Below, one piece after another: positions 1-64,000 of a DNA stretch of 64,000 nt (position 1 is the stretch's first letter; every line of letters starts with the position of its first letter). The stretch lies in contig NW_026705403.1 of the NCBI RefSeq assembly GCF_029867415.1, positions 186,001 to 250,000 of the forward strand, in the 5' to 3' direction. A program made the position numbers and the translations under genes. The notes beneath the pieces were generated by a model, which was given only the letters and a program-made list of their open reading frames with translations, had not been told where the DNA came from and ran no database searches. Origin of the DNA: Vicia villosa (lineage: Eukaryota > Streptophyta > Magnoliopsida > Fabales > Fabaceae).

Positions 1-3000
1 ACTCATGAACCTACTAACCAATCCAACTGCATAGCATATATCAGGCCTGGTATTACACAAATACCTTAGAGAACCAACCAGTTGTTTGAATACCGTAGCA
101 TCAACATCTTCACCTTCAGAATCAGAGTCCAACTTCTGATTCACTTCTGACGGTGTAACAGCAGCTTTGCAATTCTCCAACTTGAATTTCTTCAGAAGTT
201 CTAACTCATACTTCAACTGATGCAGAATGATACCATCTTCTGAGTACAGAATCTCCATCCCTAGAAAATATGACATTTTCCCAAGGTCTGTAATCTCAAA
301 CTCATTCATCAGCACCTTCTTGAACTTCATGAGATCTTCTGGACAACTCCCCGTAAGCAATATGTCATCAACATAAAGACACAACAGAATCATATTGCAT
401 CCAGAATGTTGCACATAAACTCCATATTCCATCTCACACTTCTGAAACCCTTGCTTCTTGAAAAATGAATCAATTTTCAAATTCCAAGCTCTGGGCGCTT
501 GCTTCAATCCATACAGAGCTTTGTGTAATTTGTACACCATCCCTTCCTTATTCTTTTTTACAAAGCCAGGGGGTTGTGACACGTATACCTCCTCTTGTAA
601 TGGACCGTTCAGAAATGCAGACTTTACATCCAGATGCATCAAGGACCAACCTCTGTTCGCAGCTAACACAATCACCAGTCTGATTGTTTCATGTCTAGCT
701 ACAGGAGAAAACACCTCAAAGTAATCTAGTCCAGGTTTCTGAAGAAAACCTCTAGCCACTAGCCTTGCTTTGTGTTTACCAACTGATCCATCTGGCTTCA
801 GCTTTACTTTGAAAACCCATCTGACGCTGATGGCTTTCTTCTTCTTTGGAAGTTCTGTCAGCTTCCAAGTTTTGTTTCTTTCTATAGCCTCAAGTTCTTC
901 TTTCATGGCATTCAACCAGACCTTCTTCTTGAGCGCTTCTTCTATACTCACTGGTTCAGAATCTACTAACATGGCGCACTGAATGACCTCTCCTTCTGAG
1001 TCAACTTCTGTGTCTTGCAACATGTCAAAATCTGCAAACCTTCTTGGTATAGTTCTGACTCTTTGTGGTCGCTGAGCTACTTCAGAGTCAGCTACTCCAG
1101 AGTCACTACCTCCATGATCATCTCCAGAAGCTTGTCCTCCAGACCCTATGTCTTCAGAGCTTTCCCTTCCAGAATCATGACTACCACCAGACTCTGGATC
1201 ATCATCAGAATCTGGATTAGAATCAGATTCTCCATCTGACTCATCTTCAGAAGATGCTTCATCTTCTGACTCGTCTTCAGAAGATTCTTCATCTTCCGAC
1301 TCTAACTTTTCTTCAAAAGTTATCTCTACATCAGAAGTTGGTTGATACTTTCTCCAATCCCAAACTTCTGATTCCTTCACAATGACGTCTCTGCTGACTT
1401 CAACTTTGTTAGTCTCTGGACAATAGAGCTTGTATGCACCTGTACTGTGGTACCCCACCAATAACATCACTTTGCTTCTATCATCCAGCTTCTTCCTTCT
1501 AGCTTCTGGAACGTGTTTGTAACACACAGAACCAAAAACCTTCAGATGACTAACACTCTGTTTCTCTTTAGTCCACTTCTCTAAAGGAACAATTTCCTTC
1601 AGCCTCTTCGTTGGACACCTGTTGAGCAGATATGCTGCAGTAGCAACAGCTTCTCCCCATAGATTATGAGGAAGCTTCTTCTCTTTAAGCATACTTCTCG
1701 TCATATCAAGCAAAGTACGGTTTCTACGTTCAGCAAGACCATTGTGTTGAGGAGTATAAGGAGCAGTAACTTCATGCTCAATTCCATTATCATCACAGAA
1801 CTTCTGGAATTCTGTAGAGTTATACTCGTCTCCACCATCCGTTCTGAGAATCTTTATCTTCTGACCACTCTGCTTCTCAGCCTTCACCTTGAACTTTTGG
1901 AATTCTGTAAACACCTCATTCTTAAACTTAATGAGAGTTACCCACGTCATTCTTGTGAACTCATCCACAAAAGACACAAAATACCTATTTCCTCCAAGTG
2001 AAGGTTCTGGAAATGGTCCACACACATCAGAGTGCACTACTCCCATAACATGCTTTGCTCTTGGAGCAACTTCTGATACAAATGGCAATCTGGGTTGTTT
2101 GCCTTTCATGCATACCTCACATGACTTCTCAGGCTTTACAATCTTAGGAATGCCACGTACGAGCTTCTTAGAACTTAGATGCCCCAGACTTCTATAGTTC
2201 AAGTGCCCCAACCTCTTGTGCCACAACTTACTATCACCTTCTGAGCCTTCAACACTCAGACACTCTGTTTCAGCTGTTTCTACATTCACCTTGAATGTTC
2301 TGTTGATTCCCTGTTCAGATTGCATAATCAACTTCTGATTGGGATCATACAACTTCAAGATGTTGTTCTTCATAACAACTGAGAAACCTTTCTCAATGAG
2401 CTGACCCACACTCATCAGATTGCTTATGATTCCAGGAACATACCAAACATCCTTGATCAGAACAGTCTTTCCATTCTTCACTTTGGCTTTGACATTTCCC
2501 ATACCTTCTGCATATAGGTACTTATCATCAGCACATCTGATCTTTGTCCTCCTTTCAGAGTCAAATTCTATCAGCCATTGTTTGTTTCCAGTCAAGTGAT
2601 TTGAACACCCAGTGTCCATATACCACCATTCTGACGAACATCTTTTGTCCGACTCTGAAGCCATCAATAGCACAGGTTCATCATCTGATCCTCCTCTGGC
2701 TATATTTGCTTCTTCTGATCTCCTTCCTTTGTTTGCCAAACAGTCTCTAGCAAAATGGCCAAACTGTTTGCAACAGTAACATTGAACTTTCTTCTTATCC
2801 TTTCTCTTCTTATATCTCTTCTCATCAGAAGTTGAGGCTTCCTTCTGGAATCTATCACCACGTCTATGCTTCTGGTCCTTCTTGACAAAAGAAGCCTTCA
2901 GAGCTTGCTCAACTTCTCTCTCAGAAGTTCTCTCAGTCAGACGCAACTCTTGTGCTTCTAAACTGCTTTGTAACTCTTCTATTCTCATGGTTTCCAGATC

Positions 3001-3534
3001 TTTAGAATGTTCAATGGATACAACAATATAACCAAATTGAGGAGTAAGTGACCTCAATATCTTCTCTATGATTACTTGTTCAGAAAGAGTTTCTCCACAA
3101 GCCTTCATCTCATTAGTGATCACAATCACTCTAGAGATATACTCAGAGACTTTCTCATTGTTCTTCATGTTGAGATTCTCATATTGCTTTCTCAGGGATT
3201 GAAGCTTCACCTTCTTCACTGATACGTCACCACCGTAACACCTGACCAGTATATCCCACGCCTCCTTTGACGTCATAGAATCAGCAATCTTCTCAAACAC
3301 ATTCACATCCACACACTGATGGATGAAGAACAACGCCTTTTGGTCTATCTTCTTCGTCTCTCTCTGCGCTTCTCTTTGTTCTTCCGTTGCATCCGCTGCA
3401 ACCGGAATATATCCTCCAGTGACAAGATCTAGAACATCTTGAGCACCAAATAATACACGCATTTGAATCATCCATCTATTCCAGTTTTTACCATCAAGAA
3501 CTGGAAGTTTGGTATTCAAGTTGCTTCCACTCAT
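1..3534 (-). CDS. Ty1/copia Gag-Pol polyprotein, 3' end outside the window
   Basis: Read on the minus strand, one frame is open from an ATG at 3534-3532 to the window edge, 1178 codons without a stop; I checked it line by line. In order it holds a Gag region, a CCHC zinc knuckle ([14 protein letters not shown], about nt 2775-2734), a protease motif (DTGCSNH, about 2600), the GAG-pre-integrase and integrase zinc region (HKRLGHLNY), an integrase core with DGGDEY and a following [10 protein letters not shown], a very acidic Ser/Glu/Asp linker (about 1320-1080), and reverse transcriptase with the catalytic YVDD (about 375-361). RNase H lies beyond the left edge. The order PR-INT-RT is diagnostic for Ty1/copia; a Tork- or Ivana-like lineage is possible, but I cannot decide. 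The ATG lies 174 nt inside the primer site. With no break in 3.5 kb the copy is young or under recent selection. Confidence 0.93.
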
Positions 3535-3708
3535 CTTTAAACTTGTGCAGACAAAAACAGATTTCACTCACACTCACACAGTGTTTCCCAACCCACAAAC
3601 AATCAAGAAAAAATGTGATTCAACACAACTTTGTTTCCCAGAAAAAAAATCAATCACACAGTCACACAAACTCACGTTCACTCGTGTTTCCCTGTGTTTG
3701 GAACCGGA
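3535..3708 (-). other. Copia 5' leader between PBS and gag
   Basis: This stretch lies between the primer-binding site and the gag ATG of the minus-strand copia element. It is C/A-rich on the plus strand and holds no ORF of its own. It would be the untranslated leader carrying packaging signals, but no specific motif is recognisable. Confidence 0.6.
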
Positions 3709-3721
3709 GCTCTAGATACCA
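3709..3721 (-). other. Primer-binding site (initiator tRNA-Met type)
   Basis: On the minus strand the sequence TGGTATCTAGAGC follows the LTR end after two bases. It matches TGGTATCAGAGC, the complement of the plant initiator tRNA-Met 3' end, with one extra T. This fixes the orientation and the inner border of the 5' LTR. Confidence 0.8.
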
Positions 3722-3723
3722 AT

Positions 3724-4054
3724 TGTTGGTGCACAATGAATAAAGATGGTGACAAAGAGAATAATAGAATAACAGCGCAAAAGAGATGAGAGAATAAATG
3801 TTGTATTCTTCTGTTAATGATAGCTATTACAAGGCTATTTATAAGAAAAGAAAATCTTGCCACATAAGCCCTAAAACAGTAAACTTAGTGAACAAGTCTA
3901 AGGTACAAACAGTACAGTACTACAAAAATACTAAAGTACCCTTACTACTAAACAGCTAAGCTAATGGGACCCAGATAACATCTTCTGGTCAATACTATCT
4001 TCTGAGTAACAATCAGAAGATCAGTCCATCTTCTGAATATTGAATTACTCTTCA
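3724..4054 (-). repeat. 5' LTR of the copia element
   Basis: A 331-bp LTR bounded by TG...CA (TGAAGAGTAATTC...CACCAACA on the minus strand), directly abutting the primer-binding site. It contains a TATA box (3836-3843) and several TTCTGA/TCAGAAG hexamers. It is inserted in the composite repeat whose other copies read ...GTTAAAAGTTAAAACCTG. The second LTR is outside the window, so LTR divergence and the TSD cannot be scored. Confidence 0.85.
3836..3843 (-). promoter_or_regulatory. TATA box of the copia LTR
   Basis: The minus strand reads CTTATAAATAGCC, a good plant TATA box in the middle of the LTR. It would place the U3/R border some 30 bp downstream, near 3805. Confidence 0.6.
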
Positions 4055-4297
4055 ATAAAAAGTTAGAACCTGTTTGAAATGAGAGAGTAAACAATGTGCG
4101 TATCTTTTACGATTTCTCCTCAGGTGTCATTATCTTTCTATTATCCCTTACTTTTTCATTTATTACTATTTATTTTAATTTCGTTTTTGGTTTTGATATG
4201 GATGTTATACGTGTCATTTTACTGCTTTTGGTTTAAATAGTGTGCCATTTAATTTGTGTTGGTTTGAATATTATCTTGGCTATGCATTTTAATTATA
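4055..4297 (+). repeat. Composite-repeat copy 0, left flank (MITE-free allele)
   Basis: This stretch is nearly identical to 17748-18253 of the tandem array except that the 265-bp MITE is missing. The site that carries the MITE in the other copies is here a single TTTGGTTTA (4227-4235). The stretch ends with TTAATTATA (4289-4297), the left target duplication of the MULE-like element. There is no gene in it. Confidence 0.8.
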
Positions 4298-4365
4298 GAG
4301 TGAATACCTATTTTGGTCCCTCACAAATAGTAGAAATCATGTCACTTGAAGGGACGTGACGTGAG

Positions 4366-6339
4366 TGTAACACCCCATAAAATTCTTTATTTAATTTAAT
4401 TAATTTTTTTTTATTAAATATTAGAATTAAGTGGAATTATTTGAGAAATATGGATGAAATAAGGCTAATGGGCCAGTGTTGTAAGTAGCAGTTGGGGGGG
4501 TGTATCAGTTGTAAAGCCCTTTTCTAAAATAAAGTTATATTTTCATAAAAATAGAAAAGAGGAGTATTTTTGTGAAAAAAGAACCAAAAGGGAGCAGAGG
4601 AGATTGAACGTGAAATTGGGAGAAGAGCAAGTGCGAAGAGGAAGAGCATTCAAGAATTCGACATCGAGGTAAGGGGGGATTCTTCTCATTAACCTCTATT
4701 ATGGGTATTATGAATGATTCGATTGAATTCGTATGTTAGGATTCTGAATTGGATTATGTGTCGGTGTTTGGGGTTTTGGGGTTTATAGAACTTTGGTTCA
4801 ATTTATGTTGTGAATGATGATTGGTGTTGAATAATGATGTTAAAGCATGATTAGAAGTATGTGTAAATGTGTATTTTCGTGTTTGTTGGTGCTGTTTGAT
4901 GTTGCTATACGTTGTGGTACGTTCTGGTGTGGATTGGAATTGTTGCAGGTGCTGAAAAATGGAGTTTTGGGGTTTCTGGTACGAGGTAACCGGTTACCTG
5001 GGGAGTGGTAACCGATTACCTGAGGTTACGTCACTGAGATGGCCTATTCGTTGTGAAGTAACCGGTTACTTGAGTTGGGGTAACCGGTTACCACTGTTAA
5101 AAATTGTGTTTTGTGGTTCTGTTGGGAGGTAGTAACCGGTTACTGGTTTTGAAGTAACCGGTTACCGCTGTTACGAATAGACTTGTTGGTTACTCCGTAA
5201 GGTAGTAACCGGTTACTTGAATTGGAGTAACCGGTTACCACTGAAGCTTTTTGGAAAAATACTTATTTTAAAATGTCCGTAACTTTTAAACCGTTAATCC
5301 TTTTTGTACGCCGTTTCGAGTACCTGGTAGATGAATTAATGCCCTATTTTATGATGTATATTAGGGGATTATAATTAAAAAATCACTTTTGTTGGTTTTG
5401 TGGATTGTGTTTGGTGATAGTTTGAATAATGGTATGAACATGCTATGCGGTGTTTCTAGCTATTATGATTGATGAAACGATAATATATTTGTGGTGTTAA
5501 ATGTATTATGCTGTGGTGAATATCAAATGGTTGTGATATTATTATGCTTGTATGTTGTGATATAATGATTATGAATTGTCGGTGGATGTTAATGATGAGC
5601 ATGCCGTGGTTGATGAATGCATTTCATAATCATGTTGTGGGCTGTATCCTTTATGGTGGTGGGACAGCGGTAGCTAATTCCCATTGTGTGGAATTAGTGA
5701 GAGAAGTAGCCGTATCTTTATGGTGGTGGATCGGTGAGATGGGTTATCCCATGTTTGGTACCACATGCATTTAGTTGCATTGCATTAGGTTGTTGTGTAT
5801 AATTGTAACATGAATGGAAGTTGTCCAATGTTGCAATTTGTGTGTATTTTGGTATGAATGACTGTATTGGATAAATGTTGATATGATATCTGAATATAAT
5901 TGATTTGGGTGATTAATGTATGGATGAAGTTGTATTGTTTATATTCCTATAACATTTGTTAATGCGAATGAAACTCACCCTTACTGTTGTTATTTTTCAG
6001 ATTGAGGAGTAGCTTGTGTACTTGGTGAGGATTAGCTCGTCAAGTAGTTCGTTAGAGTCAGTTGGGTCTGTGTCATGCTCTGGTCGTGTAACACCGGGAA
6101 CGTTATTTTAGAGTTGTTTGATAAATGGTTGAATTATGAGTCTATGACTCCGGTTGTTTGATTATTCAGTTGTTAAGAATATTCCGCTGTGTTAACATGT
6201 TACCTGAATAATTTTGGTTTATCGTTCCTTATATGGCATGACATGAATGTTTATTTATTTTATTGGAGTTGTAATGCCCTTTCTCATGTTTTACTCTGAT
6301 TTTTGTTAAATTTTCCGCGGGGTTTAGAAGGGTGTTACA
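4366..6339 (+). repeat. 5' LTR of the Tekay-type element
   Basis: The LTR starts TGTAACACCCC and ends GGTGTTACA, giving inverted ends TGTAACACC/GGTGTTACA. It is 1974 bp long and carries eight copies of a GTAACCGGTTAC palindrome (4986-5238). The 76-codon ORF that can be read at 5544-5774 recurs in the 3' LTR and has no recognisable domain, so I do not call it a gene. Confidence 0.93.
4986..5238. repeat. Four pairs of GTAACCGGTTAC palindromes in the 5' LTR
   Basis: Perfect 12-bp palindromes start at 4986, 5058, 5080, 5132, 5154, 5205 and 5227; an eighth at 5008 has one mismatch (GTAACCGATTAC). Within each pair the starts are exactly 22 bp apart. The pairs begin 72, 74 and 73 bp apart. The 10-bp spacers inside pairs are not conserved. 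Each palindrome is centred on CCGG. Confidence 0.95.
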
Positions 6340-6343
6340 ATAG

Positions 6344-6355
6344 TGGTATCAGAGC
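6344..6355 (+). other. Primer-binding site (initiator tRNA-Met)
   Basis: TGGTATCAGAGC is an exact complement of the initiator tRNA-Met 3' end, four bases after the LTR terminus at 6339. Confidence 0.92.
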
Positions 6356-6457
6356 ATAGTCGGTCGTTTGAGTCAGAGTCTTAGAGTCGGTTAATCCTTC
6401 GTATACGACTAGTGTAAAGCTGACACTGTCGATACTTCTTGTTCTAATGAATATTGT

Positions 6458-9400
6458 TTGATATTTAGCAGAACAATGGCCGGAAGAGGAGGAAGAAACG
6501 ACGACGCGATCGCTGAGGCTCTGGGCATGATTGCTGGTGTGTTGGGAGGGAATGCCAATGGAGCTGGTATTGGTGCTGACAGGCAGCTGAACAGTTTTCA
6601 GAGGAACAATCCTCCTTTGTTCAAAGGCACGCACGATCCCGAAGGCGCTCAGAGGTGGCTGAAGGAGATTGAAAGGATCTTCCGAGTGATCGATTGTGCT
6701 GAAAATCTGAAGGTGAGGTATGGGACTCACATGCTGTCTGAAGAAGCTGATGATTGGTGGATGGCTAGTAGAGATGAACTTGAATCTGCAGGTGTAGCGA
6801 TTACTTGGGCGGTATTCAGGCAAGAATTCCTGAGGAGGTACTTTCCTGAGGATATTCGGGGCAAGAAAGAAGTTGAGTTTTTGGAGCTGACACAAGGTAA
6901 CACGACGGTACCGGAGTATGCTTCAAAGTTTGTTGAGCTGGCCAAGTACTATATCCACTATAACAATGATGAAGCGAGCGAATTTTCGAAGTGTGTTAAG
7001 TTCGAGAATGGTCTCCGTGATGAAATTAAGCAAGGAATCAGGTACCAAAGGATTCGTCGGTTTGCTGATTTGGTAGATTGTAGTAGAATCTATGAAGAGG
7101 ATAACCTGAAGCTGAAGTCATCTCACTCCCGTGAGTTAGTTGATAAGAAAGGGAAGAAGCCGATGGACCGTGGTAAACCATATGGTAGAGGTAATTATAA
7201 AGCTGGAAGTTGGAAGAAGCCTAGTGGGGGAGACTCTAGTGCCCCTGTTAAGTGCTTTAAGTGTGGGGAACCGGGACATCGTGTTCACGAGTGCAAAAGT
7301 GAAGAGAAGAAGTGCTACCGGTGTGGTAAAGCAGGCCACATTGCTGTTGACTGCAAAGGAAGGACCGTGACTTGTTATAACTGTGGTGAAGAGGGCCATA
7401 TTAGTCCACAGTGTCCTAAGCCGAAGAAGAATCAAACTGGGGGTAAAGTTTTCGCGTTATCAGGTTCAGAGACTACTCCGGAAGATCGATTGATTAAAGG
7501 TACGTGTTTTATCCATGGCACTCCTTTAATTGCAATAATAGATACTGGAGCAACTCACTCGTTTATTTCATTGGATTGTGCTAAACGTCTGAACTTGGAA
7601 ATATCTGATATTCATGGAAGTATGATCATTGACACTCCTGCGTCGGGTTCAGTGACTACTTCGTTTGCCTGTTTGAACTGTCCAATTGATATTTTTGGTA
7701 GAGAGTTCGGAATGGATTTAGTATGCCTTCCGTTGGAACAACTTGATGTCATCCTGGGTATGAATTGGTTGCAATTTAATCGGGTTCATATCAACTGTTT
7801 CACGAAGACAGTTATTTTTCCCGAAGATGTCAGTGTCGAGGATTTAGCAATGACTGCTAGACAAGTGGATGAAGCCATGAAGGACGGGGCTGCCGTGTTT
7901 ATGTTGATTGCATCCATGGAAGTGAAGAAGAAAGCGGTGAGTAGTGATTTACCAGTAGTATGTGAATTTCCAGAAGTTTTTCCAGAAGATGTAAGAGAGT
8001 TACCGCCAGAGAGGGAGGTAGAATTTGCTATTGAGTTAGTCCCTGGGACTAGTCCTGTGTCGATGGCGCCGTATCGTATGTCGGCATCTGAATTAGCAGA
8101 ATTGAAGAGTCAACTGGAAGAGTTACTGGAAAAAGAATTCATTCGTCCTAGTGTGTCGCCGTGGGGTGCGCCGGTGTTGTTGGTAAAGAAGAAAGAAGGC
8201 TCTATGAGACTGTGTGTGGATTATAGACAGCTGAATAAAGTTACTATCAAGAATCGGTATCCATTACCGAGGATTGATGATTTGATGGATCAACTGGTTG
8301 GTGCGAGTGTGTTTAGCAAAATTGACTTGAGGTCGGGATATCATCAGATTCGGGTGAAGACGGACGACATTCAGAAAACAGCATTTAGAACAAGGTATGG
8401 TCATTACGAGTATACAGTGATGCCCTTTGGAGTAACTAATGCGCCGGGGGTTTTCATGGAATATATGAATAGGATCTTCCATCCTTATTTGGATCAGTTT
8501 GTGGTGGTATTTATCGATGACATTCTAATATATTCTAAGAGCGAAGAAGAACATGCAGAGCATCTGAGAGTGGTATTAGAACTACTGAAGGAAAAGAAAC
8601 TTTATGCGAAACTGTCAAAGTGTGAGTTCTGGCTAAGTGAAGTAAGCTTTCTTGGGCATGTAATTTCTAAAGATGGTATTGCCGTTGACCCAACGAAAGT
8701 AGAAGCAGTGTCTCAATGGGAAGCTCCGAAGTCAGTTTCCGAAATCCGTAGTTTCCTTGGTTTTGCGGGTTACTATAGAAAGTTCATTGAAGGTTTCTCG
8801 AAGTTAGCGTTACCGTTAACTAAGTTGACTAGGAAGGGTCAAGCATTCATCTGGGATTCGAAATGTGAAGAAGGATTTCAAGAATTGAAGAGGAGGTTGA
8901 CTAGTGCACCGATCTTGATTTTGCCGAATCCGGCGGAATCTTTTGTTGTATATTGCGATGCTTCATTGTTGGGATTAGGAGGTGTACTAATGCAGAATCA
9001 ACAGGTAGTCTCTTATGCGTCGAGGCAACTCAAGGTACATGAGAGAAACTATCCGACTCATGACTTAGAGTTGGCAGCAGTGGTATTTGTGTTGAAATTG
9101 TGGAGACACTATCTGTATGGTTCGAGGTTTGAAGTGTTTAGTGACCACAAGAGCCTGAAGTATCTATTTGATCAAAAAGAGCTGAATATGAGGCAAAGGA
9201 GATGGTTAGAGTTCCTCAAGGATTATGATTTTGGGCTGAATTACCATCCGGGTAAAGCAAACGTGGTTGCCGATGCTTTGAGTAGGAAGTCCTTGCATAT
9301 GTCTATGCTTATGGCGAGGGAATTGGATTTAATTGAACAATTCCGAGATTTGAGTTTAGTATGCGAAGACACTCCTGTCAGTGTTAAGTTAGGCATGCTG

Positions 9401-10843
9401 AAGTTGACTAGTGGCATTCTGGAAGAGATTCGAGAAGGTCAGAAAGTTGATGTAGAGTTAGTGGATAAATTGACTCTAATTAACCAAGGCAAGGGAGGTG
9501 AATTCAGAATCGACGAGAATGGTATTATAAGGTTTGGTAATCGTGTTTGTGTTCCTAACGTTTCTGAATTGAGGAAGAGTATTCTCGAAGAAGGACATCG
9601 TAGTGGATTGAGTATACATCCTGGTGCTACCAAGATGTATCATGATTTAAAGAAGCTGTTTTGGTGGCCGGGAATGAAAAAGGAAATAGCTGAGTTTGTC
9701 TATGCTTGTTTAACCTGTCAGAAGTCGAAGATTGAGCATCAGAAACCATATGGAGCTATGCAACCGTTATTTATTCCGGAATGGAAGTGGGATAGTATAT
9801 CTATGGATTTTGTTTCTGGATTGCCGAGAACGGTGAAGAACTATGAAGCCATTTGGGTCATAGTGGATAGGTTGACTAAGTCTGCTCACTTTATACCAAT
9901 GAGAATGGATTACCCAATGGAGAAGCTGGCTCAATTGTACATTGAGAAGATAGTGAGTTTACATGGTATTCCTTCGAGTATTGTGTCAGATAGAGATCCA
10001 AGGTTTACATCCAAGTTTTGGGAAGGGTTGCAGAAGGCTTTGGGTACTAAGCTGAGATTGAGTTCTGCTTATCATCCGCAGACGGACGGACAGACAGAAA
10101 GGACTATCCAATCGCTAGAGGATTTATTGCGTGCTTGTGTGTTAGAAAGAGGTGGTACTTGGGATAGTTATCTACCCTTGATCGAATTTACCTACAATAA
10201 TAGTTTTCACTCGAGCATTGGTATGGCTCCGTTTGAAGCTTTGTATGGTCGGAAATGTAGAACGCCTTTATGTTGGTATGAATCTGGCGAAAGTGCGGTG
10301 ATTGGACCAGAGATTGTTCAAGAAATGACAGAAAAGATTAAGATGATTCAGGAGAAGATGAAGGCTTCTCAGAGTCGTCAGAAGAGTTATCATGACAAGA
10401 GACGGAGAACACTTGAGTTTCAAGAAGGAGATCATGTGTTTATGAGAGTTACTCCTATGACTGGTATCGGACGAGCTCTAAAGTCAAGGAAGTTGACTCC
10501 GCGTTTTATTGGTCCGTTTCAGATTTCAGAAAGAGTGGGAGAGGTGGCGTATCGCATTGCGTTGCCACCGACGCTTGCGAATCTGCATGATGTATTCCAT
10601 GTGTCGCAGTTGAGGAAATACATTGCTGATCCATCGCATGTGATCCAAGTGGATGATGTACAGGTAAAAGATAATCTGACGGTTGAAGCTTTGCCTATGA
10701 GGATCGAGGATCGGAAGGTGAAACAATTGCGTGGCAAGGAGATAGCGTTGGTCAGAGTAGCTTGGGGAGGACCAGCCGGTGGGAATGTTACATGGGAATT
10801 GGAGAGCCAGATGAAGGACTCCTACCCGGAACTCTTTGCCTAA
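6458..10843 (+). CDS. Intact Gag-Pol polyprotein of a Tekay-type chromovirus
   Basis: A 1461-codon uninterrupted frame. Gag ends in three CCHC knuckles exactly 20 residues apart (Cys at about 266, 286 and 306). Then come protease ([10 protein letters not shown], Asp about 362), reverse transcriptase (VDYRQLN about 587; FIDD about 687), RNase H (YCDAS about 833), integrase with an HHCC region (about 1054-1092) and the catalytic core (SMDF about 1116, SDRDPRF about 1177, Glu in QTERTIQ about 1215), a GPY-type segment ([11 protein letters not shown] about 1351) and a C-terminal chromodomain-like tail ending in [18 protein letters not shown]. The tail should guide integration to particular chromatin in this family. 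A second ATG at 6476 (MAGRGGRN) is the more typical chromovirus start. All catalytic residues I can identify are present. Confidence 0.95.
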
Positions 10844-10871
10844 GGTATGTTTTCGAGGACGAAAACTTTTC

Positions 10872-10884
10872 TAGTGGGGGAGGG
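10872..10884 (+). other. Polypurine tract of the Tekay-type element
   Basis: The run AGTGGGGGAGGG ends one base before the 3' LTR. It is the expected RNase H-resistant primer for plus-strand DNA synthesis. Confidence 0.8.
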
Positions 10885-10885
10885 T

Positions 10886-12859
10886 TGTAACACCCCATAA
10901 AATTCTTTATTTAATTTAATTAATTTTTTTTTATTAAATATTAGAATTAAGTGGAATTATTTGAGAAATATGGATGAAATAAGGCTAATGGGCCAGTGTT
11001 GTAAGTAGCAGTTGGGGGGGTGTATCAGTTGTAAAGCCCTTTTCTAAAATAAAGTTATATTTTCATAAAAATAGAAAAGAGGAGTATTTTTGTGAAAAAA
11101 GAACCAAAAGGGAGCAGAGGAGATTGAACGTGAAATTGGGAGAAGAGCAAGTGCGAAGAGGAAGAGCATTCAAGAATTCGACATCGAGGTAAGGGGGGAT
11201 TCTTCTCATTAACCTCTATTATGGGTATTATGAATGATTCGATTGAATTCGTATGTTAGGATTCTGAATTGGATTATGTGTCGGTGTTTGGGGTTTTGGG
11301 GTTTATAGAACTTTGGTTCAATTTATGTTGTGAATGATGATTGGTGTTGAATAATGATGTTAAAGCATGATTAGAAGTATGTGTAAATGTGTATTTTCGT
11401 GTTTGTTGGTGCTGTTTGATGTTGCTATACGTTGTGGTACGTTCTGGTGTGGATTGGAATTGTTGCAGGTGCTGAAAAATGGAGTTTTGGGGTTTCTGGT
11501 ACGAGGTAACCGGTTACCTGGGGAGTGGTAACCGATTACCTGAGGTTACGTCACTGAGATGGCCTATTCGTTGTGAAGTAACCGGTTACTTGAGTTGGGG
11601 TAACCGGTTACCACTGTTAAAAATTGTGTTTTGTGGTTCTGTTGGGAGGTAGTAACCGGTTACTGGTTTTGAAGTAACCGGTTACCGCTGTTACGAATAG
11701 ACTTGTTGGTTACTCCGTAAGGTAGTAACCGGTTACTTGAATTGGAGTAACCGGTTACCACTGAAGCTTTTTGGAAAAATACTTATTTTAAAATGTCCGT
11801 AACTTTTAAACCGTTAATCCTTTTTGTACGCCGTTTCGAGTACCTGGTAGATGAATTAATGCCCTATTTTATGATGTATATTAGGGGATTATAATTAAAA
11901 AATCACTTTTGTTGGTTTTGTGGATTGTGTTTGGTGATAGTTTGAATAATGGTATGAACATGCTATGCGGTGTTTCTAGCTATTATGATTGATGAAACGA
12001 TAATATATTTGTGGTGTTAAATGTATTATGCTGTGGTGAATATCAAATGGTTGTGATATTATTATGCTTGTATGTTGTGATATAATGATTATGAATTGTC
12101 GGTGGATGTTAATGATGAGCATGCCGTGGTTGATGAATGCATTTCATAATCATGTTGTGGGCTGTATCCTTTATGGTGGTGGGACAGCGGTAGCTAATTC
12201 CCATTGTGTGGAATTAGTGAGAGAAGTAGCCGTATCTTTATGGTGGTGGATCGGTGAGATGGGTTATCCCATGTTTGGTACCACATGCATTTAGTTGCAT
12301 TGCATTAGGTTGTTGTGTATAATTGTAACATGAATGGAAGTTGTCCAATGTTGCAATTTGTGTGTATTTTGGTATGAATGACTGTATTGGATAAATGTTG
12401 ATATGATATCTGAATATAATTGATTTGGGTGATTAATGTATGGATGAAGTTGTATTGTTTATATTCCTATAACATTTGTTAATGCGAATGAAACTCACCC
12501 TTACTGTTGTTATTTTTCAGATTGAGGAGTAGCTTGTGTACTTGGTGAGGATTAGCTCGTCAAGTAGTTCGTTAGAGTCAGTTGGGTCTGTGTCATGCTC
12601 TGGTCGTGTAACACCGGGAACGTTATTTTAGAGTTGTTTGATAAATGGTTGAATTATGAGTCTATGACTCCGGTTGTTTGATTATTCAGTTGTTAAGAAT
12701 ATTCCGCTGTGTTAACATGTTACCTGAATAATTTTGGTTTATCGTTCCTTATATGGCATGACATGAATGTTTATTTATTTTATTGGAGTTGTAATGCCCT
12801 TTCTCATGTTTTACTCTGATTTTTGTTAAATTTTCCGCGGGGTTTAGAAGGGTGTTACA
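10886..12859 (+). repeat. 3' LTR of the Tekay-type element
   Basis: This is the second 1974-bp LTR, at a constant offset of 6520 from the 5' copy. I found no difference from the 5' LTR by eye. The target duplication GTGAG follows at 12860-12864. Confidence 0.93.
11506..11758. repeat. Paired GTAACCGGTTAC palindromes in the 3' LTR
   Basis: The same eight-palindrome cluster as at 4986-5238, shifted by 6520 bp, including the single imperfect copy. Confidence 0.95.
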
Positions 12860-13093
12860 GTGAGGAGGAGTGTTGTAAAGTGAAAATCATTTAACTTGAA
12901 GGGACTTGGATTTGAGACCTCATAGATAAAAATTCCCCTGCCACTAGGGCGAGTTTTGATTTTGCCCCCCTGAAGTTTTTTTTTGTAAACCGCCCCCTAT
13001 AAAACAAAGATTCTGTTTTCAGAAGCCCCTATCCCTTGTTTGGCTGACTGGACGTGGGAGATTTTGCTGACTGGGCAGTTGAATTCCTTGTTT

Positions 13094-13147
13094 GGATTGA
13101 ACCCACTACAAGTATGTTATTGAGAAACTCCTCAACCAACTGAGCTA
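13094..13147 (-). other. tRNA-like (pol III promoter-like) segment in the left TIR region
   Basis: On the minus strand an A-box TAGCTCAGTTGG (13147-13136) is followed by a B-box-like GGTTCAATCC (13103-13094). The spacing suits a tRNA or a tRNA-derived SINE head. The B box lacks one consensus base and the acceptor stem is not recognisable, so this is not a functional tRNA call. Confidence 0.45.
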
Positions 13148-14388
13148 CACCATTTCGTTGCAACCAAATATTTTTTATTTGCTTTTCTTATTAATGTTTT
13201 AGCTGAATAAAAACTGAACATAATAATGTATTTTATATTAGCATAAAAGTTAGTATATTAATATAAAACGTTTTATATAATATTTTAAATTTATAAATTC
13301 TTAAATTTATAAACTAATTAAATTTTTTATAAACTATTAAATTTTTTATAACACTTTCAAGTTTTTAATTAACGTTTTTATATTATTTTTTAATTAACTT
13401 TTTTAAATGTAATAAACAAAAATGTTAATATATATATACTGAATGTTAACATTTATTTAACATATAAAATAAAAAAATTTAGTATATATGTTACATATAT
13501 ATATATATAAATATACTGAACATTAACATAAAAAAATTTAACATATATATAAAACAAAATAAATGTTGTTAACGTTAATATAAAAAAATAAAACATATAT
13601 ATAAAACAAAAAAAATGTTAACATTATACTAGGAGTCCTTAAAATATTATAAACTAACTATTAATATATAAAGTATATTTTAGTATAACTAATATAAAAA
13701 GTTAGTATAACTAATATAAATTAATATTGTTTAATTTTTTATAGGAATTGCTCAGTTTTTTTAGAAATTTATAAATTTGAGATGTTAATATATTATATAA
13801 AAAAATAAAACGTTAATATTTGTTAGGGATTTATTAATTATTGCTCAGTTTTATAATTGAAAAATATAATTAGTTTTATAATTATTGAATCATCTATATT
13901 TATTTTATTTAGTTAATATATATAATAAATAAAAAACGTAAACATTCAGTATATATAATTAGTTTTTTATGTAACATATATACTAATTTTTTTTATTTTA
14001 TATGTTAATTAAATTTAAACATTCAGTATATATATAAAAACGTTAATTAAAAACAATATTAAAGTTATAAAAATTTAATTTATAAAAGAATTATCAATTT
14101 ATAAAAACCAAAAACTTTAAAAGTTCAATTAGAAAGTACATTAATATATAAAGTACATTAATATATTAATGTTTTATAATATATTAATATTTTTTATAAT
14201 ATATAAAGTACATTTTAAATATACATTAACGTTTTTTTATAATATATTAATGTTTTTAATATGTATAATTATTGTTTAGTTTTTTTAATTATTAATATTA
14301 ACGTTAATCTATATATTTTTTATAAAAATAGTTAAAACGTAAATAATATATATTAAATTGAGTTTGAAACGAAAAAAAATCAATAAGA

Positions 14389-14449
14389 TGTATCAGTTCA
14401 ATTGGTGGGAGATGCATCATGGCAACATGAAAGAACCTGGTTTGATTCC
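14389..14449 (+). other. tRNA-like segment in the right TIR region
   Basis: On the plus strand a degenerate A-box-like stretch (TATCAGTTCAATTGGT) precedes GGTTTGATTCC (14439-14449), which is close to a pol III B box. It lies just inside the right arm, in the opposite orientation to the tRNA-like segment at 13094-13147, so the two form part of the inverted structure. Confidence 0.35.
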
Positions 14450-14456
14450 TGGGTTT

Positions 14457-14678
14457 GATAAATTTTTTGAATGATTTTTGCTTATTAAACATAGTAAGCA
14501 AGTCCAGTCAGCCAAACAAGGAATTCAACTGCCCAGTCAGCAAAATCTCCCACGTCAGAGAATCTTTGATAAATTTTTTGAATGATTTTTGCTTATTAAA
14601 CATAGTAAGCAAGTCCAGTCAGCCAAACAAGGAATTCAACTGCCCAGTCAGCAAAATCTCCCACGTCAGAGAATCTTT
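14457..14678 (+). repeat. 111-bp tandem duplication in the right arm of the TIR element
   Basis: The segment starting GATAAATTTTTTGAATG at 14457 is repeated in full at 14568, offset 111 bp, with no visible difference. It covers much of the right TIR, so the arm has grown by recent duplication. The ORF readable across it has no independent support. Confidence 0.85.
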
Positions 14679-15135
14679 GTTTTATAGGGGGCGGTTTACA
14701 AAAAAAAAACTTCAGGGGGGCAAAATCAAAACTCGTCCTAGTGGCAGGGGGGCATCGTATATTAAATTGTTAATATTAGTAGAAATCATGAAAATTACTT
14801 ATTTAAAAATTACTTTATAAGAAATAATTTTGGCTTTTTTGATATTATTCATTGATAACTGTTTAAAAATGAAATTAAAAATAAAAATTGATTTAGTATT
14901 TATAAAATAAAAAATAAAAAAATCTAACGTGTCAGTCCAGTCACGGTTTAAAAGTATGAAAAGAACCGGTTTAGAAGTAGGAAAAAACCGATTAGAGAAA
15001 AATATTAGCAGAAGGACTAATATGATCCGGTTAAATTTTGTAAGGGATTAAGTTGGGTCAATTTTTTTGTGAGGAACTAATTTGACTCGTGCAATATTTG
15101 TGAGGGACCAAAATGGGTCTTCACTCTTAATTATA

Positions 15136-16369
15136 TATAGTTTGCTTTGAAATGATTCACTTTAAGTAAAAAATATACTCATATTTTAAACCATCTAATA
15201 ATTTACTTACTTACACAAATGTTAATATGCAGAACTAAACTATTGAATTATGTGAGTAACAATTATGTGAGTTATAAACTTAATTTCACCCGTAAAGCAA
15301 AATTAATTCAATTTGATTATCTTATATTAAAGTTCTTTTTCGCTACAAGTTCTTTTTTAGTTCAAATAAAAATTAATAACAAAATAAAATATAAATCTCT
15401 AATTAAAATATCAAACTTTTTTAAATCAAATTAATTCAACCTTCTATAAATAATATGACAAGTGAATTGTAATTTCACTACGTCTTCGAATTGGTCGACT
15501 CTTAATGTCGTATCTATCAAATTATTTGAAACAAACAATTAATAAACTCAACATTTTTATGAACACGGATTAAAAACGGGTGAATATAAATTTCATTCGT
15601 TTGAGTAATCAAAGATTTAGCACACGCTATGTCAAAACGATTATTATCTTCCGCAAAATACATTAATTTAACAATTTCATGAATAAAATAATGGGTGAAA
15701 ATCTATTTCATCCCGTTTTCGAACCGGTCGACTCTCTATGTCGCTCCAATCAAATATCCAACAAACACAGTTCAAAATTCAAAATATTCTAATTCAATCA
15801 AAATACTGATAAATTATTAAAACATTATTTTTTCTAATTATTAAAAAAAATCTAAAAATAGGGATTGTACACCAAAAACTTTTAATCAACACTGCGAACT
15901 ACGAAAAAAACTGCGAACTGCGTATACCCACTAAAACATACTTAACCTACAAAATAATGTACAATCCCATAAAAAACACCAACAAACCCTTCGAACTACG
16001 TTGACTCTGATCCTCCAATAAGGAGGTACGTAGGCATTCGGGCAACCGAAACGAGTCCCTTTTTTCTAAAACTTAATCTTTTTTTTGTAGGTTTAAGATT
16101 TTATTCTTTACCCTACTATTTATTATGAAATTTTAACCACAAATTGTTTACCCTAAAAATATTACCCAAAGAGACTTTATAAACCTTAAGGAAGGATTTA
16201 GGGTGCCTAACACCTTCCCTAAATCCTAATTTCTCGACTTACCTAGAAAAACTCTTGATTAGGTTTTATCCTATATTTTCCCTTATCCTTAGGATAGAAT
16301 AAATATAGGTGGCGACTCTGTTGTTTAAGTTTAAAAAGCTTAAAAATTAAAGTCGGTCGTAACAATAGT
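15136..16369 (+). repeat. LTR/leader of Athila-type element X, copy I
   Basis: AT-rich non-coding DNA recurring at 25385-26618 and 29699-30933. It carries GTCGACTC repeats, the block ACTACGTTGACTCTGATCCTCC with GGAGGTACGTAGGCATTCGGGCAACC, the block GGGTGCCTAACACCTTCCC, and GGTGGCGACTCTGTT at about 16308. These are recognisable features of the R/U5 end and PBS region of legume Ty3/gypsy LTRs. The exact LTR start is unclear. The leader runs directly into pol; gag and protease are missing in all three copies. Confidence 0.6.
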
Positions 16370-17479
16370 CAACGCAGAGTTAGGAGCCACCGAGACCGAA
16401 AAACTATTACAAGTATTAAGGAAATACCCATCTGCGTTAGGATATAACATCGCCGATCTGAAAGGAATAAGTCCTTCCATATGCATGCATCGCATCATGT
16501 TGGAAGAAGATTGCAAAACCTCTAGGGAACATCAAAGGAGGATTAACCTTATCCTGAGCACAGTAGTTAAAGATGATGTAACCAAACTTCTAAATGCAGG
16601 AATTATATATCCAATCTCTGATAGTCAGTGGGTAAGTCCGGTCCATTGTGTACCAAAGAAAGGAAGCATAACAGTTACCGTAAATAAGTCAGGCGAATCT
16701 ATCTCCGAAAGAAAGGTGACTGGTGCGAGGATGTGTATTGACTATCGTAAACTGAACAAAGCCACAAGGAAAGACCATTTCCCTATTCCCTTTATTGACC
16801 AAATGCTCAAACGCTTAGCAAAACACTCTTATTACTGCTACCTGGATGGTTATTCATGATTCTTTCAAATCCCAATTCACCCTGATGACCAAGAGAAAAC
16901 AACCTTCACGTGCCCTTATGGAACATTTGCTTATAGGCGAATGCCGTTCGGATTATGTAACGCCCCAGCAACATTCCAGAGATGCATGATGTCATTTTTC
17001 GCTAATTACATAGACAACATCATGGAAGTCTTTATGGACGAATTCTCTGTGTGTGGGGAGGATTTCGAAGGATGCCTCTCAAATCTAGAAAAAGTATTGG
17101 ACAGATGTGTACAAGTTAACCTCGTCCTGAACTGGGAAAAGTGTCAGTTTATGGTCAAACAAGGGATTGTAGTTGGACATATCGTCTCCAAAAGAGGGAT
17201 TGAAGTCGATAAAGCAAAGATCGAAGTAATAGAAAACCTCCAACCCCCAAAAACAATTAGAGAAGTACGGAGCTTTTTAGGACACGCATGTTTCTACCGA
17301 AGATTTATAAAGGACTTTTCTAAGATCTCCAAACCTCTGACCGGCCTCTTAATGAAAGACGTAGAGTTTAATTTCAACGATGAATGTTTAGAAGCCTTTG
17401 AAGTACTAAAGACAACCCTTATATCCGCACCCATAATGCAACCACCCGACTCGAATTTACTGTTTGAAATTATGTGCGA
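16370..17479 (+). pseudogene. Athila-type reverse transcriptase fragment, copy I
   Basis: The frame starts inside pol (RKYPSALGYNIADLKG), continues through the RT fingers and palm, and ends at FEIMCD, the start of RNase H. It is broken by an in-frame TGA at 16857-16859. The catalytic box is FMDE (about 17033-17044) where an active enzyme has FMDD. The same TGA and the same D-to-E change occur in copies II and III, so they predate the duplication. After 17479 the sequence switches to an unrelated exon-like fragment. No gag or protease is present. Confidence 0.9.
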
Positions 17480-17668
17480 CCCCGACAGATTCCGATGACC
17501 ACCCACGACCAAAGCAGATCTCCACCATGAGCCACTACTTTTGATCACGGGCGCAATATCAACCGATGTTGCACTGACCGCATCACCGCTTCAGATCCAC
17601 TTTGCCGACGAGGATCCTCTCCTACATAACGCAGTATCCGTTTTTCGTTTTAACTTCTTCACGCTTTG
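17480..17668 (+). other. Exon-like fragment G, copy 1, fused to the RT remnant
   Basis: A GC-richer stretch begins where the RT homology stops (compare 32044, where pol continues instead). It contains ATGAGCCAC at 17527 and other exon-like text, then a T-rich stretch ending TGTTTAGATTTCAG|GTTG, like the end of an intron. It recurs four times in the array. Copy 1 alone has TGA at 17496-17498 where copies 2-4 have CGA, consistent with CpG decay. It looks like a captured or flanking host-gene 5' region, but I do not recognise the gene. Confidence 0.5.
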
Positions 17669-17917
17669 ATTTTGTTATGCTTTGCTGTTTAGATTTCAGG
17701 TTGTTGAAAAGAAAAAAGGTATTTCATTGGTGGTGGTTAAAAGTTAAAACCTGTTTGAAATGAGAGAGAGAACAATGTGCGTATATTTTACGATTTCTCC
17801 TCAGGTGTCATTATCTTTCTATTATCCCTTACTTTTTCATTTATTACTATTTATTTTAATTTCGTTTTTGGTTTTGATATGGATGTTATACGTGTCATTT
17901 TACTGCTTTTGGGTTTA
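17669..17917 (+). other. Intron-like AT-rich DNA between fragment G and the MITE
   Basis: Non-coding stretch with a 3'-splice-like TTTAGATTTCAG at about 17685-17699, followed by purine-rich text and then AT-rich DNA shared with copy 0 (4055-4226). ORFs that open here are shadows of low-complexity sequence. Confidence 0.5.
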
Positions 17918-18182
17918 GGCTTAATTGCAACTTTAATCCTCCTATTTTGTCTTTTTCTTGATTCTGATCCCTCTATTTTAAAAATCACTATTTTAGTCCC
18001 TTTTTTAAGTTTTCTGTGCAATTTTCGTCCCCCTATTTTGTTTTTTTCTGCAAAATTAGTCCCTATTCCTGTCTCTTTTTCAATAGAAAACTCAAAAAGG
18101 GGACCAAAATCGTGGTTTTAAAAATGGGAGGACTAAAATCGAGAAAAAGACAAAATAGGGGGACCAAAGTTGCAATTAAGCC
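17918..18182. mobile_element. 265-bp Mutator-type MITE, copy 1
   Basis: Terminal inverted repeats begin GGCTTAATTGCAAC and end GTTGCAATTAAGCC. Homology extends inward for much of the element (TTTAGTCC/GGACTAAAA, TTTTGTCTTTTTCT/AGAAAAAGACAAAA), so the element is almost one long hairpin. It is flanked by 9-bp duplications TT(G)GGTTTA/TTTGGTTTA. The empty site at 4227-4235 proves the insertion. It has no coding capacity. Confidence 0.9.
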
Positions 18183-18253
18183 TTTGGTTTAAATAGTGTG
18201 CCATTTAATTTGTGTTGGTTTGAATATTATCTTGGCTATGCATTTTAATTATA

Positions 18254-19444
18254 GAGTGAATACCTATTTTGGTCCCTCACAAATATTACACTAGTCAAAT
18301 TAGTCCTTCACAAAAAAATAGACCCAATTTAATCCCTTATAAAATTTAACGAGATCATATAAGTCCGTCCTTCTGTTAATATTTTTTTCAAACCAGTTTT
18401 TTTCATAGTTTTAAACCGTGACTGGATTGCCACGTTGGATTTTATTTTATTTCCATTTTTAAAATTTTTATTTTTAATTTTATTTTAAAAAAATTATAAA
18501 TTAGTAATATAAAAAAACCAAAATTGTTTCTTATAAGGAGTTGAACTCAGGCCCATGTGGTTAATCTTAACCAATTCTAAAATTAAAATACAAAATACAA
18601 AATTTGTATCAATATGGTCTCGAACCTAAGTCTCTTCAGATTAAATGACAGTCAATTTAATAAAATAGAAATTGATTTGTCTATTTGTAAATGATAGTCA
18701 CTTTACTAACAATAGAAATTGATTTGTCTAGTTGTTATTGATAGTCATTTTACTAACCGTAGAAATTGATTTGTCTAGTTTTAAATGATAATCACTTTAT
18801 TAACAATAGAAATTGATTTATCTAGTTGAAAATGATCACTTTACTAACAATAGAAATTGATTTGTCTTGTTGTAAATAATAGTCACTTTACTAATAATAG
18901 AAATTAATTTTTCTAGTTGTAAATAATAGTCACTTTATTAATGATAGAAATTGATTTGTCTAGTTGTAAATAATAGTCACTTTATTAATGATAGAAATTG
19001 ATTTGTCTAGTTGTAAAGTGAAAATCATTTAACTTGAAGGGACTTGGATTTGAGACCTCATAGATAAAAATTTATGCATAAAATTTGTTAATATTAGTAG
19101 AAATCATGAAAATTACTTATTTAAAAATTACTTTATAAGAAATAATTTTGGCTTTTTTGATATTATTCATTGATAACTGTTTAAAAATGAAATTAAAAAT
19201 AAAAATTGATTTAGTATTTAAAAATAAAAAAATAAAAAAATCTAACGTGTCAGTCCAGTCACGGTTTAATAGTATGAAAAGAACAGGTTTAGAAGTAGGA
19301 AAAAATCGATTTGAGAAAAATATTAGCAGAAGGACTAATATGATCCGGTTAAATTTTATAAGGGATTAAGTTGGGTCAAATTTTTTGTGAGGAACTAATT
19401 TGACTCGTACAATATTTATGAGGGACCAAAATGGGTCTTCACTC
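18254..19444. mobile_element. 1191-bp non-autonomous MULE-like element, copy 1
   Basis: The termini are GAGTGAATACC...GGGTCTTCACTC, with inverted arms of roughly 150-180 bp that include GGTCCCTCACAAATATT and CCGTGACTGGA. A perfect 9-bp target duplication TTAATTATA flanks it (18245-18253, 19445-19453). Long TIRs and a 9-bp duplication are Mutator hallmarks. The interior carries an eight-unit 47-bp minisatellite and no transposase, so it needs help in trans. Confidence 0.9.
18665..19010 (+). repeat. 47-bp minisatellite inside MULE-like copy 1
   Basis: The word ATAGAAATTGATTTGTCT (with small variants) recurs at 18665, 18712, 18759, 18806, 18850, 18897, 18944 and 18991. All intervals are 47 bp except one of 44. 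The same array recurs at 21110, 23555 and 28910. Confidence 0.9.
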
Positions 19445-19453
19445 TTAATTATA

Positions 19454-19845
19454 TATAGTTTGCTTTGAAATGATTCACTTTAAGTAAAAAATATACTCAT
19501 ATTTTAAACCATCTAATAATTTACTTACTTACACAAATGTTAATATGCAGAACTAAACTATTGAATTATGTGAGTAACAATTATGTGAGTTATAAACTTA
19601 ATTTCACCCGTAAAGCAAAACTAATTCAATTTGATTATCTTATATTAGAGTTTTTTTTCGCTACAAGTTCTTTTTTAGTTCAAATAAAAATTAATAACAA
19701 AAAAAAATATAAATCTCTAATTAAAATATCAAACTTTTTTAAATCAAATTAATTCAACCTTCTATAAATAATATGACGAGTGAATTGTAATTTCACTACG
19801 TCTTCGAATTGGTCGACTCTTAATGTCGTATCTATCAAATTATTT
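19454..19845 (+). repeat. X leader fragment between tandem units 1 and 2
   Basis: This equals the first part of the X leader at 15136-15531 and stops at ATTATTTGA, where the 1.87-kb deletion joins it to the end of the RT fragment. Confidence 0.8.
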
Positions 19846-20362
19846 GAAGTACTAAAGACAACCCTTATATCCGCACCCATAATGCAACCACCCGACTCGA
19901 ATTTACCGTTTGAAATTATGTGCGACCCCGACAGATTCCGACGACCACCCACGACCAAAGCAGATCTCCACCATGAGCCACTACTTTTGATCACGGGCGC
20001 AATATCAACCGATGTTGCACTGACCGCATCACCGCTTCAGATCCACTTTGCCGACGAGGATCCTCTCCTACATAACGCAGTATCCGTTTTTCGTTTTAAC
20101 TTCTTCACGCTTTGATTTTGTTATGCTTTGCTGTTTAGATTTCAGGTTGTTGAAAAGAAAAAAGGTATTTCATTGGTGGTGGTTAAAAGTTAAAACCTGT
20201 TTGAAATGAGAGAGAGAACAATGTGCGTATATTTTACGATTTCTCCTCAGGTGTCATTATCTTTCTATTATCCCTTACTTTTTCATTTATTACTATTTAT
20301 TTTAATTTCGTTTTTGGTTTTGATATGGATGTTATACGTGTCATTTTACTGCTTTTGGTTTA

Positions 20363-20627
20363 GGCTTAATTGCAACTTTAATCCTCCTATTTTGTCTTTT
20401 TCTTGATTCTGATCCGTCTATTTTAAAAATCACTATTTTAGTCCCTTTTTTAAGTTTTCTGTGCAATTTTCGTCCCTCTATTTTGTTTTTTTCTGCAAAA
20501 TTAGTCCCTATTCCTGTCTCTTTTTTAATAGAAAACTCAAAAAGGGGACCAAAATCGTGGTTTTAAAAATGGGAGGACTAAAATCGAGAAAAAGACCAAA
20601 TAGGGGGACCAAAGTTGCAATTAAGCC
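20363..20627. mobile_element. 265-bp Mutator-type MITE, copy 2
   Basis: Same termini as at 17918-18182, here with perfect 9-bp flanks TTTGGTTTA at 20354-20362 and 20628-20636. Confidence 0.9.
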
Positions 20628-20698
20628 TTTGGTTTAAATAGTGTGCCATTTAATTTGTGTTGGTTTGAATATTATCTTGGCTATGCATTTTAATTATA

Positions 20699-21889
20699 GA
20701 GTGAATACCTATTTTGGTCCCTCACAAATATTACACTAGTCAAATTAGTCCTTCACAAAAAAATAGACCCAATTTAATCCCTTATAAAATTTAACGAGAT
20801 CATATAAGTCCGTCCTTCTGTTAATATTTTTTTCAAACCAGTTTTTTTCATAGTTTTAAACCGTGACTGGATTGCCACGTTGGATTTTATTTTATTTCCA
20901 TTTTTAAAATTTTTATTTTTAATTTTATTTTAAAAAAATTATAAATTAGTAATATAAAAAAACCAAAATTGTTTCTTATAAGGAGTTGAACTCAGGCCCA
21001 TGTGGTTAATCTTAACCAATTCTAAAATTAAAATACAAAATACAAAATTTGTATCAATATGGTCTCGAACCTAAGTCTCTTCAGATTAAATGACAGTCAA
21101 TTTAATAAAATAGAAATTGATTTGTCTATTTGTAAATGATAGTCACTTTACTAACAATAGAAATTGATTTGTCTAGTTGTTATTGATAGTCATTTTACTA
21201 ACCGTAGAAATTGATTTGTCTAGTTTTAAATGATAATCACTTTATTAACAATAGAAATTGATTTATCTAGTTGAAAATGATCACTTTACTAACAATAGAA
21301 ATTGATTTGTCTTGTTGTAAATAATAGTCACTTTACTAATAATAGAAATTAATTTTTCTAGTTGTAAATAATAGTCACTTTATTAATGATAGAAATTGAT
21401 TTGTCTAGTTGTAAATAATAGTCACTTTATTAATGATAGAAATTGATTTGTCTAGTTGTAAAGTGAAAATCATTTAACTTGAAGGGACTTGGATTTGAGA
21501 CCTCATAGATAAAAATTTAAGCATAAAATTTGTTAATATTAGTAGAAATCATGAAAATTACTTATTTAAAAATTACTTTATAAGAAATAATTTTGGCTTT
21601 TTTGATATTATTCATTGATAACTGTTTAAAAATGAAATTAAAAATAAAAATTGATTTAGTATTTAAAAATAAAAAAATAAAAAAATCTAACGTGTCAGTC
21701 CAGTCACGGTTTAATAGTATGAAAAGAACAGGTTTAGAAGTAGGAAAAAATCGATTTGAGAAAAATATTAGCAGAAGGACTAATATGATCCGGTTAAATT
21801 TTATAAGGGATTAAGTTGGGTCAAATTTTTTGTGAGGAACTAATTTGACTCGTACAATATTTATGAGGGACCAAAATGGGTCTTCACTC
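20699..21889. mobile_element. 1191-bp MULE-like element, copy 2
   Basis: Intact copy at exactly +2445 from copy 1, flanked by TTAATTATA on both sides. The 47-bp minisatellite is at 21110-21455. Confidence 0.9.
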
Positions 21890-21898
21890 TTAATTATA

Positions 21899-22290
21899 TA
21901 TAGTTTGCTTTGAAATGATTCACTTTAAGTAAAAAATATACTCATATTTTAAACCATCTAATAATTTACTTACTTACACAAATGTTAATATGCAGAACTA
22001 AACTATTGAATTATGTGAGTAACAATTATGTGAGTTATAAACTTAATTTCACCCGTAAAGCAAAACTAATTCAATTTGATTATCTTATATTAGAGTTTTT
22101 TTTCGCTACAAGTTCTTTTTTAGTTCAAATAAAAATTAATAACAAAAAAAAATATAAATCTCTAATTAAAATATCAAACTTTTTTAAATCAAATTAATTC
22201 AACCTTCTATAAATAATATGACGAGTGAATTGTAATTTCACTACGTCTTCGAATTGGTCGACTCTTAATGTCGTATCTATCAAATTATTT
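21899..22290 (+). repeat. X leader fragment between tandem units 2 and 3
   Basis: Same truncated leader as 19454-19845, with the identical TTTGAA junction to the RT end. Confidence 0.8.
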
Positions 22291-22807
22291 GAAGTACTAA
22301 AGACAACCCTTATATCCGCACCCATAATGCAACCACCCGACTCGAATTTACCGTTTGAAATTATGTGCGACCCCGACAGATTCCGACGACCACCCACGAC
22401 CAAAGCAGATCTCCACCATGAGCCACTACTTTTGATCACGGGCGCAATATCAACCGATGTTGCACTGACCGCATCACCGCTTCAGATCCACTTTGCCGAC
22501 GAGGATCCTCTCCTACATAACGCAGTATCCGTTTTTCGTTTTAACTTCTTCACGCTTTGATTTTGTTATGCTTTGCTGTTTAGATTTCAGGTTGTTGAAA
22601 AGAAAAAAGGTATTTCATTGGTGGTGGTTAAAAGTTAAAACCTGTTTGAAATGAGAGAGAGAACAATGTGCGTATATTTTACGATTTCTCCTCAGGTGTC
22701 ATTATCTTTCTATTATCCCTTACTTTTTCATTTATTACTATTTATTTTAATTTCGTTTTTGGTTTTGATATGGATGTTATACGTGTCATTTTACTGCTTT
22801 TGGTTTA

Positions 22808-23072
22808 GGCTTAATTGCAACTTTAATCCTCCTATTTTGTCTTTTTCTTGATTCTGATCCGTCTATTTTAAAAATCACTATTTTAGTCCCTTTTTTAAGT
22901 TTTCTGTGCAATTTTCGTCCCTCTATTTTGTTTTTTTCTGCAAAATTAGTCCCTATTCCTGTCTCTTTTTTAATAGAAAACTCAAAAAGGGGACCAAAAT
23001 CGTGGTTTTAAAAATGGGAGGACTAAAATCGAGAAAAAGACCAAATAGGGGGACCAAAGTTGCAATTAAGCC
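22808..23072. mobile_element. 265-bp Mutator-type MITE, copy 3
   Basis: At exactly +2445 from copy 2 with the same termini and TTTGGTTTA flanks. Confidence 0.9.
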
Positions 23073-24285
23073 TTTGGTTTAAATAGTGTGCCATTTAATT
23101 TGTGTTGGTTTGAATATTATCTTGGCTATGCATTTTAATTATAGAGTGAATACCTATTTTGGTCCCTCACAAATATTACACTAGTCAAATTAGTCCTTCA
23201 CAAAAAAATAGACCCAATTTAATCCCTTATAAAATTTAACGAGATCATATAAGTCCGTCCTTCTGTTAATATTTTTTTCAAACCAGTTTTTTTCATAGTT
23301 TTAAACCGTGACTGGATTGCCACGTTGGATTTTATTTTATTTCCATTTTTAAAATTTTTATTTTTAATTTTATTTTAAAAAAATTATAAATTAGTAATAT
23401 AAAAAAACCAAAATTGTTTCTTATAAGGAGTTGAACTCAGGCCCATGTGGTTAATCTTAACCAATTCTAAAATTAAAATACAAAATACAAAATTTGTATC
23501 AATATGGTCTCGAACCTAAGTCTCTTCAGATTAAATGACAGTCAATTTAATAAAATAGAAATTGATTTGTCTATTTGTAAATGATAGTCACTTTACTAAC
23601 AATAGAAATTGATTTGTCTAGTTGTTATTGATAGTCATTTTACTAACCGTAGAAATTGATTTGTCTAGTTTTAAATGATAATCACTTTATTAACAATAGA
23701 AATTGATTTATCTAGTTGAAAATGATCACTTTACTAACAATAGAAATTGATTTGTCTTGTTGTAAATAATAGTCACTTTACTAATAATAGAAATTAATTT
23801 TTCTAGTTGTAAATAATAGTCACTTTATTAATGATAGAAATTGATTTGTCTAGTTGTAAATAATAGTCACTTTATTAATGATAGAAATTGATTTGTCTAG
23901 TTGTAAAGTGAAAATCATTTAACTTGAAGGGACTTGGATTTGAGACCTCATAGATAAAAATTTAAGCATAAAATTTGTTAATATTAGTAGAAATCATGAA
24001 AATTACTTATTTAAAAATTACTTTATAAGAAATAATTTTGGCTTTTTTGATATTATTCATTGATAACTGTTTAAAAATGAAATTAAAAATAAAAATTGAT
24101 TTAGTATTTAAAAATAAAAAAATAAAAAAATCTAACGTGTCAGTCCAGTCACGGTTTAATAGTATGAAAAGAACAGGTTTAGAAGTAGGAAAAAATCGAT
24201 TTGAGAAAAATATTAGCAGAAGGACTAATATGATCCGGTTAAATTTTATAAGGGATTAAGTTGGGTCAAATTTTTTGTGAGGAAC

Positions 24286-25328
24286 TTTTTTTTTAAATAG
24301 GTAATGGAATTAAACGGGAGCAAAAGGGATGCTCCGAACCGATACAAGAAAAAGAACTACTACCTTTCAAAACAAAGAAGAGGTAGAGTGTTCCAAAGAT
24401 AAAAATTACAAAGATTAACTCTCTTATGAAAAGCACATAACCACCTCCAAGAGCTCAAAACTATATCCGACATACATTCGGTAAAGCTAAAAACTTCCTT
24501 CTCAAAGATCACCGCATTCCGCTTAAGCCAAATCGACCACACCGTAGCAAGCCAAACGGTACCCACAATCGTACGCTTAACAATGCAAGGAATTTTCCGG
24601 AAATTATAGAAGAAATCCCCAAACTCTTCAAAGGACAAAAATCCGGATAATTCAAGCCACATAAACACCCTTCTCCATATGCAAATGGTGACATTACACG
24701 AAAAGAAAAGATGAGATAAGGATTCCTCACCGGAGCCGCATAAGGCACACCTAGAATCAATTCCTTCCTCCAACACACCTCTTCTCACCAATTGATCTCT
24801 AGTGGCCAATCTATTTAATAAAAACCTCCAAGCAAAACAAAGAATCTTTGGAGGAACTTTGAATTTCCATAGAAAGTTTAAGGCCTCAACCTTTTCACTT
24901 TCCAACGGCGGACCGGATAGAAACTTCTTAAAAAATTCATAGCACGATTTAACGGTAAAGCTCCCACTAGAATCCTTCGCCCAAGAGAAGCTGTCCTCAA
25001 CATTTTCCTTGATCCGAACAGTATTAAGAGCTGCCAGTAGAGACTGCAACTCAGCTGCCAGGTGCTGAGTCGGGACAGAAGCAGTCCCAGCACCACTGTT
25101 GGCGGCAGCAAGGCCTGCTACGGTGGCTTCCAGCGCTGCCACTCTACTGTGCGTGGAATTTTGGGGCAGATGCGCTGCTAACTCAGCCGCTATACTCCCT
25201 TCTGCAAACCAACTAGCCAAGTTCCAATTCCAAACTCCTTCAACAAAAGCTCCTGCAAGATTAATTGAGTCCAGAAAATTTCCAGCTAGAGAGAATAAAT
25301 TAGGAAATAATTCCATAAGAGATTTTTG
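24286..25328 (-). mobile_element. 5'-truncated L1-type LINE fragment
   Basis: The insertion begins on the plus strand with a T run (24286-24294), the poly-A end of a minus-strand LINE. It encodes the C-terminal part of a non-LTR reverse transcriptase. Truncation at the 5' side is typical of target-primed reverse transcription. The bases TA of the target seem lost and I see no target duplication. Confidence 0.85.
24360..25325 (-). pseudogene. LINE ORF2 C-terminal fragment (zf-RVT domain)
   Basis: Minus-strand frame ending at 24360. It contains the typical plant LINE segment after the RT: SGSFTVKSCYEFF, LWKFKVPPKILCFAWRFL, then the zinc-binding zf-RVT core CALCGSGEESLSHLFFSC (about nt 24765-24712), and an IW..RN motif. 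An Ala/Leu-rich stretch (about 25040-25200) separates this from an upstream piece and looks like an expanded low-complexity insert. The RT catalytic domain and endonuclease are absent, so it is dead. The frame upstream of about 25328 is read-through from the flanking repeat. Confidence 0.85.
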
Positions 25329-25384
25329 ATTTGACTCGTACAATATTTGTGAGGGACCAAAATGGGTCTTCACTCTTAATTATA

Positions 25385-26618
25385 TATAGTTTGCTTTGAA
25401 ATGATTCACTTTAAGTAAAAAATATACTCATATTTTAAACCATCTAATAATTTACTTACTTACACAAATGTTAATATGCAGAACTAAACTATTGAATTAT
25501 GTGAGTAACAATTATGTGAGTTATAAACTTAATTTCACCCGTAAAGCAAAATTAATTCAATTTGATTATCTTATGTTAAAGTTTTTTTTCGCTACAAGTT
25601 CTTTTTTAGTTCAAATAAAAATTAATAACAAAAAAAAATATAAATCTCTAATTAAAATATCAAACTTTTTTAAATCAAATTAATTCAACCTTCTATAAAT
25701 AATATGACGAGTGAATTGTAATTTCACTACGTCTTCGAATTGGTCGACTCTTAATGTCGTATCTATCAAATTATTTGAAACAAACAATTAATAAACTCAA
25801 CATTTTTATGAACACGGATTAAAAACGGGTGAATATAAATTTCATTCGTTTGAGTAATCAAAGATTTAGCACACGCTATGTCAAAACGATTATTATCTTC
25901 CGCAAAATACATTAATTTAACAATTTCATGAATAAAATAATGGGTGAAAATCTATTTCATCCCGTTTTCGAACCGGTCGACTCTCTATGTCGCTCCAATC
26001 AAATATCCAACAAACACAATTCAGAATTCAAAATATTCTAATTCAATCAAAATACTGATAAATTATTAAAACATTATTTTTTCTAATTATTAAAAAAAAT
26101 CTAAAAATAGGGATTGTACACCAAAAACTTTTAATCAACACTGCGAACTCTGAAAAAAACTGCGAACTGCGTATACCCACTAAAACATACTCAACCTACA
26201 AAATAATGTACAATCCCATAAAAAACACCAACAAACCCTTCGAACTACGTTGACTCTGATCCTCCAATAAGGAGGTACGTAGGCATTCGGGCAACCGAAA
26301 CGAGTCCCTTTTTTCTAAAACTTAATCTTTTTTTTGTAGGTTTAAGATTTTATTCTTTACCCTACTATTTATTATGAAATTTTAACCACAAATTGTTTAC
26401 CCTAAAAATATTACCCAAAGAGACTTTATAAACCTTAAGGAAGGATTTAGGGTGCCTAACACCTTCCCTAAATCCTAATTTCTCGACTTACCTAGAAAAA
26501 CTCTTGATTAGGTTTTATCCTATATTTTCCCTTATCCTTAGGATAGAATAAATATAGGTGGCGACTCTGTTGTTTAAGTTTAAAAAGCTTAAAAATTAAA
26601 GTCGGTCGTAACAATAGT
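25385..26618 (+). repeat. LTR/leader of Athila-type element X, copy II
   Basis: Offset 10249 from copy I, near-identical, including GTCGACTC repeats, the TACGTAGGCATTCGGGC block and GGTGGCGACTCTGTT. It is non-coding; the 71-codon ORF readable at 25468 recurs in every copy only because the repeat recurs. Confidence 0.6.
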
Positions 26619-27728
26619 CAACGCAGAGTTAGGAGCCACCGAGACCGAAAAACTATTACAAGTATTAAGGAAACACCCATCTGCGTTAGGATATAACATC
26701 GCCGATCTGAAAGGAATAAGTCCTTCCATATGCATGCATCGCATCATGTTGGAAGAAGATTGCAAAACCTCTAGGGAACATCAAAGGAGGATTAACCTTA
26801 TCCTGAGCACAGTAGTTAAAGATGATGTAACCAAACTTCTAAATGCAGGAATTATATATCCAATCTCTGATAGTCAGTGGGTAAGTCCGGTCCATTGTGT
26901 ACCAAAGAAAGGAAGCATAACAGTTACCATAAATAAGTCAGGCGAATCTATCTCCGAAAGAAAGGTGACTGGTGCGAGGATGTGTATTGACTATCGTAAA
27001 CTGAACAAAGCCACAAGGAAAGACCATTTCCCTATTCCCTTTATTGACCAAATGCTCAAACGCTTAGCAAAACACTCTTATTACTGCTACCTGGATGGTT
27101 ACTCATGATTCTTTCAAATCCCAATTCACCCTGATGACCAAGAGAAAACAACCTTCACGTGCCCTTATGGAACATTTGCTTATAGGCGAATGCCGTTCGG
27201 ATTATGTAACGCCCCAGCAACATTCCAGAGATGCATGATGTCATTTTTCGCTAATTACATAGACAACATCATGGAAGTCTTTATGGACGAATTCTCTGTG
27301 TGTGGGGAGGATTTCGAAGGATGCCTCTCAAATCTAGAAAAAGTATTGGACAGATGTGTACAAGTTAACCTCGTCCTGAACTGGGAAAAGTGTCAGTTTA
27401 TGGTCAAACAAGGGATTGTAGTTGGACATATCGTCTCCAAAAGAGGGATTGAAGTCGATAAAGCAAAGATCGAAGTAATAGAAAACCTCCAACCCCCAAA
27501 AACAATTAGAGAAGTACGGAGCTTTTTAGGACACGCATGTTTCTACCGAAGATTTATAAAGGACTTTTCTAAGATCTCCAAACCTCTGACCGGCCTCTTA
27601 ATGAAAGACGTAGAGTTTAATTTCAACGATGAATGTTTAGAAGCCTTTGAAGTACTAAAGACAACCCTTATATCCGCACCCATAATGCAACCACCCGACT
27701 CGAATTTACTGTTTGAAATTATGTGCGA
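26619..27728 (+). pseudogene. Athila-type reverse transcriptase fragment, copy II
   Basis: Same extent and breaks as copy I: in-frame TGA after LDGYS (27106-27108), FMDE in place of FMDD, end at FEIMCD. It runs in frame into fragment G copy 4, because position 27747 is CGA instead of TGA. Confidence 0.9.
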
Positions 27729-27918
27729 CCCCGACAGATTCCGACGACCACCCACGACCAAAGCAGATCTCCACCATGAGCCACTACTTTTGATCACGGG
27801 CGCAATATCAACCGATGTTGCACTGACCGCATCACCGCTTCAGATCCACTTTGCCGACGAGGATCCTCTCCTACATAACGCAGTATCCGTTTTTCGTTTT
27901 AACTTCTTCACGCTTTGA
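27729..27918 (+). other. Exon-like fragment G, copy 4
   Basis: Identical in structure to fragment G of units 1-3 (17480, 19926, 22371). The frame from the RT remnant stays open through it to a TGA at 27916-27918, giving a chimeric RT-G reading frame of 242 codons from 27190. I regard the fusion as accidental. Confidence 0.5.
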
Positions 27919-28165
27919 TTTTGTTATGCTTTGCTGTTTAGATTTCAGGTTGTTGAAAAGAAAAAAGGTATTTCATTGGTGGTGGTTAAAAGTTAAAACC
28001 TGTTTGAAATGAGAGAGAGAACAATGTGCGTATATTTTACGATTTCTCCTCAGGTGTCATTATCTTTCTATTATCCCTTACTTTTTCATTTATTACTATT
28101 TATTTTAATTTCGTTTTTGGTTTTGATATGGATGTTATACGTGTCATTTTACTGCTTTTGGTTTA

Positions 28166-28430
28166 GGCTTAATTGCAACTTTAATCCTCCTATTTTGTCT
28201 TTTTCTTGATTCTGATCCCTCTATTTTAAAAATCACTATTTTAGTCCCTTTTTTAAGTTTTCTGTGCAATTTTCGTCCCCCTATTTTGTTTTTTTCTGCA
28301 AAATTAGTCCCTATTCCTGTCTCTTTTTCAATAGAAAACTCAAAAAGGGGACCAAAATCGTGGTTTTAAAAATGGGAGGACTAAAATCGAGAAAAAGACA
28401 AAATAGGGGGACCAAAGTTGCAATTAAGCC
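28166..28430. mobile_element. 265-bp Mutator-type MITE, copy 4
   Basis: Same termini and 9-bp flanks TTTGGTTTA. It shares the AGACAAAATAGG variant with copy 1, not with copies 2 and 3. Confidence 0.9.
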
Positions 28431-28498
28431 TTTGGTTTAAATAGTGTGCCATTTAATTTGTGTTGGTTATATTATCTTGGCTATGCATTTTAATTATA

Positions 28499-29689
28499 GA
28501 GTGAATACCTATTTTGGTCCCTCACAAATATTACACTAGTCAAATTAGTCCTTCACAAAAAAATAGACCCAATTTAATCCCTTATAAAATTTAACGAGAT
28601 CATATAAGTCCGTCCTTCTGTTAATATTTTTTTCAAACCAGTTTTTTTCATAGTTTTAAACCGTGACTGGATTGCCACGTTGGATTTTATTTTATTTCCA
28701 TTTTTAAAATTTTTATTTTTAATTTTATTTTAAAAAAATTATAAATTAGTAATATAAAAAAACCAAAATTGTTTCTTATAAGGAGTTGAACTCAGGCCCA
28801 TGTGGTTAATCTTAACCAATTCTAAAATTAAAATACAAAATACAAAATTTGTATCAATATGGTCTCGAACCTAAGTCTCTTCAGATTAAATGACAGTCAA
28901 TTTAATAAAATAGAAATTGATTTGTCTATTTGTAAATGATAGTCACTTTACTAACAATAGAAATTGATTTGTCTAGTTGTTATTGATAGTCATTTTACTA
29001 ACCGTAGAAATTGATTTGTCTAGTTTTAAATGATAATCACTTTATTAACAATAGAAATTGATTTATCTAGTTGAAAATGATCACTTTACTAACAATAGAA
29101 ATTGATTTGTCTTGTTGTAAATAATAGTCACTTTACTAATAATAGAAATTAATTTTTCTAGTTGTAAATAATAGTCACTTTATTAATGATAGAAATTGAT
29201 TTGTCTAGTTGTAAATAATAGTCACTTTATTAATGATAGAAATTGATTTGTCTAGTTGTAAAGTGAAAATCATTTAACTTGAAGGGACTTGGATTTGAGA
29301 CCTCATAGATAAAAATTTATGCATAAAATTTGTTAATATTAGTAGAAATCATGAAAATTACTTATTTAAAAATTACTTTATGAGAAATAATTTTGACTTT
29401 TTTGATATTATTCATTGATAACTGTTTAAAAATGAAATTAAAAATAAAAATTGATTTAATATTTAAAAATAAAAAAATAAAAAAATCTAACGTGTCAGTC
29501 CAGTCACGGTTTAATAGTATGAAAAGAACTGGTTTAGAAGTAGTAAAAAACCGATTTGAGAAAAATATTAGCAGAAGGACTAATATGATCCGGTTAAATT
29601 TTATAAGGGATTAAGTTTGGTCAAATTTTTTGTGAGGAACTAATTTGACTCGTACAATATTTGTGAGGGACCAAAATGGGTCTTCACTC
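28499..29689. mobile_element. 1191-bp MULE-like element, copy 4
   Basis: Intact copy with termini GAGTGAATACC/GGGTCTTCACTC and TTAATTATA duplications. The 47-bp minisatellite is at 28910-29255. The upstream flank has lost a few bases (TTGGTTATATTATC instead of TTGGTTTGAATATTATC). Confidence 0.9.
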
Positions 29690-29698
29690 TTAATTATA

Positions 29699-30933
29699 TA
29701 TAGTTTGCTTTGAAATGATTCACTTTAAGTAAAAAATATACTCATATTTTAAACCATCTAATAATTTACTTACTTACACAAATGTTAATATGCAGAACTA
29801 AACTATTGAATTATGTGAGTAACAATTATGTGAGTTATAAACTTAATTTCACCCGTAAAGCAAAATTAATTCAATTTGATTATCTTATATTAAAGTTTTT
29901 TTTCGCTACAAGTTCTTTTTTAGTTCAAATAAAAATTAATAACAAAAAAAAATATAAATCTCTAATTAAAATATCAAACTTTTTTAAATCAAATTAATTC
30001 AACCTTCTATAAATAATATGACGAGTGAATTGTAATTTCACTACGTCTTCGAATTGGTCGACTCTTAATGTCGTATCTATAAAATTATTTGAAACAAACA
30101 ATTAATAAACTCAACATTTTTATGAACACGGATTAAAAACGGGTGAATATAAATTTCATTCGTTTGAGTAATCAAAGATTTAGCACACGCTATGTCAAAA
30201 CGATTATTATCTTCCGCAAAATACATTAATTTAACAATTTCATGAATAAAATAATGGGTGAAAATCTATTTCATCCCGTTTTCGAACCGGTCGACTCTCT
30301 ATGTCGCACCAATCAAATATTCAACAAACACAATTCAGAATTCAAAATATTCTAATTCAATCAAAATACTAATAAATTATTAAAACATTATTTTTTCTAA
30401 TTATTAAAAAAATCTAAAAATAGGGATTGTACACCAAAAACTTTTAATCAACACTGCGAACTACGAAAAAAACTGCGAACTGCGTATACCCACTAAAACA
30501 TACTCAACCTACAAAATAATGTACAATCCCATAAAAAAACACTAACAAACCCTTCGAACTACGTTGACTCTGATCCTCCTATAAGGAGGTACGTAGGCAT
30601 TCGGGCAACCGAAACGAGTTCCTTTTTTCTAAAACTTAATCTTTTTTTTGTAGGTTTAAGATTTTATTCTTTACCCTACTATTTATTATGAAATTTTAAC
30701 CACAAATTGTTTACCCTAAAAATATTACCCAAAGAGACTTTATAAACCTTAAGGAAGGATTTAGGGTGCCTAACACCTTCCCTAAATCCTAATTTCTCGA
30801 CTTACCTAGAAAAACTCTTGATTAGGTTTTATCCTATATTTTCCCTTATCCTTAGGATAGAATAAATATAGGTGGCGACTCTGTAGTTTAAGTTTAAAAA
30901 GCTTAAAAATTAAAGTCGATCGTAACAATAGTC
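29699..30933 (+). repeat. LTR/leader of Athila-type element X, copy III
   Basis: Offset 4315 from copy II with scattered substitutions. It leads into the longest pol of the family. It has no coding content. Confidence 0.6.
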
Positions 30934-33835
30934 AACGCAGAGTTAGGAGCCACCGAGACCGAAAAACTATTACAAGTATTAAGGAAATACCCATCTGCGT
31001 TAGGATATAACATCGTCGATCTGAAAGGAATAAGTCCCTTCCATATGCATGCATCGCATCATGTTGGAAGAAGATTGCAAAACCTCTAGGGAACATCAAA
31101 GGAGGATTAACCTTATCCTGAGCACAGTAGTTAAAGATGATGTAACCAAACTTCTAAATGCAGGAATTATATATCCAATCTTTGATAGTCAGTGGGTAAG
31201 TCCGGTCCATTGTGTACCAAAGAAAGGAAGCATAACAGTTACCGTAAATAAGTCAGGCGAATCTATCTCCGAAAGAAAGGTGACTGGTGCGAGGATGTGT
31301 ATTGACTATCGTAAACTGAACAAAGCCACAAGGAAAGACCATTTCCCTATTCCCTTTATTGACCAAATGCTCAAACGCTTAGCAAAACACTCTTATTACT
31401 ATTACCTGGATGGTTACTCATGATTCTTTCAAATCCCAATTCACCCTGATGACCAAGAGAAAACAACCATCACGTGCCCTTATGGAACATTTGCTTATAG
31501 GCGAATGCCGTTCGGATTATGTAACGCCCCAGCAACATTCCAGAGATGCATGATGTCAATTTTTGCTAATTACATAGACAACATCATGGAAGTCTTTATG
31601 GACGAATTCTCTGTGTGTGGGGAGGATTTCGAAGGATGCCTCTCAAATCTAGAAAAAGTATTGGACAGATGTGTACAAGTTAACCTCGTTCTGAACTGGG
31701 AAAAGTGTCAGTTTATGGTCAAACAAGGGATTGTACTTGGACATGTCGTCTCCAAAAGAGGGATTGAAGTCGATAAAGCAAAGATCGAAGTAATAGAAAA
31801 CCTCCACCCCCCAAAAACAATTAGAGAAGTACGGAGCTTTTTAGGACACACATGTTTCTACCGAAGATTTATAAAGGACTTTTCTAAGATCTCCAAACCT
31901 CTGACCGGCCTCTTAATGAAAGACGTAGAGTTTAATTTCAACGATGAATGTTTAGAAGCCTTTGAAGTACTAAAGACAACCCTTATATCCGCACCCATAA
32001 TGCAACCACCCGACTCGAATTTACCGTTTGAAATTATGTGCGATGCAAGCGACTATGTCGTAGGAGCAGTCTTAGGCCAAAGGAAAGATAAGAAACTCCA
32101 CTCAATATACTATGCAAGTAGGACCTTAGACCCTGCGCAAATGAATTACGCCACAACCGAAAAGGAACTCTTGGACGTGGTCTTTGCGTTAGATAAGTTT
32201 CTTTCCTATCTGATAGCAGCAAAGATAATAGTTTACACCGACCACGCAGCCATTAGGTATCTACTAGCTAAACAAGATGCAAAACCAAGACTATTAAGGT
32301 GGATCCTACTGTTACAAGAATTTGATTTGGAAATCAAAGATAAAAAGGGAACCGAAAACGTAGTAGCTGACCATTTATCTAGGATGGAAGGTATTAAACC
32401 TGAAGAAACACCAATCAACGATGATTTCCCTTACGTACGCTTAATAGCACAATTAGAATCTGAAAGCGACACATTGGAACAACCTAAAGCGCAAACCGAA
32501 ACCGTTAAAACGTTAAGCACCGGAACCACACTGCCATGGTATGCTGACTTTGTCAATTACTTAGCGGCGACAGTGCTTCCGCCTGACATGACCTATCAAC
32601 AAAAGAAGAAGTTCTTCCATGATCTTAAACAATATTATTGGGAAGAACCTTTGCTTTTCAAGAGAGGAGCTGATGGGATAATCCGCCGATGTGTTCCGGA
32701 AGAAGAAATAGAGAATACAATACATCATTGTCATGATGCCCCCTATGGTGGGCATGCAAGCACATCAAAGACGTGCGCAAATATTTTACAAGCCGGTCTC
32801 TTTTGGCCCAACCTATGGAAGGATGTCTACATTGTTGTTAAAAATTGCGACCGCTGTCAACGGACTGGAAACATATTTAGGCGAGATGAGATGCCTCAAA
32901 AGGACATTCTAGAAGTAGAAATCTTTGATGTGTGGGGAATCAATTTTATGGGATCCTTCCCATCTTCCTTTGGAAATAATTACATACTTGTCGCAATCGA
33001 TTACGTATCTAAATGGATAGAAGTTATAGCCTCACCCACAAACGATGCACAAGTAGTAATTAAGCTGTTCAAGAATATAATCTTCCCAAGGTTCGGTGTA
33101 CCCAGATTAGTTATTAGCGATGGAGGATCCCACTTCATATCCAGAATTTTCGAAAAGCTCTTAGTAAAATATGGAGTCCGACACCGTGTAGCAACACCTT
33201 GTAACCCACAAACGAGTGGACAAGTTGAAGTCTCGAATAGACAAATCAAGCAAATACTTGAAAGGACTGTTGCCACATCTAGAAAGGGTTGGTCAACTAA
33301 GCTACACGAGGCATTGTGGGCATATAGAACCGCCTGCAAGACACCTATAGGAACCACGCCTTTCAAATTAGTGTATGGTAAATCATGCCATTTACCGGTA
33401 GAACTAGAGCACAAAGCCTATTGGGCCATAAAAACCTTAAACTTAAGTTACACGGCCGCATGCGAAAGGAGGCTATTAGATATCAACGAGTTGGAGGAAA
33501 TCAGATTAGATTCCTACGAGAATTCTAGGATTTATAAAGAAAGAACAAAGAAGTGGCACGATAAGCACATCTCTAGGAAGGAATTTAATGAAGCAGATGT
33601 GGTGCTATTATTCAATTCTCGACTTAAGCTCTTTCCAGGAAAACTTCGTTCAAGATGGTCTGGTCCATTCGAAGTTACCAAAGTATTTTCGAGTGGCGAT
33701 GTCGAAATTAAAGGGAAATCGAGCGATAACTTCATTGTAAACGGGAAGCGATTAAAACATTACCACATTGTTGAAAACAAAGACTACACTGATAGTCTTA
33801 AGCTTGCAGAGTCAATCGTCGAGTTGAAGAACTAA
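30934..33835 (+). pseudogene. Athila-type pol (RT-RNase H-integrase), copy III, no gag or protease
   Basis: The frame opens inside pol, is interrupted once by TGA at 31421-31423, and then stays open to TAA at 33833-33835 (776 codons from 31505). RT has FMDE at the catalytic box. RNase H starts at IMCDASD (about 32036) and ends near VVADHLSRM. Integrase has the HHCC zinc region (HHCHDAPYGG...CDRCQRTGN) and the core FDVWGIN-FMG, where Asn replaces the first catalytic Asp; ISDGGSHF and the Glu in GQVEVSNRQ are present. Two of three enzymes therefore lack a catalytic residue. Downstream follow the 48-nt block and two ORF-1 genes. Confidence 0.93.
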
Positions 33836-33845
33836 CCGTCGATTC

Positions 33846-33893
33846 GTCGAGCTTGTGACGTTAAACAAAGCGCTTTCGTGGGAGACAACCCAC
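33846..33893 (+). promoter_or_regulatory. 48-nt conserved post-pol block with hairpin (Athila X)
   Basis: Eleven bases after the pol stop comes GTCGAGC...GACGTTAAAC.AAGCGCT followed by the hairpin GTGGG-AGACAA-CCCAC (33878-33893). A 48-nt block of the same length and order follows pol of the divergent Athila element at 61342-61389. The coding ends of pol differ between the two. The position suggests a role in RNA processing or in expression of ORF-1, which is inference. Confidence 0.7.
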
Positions 33894-34075
33894 CTTTTAA
33901 CTTTAACTTTCTTTTAAATTATTTTAATTTTAATGTTTTATCAAAAATTATTTTCTTTTCTTTCTACATTTTATTTTTCAAAATACTAACTCCATTTGTT
34001 TTAAATGATACTAACTTACAATTTATTCTGGTTTTAAAAACTTCTAGGGTACTAACCTCTTTTCTGACCTTAGAG
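33894..34075 (+). other. T-rich stretch between pol and ORF-1a, ending in a splice-acceptor-like site
   Basis: AT-rich spacer that ends CTAACCTCTTTTCTGACCTTAG|AG just before the ORF-1a ATG. It reads like the polypyrimidine tract and AG of a plant 3' splice site. The upstream ORF extension from 33878 across it is a by-product of its T-richness. Confidence 0.5.
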
Positions 34076-35254
34076 ATGGACTTTGCTGATGATAAGGTAG
34101 TTGCTTTTGGGAGTGAGGATCAACAGAGACGCAATGAGATTCTGGCACAGCGTGAGATGGGTCTCACCGCTTTTTCGCATGATGCGACTCTGACCGTTCT
34201 AGGTATCCGGGAAAGTGTGCACTTTATGCTTCATCAGATTGGATGGGAGGATATCCTTACCACCCGTACACCCACTTTCCGTAACCTGACTTTAGAGTTT
34301 CTGAGTTCCCTCCATTATGAGCCTAGAATTGGATTAGGATTCAACAGAGGAAGAGTTTCATTCAGGTTGTTTGGATTCACCTACCGTTTCACCACCCTTC
34401 AGTTGGCCGAGTTACTAGGATTTCCTAAAAGCATGGATGCTTTAATGGAAGTTGATGATGAGTACTTCCCTGATAACATAGTTGACTACTTTTGGAGTAC
34501 CATATCTGGTAGAAACCAGAATGATCTACGAATCTCTTCGGAAATCCACAATCCTGCCATTAGGTATTTCCACATGATATTAGCTTTCACTCTTTTTGGA
34601 AAACCTTTGTGCGATACCTCGGTGACTAAGGATGAGCTGTGCATTATGATGTTTGTTTTCCAATCCATACCAGTTATGGGAGTATCATTTATTCTTGCTA
34701 GGATGGCCGTTCTGGCCCAAGACACCATTGGTCCTATCCTTGTAGGTGGTCTAGTCACTAAGATCACCCGTGCCCTATTCTTAAGAGGACCGCTTGCTAG
34801 ATTGATTCCTTATGGAGGATTCAAATCCATGGACATTGAGTTTTGCTTTAACAAGAGCTTGATTAGCAATTATGATTCTCCACCTTATCAGCTTCTAGTG
34901 GACTATGAACCCGTTCATCATTTTGCCTTACCTTGCATTAGGTTCACAAGTGTTCACTAGAAAGAAAACTGGATATATGACTTGGAAGGACAAGGTGAAA
35001 ATGATCTCGAGGAGGAAGAAAGTGATCCGATGACACCGACTGGTTACCATGACATTGATGCTACACCTGATGAGGATGTGCCTATGGTTGACCATACTGC
35101 TGCTATTGAGACCCTTCGGAACGATGTTGCTGTACTTCGTACCGAATTAGGGAGACTCCGAGGTGATTTCCACGGATTTATGGATTTGGTCACGGTAAAT
35201 CTCGACAGTTTATATCAGCATTTTCAGTCCGTCCCTACTCCGAAAAGTGGCTAA
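34076..35254 (+). pseudogene. ATHILA ORF-1 (env-like) gene a, one premature stop
   Basis: The ATG is at 34076. One frame of 393 codons is broken only by TAG at 34958-34960 and otherwise open to TAA? or TAG-type stop at 35252-35254. It matches the plant ATHILA ORF-1 family (often called env-like in this position): TLEFLSSL, FRLFGFTYRFTTLQLAELLGFP, the IHNPAIRYFHMILAFTLFG block, and an acidic region followed by a short heptad-like C-terminal stretch (IETLRNDVAVLRTELGRLRG) that may form a coiled coil. Its function is unknown; no clear signal peptide or membrane helix is visible after the ATG. The order pol, then ORF-1, is that of Athila elements. Confidence 0.85.
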
Positions 35255-35845
35255 TTGAAGACCTCTAGCTTAGATTTCTAACTCTTACATTTTGACAATG
35301 AGGACACCGTCTAGTATAAGTGTAGGGGAAGGAAATACTTAGTTAGGATTTACCGCTTTAGTAGTTTTAATTTTCAGTTTTTCAATTTTAGTATTTCAAT
35401 TAGTTAGTATTTCTATTCTCAGACAAAATTTTAATTTTCAGTTCTTTTTTATTTTAATGAAATTAAGCAGTTTTCTTTATCCTGGTTTTTACTTTTCTCT
35501 GCTTTATTTCATCTGCAAAATTCCTGTGTGTGTGTGCATTATAATATTTGCTGCTATATGCTGTTGTTAGAAATAAATATTGCTGCTAATGTATATGTGG
35601 AACACAATAAAATTTTAGTCAGCTACCTATACTTCAGTCTGCTACTGTTAGAAAAAATTTGTACTGGTATAGGTAGCAAATTTCCTCTGTGTTGTTCAAA
35701 CTTCTCAGTAATTTCCATTCAATACTCAGTCAATCCATTTTCAACCTTCACACCCCTATATAATCTCACTGAACAACAGAACCCTAACCATTCTTCTGCA
35801 ATTTCTTTTACAAAACTTTTCCATACTTTCTGCAGATCAATTGTT
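35255..35845 (+). other. Spacer between two ORF-1 genes, with polypurine-tract-like motif and TATA-like box
   Basis: It begins with GACAATGAGGACACCG...AAGTGTAGGGGAAGG (35293-35333), the motif that also follows ORF-1b and the other Athila ORF-1. Then comes AT-rich DNA, a CCCTATATAATCTC box at about 35755, and CTTTCTGCAG at 35827-35836, a splice-acceptor-like site ten bases before the next ATG. The 5' part looks like the tail of one element and the 3' part like the pre-ORF-1 region of another, so a recombination joint lies here. Confidence 0.55.
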
Positions 35846-37290
35846 ATGGCCAACCTCAACAATCAAAACGAAGCCGAATTCCCTGGTGTCATTTTCCAGA
35901 ACGAAGAAGCGGGTGAAATTCAACGCAACCGTTACCGAAGTTTCTCTCAGAGAGGAGTGATGTCATCAAGATTCGCCCATATTGAAAGTTTTCGAAGTTT
36001 GGGGCTGTTCGAAAATGATGTGTGAATATTGCTCAATAAAACGGGTTTAGCATTCGTAACCACACTGGACTTCCCCGCATACGAGGCGTTAACCTTGGAG
36101 TTTCTAAGTTCGTATATTTATAACACACCCACCGACGCTTCTCACAACCTCATCGGAATCGCTACCTTCCGACTATTCAACCGAGAGTACACCATGAATC
36201 AAGAAAGCATAAGTGTGATCTTTCAGTTCACAAATGTTGAGGGAGTCAATTATAGAATTTCGCCCGAGCTTGACTGGCAAAGAACATCAAACGATATTTG
36301 GAAACGAATGTCCGGTAACAAAAATGTTGCTCCCGACATGCGCTTTTCTTCTCAAATTCATAATTCGGTCATGCGTTACTTCCACCGCATCTTAGATAAT
36401 ACTATCTTCGGAAGGACCAATAGCAACAAAGTCAATGGTAAGAAGTTATACTTCTTCTATTGTGCTTTTGCCAACCATCGAATCAATGCCAGCACCTTCC
36501 TTATGTCTCACATTCAAGCTCTTGTGTCAAGAGAAGGAAACGCACCATTCTGTGTAGGGTGGCTTGTCACTGGTATAGCTCGAGCCCTCGATCTAAATGA
36601 CAGGCTAGAAAATTTGCCGTCTCTACCAGCTGTTTTTATGGATATCAACAACTGCAGAGCTGGTCGCCTTATCAAAGAAAGACCTGACGGAAGATTCAAC
36701 CTCATGGTGCAAAACAGGGAAGTTCGTAGTGTTATATTTTTCAAATAGTGAGATCACCAGTATAGACCGCAGAAACAACTGGATCTATGATCTCGACGCA
36801 CCTGCTCTTGCCGAGAACATACAAGATAATCAAAATAATGCAGATAATGCGGATGAGATTGAACAGGAAATGGATCAAGAAGAGCCTCAGCCTGATGAAA
36901 ACCCTTAACCCAATCCTGAAAAATGTTACTGGATCATCTGGACATCAACCCTGAAGAAGGAATCAACCAGTCACACTGGATGACGTATATAGAGAGATGA
37001 TACGCAACCACGAGGATGAAGCTCAGTGTCATCAAAGGATTGAGGCGGGGCAGAATGAAACTATGACGCTGATGCGTCAGATGCAAAGGGATCAACACGA
37101 TTATGCATACTGGAATGATCAAAGCATTGCAAACCTCACGGAGGAAATGCATTGTTGGACATATCGTGTTGAAGGCTTGCATGAGTATGTGTATCATGCT
37201 GGGATAGTTCCGCCTAGAGACGGCGATGAAGGACGAAGAGGAGGTAGAGCACGCACCCGAGGCCGAGCACGAGGAAGAGGAAACGAGTAG
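35846..37290 (+). pseudogene. ATHILA ORF-1 (env-like) gene b, stop and frameshift
   Basis: The ATG at 35846 starts a frame broken by TGA at 36023-36025, continuing in the same frame to TAG at 36746-36748 and then, after a frame change, as EITSIDRRNNWIYDLD (to 36906) and a further piece to 37290. Recognisable ORF-1 blocks are LTLEFLSS, ATFRLFNREY and FSSQIHNSVMRYFHRILDNT. The C-terminus is Arg/Gly-rich. It is clearly a second, divergent ORF-1 and not a tandem copy of gene a. Products would be truncated. Confidence 0.8.
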
Positions 37291-38066
37291 TGAGTTTTCA
37301 CCATTTCTACCACACAAAGTCGCATTGAGGACAACGCAAAGTTTAAGTGTGGGGGAGGAAGCTTGCTGCTTTTCTATCTATTGTCAGTAGATTTTAATTC
37401 CTAGTATTTAATTTCCAGTATTTCTAGTTATTATCCTAAAAAAAATTAATTTCCTGTCATTTCAATCCATGTACTTTAAGTTCAATATATGCGAGTATCT
37501 TTCAGTTGTTGAATTCTCCATCTACTTGAACTATAAATTCTTTTTATATGCATAGCCTGACACGCTCGAAAAGTACAAAGATATACAATTTAAAGATACG
37601 TTAGAAACCAAAGCACTATTAAACAAAATTGCTATAGTCTTGACACTCTAGAACTCCAAAGTATGCAAGATCAATTTGAGTATCTATTATTCCGAATCTT
37701 TAACCTCTAGCTTTAAAGTAGCTTCGAGTAGTTTATTCAGCAATCAGCACCGTCTTAAACACAAACTACGTAGAGAGCCGATGAGTATAAGTGATAAAGG
37801 GCTTAATGTGATTGCGCTCGAATGAAAACAAGCAAAATCTTGCGAAAGGATCTGGATGAGCTATAATAGCATGATTCGAATTGGTTTGCATAAGTTGGAG
37901 TTGTCTAGTGTCACCACTGTGTCTTTAGTGTTCATATTGAGCTTTTGTACCTCTAGCGAAGTATCACTGCGACCGCGTACGAATCGAGATGATTGTCATG
38001 CATGTATAAAACCTTTTTCTTTGATTGTTTGCTTGAGGGAAAGCAAAGTTCAAGTGTAGGGGAGTT
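37291..38066 (+). other. Athila 3' untranslated region with two polypurine-tract-like motifs
   Basis: After ORF-1b comes ATTGAGGACAACGC...AAGTGTGGGGGAGG (37324-37358). After 650 bp without a supported gene comes TTGAGGGAAAGC...AAGTGTAGGGGAG (38034-38064), which directly precedes the LTR and is the likely working polypurine tract. The same two-motif arrangement is seen in the other Athila element. Confidence 0.65.
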
Positions 38067-38423
38067 TGATAACACGAAAACGTATCGTATATTTAGCTTA
38101 ATTTACATGTATTATTATCTTATTTTATTTCAATTTTATTACTTTATTTCGTGTTATGTCGGTATTTTGTATTTGTTTCAGGTATTTATTAAATTAGGGC
38201 TCGCAAAAGAAATAATCAATTAAAGGAGCCAAAATGAAGAGGAAATTGCTAAAAGGACGCTTGAATTAATTAATGGGGGTGCAAATAAGAAGGAAAGGCC
38301 CACAGTCAAAGCTGCAAGCAAAGCCCAAAAGCACAAGAAGGAAGGCACGTGACGAGTGGCGCAAAGGAGGCCCAGCCGTCCGTCACGCCCCCTCCCTGCC
38401 GGTCGGCACCTCCCCATTTTTCT

Positions 38424-38447
38424 AGTGTGTGACGTAAGTCACACACT
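38424..38447. promoter_or_regulatory. 24-bp inverted repeat with TGACGTAA core in the Athila LTR
   Basis: AGTGTGTGAC-GTAA-GTCACACACT has perfect 10-bp arms. It lies about 110 bp upstream of the TATA box and contains TGACGTAA, a bZIP (CRE/as-1-like) half-site. A role as an upstream activator site is inference. Confidence 0.6.
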
Positions 38448-38558
38448 CACGCCCAAAAGAGACGTTCGTCAAAGCCTAGTTTCTCTCCGCCATTTTCTCC
38501 TCCGTAAAACCTGCTACTGAGACGAAACAAATTCAAGACCAAGAATCTGAAGCAGCTC

Positions 38559-38566
38559 TATAAATA
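38559..38566 (+). promoter_or_regulatory. TATA box of the Athila LTR
   Basis: CTCTATAAATACCCC is a strong plant TATA box at a plausible place in the LTR (about 490 bp from its start). Confidence 0.65.
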
Positions 38567-39578
38567 CCCCTCAAGACTAATTGAAAGGGTTACGGACTTT
38601 TACCCTAGTGCCGTCAGTTTATTTTCCGCATCTTCAATTCCAGTCTATTTCCAAACCATTCTTCTGCAATAGATTTCCACACCGGAAACACTATTGAAAA
38701 TTCAATTTTCTTTTTAAGCTTCAGATTTAGTTTCTGTTTTTAGGATTAGATTTAATTCCAGAATTTATTTCAAGTCCCGGATTCAAGAACCAGTGCTGCA
38801 AGATTACAATTTTTAGTCTGCAATTTAATTCAGGTTTATTTATAGCACTTATTATTATTTACTGTTTATGTTAATTTATCAATTTATGTCCGGATCAATT
38901 TATATCTGCTATATCTGTTCTGATTCGTCTAATAAAATAATATCCGGCTAAATAAACATTATCGGTATGTAAAGTCATATAACCGAGGGAATCTAGTGAC
39001 GCTATCGATGTAATTTATTAATGAAGAATTATTTATCTGGCTATAATTTCTAAATGCTTACTTAAACCGTTTTGTAACGAGAGTTAAAAACGATAGAAGT
39101 TAGGATCAATAAAAACGAGAGTTTGAGGTTTTAACTGGACCATAGAAATTAGGCATTAAACTTAAATACAGTGAGAGTGCTTTAAGATTAAATAGTCTTC
39201 ATTTGTTTTCAAAAATCGTTTTAAACTTTAATTGATACAGCGAGAGTGCTCACTTAGGTTTAATAATGAGATCATAATCAATAAACACGAGAGTGTGAGA
39301 GGAAGGTTTTTAAACTAATGATTTCTACAGAAAAATACTCTTAAATTACGATTCGCGTCAATAGTTTACTAGATCCCCGACGTCCGACTATTACATACCG
39401 ATATAATTATCCTTTGATTTAATTCAATTCTATTCTTTTATTTTCCCCCATCTGATCTTAATCAATCAAACGATAGCCTTAGATTTACGTAGTGACAATT
39501 AACTACATTAGGTCGATTCTTAGTCCCTTGGGTTCGATATCTTCTAAAACTATACGATAGACTATGCACTTGCAGTCA

Positions 39579-40620
39579 TAATCACAGGCATACCCACTTT
39601 GTCGCAATCAATTTCTCTCATGAAGTTTTGTGCGATATGTCTGATATAGTAGACATGTACAGATGGAGGATCATGCCAACCATTGTCTGGATTATTGTAC
39701 ACACTTTCAATTGATGCATGCCTGTCTGAATTCAAACACATGCCAGGATGAGGGGCTACATGCATTCTCAAGTTCTTTAAAAAGAAGCCCTAATCATCTG
39801 TTGTCTCACCCTTCACAAGAGCAAACGCAACTGAAAAGATATTACTGTAGCCATCTTGTGCTACCGTCATTAGTAACGTACCTATGTACTTACCATGTAA
39901 CCAGGTACCATCAATATGAAGTATAGATTTGAAATATGCAAACCCTTTTATGTTTGGTTGGAATGCCCAGAAAATTCGGTGGAAAATTTGTTTCCCATTG
40001 ACTATAGTGCCGTCATCTATATATACCAGAAGTGTTTGCATTTTTACCACGGTACCAGGCACAAATTCCTTAAGAGATAACAAATAATGTGGAAGCTCAT
40101 TGTATGAATTCTCCCAATTACTGCATACCTGTTCAATTGCTTTATTCCTTGCAATCCATGTTTTCTTATACGGCGGAGTAAATTTGAATTCAGATACAAT
40201 TTCATTGATACAGACGCTCACCTTAGTTAACGGGTCCTTATCTACAAGAGACATTAATTGTTGACACATCAACTGAGATCTAAGTTGTTGATGATCCTGA
40301 TTAAAGATAGTTTTTGAGCAACTATGTGGGGGGTTCATAATGCCTATCTCCCATAGGTCGCTTCTTTTTCGATAGGACAGCAAAAGTCGAAACCTGCACG
40401 TAGCGTTTCTACAACATATTTGATATCTCCTTTTTTCAAAAAAATTCACCTTGAAATCAATACATTGTTTCATATGATATTTTGATATGGCAAGAACACA
40501 ATCAACTTTGGTTTTAAACCGGTTTCCCACAGATATGTCACCCTTCATCGGAAGACGATGATTGTGTGGCCATGAAAATGATGGTTGGTTTTCAGTTAGA
40601 TGCAAAGTTGCTGAATCTAC
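39579..40620 (-). pseudogene. MULE (MuDR-type) transposase remnant
   Basis: Minus-strand frame from about 40605 to 39790, continued in another frame to 39579. It shows the Mutator N-terminal zinc-type DNA-binding region (FKTKVDCVLAISKYHMKQCI, CCRNATCRFR, PPHSC) and the start of the MULE transposase domain with the first catalytic Asp (ILHIDGTWLHGKYIGTLL). After a frameshift near 39785 the second catalytic region follows (NSDRHASIESVYN). The third catalytic residue and C-terminus are cut off by the Athila LTR. It is not functional. Confidence 0.88.
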
Positions 40621-41318
40621 ATCTGTGTCTTATTCTATCACTGAAGGCCAATTCATTGAAATGACTTGGCTCCGAGAAAAATACGAAAACTATATGACAT
40701 TAACCGCAGATTCCACCGTCAAAGAAATTCTTCAAAAAGCTAGAGTTTACATTTTGTTGCTTTTTGGTGGTTTATTATTTCCTGATACTAATGGTAACAC
40801 TATACATCTTCAATATTTACCATTATTATCTGACTTTAATAAAACAGGTAAGTATAGCTGGGGATCAGCAACTTTAGCGCATCTATATAGACACTTGTGT
40901 AGATGCGCCAAAAAAGAAGTGCATAGTTATGTTGGTTGTGGAGTCTTACTTCAGGCTTGGGGGTTGTCGAGAATGCCGAGACTAGCACCAATGAATCCTA
41001 ACCCATATCAATTTTCATATGCAACCAAGTACGTTTTAATTTTTTTAAAAAAAGTTATTATGCGTTTTAGTAGGTAATAATTATTTCTTTTTTAGCTGGT
41101 CCGCATATGGGATGAATTACGAAAAAACACCCCATCATTGTGCTCCTGGATATCAAGCGTTCATCGATCATTTCGAGCCGATAGATGTAATATCTTTAAA
41201 ACTTAACTCAATTAATACTATTTCATATAATCAATTTTTAACTAATCATTTGGATCATTTTACATGGAGGCCCTATCTCGAACTGGAAGATCTGGAGTCA
41301 ACTGATAGTGACACGTGA
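40562..41318 (+). pseudogene. Plant mobile domain (MAIN/MAIL1-like) gene remnant
   Basis: The plus-strand frame shares its first bases with the opposite transposase and reads SITEGQFIEMTWLREKYENY, ARVYILLLFGGLLFPDTNGN, LPLLSDFNKTGKYSWGSATL, the conserved core of the plant mobile domain found in MAIN/MAIL1 and in many transposons. A likely short intron (about 41031-41095, GTACGT...TTTTTTAG) joins to WSAYGMNYEK and a final piece ending at 41318. The N-terminus is missing. Plant mobile domains are often carried by MULEs, which fits the neighbour. Downstream homology dissolves in stops. Confidence 0.75.
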
Positions 41319-41642
41319 AGTTCAAAAACTTTTATAATTAGCTTCACTTATTTTGAAATGCATCATTTGGTTAGGGTTAAACTCTAGTTTGGCATTCAAC
41401 GGGACATACTGCGTCCTCCAAATTTCCTGGAAGAGTATCACAAAAGTCAACTGAGCGATCAATAGCCATATGAGGATTGGAGAGACCATTACAAGAATGA
41501 GCATCGTCTATGGCATTCATGCCTCAAGAATGTAAACCGAGCTGAGAATACATGGCATGCTATATATGCATCTGTAACAAATTTGTATTTATCACCGAAT
41601 AGATTCTTATTTGACCCTCGTAACTAACCCTCTTGATCAGTG
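41319..41642 (+). other. Degenerate tail of the PMD/MULE remnant
   Basis: I see no open frame and no clear repeat border here until the Ogre LTR starts at 41643. It is probably decayed C-terminal PMD or MULE sequence; the support is weak. Confidence 0.3.
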
Positions 41643-42865
41643 TGTAGCGGGGAAATTCTGATATCGAAGCCATGGGATTGACTCGAATCAATATTTCATT
41701 TGAAATCGCCACCGCGCTTTATTTTTTCAAAGGAAAAGGGAAAAGAACGTAAAACCCAAAGTTTGTTTTTAAAACAAAAAGAGAACTCAGGTTCGGGTGT
41801 TGATTATACAAGGGGAAGGTTTTAAGCACCCCTCATATCTGTGGTACTCCACAGGAACCTTTTTGAAAATCTGTGTCGTGTGTGCTAAAAAACGGGTTTG
41901 TTTTATTTTTAAAATAAGCTCGGCAAAGCGTTAAGCTTTGTGCCTACATACCTCCTCGGTGCAATGGAGAAGTCAGAGCTAATGTAGTTCCGCTTAAAAG
42001 GGGAAAACATTAAAAAAAAACGAATAAACACTTTATCATCATTGGAGAGAAATACTCAGCCATTGATCTTGAGCATGAGAACAAACGAGTTCTTTGCATC
42101 GCAAATGAAAGAAGGGCTCCAACTCAGATAAAATCAACGAGTATGCCACTAGCTCTCTCACGCGAAAAAGCTCTCATTATATCAATCAATTTCAAAATCG
42201 TGGGGTATAACCACTCGTTTCGACAATTAACGGTGTCTAAACTTTGAAGAAAAAGGCCACTAAGGGCAAAAGATATTTTTTAAAGAAAAAGTTTTGAAAA
42301 GGTTGCAAACATAAGAATGTTTTTGAAAAAGAGAGAAGATTTTGAAAATTAAAGAAGTGGGAGGAGATGAAGAGGCTATCCTATTGCGTAAAATAAAAGC
42401 TAAGGAAAAGAACGGTCTAACCGAAATAAGAAGCCAACACTTGACATTAAGAGTCAAGGTAGATTTCCATCCTTTGGACTTATCAATACCAAACCAACAC
42501 ATTATAACTTGGGGATCTAGATGAACTTATTGTCTTAGCACCACTTCGCATTAAGCACATTAAAATTTCTGACGAAAATCGGGCAGAGTAACGGCTGTTT
42601 TCGGGTAAAATCCTTATCTCAATGCCTTGGAATTAACCATCAAGGACTTTCAAGGAAATACCTGCATACACAAACAGACAACAATCCAATGCCAGACAGA
42701 CAGAACAATTACAGAGTAATAACAGAATGAGGGTCCAGAGGTCCTAAGTCCATAAGTCCGAATCTCCAAAATGCTCGGGATAGTAGCCAATAGTCCGAAA
42801 GAGAACCTTATGTGTTTTTTAGATTTTTGTTGATTATTAGTGTTTTAGCATAAAAGTAAAGTATG

Positions 42866-42957
42866 GTCCAAGTGGACAAAAAGAAAATAGCGGAAACATA
42901 AACATAGTGTCCAAATGGACAAAGAGAAAATACCGGAATATAAACGTCCAAATGGAC
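42866..42957. repeat. Three GTCCA(A/G)(A/G)TGGAC inverted-repeat units in the Ogre LTR
   Basis: GTCCAAGTGGAC at 42866 and GTCCAAATGGAC at 42909 and 42946. Each has 5-bp arms and is followed by ACAAAnAGAAAATAnCGGAA, so this is a short tandem repeat of 37-43 bp containing a small palindrome. Confidence 0.8.
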
Positions 42958-43540
42958 AAAGAGAAAATAGCGGAATGTAAATATGATGAAATGATAAAGT
43001 AAAGCATAAAGCAAATTATAAAGAGCAATATAATAAAATGCGGAAATTAAAGTTAGTTGTTAGATGTTAAAGATAACCATCTTGAAACTTGTCAAGTATG
43101 TTATCAAAATTAGTAAGGAAGATCGATGGTGAGTGAAGGATGTTCTCGGATTTAAATTTAATGGACATTTATCAGAAGCTTGATAAAATCATAGCGACTA
43201 CACGATAAACCTCCATAAGTCTTAAATCAACCGCATACAATTCTCTTCCATATTTGATCTTTTTTTATTCGGGACACGAAATATTGCGCTATGTTAAGCA
43301 GATCGCCAAGTGATTTATGTAGAAATCACCATACAACGAGGCCGGTCAAAACTTTATGTGCTAATGCATGCGAGAGAAATGATATGTAGATCATTCTCCG
43401 AAAGCAATACCGCACGAAAAGAAAATAGGTAACGATCTAGTCTTTACCAAGAATCCATAAGAATTCTCAAAGTATTAAGACTTTCATCGATCAAAAGAAA
43501 AAAGGAGAAGGAGAAGATAAAATGCCTAAAGTAAAATCAA

Positions 43541-43770
43541 CTCACACTATCATTAATATCATTCATCTAATATTATGGATTTGGTCCTTTCAAACCTATC
43601 AACATCCTAGATCCAATGATATTAATGAAGTGGAGGAAGAAGAATAACATTTACAAAAGATAATCAACTCACACTATCATTAATATCATTCATCTACTAT
43701 TATGGATTAGGTCATTTCAAACCTATCAACATCCTAGATCCAATGATATTAATGAAGTGGAGGAAGAAGG
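43541..43770. repeat. 127-bp tandem duplication in the Ogre LTR
   Basis: CTCACACTATCATTAATATCATTCATCTA recurs at 43668, offset 127, and the similarity extends through GATATTAATGAAGTGGAGGAAGAAG. Only a few differences are visible. Confidence 0.85.
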
Positions 43771-43818
43771 AAGCCAAAACAAGCGTAAAAAAGGCAAAAA
43801 ACCACATTCTGCCAGCAG

Positions 43819-43924
43819 GAAATCGATTTCATGCAAGGGGAATCGATTTCCATAGTGCAGTTTTCAAAAAAAAACAAGTTACGTACAGCATGAAATCGAT
43901 TTCAGCCTTAAGGAAATCGATTTC
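43819..43924. repeat. Two pairs of GAAATCGATTTC palindromes (Ogre LTR, downstream of TATA)
   Basis: Palindromes at 43819, 43839 (one base short of perfect), 43892 and 43913. Starts within pairs are 20 and 21 bp apart and the pairs are 73 bp apart. In element orientation this cluster is about 450-550 bp downstream of the TATA box. Confidence 0.9.
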
Positions 43925-44374
43925 ATCAGTGTAAATTTCAGCAAAAACATCATGAAAAGGCATGAAGCTTGATTTGAACAAATATACAAACACCTTATGA
44001 TCACATATCAATTGGAGCACGAATTTTCCATCACAAAACCAGCAATTATCATCAATGTAGCATCTAAGATGCATCACACACAAGCACAAAAGAATCACAT
44101 TATGGTGGATGAATAAAGATGAAGAAAATTACCAAATCTTGAACAAAACTTAGATCTACTTCAAGAATCACCAACACAAATCTTGATCTCTCAATAATTG
44201 AAGAAAAAGAGTGAAATGGATGGTGGTTTAGCTCAAAGTTTTGTGAGGTTCAAGATGTGACTCACAAACTTTATGAAAGAAAAAGAGCTTTGGTGAATTT
44301 GGTAGGGATGAGGAGAGAAATTGCAAGGGGTTTTTTGGCTCTCAAAGCTTGAGAAATGAGAGAGTAGTGACCTC

Positions 44375-44382
44375 TATTTATA
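44375..44382 (-). promoter_or_regulatory. TATA box of the Ogre LTR
   Basis: The minus strand reads CGTCCTATAAATAGAGG, a good TATA box inside the LTR. It separates the two palindrome clusters. Confidence 0.6.
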
Positions 44383-44616
44383 GGACGAGAGCAAGAGTAG
44401 TGGCAATTTAGTCATTTGCTCTTGGTTAATTAACTTGTGTTTAATTGGTAATTAAAGTGGCATTTAAATGGTAAAAAATGGTAAAATGAGGTTTAAGTGG
44501 GTTTAAGGAAGGGTTTAATTTTGATGAGGTGGAAAATTGGTAAAATGATCAAATAAAAAACGTGCCAAAATGATGTCAAGCTTCCCTCCTTATATTTTTT
44601 TGAATTTCTCCTTAAG

Positions 44617-44795
44617 GAAATCGATTTCTCCAGGAGTGAAATCGATTTCACTCTGTTCCAGAAGAGAATTTGGCGCAAAATACACTAGGGAAATCGATTT
44701 ACCCAGGAGGGAAATCGATTTCATGTTGTCCAGAATGTGATTTTGTTGAAAATTGCTGTAGGGAAATCGATTTACCCAAGAGGGAAATCGATTTC
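44617..44795. repeat. Three pairs of GAAATCGATTTC palindromes (Ogre LTR U3)
   Basis: Palindromes start at 44617, 44638, 44690, 44711, 44763 and 44784. The spacing is 21 bp within every pair and exactly 73 bp between pairs. The first members at 44690 and 44763 end in A instead of C. In element orientation the cluster lies upstream of the TATA box. Confidence 0.95.
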
Positions 44796-45063
44796 ATGCT
44801 GTCAAAAATGTGGAAAATGCCTTGCTTATGGATGTCTTGGCTTAGTACCTACAAAACAAAAACCTACAAAGAAACAAAGCAATATTTTTGGTATTTGGGT
44901 TAGTATAATATGCATACAAGATACACAATCATTGGTGCTTGATGGTCCCTCTTATTGATGAGGTGAGTGCAACACCACAAACAAAACTTCTAAGTGAAGC
45001 TCTTGATTAATGATTGGGATATGAATGATAAATGATCTTAGGGTCAAAAATTGGGGTATGACA

Positions 45064-45078
45064 GATGCCCCTATTTAA
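45064..45078 (-). other. Polypurine tract of the Ogre-type element
   Basis: The minus strand reads CTTAAATAGGGGCATC and then the LTR head TGTCATACC. This is the usual Ogre purine tract and fixes the orientation. Confidence 0.8.
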
Positions 45079-45477
45079 GTTTCTTCGATCCGGAGGTACG
45101 ATGATTGCAAATCTTCGTTTTGACGGGATTGAAGAGACTTAAATATATAAAACACACAATTTTTGATCCTAAGATGCAATGAATGCATATGATGATGATG
45201 AAACATGGCAACACTGGGGATGCAAAGGAAATCCACTAGGAAAAACAAAATGTCTTTGTGGGAAGAATTCCACTGGGGAAGATAAGACTCTGTTGGAGAG
45301 ACGAAACTCTGCTGGGGAAAGGAACTTCACTGAGGAAAGCATTTCGCACCAGAGAGGTCAAAGCATCATCTTTAACTAGGGATGAGAAAAGGGGACATCC
45401 TCTTTCACTGGGGATGGGAAAATATGCATCCTCTTTCACTGGGGAATCAGAATAATTATCTTTCGTTAACAGAGAAC
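45079..45477 (-). repeat. Ogre 3' untranslated region with degenerate CACTGGGGA repeats
   Basis: The plus strand shows loosely repeated CACTGGGGA/CTGCTGGGGA words (45230-45440) with CATCCTCTTTCACTGGGGAT occurring nearly twice in a row. It grades into the 155-bp array. There is no gene. Confidence 0.6.
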
Positions 45478-46443
45478 ACACCATCGTTCCACTGATGATA
45501 TGAATAGAAATGCATCGTCGTACCACTGACGATGAAGATATAACAAAATACACCCACGTTCCACTGAAGGTGAACTACCAACGTTCCATTGGAGGTAGAA
45601 AGAGAGAAATACATCGACGTACCACTGACGATGAAGATAAAAAGATACACCAACGTTCCACTGAAGGTGAACTACCAACGTTCCACTGGAGGTAGAAAGA
45701 GATGTATCTCCGTACCACTGACGATAACACATACCAACATTCCACTGAAGGTATTGAAGAGAAATACATCGACGTACCACTGACGATGAAGATAACAAAA
45801 TACACCAACGTTCCACTGAAGGTGAACTACCAACGTCCCACTGGAGGTAGAAAGAGATGTATCGCCGTACCACTGACGATAACACATACCAACGTTCCAT
45901 TGAAGGTATTGAAGAGAAATACATCGACGTACCACTGAAGATGAAGATAACAAAATACACCAACGTTCCACTGAAGGTGAACTACCAACGTCCCACTGGA
46001 GGTAGAAAGAGATGTATCGCCGTACCACTGACGATAACACATACCAATGTTCCACTGAAGGTATTGAAGAGAAATACATCGACGTACCACTGACGATGAA
46101 GATAAAAAAATACACCAACGTTCCACTGAAGGTGAACTACCAACGTCCCACTGGAGGTAGAAAGAGATGTATCGCCGTACCACTAACGATAACACATACC
46201 AACGTTCCACTGAAGGTATTGAAGAGAAATACATCGACGTACCACTGACGATGAAGATAACAAAATACACCAACGTTCCACTGAAGGTGAACTACCAACG
46301 TCCCACTGGAGGTAGAAAAAGAGAAATACATCGACGTACCACTGACGATGAAGATAAAAAGATACACCAACGTTCCACTGAAGGTAATCTACCAACGTTC
46401 CACTAGTGGTAGAAAGAGATGCCCTGTCGTATTACTGACGGTG
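45478..46443. repeat. 155-bp tandem array built from about 31-bp subunits (Ogre 3' UTR minisatellite)
   Basis: Blocks recur at a strict 155-bp offset (for example 45702, 45857, 46012, 46167). Each block contains five variants of CGTNCCACTGANGGT, so the average subunit is about 31 bp. Overlapping ORFs of up to 165 codons on both strands are produced by the repeat because its length is not a multiple of three. Legume Ogre elements are known to carry such variable minisatellites between pol and the 3' LTR. Confidence 0.92.
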
Positions 46444-47474
46444 AAGAGCAATCAATAATACTTTGCTTTTCTTTTCAAAGTTGAGAATGCAAACACAAAT
46501 GCATAATCTCAACATTCATCATTCAGCGACCAAAATTCAATTCATGGCCAAATGGAAGGAGGCTGCCAAATAAGACCGAATCAAGTGAGGGAAAAACTCA
46601 CTAGATTTCAGTTTGTAAGTATATGAACAGAATAACTGAAACATATTATCCACATAGAAACAAATTCAGTGGGGATTTCAAAAAAGTGAGTATTTTCTGC
46701 CTAAAGATACTCTAAATGAAAGAGCAATCTGATTGACAGTGAACTTTATGATATCAAATGTGAATGCATGACTATTTTTTATGCATGTTAATGATGCTTA
46801 TGTTGCCAAAACTTAGCACAAGGAGTAACTCAAGAGATAGAGTACAAAATAACAATCAAGCATGTCTCGAGCTGAACACCAGAGCAGAAACTGCTATAAC
46901 AACCTTTTGATGGCTTCAGAATAAACGCTACCCAACACCAGGGAACATTGGAGCTGAGAGAACAAAAATAACTGAGTTCTTCATCATATTCGAACCAGGC
47001 CAAAAGTACATTGAGTGGAACACATTCTTCTTCTTTTGCATATGAATATATCAATATATCCATTCCTTGTAATGCACTTATGGATCAAAGTAAAACTTCC
47101 TTTTTATATATTTCAAAAAGGATTTTGTTGAGATCAATTTTCTTTTTGTTTCAAAAATTACTATCAACAATAAATGACATTTTGAGAGATATGAAAGAAA
47201 TAAGATTGCCAATAAAGGGTAAAGGCTCAAACTTTTTAATAGAATGGTAGCTTGCAAAAGGCAAGACCCCATAGATGATTACAAAGTTTGGAAAATGGTA
47301 ATTTTGTGGAAAAGGTACATTGAAATGTAATGACCCCGTCCTCTCTCTCAACTTGGAATTCCTAAGTAAAGGCTTCCGTTGAAATGTGTTGAACTTCTTC
47401 ATGATAAACAGATGACTGCTGATGATCAAGTCTTGTCTGATGTAGTTACTTGCCATGAATCCCTAACTTTTGCC
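46444..47474 (-). other. Ogre 3' untranslated region, no recognisable feature
   Basis: About 1 kb of AT-rich DNA without homology I can name. The short ORFs on both strands (60-100 codons) have no domain, no neighbour logic and low-complexity composition. Confidence 0.5.
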
Positions 47475-47617
47475 TGGACCGCCCTTTCGGGTTTTCAGTC
47501 CACCGGGTATTTTATTCTGTTTATGTCTCTAATTTTTGCCTGGACCGCCCTTTCGGGTTTTCAATCCATCGAGACGCTCCTTTTTTCCTAAGCCGCCCTT
47601 TCGGGTTTTCAACTTAG
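47475..47617 (-). ncRNA. Three tandem hairpin modules downstream of Ogre pol
   Basis: Three modules at 47475-47502, 47541-47568 and 47588-47617 share the core CCGCCCTTTCGGGTTTTCA. Each is enclosed by a short inverted repeat: TGGA..TCCA in the first two and CTAAG..CTTAG in the third, so the flanking stem changed on both sides. The core itself can pair CCC-GAAA-GGG. They lie in the transcript just after the pol stop at 47639. An RNA structure is inferred; its function is unknown. Confidence 0.55.
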
Positions 47618-47638
47618 CGAGCTGTTCTTTTATTATTT

Positions 47639-48952
47639 TTAGGCGAAGTATTTCTTGACTACATCAGCATTCACGGGATGTGGGAGCTCCTCTCCATCCA
47701 TAGTTGCAAGAATTAATGCACCGCCAGAGAAGGCTTTCTTAACAACGTAGGGTTTTTCGAAATTAGGAGTCCACTTGCCCCTTGAATCAGAGGTGAAAGA
47801 CAAGATCCTTTTGAGCACGAGGTCGCCTTCTCTGAATACACGAGGTAAAAAGCTTTCTTCATTCTTTTCTGGTACAACTGACCATGGCATAAAGCCGTCA
47901 TTCTCTTTTCTTCTATCAAATTCAATTGATCAAACCTGCTCTGACACCACTCAGCCTCAGATAACTTGGTTTCCATTAAAATTCTCAACGATGGAATCTC
48001 AACCTCAATAGGGAGCACTGCTTCCATACCATAAACCAAAGAAAAGGGAGTTGCCCCTGTTGAAGTACGAACAGATGTACGGTACCCATGCAAAGCAAAT
48101 GGGAGCATCTCATGCCAGTCCTTGTACGTAACAACCATCTTTTGCATAATCCTTTTAATATTCTTATTTGCTGCTTCAACAGCTCCATTCATCTTTGGCC
48201 TATAAGGCGAAGAGTTGTGATGTTCAATTTTGAAACTTTCACACAGTTCTCTCATCATACTGTTATTCAGATTCGAGCCATTATCAGTGATGATCTTGCT
48301 CGGTACACCATATCTGCAGATGATGTTGTTCTTGATAAATCTAACCACAACTTGCTTTGTCACATTAGCATATGATGCAGCTTCCACCCACTTGGTAAAA
48401 TAATCAATTGCTACCAGGATGAATCGGTGTCCATTTGAAGCTTTGGGTTCAATCATGCCAATCATATCAATACCCCACATAGAGAAAGACCATGGAGAAG
48501 AAATAACATTGAGAAGTGTCGGAGGCACATGAATCTTGTCAGCATACACTTGACACTTGTGACATTTCTTTACAAACTTGTAGCAATTAGATTCCATTGT
48601 AAGCCAATAGTAACCTGCTCAAAGCATCTTTTTAGCCATCGAATGTCCATTGGCATGGGTACCAAAAGATCCTTCATGAATTTCATGCATTAACATGTCT
48701 GCTTCGTGTCTATCCACGCATCTGAGCAAAACCATGTCATAATTCCTTTTATACAAAACATCAGCATTGATGAAGAAACTGCCAGCCATTCTCCTCAAAG
48801 TTTTCTTATCCTTATTTGATGCCCCAAGTGGGTACTCTTGGGTCTGAAGAAAATGCTTAATATCGAAGTACCAAGGCTTCTCATTTGCTGATTCCTCAAC
48901 TGCAAATACATGAGCAGGTCTATCAAGACGTCTGATTGTAATCTAAGGTTCC
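47639..48952 (-). pseudogene. Ogre/Tat-type integrase, broken, 5' part lost
   Basis: The minus-strand frame contains the integrase zinc region (KKCHKCQVYADKIHVPP), core motifs (WGIDMIG, ITDNGSN, NGAVEAANKNIKRI) and the C-terminal GPY-like part. Breaks are a TAG near 48946, a TGA near 48615 and a frameshift near 47890, after which the true C-terminus (VNADVVKKYFA) is read in another frame to 47639. The SIRE-like element is inserted at 48953; the rest of the pol upstream is not found beyond it. It is non-functional. Confidence 0.9.
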
Positions 48953-50238
48953 TGAAGGATAGAAAAACACTTAGAAAGGGGGGGATTGAATAAGTGTGAC
49001 TTTAAATCTTGGACGATAAAAATAAATGCACAAATATTTTTATCCTGGTTCGCTGTTAACGAAGCTACTCCAGTCCACCCCCGCAGAGATGATTTACCTC
49101 AACTGAGGATTTAATCCACTAATCGCACGGATTACAATGGTTTTCCACTTAGCCGCAACTAAGTCTTCCAGAGTCTTCTGATCACAACCTGATCACTCCA
49201 GGAACAACTGCTTAGTTCACTCCTAAGACTTTTTCTAGAGTCTACTGATCAACACGATCACTCTAGGCTTAGTTCACTCCTAAGACTTTCTGCTCAGCCA
49301 ACTGCTAAGACTTCCTCTAGAGTATTCTGATCAACCTGATCACTCTAGTTACAAACTGCTCAGCCAACTGCCAAGACTTCCTAGAGTATACTGATCAACC
49401 GATCACTCTAGTTCCTTACAACTTAATGTAATCAATTCAAGAGTTTACAAATGCTTCTTAAAAGCGATAATCACAACTGTGATATTTCTCTTACAGTTTA
49501 AGCTTAATCTCACTAAGATATTACAACAGCAATGTAGTGAGCTTTGATGAAGATGAAGATTCTGAGTTTTGATTTGAACAGCGTTTCAGCAAGTTTGATA
49601 TGAGTTGATTTTGTGCAGAATCGTTAACCTTGCTTCTCATCAGAACTTCATATTTATAGGCGTTGAGAAGATGACCGTTGAATGCATTTAATGCTTTGCG
49701 TGTTCCGTACAGCTTTGCATTTAATGTTATACGCTTTTGTCAACTACCTCGAGCCTTGTTCACGCTGTGTCTACTGACGTAGCCTTTAGTAGCTTTAACG
49801 TTCCTTTTGTCAGTCAGCGTAGTCTGCCACGTGTACTTCCTTCTGATCTGATGTTTGTGAATACGACGTTTGAATATCATCAGAGTCAAACAGCTTGGTG
49901 CACAGCATCTTCTGATCTTCTGACCTTGAAGTGCTTCTGAGCGTGATACCATCTTCTGATTTTCAGTGCTTCTGATCTCATGTTCTTCTGATGCTTCCAT
50001 AGACCCATGTTCTGATTCTGCTTCGACCATCTTCTGATGTCTTGCCAGACCATGTTCTGATGTTGCATGCTGAACCATTTGAGACACATCTTCTGAGCGC
50101 TGAATTATGCGTACTCTTTATATATTTCCTGAAAGGGAAATTGCATTGGATTAGAGTACCATATTATCTTAAGCAAAATTCATATTATTGTTATCATCAA
50201 AACTAAGATAATTGATAAGAACAAATCTTGTTCTAACA
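48953..50238 (-). repeat. 3' LTR of the SIRE-type element (1286 bp)
   Basis: On the minus strand it starts TGTTAGAACAAGATTTGTTC and ends TTTCTATCCTTCA, well-known SIRE-type LTR ends. A TATA box is at 49651-49658. Between 49909 and 50096 the plus strand has ten TTCTGA hexamers. Confidence 0.9.
49651..49658 (-). promoter_or_regulatory. TATA box of the SIRE-type LTR
   Basis: The minus strand reads CGCCTATAAATATG, a good TATA box in the LTR. Confidence 0.6.
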
Positions 50239-50239
50239 A

Positions 50240-50400
50240 TCTCCCCCTTTTTGATGATGACAAAAACATATATAAATGATATGAATTTGCGATCAGAAAG
50301 AGTAGACGGCAAAAGACAAATTACACAGCTATAGCATAAGCATATGAATATGTCTCCCCCTGAGATTAACAATCTCCCCCTGAGATAAATAATCTCCCCC
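50240..50400 (-). other. Polypurine tract plus three upstream tract-like repeats (SIRE)
   Basis: The main tract, AAAAAGGGGGAGAT on the minus strand (50240-50252), abuts the LTR. About 100-150 bp upstream in the element, TCAGGGGGAGA occurs three times at 20-bp intervals (about 50353, 50373, 50393). Several purine tracts in a row are a feature of this lineage. Confidence 0.75.
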
Positions 50401-51404
50401 TGAAATAAATACTCGAAGAACTTTGATAAAAGACTTCCCTGATTATTTCGGTAGAGACGATCATATAAGCTTCTGCCTTCAGAGAATTCATAGCTTCTGA
50501 CTTCTGCTTCCATTGGACAGCTTCAGAACTTGAATTTCATTGGTCTTCAGAACATTCACAGCTTCTGACTTCTGCTTCCATTCAGGACAGCTTCAGAACT
50601 TGAATTACTGGATCTTTTAGAACATTCACATCTTCTGATTTCTGCTTCCCTCGGATAGCTTCAGAACTTTGAATGTCTACCAACATCACTTCATGCTAGA
50701 TTTGTATCAGAACATTGTTGAATGTACCAGAGCATCATCTGAGCATCTCTACATCCTGAAATGTTACAGAACAAAAACTAAACGACAAAAGTCAGCATGA
50801 ACGAGTTAGAACATAAAATGTATATTCAAATACATAATATGTATCAGAGCCAAATGTATCAGAACATTTAGGCTAAAAACATGTATCAGAGCAAATAATG
50901 TATCAGAGCCATAACATTATATGTATCAGGGCAAATAGAATTTTGTCATAACAGGATAGACAATGATATTCAAATTCTATTATCAGTGCTTCTGATTCAT
51001 TCTTCTTTCTTGCTTCTGATCTCTGAAGCTTGACAGCACTCAGCTTGCTTCAGTTTCCATGGTTTTGCTTCTAGTGTTTGCTTTGAAGATTCACTTCACT
51101 TCTCTGTACCTGCAAAACACTTAAACCATATAGAACTTGCAGTTCTTGTTAGTGAATGTGTGGGAGCCTTTACCCAGCAACTGATAGATTTAATCAAATC
51201 ATTTATCATTTATCTTTCTCCCCCTTTTTGTCATAACATCAAAAAGAATATATAAAAAAAAATCAGATGTATAAAACGACAAAAGAAAACATTTACTGGA
51301 ATGCAAAACACAAAGAAACTTTTTCATTGATCAGCAAAAGATATTACAAGAAGAATGCAGGAAAACAGATGCAACAAGGAAAGGAAACTACAAAGACCAA
51401 AAGA
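50401..51404 (-). other. SIRE 3' spacer rich in TTCTGA/TCAGA words
   Basis: Non-coding stretch between the extra ORF and the purine tract. It contains tandem-like words CTTCTGACTTCTGCTTCCATT (50488-50515, 50550-50585, 50625-50655) and ATGTATCAGAGC/ATGTATCAGAAC (50825-50940). There is no gene. Confidence 0.6.
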
Positions 51405-52604
51405 CTAAGATCCTAGCCTACGCAAAATCCGCGCCAGAACATCATGAATCCCGTCAGTGCTTGTAGCTTGCCTTGTCATGAAGGAACGAAACTCAGCATT
51501 GGCTGCTTCTTGCGCGTCCAAACGAGAAGCCAGCATAGCTTGATTCTGATGAAGAGTTTCCAAGGTCTCCATCAGAGCTGAGGTTTCACCAGAAGAAGAA
51601 GCACCAGTATTTCTGCCCAGAGGGACAGCAATCTCAGCAGGGTGATCTTCTGGAAGATCTTCAGCTTGTGCATCTCCCATTTCCTCATCTGAGTCTGACT
51701 CAGAAGGAGCCTTGGCATATTCTGGTTCAGGCAGCTCAGAAGTTCCATCTTCCAATGCTTGAAGAATAGCTGCTAGGTTTGTTGGAGGAGTAGGACCAGC
51801 AACATCAGCACGATAAACCACTACTGGAAAGACCATGTGAGGTGCTTTTTCAGAAGGGTTCATTCTGAACCAGTTGAACAGCCACTGAAAATCTCCAGTC
51901 AGCACAGGAAACCAGAGCACAGAAGATCGGGGTTTCCATACCACGATATCTCTGCAGAGATTTTCTTCTTCCAACTCATCTGCAGGTATCTTCTCTTCAA
52001 GAACACTTCTGTTCCTGATGAGACAGTGGTGGCTGCTCTCACCAACTTCCAACCGGAGACCACGAACACCAGGAGCTTCAGACATAATCCTTCTCTGAGT
52101 GTCTGTAGCCTTCTCCAGAAAATCCTGACGAAAGGTATTCCAGAGGTTGTTTGTAGCATACTCATCCAGATGATTAAGGTGAGCAGCACCAAGAATCTCC
52201 AACCAGCCATTTACATCAGCATGTAAAAGCTCCAGATATGTTTGAGTGGTAGGGGTTGGAGTGTTGACAGTGAACCTTGAGTCGGGAAGAACAACACTAT
52301 AGGGATTAGGTGTTCTGGTGGGAAAAGGATATGAGAGGGATGAAGAAATATCTGATGGAAGGGTTAAAGGAGAGGAGATATCAGATGGTGAAGAAGGTGG
52401 TTCCGAGAGGATGAATGAGGAGGAAGAGGTGGAGGAGGTCTTTGAAGAGGGAGGTGATTTACGGGAACCGTCAAAGGGTTGATACACTTTGAGAGGGTCA
52501 TAGGAGATCCTAACTCTTTTAGATTTGGTTTCTGGTTCAGCAGATGCTTTTCTCTTTTGTTTCCTATCATTGTCTTGATTCCCAGAGCTTGACGATGGAT
52601 TCAT
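51405..52604 (-). CDS. SIRE extra ORF (env-like position), 399 codons, intact
   Basis: The minus-strand ATG at 52604 opens an uninterrupted frame. The N-terminal 40 residues are Lys/Arg-rich with a KRKASAEPETKSKRVR stretch that could be a nuclear signal. A Ser/Pro/Thr-rich region follows (about 45-120), then a globular part (LELLHADVNGWLEILGAAHL; WFPVLTGDFQWLFNWFRM), an acidic segment (SESDSDEEMGD) and a C-terminal heptad-like region (SALMETLETLHQNQAMLASRL) fit for a coiled coil. It lies where SIRE1-like elements carry their env-like ORF, but I see no signal peptide or transmembrane helix, so an envelope function is not supported. It stayed open although pol is deleted. Confidence 0.75.
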   Translation of the reverse strand: MNPSSSSGNQDNDRKQKRKASAEPETKSKRVRISYDPLKVYQPFDGSRKSPPSSKTSSTSSSSFILSEPPSSPSDISSPLTLPSDISSSLSYPFPTRTPNPYSVVLPDSRFTVNTPTPTTQTYLELLHADVNGWLEILGAAHLNHLDEYATNNLWNTFRQDFLEKATDTQRRIMSEAPGVRGLRLEVGESSHHCLIRNRSVLEEKIPADELEEENLCRDIVVWKPRSSVLWFPVLTGDFQWLFNWFRMNPSEKAPHMVFPVVVYRADVAGPTPPTNLAAILQALEDGTSELPEPEYAKAPSESDSDEEMGDAQAEDLPEDHPAEIAVPLGRNTGASSSGETSALMETLETLHQNQAMLASRLDAQEAANAEFRSFMTRQATSTDGIHDVLARILRRLGS

Positions 52605-52920
52605 GATGAATTTTCAGATATTGGAAACTGCTAGGGTTTATGATATGAAAATAGAGAGATGAAAAAGAAACCAAATGCAGAGAGAGAGAAATATGAGAGG
52701 GAAAAGAAACGTTTGAAGAGTATATAAAAAAAACTGAAAGAGAGTAAATGATGAAAAGCATTTAATGTTACGTGACATGAGGAGAGATAATAATGACAAA
52801 AAACGTGATTTGCACAGTTACCTAAGTAGACGTCCCCTCAACTGCACGCACGCTTGTCCAGGAATAGTGAACACGTGTTTACCATCTGGATAGCCAGTTA
52901 CAGTCATACGTAAGAATTTC
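52605..52920 (-). other. Spacer upstream of the SIRE extra ORF
   Basis: Purine-rich (minus strand pyrimidine-rich) 316-bp spacer between the pol deletion joint and the extra ORF. It could serve as leader of that ORF. No clear promoter is seen. Confidence 0.45.
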
Positions 52921-53820
52921 TCATCTTCTCATTCTGAGCTTGTTTCTGAAGACCCAATTTGTACCGATTATATTGAATCCATCTGGTCTAGGAACAAGAT
53001 CCCAAACATCATTCCTTGTAAACTGATTTAGTTCTTCTTGCATAGCAATTATCCAGTCTGGATCTTCTAGAGCATGATCAACAGAAGTTGGCTCGATCAA
53101 AGATACAAGACCTAATTGACAGTCTGCATTGTTTCTAAGGAATGCTCTTGTTCTGATTGGATCATCCTTCTTTCCGAGAATGACAGCTTCTGAATGACCA
53201 GAGATGAGTCTGGATGATCTTCTGACAGATGGTTCTTCAGAAATACTTAGATCCTCCAGAGAAGCTGATACTTGATCTTCAGATTCTTTGCTTCTGAGAA
53301 GCTCTGCTTCTGATGCGTTGCTTCTTGGCTCAACAACTTCTGATATGTCAATATCACAACCTGCAAAATTATCAACTTGCTTTGGTTTTTCAGAACCAAG
53401 CTTATCATCAAACCTGATATTGATTGATTCTTCTACAACCAATGTTTCAGTATTGTATACTCTGTAGCCTTTTGAGCGTTCAGAATATCCAAGAAGGAAA
53501 CACTTTTGAGCTTTGGAATTAAACTTACCAAGATGATCTTTAGTGTTTAGAATAAAGCACACACATCCAAAAGGATGGAAATATGAAATGTTGGGCTTTT
53601 TATTCTTCCACAATTCATAGGGAGTCTTATTAAGAATAGGTCTGATAGAGATTCTATTCTGAATATAACATGCAGTGTTTATTGCTTCTGCCCAGAAATG
53701 CTTAGCCATATTGGTTTCATTGATCATGGTTCTGGCCATTTCTTGAAGAGTCCTATTCTTTCGTTCTACAACCCCATTCTTATGATTCAGATCAAAATGA
53801 GTAGAGAAGTGAATCCTATG
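52921..53820 (-). pseudogene. SIRE-type copia pol fragment (integrase to start of RT)
   Basis: The minus-strand frame shows the integrase end (NGVVERKNRTLQEMARTMI, FWAEAINTACYIQNR), the copia linker (FHPFGCVCFILNTKDHLGKF, GYRVYNTET) and the RT start (PDWIIAMQEELNQF, NDVWDLVPRP, NWVFRNKL), then stops at the deletion joint. The codons before about 53800 read into the joint with the Athila tail. Without the RT catalytic part and RNase H it cannot be autonomous. Confidence 0.88.
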
Positions 53821-53825
53821 TAATG

Positions 53826-54223
53826 CCGAGCACCTAAACCATTTGTTACCCCGTTCTTTGTTTACCCACCAAACCAAAGCCACGTTACATCCCTAAGACC
53901 TCATAAAGTGTGTGTAATCTCTGTGTGTAGTGATTTGAGGATTTATTCAAAGTTGAAAGTAATATGCATGCCTTGATATTATGAGTGTAGACACTTTAAC
54001 CCGGAGAGATTTTGTGAGAGTGTGAAAAGCTTGCAGGTGAAAAGCGTGTTCGAAAGTGGGAATGCCATTGATAGTCTGAAAAAGGAAACCTTACACTCGA
54101 TTGCTAAGTGTAGGAATCGTGCGAAAAACCTGGTTGTGTTGTGGAGAAAAGAGTCTCGTCGGTGACCTTTGTTTTGACTCGATACATCACTTGAGGACAA
54201 GCAATGAGATAAGTGTGGGGTTG
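53826..54223 (+). other. 3' tail of another Athila copy, ending in a polypurine tract
   Basis: From about CCGTTCTTTGTTTACCCACCAAACC the sequence is Athila 3'-untranslated type. It ends TTGAGGACAAGC...AAGTGTGGGGTTG (54191-54223), immediately before the LTR. The same kind of region follows ORF-1 at the right edge. The left border with the SIRE fragment is uncertain by tens of bases. Confidence 0.65.
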
Positions 54224-55663
54224 TGATCGGTCACCATTTCTAGTAAGTTTCCGCACCTTTTTCCGACCAAAAGTCATAATCTTGGTAATACTAAGTGGCA
54301 TTGTTATAGGTTTTATTATAAGTTTCTTAATTTGTCGGTTGTTTGAGTTTTGCATGCTAGTGTGTTTTAAGTTTTATAAAAGTGCCATTTTATGCGTTGG
54401 TTGTTAGTTTGTTGTTGGCCAGGTTGACCCAGGAATGAGATAGGAACTTAGGACACTTCGGGGCGAAAAAAGAAGCTGAAAGAACCAAAGATGAAGGTTC
54501 ACACGGGCACCCGTGTGCATGCACACGGGCCGTGTCAAAAGATGGCTGGAAAGATGTTTTTGAGAAGCAAAACAGAGGTTTCACACGGGCACCCGTGTTC
54601 CTGCACACGGCCCGTGTGGAAAGATGCGTGGAAAGGAAATTTTTGAGAGCTGACCAGAGGAACAACACGGGCACCCGTGTTCCTGCACACGGACCGTGTT
54701 GTTAGGCGCGGGCAGATGTTCAAGTTTTGTAATTTTGAAAGCATGGATCTCATTAAGGGTATTTCGGACCTTTCGGATGCGGAGGAAGTGAGCCAACACT
54801 ACTAAAACCTAACGGGAAGAAGTGTGAAGGCAGCTTGGATCATTGAGGATAGAGAATTACAGAGAAAGAACAGTCAAGGGTTTTGGAAGAGATCTTCAAG
54901 AGCACTCGCGATTGGAGATCATATCGACCGATAATTTCTTGTAATGACTTCATTTACTCTTGTTATTTTCTTAAACACTATGAGTAGCTAAACTATTTTA
55001 TGCTAGGGTGATGTCCCTAAATCTTTTCATGTAATGACTTGTTAAAACCGTTGTGATGAATTTGATGTTTTTATAATTTGAGTTTATGATTCAAAGATTT
55101 TCATGCTTCATCATATTGGAAAATATTTTGTTGATCTATGATTAGGGTTAGGCGTGACACACCACTCTAATGCGTTTTGAATCAAAACATTACCGGTAAA
55201 TCGCTTAGGAATAAGGATTTCACCATAGTGATCATTCATTCTAGATTACGATGCATAATGCCTTAATACTAAAATCAATTATTGAGGAATTGAAATTGAC
55301 TTTTAAGTATTAATAAGTTCTCCACTAAGGAATTAGGGAAAACTATTTTATGGAATTGATACTCAATTGTAGTCACATCTTTTCATGAACAACGGTGTTC
55401 TCAAGTAGTTACATAAGATTTATACATCAACCTTAGCATGCCTTCTCATTTGTGAACCAAATCATCATTTACTTATCGTTTTTAATTATAAACAGTTAGT
55501 AGTTTTATCAAGCAAATCAAAAACCAACAATAGCTTTTTGTTCAGTTGAAATTTAGTCCTGGCTTATATTTTATCCGCAGTCCTTGTGATCGATACTTGG
55601 ATTCAACTCCATTTTAATAACTACATCGGTAACAAAAGTAGTACACTTGCTATTTTCCGATCA
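54224..55663 (+). repeat. Athila-type LTR (1440 bp)
   Basis: It starts TGATCGG and ends CCGATCA, perfect 7-bp inverted ends. It is preceded by a polypurine tract and followed after six bases by a primer-binding site, so it acts as 3' LTR to its left neighbour and 5' LTR to its right neighbour. It carries three pairs of CACGGG/CCCGTG palindromes at 54501-54699. Confidence 0.85.
54501..54699. repeat. Three pairs of ACACGGG-type palindromes in the Athila LTR
   Basis: The first member, ACACGGGCACCCGTGT, starts at 54501, 54583 and 54665. The second, ACACGG(G/C/A)CCGTGT, starts at 54523, 54605 and 54687. The start distance is 22 bp in all three pairs and the pairs repeat every 82 bp. The two members are different but related palindromes. 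Confidence 0.95.
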
Positions 55664-55669
55664 AGTTTT

Positions 55670-55687
55670 TGGCGCCGTTGCCGGGGA
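55670..55687 (+). other. Primer-binding site (tRNA-Asp)
   Basis: TGGCGCCGTTGCCGGGGA is complementary to the 3' end of plant tRNA-Asp (...CCCCGGCAACGGCGCCA). It is the standard Athila primer site. Confidence 0.92.
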
Positions 55688-55816
55688 CTGCCAAACTATA
55701 AGCCGAACTTTAAGTCAATTGAAATTTTGTTGCTCTGCGACCAAAATTTTATTTTTATCTGTTAATTTTAATTTCGTTGCAGTCTTGTATCTGTTCTAAC
55801 TGTTGTCTAACTGTTT
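55688..55816 (+). other. Athila leader
   Basis: A short untranslated leader between PBS and gag, T-rich in its second half. No specific signal is recognisable. Confidence 0.5.
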
Positions 55817-57094
55817 ATGCGAGGTCAGACCTCAGCTAAATTTTCCTTTGACACAGAACCAGAAAGAGCTCTGCACGAGAGACGCCGCAAGGCAAGAATT
55901 GAAAGACTGGCAGCACCAAGTGCAAGTCTTAGTGTTCCACATCAGGAAAGCGACGACGAAGTGTCTGTGCATTCGGAGCACAGTGACTCTGACTTTGACA
56001 GGGAGGTAGTTCAGGAACCAGTTAACATGGCTGGAAATCAACCTCCTGCAGAAAGATTGTTAGGGGACTATGGAGGGGCAAATGCTCACCCCAACCGGAT
56101 GACTATTGTTAATCAACCTGTGAATGTGGCACATTTTCAATTGCATCCATCCACCATTCGCCAGTTAGAGAGCAAGCCGTTCTCCGGAAGAATAAACGAG
56201 GATGCAAATAAGCATCTTCAGAGATTTCTCACTACGACAACTTCGTTGAAGATCGAAGGTCATTCAGAGGAAGCCAAGAGACTTGTTATGTTCCCGTTTA
56301 CACTTACTGATGACGCAGAGGAGTGGTTTTACTCACTTCCGGCTGCAAGTATCACAACATGGCAAGAGATGGAAACGGCATTCCTCAATGAATATTTTCC
56401 TGCGTCGGTGTTCATCCGAAAAAGATACGACATTGTAAATTTCAAACAAAAAGAGGGGGAATCATTGGGGGATGCATACAAGAGGTTCAAAAGGTGTTTG
56501 ACTGCATGTCCTACTCATAACATGGACGCTACCGAGCAAATGCAGAATTTTGTGAATGGGTTGCGACTTAAGACAAAGCAGCTTATTGATACCGCTGCTG
56601 GTGGTTCAACAAATTTTGCTACAGCCACAGTTATGAAAAGGATCATAGAGGCAATAGCTGCTAATGAGCATCTTGAGTTGTATGATCGTACCATGAGCCA
56701 ACCGGAGGGCAAAATTGATTTGAAGTTGCCAGAACAGGTTGTAAAGATGGAGGATCAGATTGCTGCAGAGGTAGAGAGAAGGTTAAAAAAGATGAATATT
56801 GGAACTCAGACAGTAGCACAGGTGGAACCAGTTAAAGCGGTTCTTTGTGAAATATGTGGTGGACCGCACTTTGCTATGCATTGTGTAGCAACTCAAGAAC
56901 AGGTTGAGCAGATTCATATGTTGAGGCAAAACAATCCTTATGCCAACACATATAATCCGGGGTGGAAAAATCATCCGAATTTCTCATGGAAAGACCAGCA
57001 AGGAAACGTCCAGAAGCCGGTTCAAGGACAACAACCATATCAGCCTCAGACTCAACAATACCAACCACAGGGACAACAATATCGTCCCCAATAA
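55817..57094 (+). CDS. Athila Gag, ended by an in-frame TAA
   Basis: The ATG at 55817 opens 425 codons. The N-terminus is Arg/Glu-rich, then follows the retrotransposon Gag core (KPFSGRINEDANKHLQRFL, FPFTLTDDAEEWFYSLP, WQEMETAFLNEYFP, RFKRCLTACPTHNM), a CEICGGPHFAMHCVA zinc-knuckle-like motif (about residue 351) and a Gln/Pro-rich tail. TAA at 57092-57094 stands between CAA and CAA-CCA. The pol frame starting downstream is the same frame, so gag and pol form one 1837-codon frame with a single stop. It is either a CAA-to-TAA mutation in the Gln repeat or a leaky stop. Confidence 0.9.
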   Translation: MRGQTSAKFSFDTEPERALHERRRKARIERLAAPSASLSVPHQESDDEVSVHSEHSDSDFDREVVQEPVNMAGNQPPAERLLGDYGGANAHPNRMTIVNQPVNVAHFQLHPSTIRQLESKPFSGRINEDANKHLQRFLTTTTSLKIEGHSEEAKRLVMFPFTLTDDAEEWFYSLPAASITTWQEMETAFLNEYFPASVFIRKRYDIVNFKQKEGESLGDAYKRFKRCLTACPTHNMDATEQMQNFVNGLRLKTKQLIDTAAGGSTNFATATVMKRIIEAIAANEHLELYDRTMSQPEGKIDLKLPEQVVKMEDQIAAEVERRLKKMNIGTQTVAQVEPVKAVLCEICGGPHFAMHCVATQEQVEQIHMLRQNNPYANTYNPGWKNHPNFSWKDQQGNVQKPVQGQQPYQPQTQQYQPQGQQYRPQ

Positions 57095-57172
57095 CAACCA
57101 TACCAGCAACCTCAACAACAATACCAACCACAGGGTCCAAGAAAGGCGGATTGGGAAATTGCCATTGAAAAG

Positions 57173-60100
57173 ATGGCCGCTCAAAGCTCCCAATTCCAAG
57201 AAGAGACACGTAGCAATTTAAGGAACACCGGAGCCTCAATCAAGAACCTTGAAGTACAAATGAGTCAAATTGCTCAACACCTTGCAATTCCGCAAGCACC
57301 AGGAGCCCTCCCAAGCGCAACTGTTACTAATCCTAAAGACAATCAAAAAATCAATGTCGTCACTACACGGAGAGGGAAACCACGTGAAGTGGTGGAAAAG
57401 GATTCGGAGAGTGAGGATCAATTGCTTGAGGTGGAGCTGGACATAAGAGAGAATGAGCAAGTGGAAGAAGTGGTAACACCAGCACCAGTTACGAAAGAAA
57501 AAGTATTAACACCAACACCAGAAGTCAAGCTGCCTTACCCTCAAAGAAACAAGAAAAAGGGGCAGCAAGAAAAGAATTTTGAGAAGTTCCTGGAATTATT
57601 CAAAAAGCTGGAGCTGAACATTCCGTTGTTGGAAGCACTTGAGCAAATGCCCACCTATGCCAAATTCATGAAGGACATCATCGCTAAAAAGCGAACCATT
57701 GCAGACCACCCCATTATTCTAACAGAAACTTGTAGTGCTATTTTGCAGGGCATGAAGATACCAGTGAAAAAGAAGGATAGAGGAGCAGTTACTATCCCTT
57801 GCACTATTGGAGATAGATCTTTCAAGAGAGCTTTAATTGATCTGGGGGCAAGTATCAGTCTCATGCCTCTATCCATCTACAAAAAGTTGGGAATTGGTGC
57901 AATCCAAGACACTCGGATGACTCTCCAATTTGCAGATCATTCGGTCAAGCGACCTTACGGAGTAGTCCAAGACGTCCTTGTGAAAGTGGATAAGTTTGTG
58001 TTTCCGGTAGATTTTGTAATTCTTGAAATGCCAGAAGACGAAGAGATGCCGATAATCTTGGGACGACCATTCTTGGAAACGGGGAGAGTCATGATAGATA
58101 TGGATGGGGGCACTCTGACTTTGAAGGTTTATGATGAAGAGTTAAAAATCAATGTTCATAATACCATGAAGCATAAAGAGGATATTGGCAGTAGTAGCAA
58201 TATACAAGTGCTCCAACAAGTGGTAGAAAGTGATCATGTGGAGAGTGTATTGCAATTACCTCTCGAAAGAGTTTTGAGCATGTCAATTTTTGGAGAAAAT
58301 GAAGAAGCCGGTGATAATGACTTGGAGGTGGTATCAATGTTGGAAACTCAACCTATCTTTAAAGGTTCTCGAACACATAGGTGGGAAGATCTAAGGCAAC
58401 CAATAGCATTGGGTTGCAATGAAGAAAAGCCAAAAAGTTCAGAATTGAAACAGCTTCCGGAGAATCTTAAATATGTTTTCCTTGATTCTGAAGAAAAATG
58501 TCCCGCCATCATTAGCTCGAGCTTGAAAAATATACAAGAGGACAAGTTAATTGAAGTTCTGAAAAAGTTCAAGGGAGCTATGGGTTGGAAAATTGAAGAC
58601 CTCAAGGGAATAAGTCCTACAATGTGCATGCACAAAATTCTCATGGAAGAAGATCACAAACCGGTGGTGCAACCTCAAAGGAGATTGAACCCAGTTATGA
58701 AGGAGGTGGTGAGAAAGGAAGTTGTGAAGCTGTTAGATGCAGGTCTTATTTATCCGATATCAGACAGTTCATGGGTGAGCCCTGTTCATGTGGTACCTAA
58801 AAAAGGAGGTACAACGGTGATAGCTAATGAAAAGAATGAGTTAATTCCTACCAGAACGGTCACTGGGTGGCGGGTGTGCATAGACTACAGAAGACTAAAT
58901 CTGGCCACAAGAAAAGACCACTTTCCATTGCCATTCATTGACCAAATGCTAGAAAGATTGGCTGGGCATGACTATTATTGTTTTCTGGATGGGTACTCGG
59001 GATACAACCAAATTGCGGTTGCACCGGAGGATCAAGAGAAGACAGCCTTTACTTGCCCATACGGTATCTTCGCTTATAGAAGGATGCCGTTCGGGTTGTG
59101 TAATGCCCCAGCGACATTCCAAAGATGCATGACTTCTATTTTTGCTGATATGCTTGAAAAGCATATGGAAGTCTTCATGGATGACTTCTCGGTATTTGGT
59201 TCCTCCTTTGATAATTGTCTGGCTAACCTTTCACTTGTTTTGCAGCGATGTCAAGAAAGTAATCTGATCCTAAACTGGGAGAAGTGCCATTTCATGGTAC
59301 GAGAAGGCATTGTGCTTGGTCACAAGATCTCCCACAGGGGAATCGAAGTTGATCAAGCTAAGGTGGAGGTTATCTCAAAATTACCACCACCTGTGAATGC
59401 GAAAGGTATTCGGAGTTTCCTAGGCCATGCGGGATTCTACCGTAGGTTCATAAGGGATTTTTCGAAGATAGCCAAACCGCTGACCACTTTGTTGGTTAAA
59501 GACAGGACTTTTGTATTCAATAAAGAGTGTGCCGATGCATTTGAGACACTGAAAAATAAACTAGTGTCGGCACCCATTGTGATTGCCCCTGATTGGTCTC
59601 TACCCTTTGAGATCATGTGCGATGCTAGCGACATTGCAGTGGGGGCTGTACTTGGACAGCGGAGAGAAAAATTGCTTCATGTTATTTATTATGCCAGTCA
59701 TGTTTTGAACCCTGCACAGATCAATAATGCAACTACCGAGAAGGAGTTGCTAGCCGTTGTGTATGCCTTTGATAAATTCAGGCAATATCTGTTGGGTTCA
59801 AAAGTGATTGTTTACACTGACCATGCTGCTTTAAAATATCTCTTTGCCAAGCAGGATTCGAAACCCAGACTTCTGAGGTGGATTTTACTTCTCCAAGAGT
59901 TCGATGTAGAGATTCGCGACAAGAAAGGGTGTGAAAACACTGTTGCAGATCACCTTTCGCGAATGTCACCCATTGAGGAGACAGAAGAGCGGCGTCCAAT
60001 AAAGGATGAGTTTGCTGATGAACACATCCTAGCTGTTATTGGAGTGCCTTGGTTTGCTGATTACGCAAACTACCTTGTTGGCGGTATAATACCTGACGAT

Positions 60101-61327
60101 TTTGATTCTAACCGCAAGAAAAAGTTTGTTCATGATTGCAGGTTCTATCTATGGGACGACCCATACCTATACAAGAGAGGAGTAGATGGGCTGATAAGAC
60201 GATGTGTGCCTGAGGAAGAGCAAAAGGATGTGTTGAGAGCATGTCATGACTCGGAATATGGAGGGCATTTTAGTGGGGATCGTACTGCCTCCAAAGTCTT
60301 GCAGTCAGGGTTGTACTGGCCATCATTGTTCAAAGATTCCCAAGAGATGGTAAAAGAATGTGATAAGTGTCAGCGTACTGGGAACATTTCAAAAAGAAAT
60401 CAAATGCCCCAGAATTTCATGTTAGAGGTGGAGTTATTCGATGTTTGGGGAATTGACTTCATGGGTCCTTTTCCACCATCATTCGGGAAGAATTACATCT
60501 TAGTTGCAGTGGACTATGTCTCAAAATGGGTGGAGGCGGTAGCTTTACCAACTAATGATGCAAAGGTAGTAGTCAAGTTCTTGAGGGAGAACATATTTGC
60601 TAGGTTTGGAGTACCGAGAGCACTTATCAGTGATGAAGGAACGCACTTCCTAAATCACCTCATGGAGAAACTCCTGCAGAAATACAATGTGAAGCATCGG
60701 ATAGCCACCCCTTATCACCCTCAAACAAGTGGTCAGGTAGAGGTGTCTAATAGACAGCTCAAACAAATTCTCGAGAAGACAGTGAGTTCGTCGAGAAAGG
60801 ATTGGGCAACAAAGCTAGATGATGCGTTATGGGCTTACCGAACGGCGTTCAAAACACCCATCGGGATGTCACCATACCAACTTGTTTATGGAAAAGCATG
60901 TCACTTACCTTTAGAGCTTGAACACAAGGCATTTTGGGCAACTAAACTTTTGAACATGGACTTGTCTCTAGCAGGAAATTCTAGAATCTTACAGTTGCAT
61001 GAATTAGAAGAGTTCCGGAATCGTGCGTACGAAAATGCCAAGGTTTACAAGGAACAGACCAAGAAGTGGCACGATAGGAGGATTCAGAAAAAAGAGTTTT
61101 GGGAAGGACAGCTGGTCCTTCTGTACAATTCCCGTTTGAAGCTTTTTCCGGGAAAATTGCAATCCAAATGGTCGGGACCATTTATGGTTCATAAGGTGTT
61201 CCCTTACGGTGCAGTTGAAATAAAAAATCAAGCTAATGGAGACATCTTTAAAGTTAATGGGCAGAGATTAAAGCCATATTTCCAAGGTCAACCAGTTGGA
61301 CAGGTTGATGTCATTCGTCTTGCTTAG
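57173..61327 (+). CDS. Athila Pol (protease-RT-RNase H-integrase)
   Basis: 1384 open codons from 57173, in frame with gag. Protease has the Athila-type [13 protein letters not shown] (about residue 220). RT has [20 protein letters not shown] (about 570) and the catalytic [10 protein letters not shown] (about 667). RNase H starts at IMCDASD (about 815) and ends at VADHLSRM. Integrase has its zinc region ([10 protein letters not shown]...CDKCQRTGN, about 1022-1065), [10 protein letters not shown] (about 1093), ISDEGTHF and the Glu in GQVEVSNRQ (about 1189). All catalytic residues are present, unlike in element X. Without read-through of the stop at 57092 the nearest ATG for Pol would be 57173. 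The 48-nt hairpin block follows 14 bases after the stop. Confidence 0.93.
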
Positions 61328-61341
61328 TAGGACGATGGACC

Positions 61342-61389
61342 GTCGAGCCATGCGACGTTAAACGAAGCGCTCCGTGGGAGGCAACCCAC
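61342..61389 (+). promoter_or_regulatory. 48-nt conserved post-pol block with hairpin (Athila)
   Basis: GTCGAGC...CGACGTTAAAC.AAGCGCT and the hairpin CGTGGG-AGGCAA-CCCACG (61373-61390). Length and order equal the block at 33846-33893. The loop differs by one base (AGGCAA, AGACAA). Confidence 0.75.
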
Positions 61390-62054
61390 GTTTGTTTCCG
61401 TTAACTTTCATTTTCTTTGTTTTATTTCGTTTCTTTTGTAGGTGGTAGATTTTGGACCGGTAGACGCAACTCGAGTAAAAAGGCACGGAGAGTGTCCATT
61501 TTTGGTGCATTGAAAGCCATCAACACGGGCACCCGTGTGCAGTAACACGGCCCGTGTTGAAAACTGACTGAAAAGAAGAAATAAAAAATTTAAAAAAGTG
61601 GCTTCAGCACTTGCAACACGGGCACCCGTGTGCAGCAACACGGCCCGTGTTGCCCTCAGCACACCCCTAATTGTCAATCCAGCTTTTTCACACGGCCGCC
61701 CGTGTGCAGGGACACGGACCGTGTGAGCTGTGCGGGACAGAATTTTTCAAATTTTTTTAAAACCCCATGTGGGGCCCATCTCCATTATAACCAATCTTCT
61801 TCTTCTTTCCATTCATTCTCCCACTTTTCTTTCTCATCCTCCATTAAACCCTAGCCTCCACCTTCACTAAACTCATCCTACCACCATCAACCACCCATCA
61901 AAACACCATAGTGCTTTCACAAAAGTTGTTCTACTCTCCATCCTCTTCACTTCTATCGGTTCAGATTTTTGATTTCGTGCAATTTTATTTTTACGAATTT
62001 TTCCTTGTGTTATTTGTGTGTTTTTTGTTAACTTTTTCTTGCAGAGCCATTACA
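61390..62054 (+). other. Spacer between pol and ORF-1, ending in a splice-acceptor-like site
   Basis: It holds a second cluster of paired palindromes (61523-61724), then pyrimidine-rich DNA and finally GTTAACTTTTTCTTGCAG|AGCC just before the ORF-1 ATG at 62055. A frame open from 61911 gives a hydrophobic N-terminal extension, but that stretch is simply T-rich and better read as a polypyrimidine tract. Confidence 0.6.
61523..61724. repeat. Three pairs of ACACGGG-type palindromes between pol and ORF-1
   Basis: First members start at 61523, 61616 and 61690 (the third as ACACGGCCGCCCGTGT). Second members start at 61545, 61638 and 61712. The start distance is 22 bp in each pair; the pairs are 93 and 74 bp apart. 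The cluster is outside the LTR, so the element has two internal sets besides its LTR copies. Confidence 0.95.
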
Positions 62055-63383
62055 ATGCCTCCCCGAAAGACAACCACACGCCGTAATGTTCGGGATGATT
62101 TTGCCGAACCCTCCCAACCGAGGCAGCGGGTCCGTCGCGCTCCCAGTCGTGCAACCGTTCGTAGAGGGGACCAAGAAGAGAATGCCCATGGCATTACGTT
62201 TGCACTTCCTGAACACAAAGCAAGGTATGATATTTTAGTGCAACGTAAATTGCTACCGACTAGATATATTTGTGATGATACTCTTACCAAGTTAGGCCTC
62301 AAAGATGAAGTCTACCGGATGTTTCACAACATCGGTATGTTGCCTTTTATGCTGTTTGAGGCACCGACTTATGAGGGCCTAACTTTGGAATTCCTGAGCA
62401 CTGTAGATTTCAAATTGAGACACAAATGGAATGGCTCCGAAATGGAGTACTTTGGTGATCTAGAGTTTTATATGTTTGGGCATAAGCATGTGTTGTCTGT
62501 GGAAGAGGTAGGGGAGGCACTGAAATTACCGTCCTCTGGACCAGGCGCCCCCCCTGAAACTTTTCCTGCTTGTGAATTCTGGGAAGCCATTACAGGTGCA
62601 GCTGGGTACAATCCAAGCAAGGCTAAGGCCTCGGGGATTCATAACCCTTGTTTCCGTTATGCTCAGAAAGGTTTGGCTTTCACCTTGTTTGGGAGGGGGG
62701 ATAGTACAGGGGTCTGTGCGAAAAGAGAGCTATTTTTGTTGCATAACATGCTTGAGGTAAGCCGGGTGAATGTCGCTGCTTTTGCTGCTAACCACCTGAA
62801 GAAAGTTGGTAATGCTTCTTGTGGAGAGATTTCAGTTGGGGGAATGATCTCTCAATTGGCTGAGCACCTGGATTATGGCCACTTGTTGAATGATGAGCCT
62901 TCTTTACCGGGTAAGAAAATTGATTTGCAAACTCTTGTAAATCAGAGGATGATTATAGTGAAGCCTGGGTATTTCTCACTAACTGTCCATGGACAGCATG
63001 TTTTGGCATTGCCTGCACCTGATTCTGTTTCTATTGCAAATCGTGCTAACTGGCTATATGTAGCTACAGGTGAGTTTATGGGTGAAAGCCCTCCACATGA
63101 CCATAATTTTGCAGGTGATGACATGGAAGATGACCTCCCCGCCCAGGATCGCCCTGTCCCGCCCCCTAGACAGTTTTTCCAGCACACTGTTGGATCATCT
63201 TCCATGACTCAGGATCAATGGGGGTGGGTGCAAACGGAGATTGGCGCTCTCCGCACCGAGCAAACACGACAGGGTGTTGAGTTGTTCAGGCAAGGAGCTG
63301 TGGTGGATGATGTCCAGGAGATGATGCGACGCCTCATGTTGCAATTTCCTCAGGATCCTCCTCCTCCACCGCCTTACCAGTGA
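62055..63383 (+). CDS. ATHILA ORF-1 (env-like) protein, intact
   Basis: I chose ATG 62055 (MPPRKTTTRR) over the earlier in-frame ATG at 61911 because a splice-acceptor-like TTTTTCTTGCAG lies seven bases before it and the earlier codons are a T-rich tract. 442 codons remain. The N-terminus is Arg-rich and basic. The conserved ORF-1 blocks follow: TYEGLTLEFLSTV, YFGDLEFYMFGHKHVLSVEE, GIHNPCFRYAQKGLAFTLFG. The C-terminal part has an acidic stretch and a final Pro run (PPPPPYQ). Genes a and b in element X are homologous in this region. The family is plant-specific and of unknown function; I see no convincing transmembrane segment after this start. Confidence 0.88.
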   Translation: MPPRKTTTRRNVRDDFAEPSQPRQRVRRAPSRATVRRGDQEENAHGITFALPEHKARYDILVQRKLLPTRYICDDTLTKLGLKDEVYRMFHNIGMLPFMLFEAPTYEGLTLEFLSTVDFKLRHKWNGSEMEYFGDLEFYMFGHKHVLSVEEVGEALKLPSSGPGAPPETFPACEFWEAITGAAGYNPSKAKASGIHNPCFRYAQKGLAFTLFGRGDSTGVCAKRELFLLHNMLEVSRVNVAAFAANHLKKVGNASCGEISVGGMISQLAEHLDYGHLLNDEPSLPGKKIDLQTLVNQRMIIVKPGYFSLTVHGQHVLALPAPDSVSIANRANWLYVATGEFMGESPPHDHNFAGDDMEDDLPAQDRPVPPPRQFFQHTVGSSSMTQDQWGWVQTEIGALRTEQTRQGVELFRQGAVVDDVQEMMRRLMLQFPQDPPPPPPYQ

Positions 63384-64000
63384 GATTGGTAATCTCCGTC
63401 ACACTGGAATTAAAACATTGAGACAATGTTTAGTTCAAGTGTGGGGGAGGATCTATTTTGCTTTGCTTTCTGTTTTTTTTTTAATTCATAGTTTAGTTTG
63501 TTTAATTTGAATTTTTTTTTCTTTTGTCTTCCTGTTTTTATGTTTATTTCGAGTTTGCAGTGCTGCCATTGTGTTACCAGGTTGGATACAAGTCGGAGGG
63601 TGGCGAATGACTAGATAGTGGTTGAACAACACATCTCACACTTGATCTCTACAGGCACCACGGAAGTTGACACAATCAAAGAAAAGAAGGTTGGACGCAA
63701 TGAGGAAAACACTGAACCAAGAGAGAGTATGGTGAACTTTGGAGGAAAGGAAATTGCAGAACACCTAGAGCACTTTGAAGCATGCAAGCTTAACCTACCC
63801 GGTGAGATGTCAGAGCAAAATTTATAACATCCATATGAGAGCTCAGTCAGGTATGACACTATTCACTTTGATTTTGCGTATTTTCTCATAACACAAGCAC
63901 ACTATGAAAGCACACACTGAGGCAAGTTTTTTCTCCGTAACCCCGAGCCTTTCTAACCATCCCGTATGCATGTTATCCATCGTTAACCCCCTTTGAGCCA
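63384..64000 (+). other. Athila 3' region, runs off the window
   Basis: ATTGAGACAATGTTTAGTTCAAGTGTGGGGGAGG (63417-63450) is the internal polypurine-like motif that follows ORF-1 in all three cases here. The remaining 550 bp contain a 69-codon ORF (63618-63827) without a domain. The final bases resemble the Athila tail that precedes the LTR at 54224. The 3' LTR should follow outside the window. Confidence 0.6.

Follow-up and report, generated by a model that had tools for sequence, protein, structure and literature searches.

Three LTR retrotransposons in a 64,000-nt stretch of Vicia villosa DNA (hereafter the window) carry short palindromes that recur in pairs, which raises the question of what reads such sites. 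A sequence-only reading had proposed that the Tekay, Ogre and Athila lineages share one paired layout and therefore a common reader. The observation is borne out and extends further than first described: the sites are strictly spaced, covary in mirror symmetry, are shared across superfamilies and switch in concert.

Palindrome pairs in three retrotransposon lineages

The elements and their arrays are listed in Table 1. The two Tekay LTRs are 100% identical, and in the Tekay and Athila ORFs the RT domain precedes integrase, which is the Ty3/gypsy order (Pfam). The Ogre lineage name was taken from LTR features by eye, Pfam having given an integrase fragment only. Judged by eye, the C terminus of the Tekay gag-pol product is chromodomain-like.

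Table 1 Retrotransposon features and palindrome arrays in the window
Feature	Positions	Strand	Details
Tekay-type (chromovirus) 5′ LTR	4366..6339	+	1,974 bp, TGTAACACCCC...GGGTGTTACA; TGGTATCAGAGC primer-site sequence adjoins
Tekay array, 5′ LTR	4986..5238		8 sites GTAACCGGTTAC, 4 pairs, one site changed
Tekay gag-pol ORF	6458..10843	+	Zinc knuckles, RVP_2, RVT_1, RNase H, integrase (Pfam)
Tekay 3′ LTR	10886..12859	+	Match to 5′ LTR
Tekay array repeated in 3′ LTR	11506..11758		Letter match
Ogre-type LTR	41645..45063	-	Ends by eye: purine tract, TGTCATACCCC start; low-coordinate end approximate
Ogre array downstream of TATA box	43819..43924		4 sites GAAATCGATTTC, one changed; 2 pairs (20, 53, 21)
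TATA-like box TATAAATA, Ogre LTR	44375..44382	-	Motif match
Ogre array upstream of TATA box	44617..44795		6 sites, two changed; 3 pairs (21, 52, 21, 52, 21)
Integrase-core fragment, Ogre-type element	47713..48597	-	Pfam
Athila-type LTR	54222..55663	+	Ends by eye; primer-site-like TGGCGCCGTTGCCGGGGA just inside
Athila LTR array	54501..54699		ACACGG-N4-CCGTGT, 6 bp, ACACGG-N-CCGTGT; 3 pairs, centres 20.5 bp apart
Athila pol ORF	57173..61327	+	ORF, Pfam
Second Athila array, between pol and 3′ ORF	61523..61724		3 pairs, centres 20.5 bp apart; intervals between pair starts, 93 and 74
Athila 3′ ORF	61911..63383	+	Pfam ATHILA

All palindromes named in the sequence-only reading are present in the window, and all counted pairs in the Tekay, Ogre and Athila LTRs have the two-turn pairing that it described (centres 20–22 bp apart). 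Neighbouring Tekay sites, 7/8 of them perfect, lie 22, 50, 22, 52, 22, 51 and 22 bp apart, and the two arrays of the Ogre LTR together hold ten sites, seven of which are perfect. Within pairs the spacing is 22 bp in Tekay (4/4), 20 or 21 bp in Ogre (5/5) and 20.5 bp in Athila (6/6); copies number 8 per Tekay LTR, 10 in the one Ogre LTR seen and 12 in Athila (LTR and internal array). The periods of 72–74, 73 and 82 bp given for the named arrays were recovered, but the second Athila array departs from them (93 and 74). In the first Athila site, arms of six or seven bases flank an asymmetric centre, and it is therefore not a perfect palindrome. The Athila pair module occurs in both orientations inside one array.

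The window contains 30 palindrome pairs (shared 5-base half-site, centres 13–60 bp apart), a count that covers both Tekay LTRs and includes next-neighbour distances; in 60 local dinucleotide shuffles the mean was 0.3 and the maximum 2. The excess recurred in 18 stretches of 10 kb (L008–L025) picked without regard to palindromes, where 32 pairs compared with a mean of 1.4 and a maximum of 3 in 30 shuffles. The shuffles, together with reversed-pattern controls, excluded a chance origin of the arrays. Identity inside the palindromes was 0.98 in Tekay, 0.96 in Ogre and 0.95 in Athila but fell to 0.38, 0.30 and 0.30 over the remainder of the unit, as expected from the earlier description of conserved palindromes separated by variable bases, and no shifted mask reached palindrome identity (0/75, 0/82 and 0/94, respectively).

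If each spacing were uniform over 13–40 bp, the three lineage values would agree to within 1.5 bp with a probability of ~0.012, which by itself is modest evidence. Other repeated palindromes do not all follow this geometry, their distances being 43 and 37 bp at 42866–42957 of the window, 34–50 bp in L017, 28 and 54 bp in L009, 36.5 bp in L018 (7429), and 26, 29 and 52 bp in L025.

Genome-wide there are 16,952 copies of GTAACCGGTTAC and 20,560 of GAAATCGATTTC, against 84 and 61 for the respective reversed controls. Paired sites numbered 4,972 for GTAACC and 5,734 for GAAATC with a spacer of 0–30 allowed, and for Athila, with a spacer of 0–20 allowed, 3,083 on one strand and 2,976 on the other, all with a control of 0. 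Among the matches listed, which are the first places on one chromosome, the GTAACC spacer was 9 in 19, 10 in 28 and 21 in 3 of 50, the GAAATC spacer 9 in 44 and 10 in 6 of 50, and the Athila spacer 6 in 100/100. Genomic sites for which coding context was seen lie within or beside retrotransposon genes.

A shared palindrome class and its concerted switching

The palindromes of the three lineages had been taken as unrelated in sequence. This does not hold for Tekay and Ogre, whose palindromes share the form G-N-AA-Y-CG-R-TT-N-C and, by their letters, are one class, GNAAYCGRTTNC. The class also crosses superfamilies. A Ty1/copia element (L006; LTR of 376 bp, no ENV) carries the Tekay 12-mer in its U3 with spacing 22-51-22, upstream of a TATA-like TATATAAG, and its ORF contains four in-frame copies of the Tekay palindrome (33-51-33) in the stretch that separates the SH3 and RT domains. 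With palindromes masked, the Tekay and copia spacers were no more alike than shuffles (similarity reached by 86/200; repeat test, 87/200), which gives no support to the passage of a ready-made array from one to the other. The Ogre U3 and R arrays, masked in the same way, share spacer sequence that 0/200 shuffles reach; these two arrays are therefore not fully independent, and the idea that they are alike in palindromes alone was too strong.

The strongest new result, on the evidence of aligned sequences, concerns an Ogre relative (L026), whose homologous sites read GCAATCGATTGC, with both mirror positions altered. Its LTR is 73% identical to that of the window Ogre. Ten palindromes align; positions 2 and 11 each differ in nine of them, and the remaining positions agree in 8–10. 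Between L028 and L027, where 3/4 palindromes align, positions 2, 5, 8 and 11 are changed. These figures retain two local misalignments, in one Ogre row and one L028 row. GCAATCGATTGC is also found in a probable Tekay relative. Among 66 distinct 18-mers from 17 arrays, positions 2 and 11 are symmetric in 61 (shuffle mean 28.6), positions 5 and 8 in 62 (shuffle mean 33.3) and flank position −1, with all four pair types, in 40 (shuffle mean 19.7), the shuffles ignoring the relatedness of arrays.

Distances in the GNAAYCGRTTNC class gather near whole helical turns. A first test of phasing, on five array-level values, gave P about 0.006–0.02; a second, on 13 distinct distances, gave P about 0.001 with a set that is impure, 31 and one within-pair 20 deriving from a spurious L006 site, and dependent, neighbouring integers being included. 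Because of this, and because 81, 87 and Athila L011 are off phase (the L011 between-pair distances of 69.5, 70.5, 59.5 and 60.5 fit poorly), the phasing is suggestive only.

Relation to described systems

The sequence-only reading knew of no described system of this kind. Palindromic LTR boxes as such are, however, already known from Sireviruses: in the available part of PMC2829016, RM (repeated motif) boxes are multi-copy dyad palindromes in the LTR shortly upstream of TATA, with a further cluster upstream of ENV, diverging flanks and a CGG-CCG core in 12/13 (the exception is Tnd-1, ACAATCGATTGT), and are said to be confined to Sireviruses (Ty1/copia) and lacking in classic elements. The window arrays are likewise dyad-symmetric palindromic repeats, and Tekay, Ogre and Athila all reach at least eight copies per element. 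Going by the boxes given in that part of the paper, Athila ACACGG...CCGTGT has the CGG-CCG core and the Tnd-1 box resembles class GNAAYCGRTTNC; Tekay has an overlapping CCGG, and Ogre is without the core. Of the LTR arrays, those in the Ogre U3 and in copia L006 lie upstream of a TATA-like box; further clusters lie in Athila, before the ATHILA ORF (candidate ENV), and in L011 (190–408), before an ORF match at 749–2056 (candidate ENV). Unlike RM boxes, the arrays here occur in Ty3/gypsy elements and in a copia element whose LTR is short. Neither pairing with a 21-bp spacing nor helical phasing or concerted switching is mentioned in the same part of PMC2829016.

Other systems are more distant. 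The targets of VANC in VANDAL DNA transposons are, in the sections of PMC5735166 available, non-coding tandem arrays of a short motif of subfamily-specific types whose units co-diverge, as here; the motif, YAGTATTAY, occurs in one orientation at high density, its reader is element-encoded, and 'palindrom-' appears 0 times in the main text. In the heat element ONSEN and in the W-boxes of EVADE, plant LTR sites recruit host transcription factors; there the reader is known, and a cross-lineage paired-palindrome layout is unmentioned in the accessible portion of PMC12786077. The palindrome AGGCG(T/A)CGCCT, present as 2.5 repeats in a grass repeat and an enod40 insertion, is similarly a short palindrome repeated beside itself in plant repetitive DNA, but the repeat is unclassified and spacing goes unmentioned in the part of PMC10578108 seen.

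Further leads were dropped. As for palindromes as insertion targets, PMC6911290, as far as its available text goes, treats weak dyads at insertion sites and not arrays. Literature searches with the exact letters of six palindromes gave no plant retrotransposon or plant reader among the matches listed, and searches with shorter cores no plant reader among those listed. Viral contigs were considered as a source of plant elements: three protein queries yielded no relatives, and a GTAACC pair match in one viral contig (L001) lies inside an apparent coding sequence and looks like chance. A DUO1/MYB lead and leads to other MYB or trihelix proteins were likewise set aside.

Candidate readers

To our knowledge, the activators of the most abundant plant retrotransposons are largely unknown. 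We propose that the palindrome pairs are probably sites for a host-encoded dimeric or tetrameric sequence-specific DNA-binding protein, with enhancer activity as their likely role. One protein dimer would bind each palindrome, and two adjacent dimers or a tetramer each pair, with both dimers on the same side of the helix, some two turns from each other. In animals, p53-type response elements consist of two palindromes that one tetramer reads; their spacing and sequence are unrelated, and they would serve as an analogy only. The U3 arrays of Ty1/copia and Ogre, upstream of a TATA-like box, are probable transcription enhancers, and the internal arrays beside the Athila 3′ ORF and in the copia linker may act likewise. 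Different lineages would recruit one reader or its paralogues, and a lineage could convert its whole set of sites jointly to a different specificity of class GNAAYCGRTTNC. More tentatively, a single host protein family might read the two-turn GNAAYCGRTTNC pairs, both superfamilies having converged on it and families re-keying their sites concertedly and mirror-symmetrically after a changed paralogue, in a lock-and-key chase.

Of the common readers first suggested, one acting on DNA is best supported, because the geometry recurs, the 12-mer crosses superfamilies and homologous arrays have switched in concert; CpG-methylation readout and RNA hairpins explain the switch and the sharing less well. 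Against such a reader, half-site gaps of 4 and 1 bp within an Athila pair are odd for one rigid dimer, and the authors of the Sirevirus study were unable to identify, in those kindred boxes, one site that a single DNA-binding factor would have in common (PMC2829016, available part). The possible transcription of the Tekay and Athila arrays, described below, also weighs against it. With the sites, half-site length, spacing and naturally re-keyed homologous LTRs now set out, the reader can be sought directly, and ready-made pairs are at hand for testing its specificity. If it is a host factor, the perfect genomic sites of the three counted class sequences, together about 40,000, bear on the evolution of the plant's own use of that factor.

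An alternative that we consider unlikely is that the sites act in RNA, as a 12-bp stem with a loop of 9–10 nt or as palindromic loops for RNA dimerization or packaging. The Tekay LTR gave no match when scanned for TATA, and the sole plus-strand TATA-like match in the Athila LTR (54375) precedes the array; for this reason the Tekay and Athila arrays may, from their position, be transcribed rather than upstream of the start, as action in RNA would have it. The copia ORF array is coding sequence, a stem too predicts compensatory changes, and the Ogre POL-3′LTR region has hairpin-like repeats with compensated arms. However, the U3 arrays of copia and Ogre precede TATA-like boxes, a stem needs a second site complementary to the first rather than single palindromic sites, and nothing in it demands that ten sites in two arrays have a common sequence and change together. 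Any two copies of one palindrome can fold into a single stem, so that this property of the pairs adds no independent evidence.

Slightly less probable still is a chromatin reader, a CpG-dependent or anti-silencing factor holding the LTR open or closed in the manner of VANC and VANDAL. CpG is present in unmutated sites, and the short-motif tandem arrays co-diverge within a family as VANC targets do (PMC5735166, sections available), but VANC is encoded by its own element, whereas here one site spans different lineages. It is improbable that the arrays are a functionless by-product of tandem duplication and gene conversion, with palindromes merely seeding repeat growth: the window arrays do show up as tandem repeats and copies within one family are not independent, yet conversion would have to copy scarcely more than the palindromes while sparing the spacers, and this origin predicts neither mirror-compensated change nor near-equal spacing in unrelated arrays.

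A reader encoded by each element itself fits the uniformity of palindromes within each element but is very improbable, given the same 12-mer in Tekay and Ty1/copia and GCAATCGATTGC common to the Ogre relative and the probable Tekay relative. Pfam scans of nine ORFs (eight in the window, one at another locus) found no transcription-factor domain; the matches were to retroelement domains, zinc knuckles and ATHILA, with a single sub-threshold match to Transposase_32. Two of the nine, 51405–52604 among them, are not typical pol ORFs.

Palindrome pairs in the window and in the genome

To count pairs, we scored palindromes with a common half-site 5-mer and centres 13–60 bp apart. The window contained 30 such pairs against a mean of 0.3 and a maximum of 2 in 60 local dinucleotide shuffles, a count that takes in both Tekay LTRs and next-neighbour distances and therefore overstates the independent cases. 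In 18 palindrome-blind 10-kb stretches (13 from smaller contigs and five from C1; L006 and L007, picked for their genome-search sites, were left out), 32 pairs were found against a mean of 1.4 and a maximum of 3 (30 shuffles); two-turn spacing was absent from many of these, and one stretch, L017, alone supplied 11 at 34–50 bp.

Within the arrays, identity inside the palindromes was 0.979 (Tekay), 0.958 (Ogre) and 0.952 (Athila), against 0.381, 0.296 and 0.298 elsewhere in the repeat; identity in the spacers between paired palindromes was 0.483, 0.444 and 0.500. No shifted mask reached the observed palindrome identity (0/75, 0/82 and 0/94, respectively), the best coming near it (0.958, 0.950 and 0.908), presumably through overlap with the true mask. 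The conservation of palindromes amid variable intervening bases, noted in the sequence-only reading, was borne out.

Main features of the elements (window coordinates, except the last row, which is numbered within the genomic stretch L006)
Feature	Position	Strand	Remarks
Tekay-type LTRs	4366-6339 and 10886-12859		1,974 bp each, identical
Tekay ORF	between the two LTRs		protease, RT, RNase H and integrase domains
Ogre-type element	LTR start about 45063, lower end near 41645	minus	purine tract and TGTCATACCCC at LTR start; by eye
Ogre TATA-like box	44382
Athila LTR	about 54222-55663		by eye
Athila pol	to 61327
ATHILA ORF	61911-63383
Ty1/copia element of L006	LTRs 3917-4292 and 8613-8988		LTRs 98.9% identical

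The Tekay array comprises eight GTAACCGGTTAC sites beginning 620 bp inside the LTR. Three Ogre pairs lie upstream of the TATA-like box and two downstream, and Athila carries one array within its LTR and a second between pol and the ATHILA ORF.

We then searched the assembly (2.03 Gb, 1,888 contigs; the window is C480:186001-250000), whose Ogre-type content would point to a legume. The control was the reversed pattern; reversing a palindrome yields a different one of equal composition. The counts, which may be lower bounds, were at least 16,952 for GTAACCGGTTAC (control 84), at least 20,560 for GAAATCGATTTC (control 61) and at least 2,590 for GCAATCGATTGC (control 37). Pairs were found at least 4,972 times for the Tekay-type GTAACC and at least 5,734 times for the Ogre-type GAAATC (spacer 0–30 permitted for both), and at least 3,083 and 2,976 times on the two strands for Athila (spacer 0–20 permitted), each with a control of 0. 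Among the pairs listed, which are the earliest matches on a single chromosome and include related copies, yet with many different spacer sequences, the GTAACC spacer was 9 in 19/50, 10 in 28/50 and 21 in 3/50, the GAAATC spacer was 9 in 44/50 and 10 in 6/50, and the Athila spacer was 6 in 100/100. Lone sites, with no partner within 120 bp, made up 6/50 (GTAACC) and 8/50 (GAAATC) of all sites listed.

One palindrome class across lineages and its concerted change

The palindromes had been taken to be unrelated in sequence, which fails for Tekay and Ogre: these and the newly found palindromes all match G-N-AA-Y-CG-R-TT-N-C. Outside this class, Athila (ACACGG half-sites) and TTGATTCGAATCAA have sequences of their own and nearly the same spacing. 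The latter occurs in L007 (522-900) as decayed copies with up to three changes, 21–23 bp apart within pairs that recur at about 63 bp, and perfect copies number at least 424 genome-wide (control 5).

For mirror symmetry we used 88 sites from 17 arrays, giving 66 distinct 18-mers. Sites could depart from the class once at most, so the invariant positions are fixed by the selection itself, whereas the symmetry of variable positions is not. Positions 2/11 were symmetric in 61/66 with three pair types (shuffle mean 28.6), positions 5/8 in 62/66 with two (33.3), and flanks −1/+1 in 40/66 with four (19.7). Symmetry extended to flank −2 (32/66; shuffle mean 20.1), and at flank −3 it was not above shuffles (21/66 versus 19.4).

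The same site recurs in Ty1/copia. The L006 element, with an unbroken 1,422-aa ORF (copia gag, integrase, SH3 and RVT_2 domains), carries GTAACCGGTTAC in its U3 with 22-51-22-bp spacing; TATATAAG follows downstream at about 4129, and a change is present in one of the four copies of the 5′ U3. Four more copies lie in frame within the ORF at 33-51-33 (residues about 792-834), in the interval from the end of SH3 (787) to the start of RT (934); they account for two of the three spacer-21 GTAACC pairs among the matches listed, the third having a similar spacer. L014, a second copia relative (75% amino-acid identity across part of gag), has GTAACCGGTTAC at 62–63 bp upstream of the gag match. With palindromes masked, the spacers of the Tekay and L006 arrays were no more alike than shuffles.

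Homologous LTRs differ in palindrome in a concerted manner. L026 and the window Ogre LTR are 73% identical over 1,265 columns (72% outside palindromes). Two arrays about 700 bp from each other hold ten homologous palindromes, which read GAAATCGATTTC in the window and GCAATCGATTGC in L026, one-base variants included. Positions 2 and 11 match in 1/10 each, these matches sharing a single row that is locally misaligned, and all others in 8–10 of the aligned cells. L027 and L028 are probable Tekay relatives: the two share homology (61.5% over 564 bp), and L028 can be matched around the array to the Tekay LTR of the window (66–67% over 157 and 185 bp, with the palindromes counted) and, by eye, has a Tekay-like end, GGGTGTTACA. 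Of their four palindromes, three give a good alignment, with differences at positions 2, 5, 8 and 11, and one sits in a local misalignment. Because the Ogre relative L026 and a probable Tekay relative carry GCAATCGATTGC, this palindrome would thus serve both. A switch of ten sites to one new palindrome with symmetry kept is difficult to account for unless a sequence-specific reader is involved.

Probable level of action and known relatives

The evidence favours action of the palindromes in DNA, because within-pair spacing shifts by one whole turn (22 to 33), GNAAYCGRTTNC-class distances gather near multiples of 10.5, the arrays in copia and Ogre U3 precede TATA-like boxes, and Athila modules can face either way inside a single array (an example is C1:2124860 minus with 2124941 plus). 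Some Athila between-pair distances fall off multiples of 10.5, and transcription may cover the LTR arrays of Tekay and Athila, so the sites may also have roles in RNA.

The sequence-only reading knew of no described system like this. Kindred elements exist in the Sirevirus RM boxes, which are described as palindromic, multi-copy, Sirevirus-specific and situated upstream of TATA and again upstream of ENV, with a suggested regulatory role and no common site for one single factor found by its authors (PMC2829016). The Athila array is likewise repeated before the 3′ ORF, and the Sirevirus Tnd-1 box (PMC2829016), ACAATCGATTGT, resembles the class described here. Our data extend this kind to Ty3/gypsy lineages and add pair spacing and the joint, mirror-symmetric switching of sites, for which no published account appeared among the open-licence papers listed. 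Passages on other plant elements describe palindromic and tandem repeats but give no such geometry (PMC10578108, PMC11963269).

Other repeats and signals

The Tekay array may lie inside an LTR intron, because by eye the LTR has donor-like GAG|GTAAGG at 4666 and acceptor-like TTATTTTTCAG at about 6001. In the stretch separating Athila pol from the 3′ ORF (61328-61910), reading by eye gives acceptor-like TTTTGTAG near 61440 and, past the array, GGGCCC with a CT-rich leader behind it; these could fit an internal promoter or a spliced ORF.

The Ogre POL-3′LTR region (45405-46381, minus strand) contains a short-repeat run with inverted arms flanking the near-constant core YCAGTGGNACGN. Of 30 scanned units, 22 have one of five fully paired arm types (CTACC/GGTAG, CACC/GGTG, ATACC/GGTAT, CATCG/CGATG, TATCG/CGATA), and the arms therefore vary in compensating pairs; because units recur within a 155-bp repeat, independent arm types number about five. 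Three GTCCAAATGGAC-type palindromes in the Ogre LTR (42866-42957), 43 and 37 bp apart, and a GTCTTCTTTAAGAC-like run in L017 (601-1000 and 2344-2450; 34–50 bp) lack two-turn geometry. AT-rich TTAGTATAACTAA occurs at 13680 and 13702 of the window, 22 bp apart, which may be a simple duplication. An Athila-like 2,445-bp piece forms three tandem copies, the third shorter, and recurs nearby at >99% identity (17397-24286, 27646-30093). Last, Athila pair modules at five successive places with a 3,476-bp step (G000:C1 39485964-39517957) suggest an element-derived tandem array.
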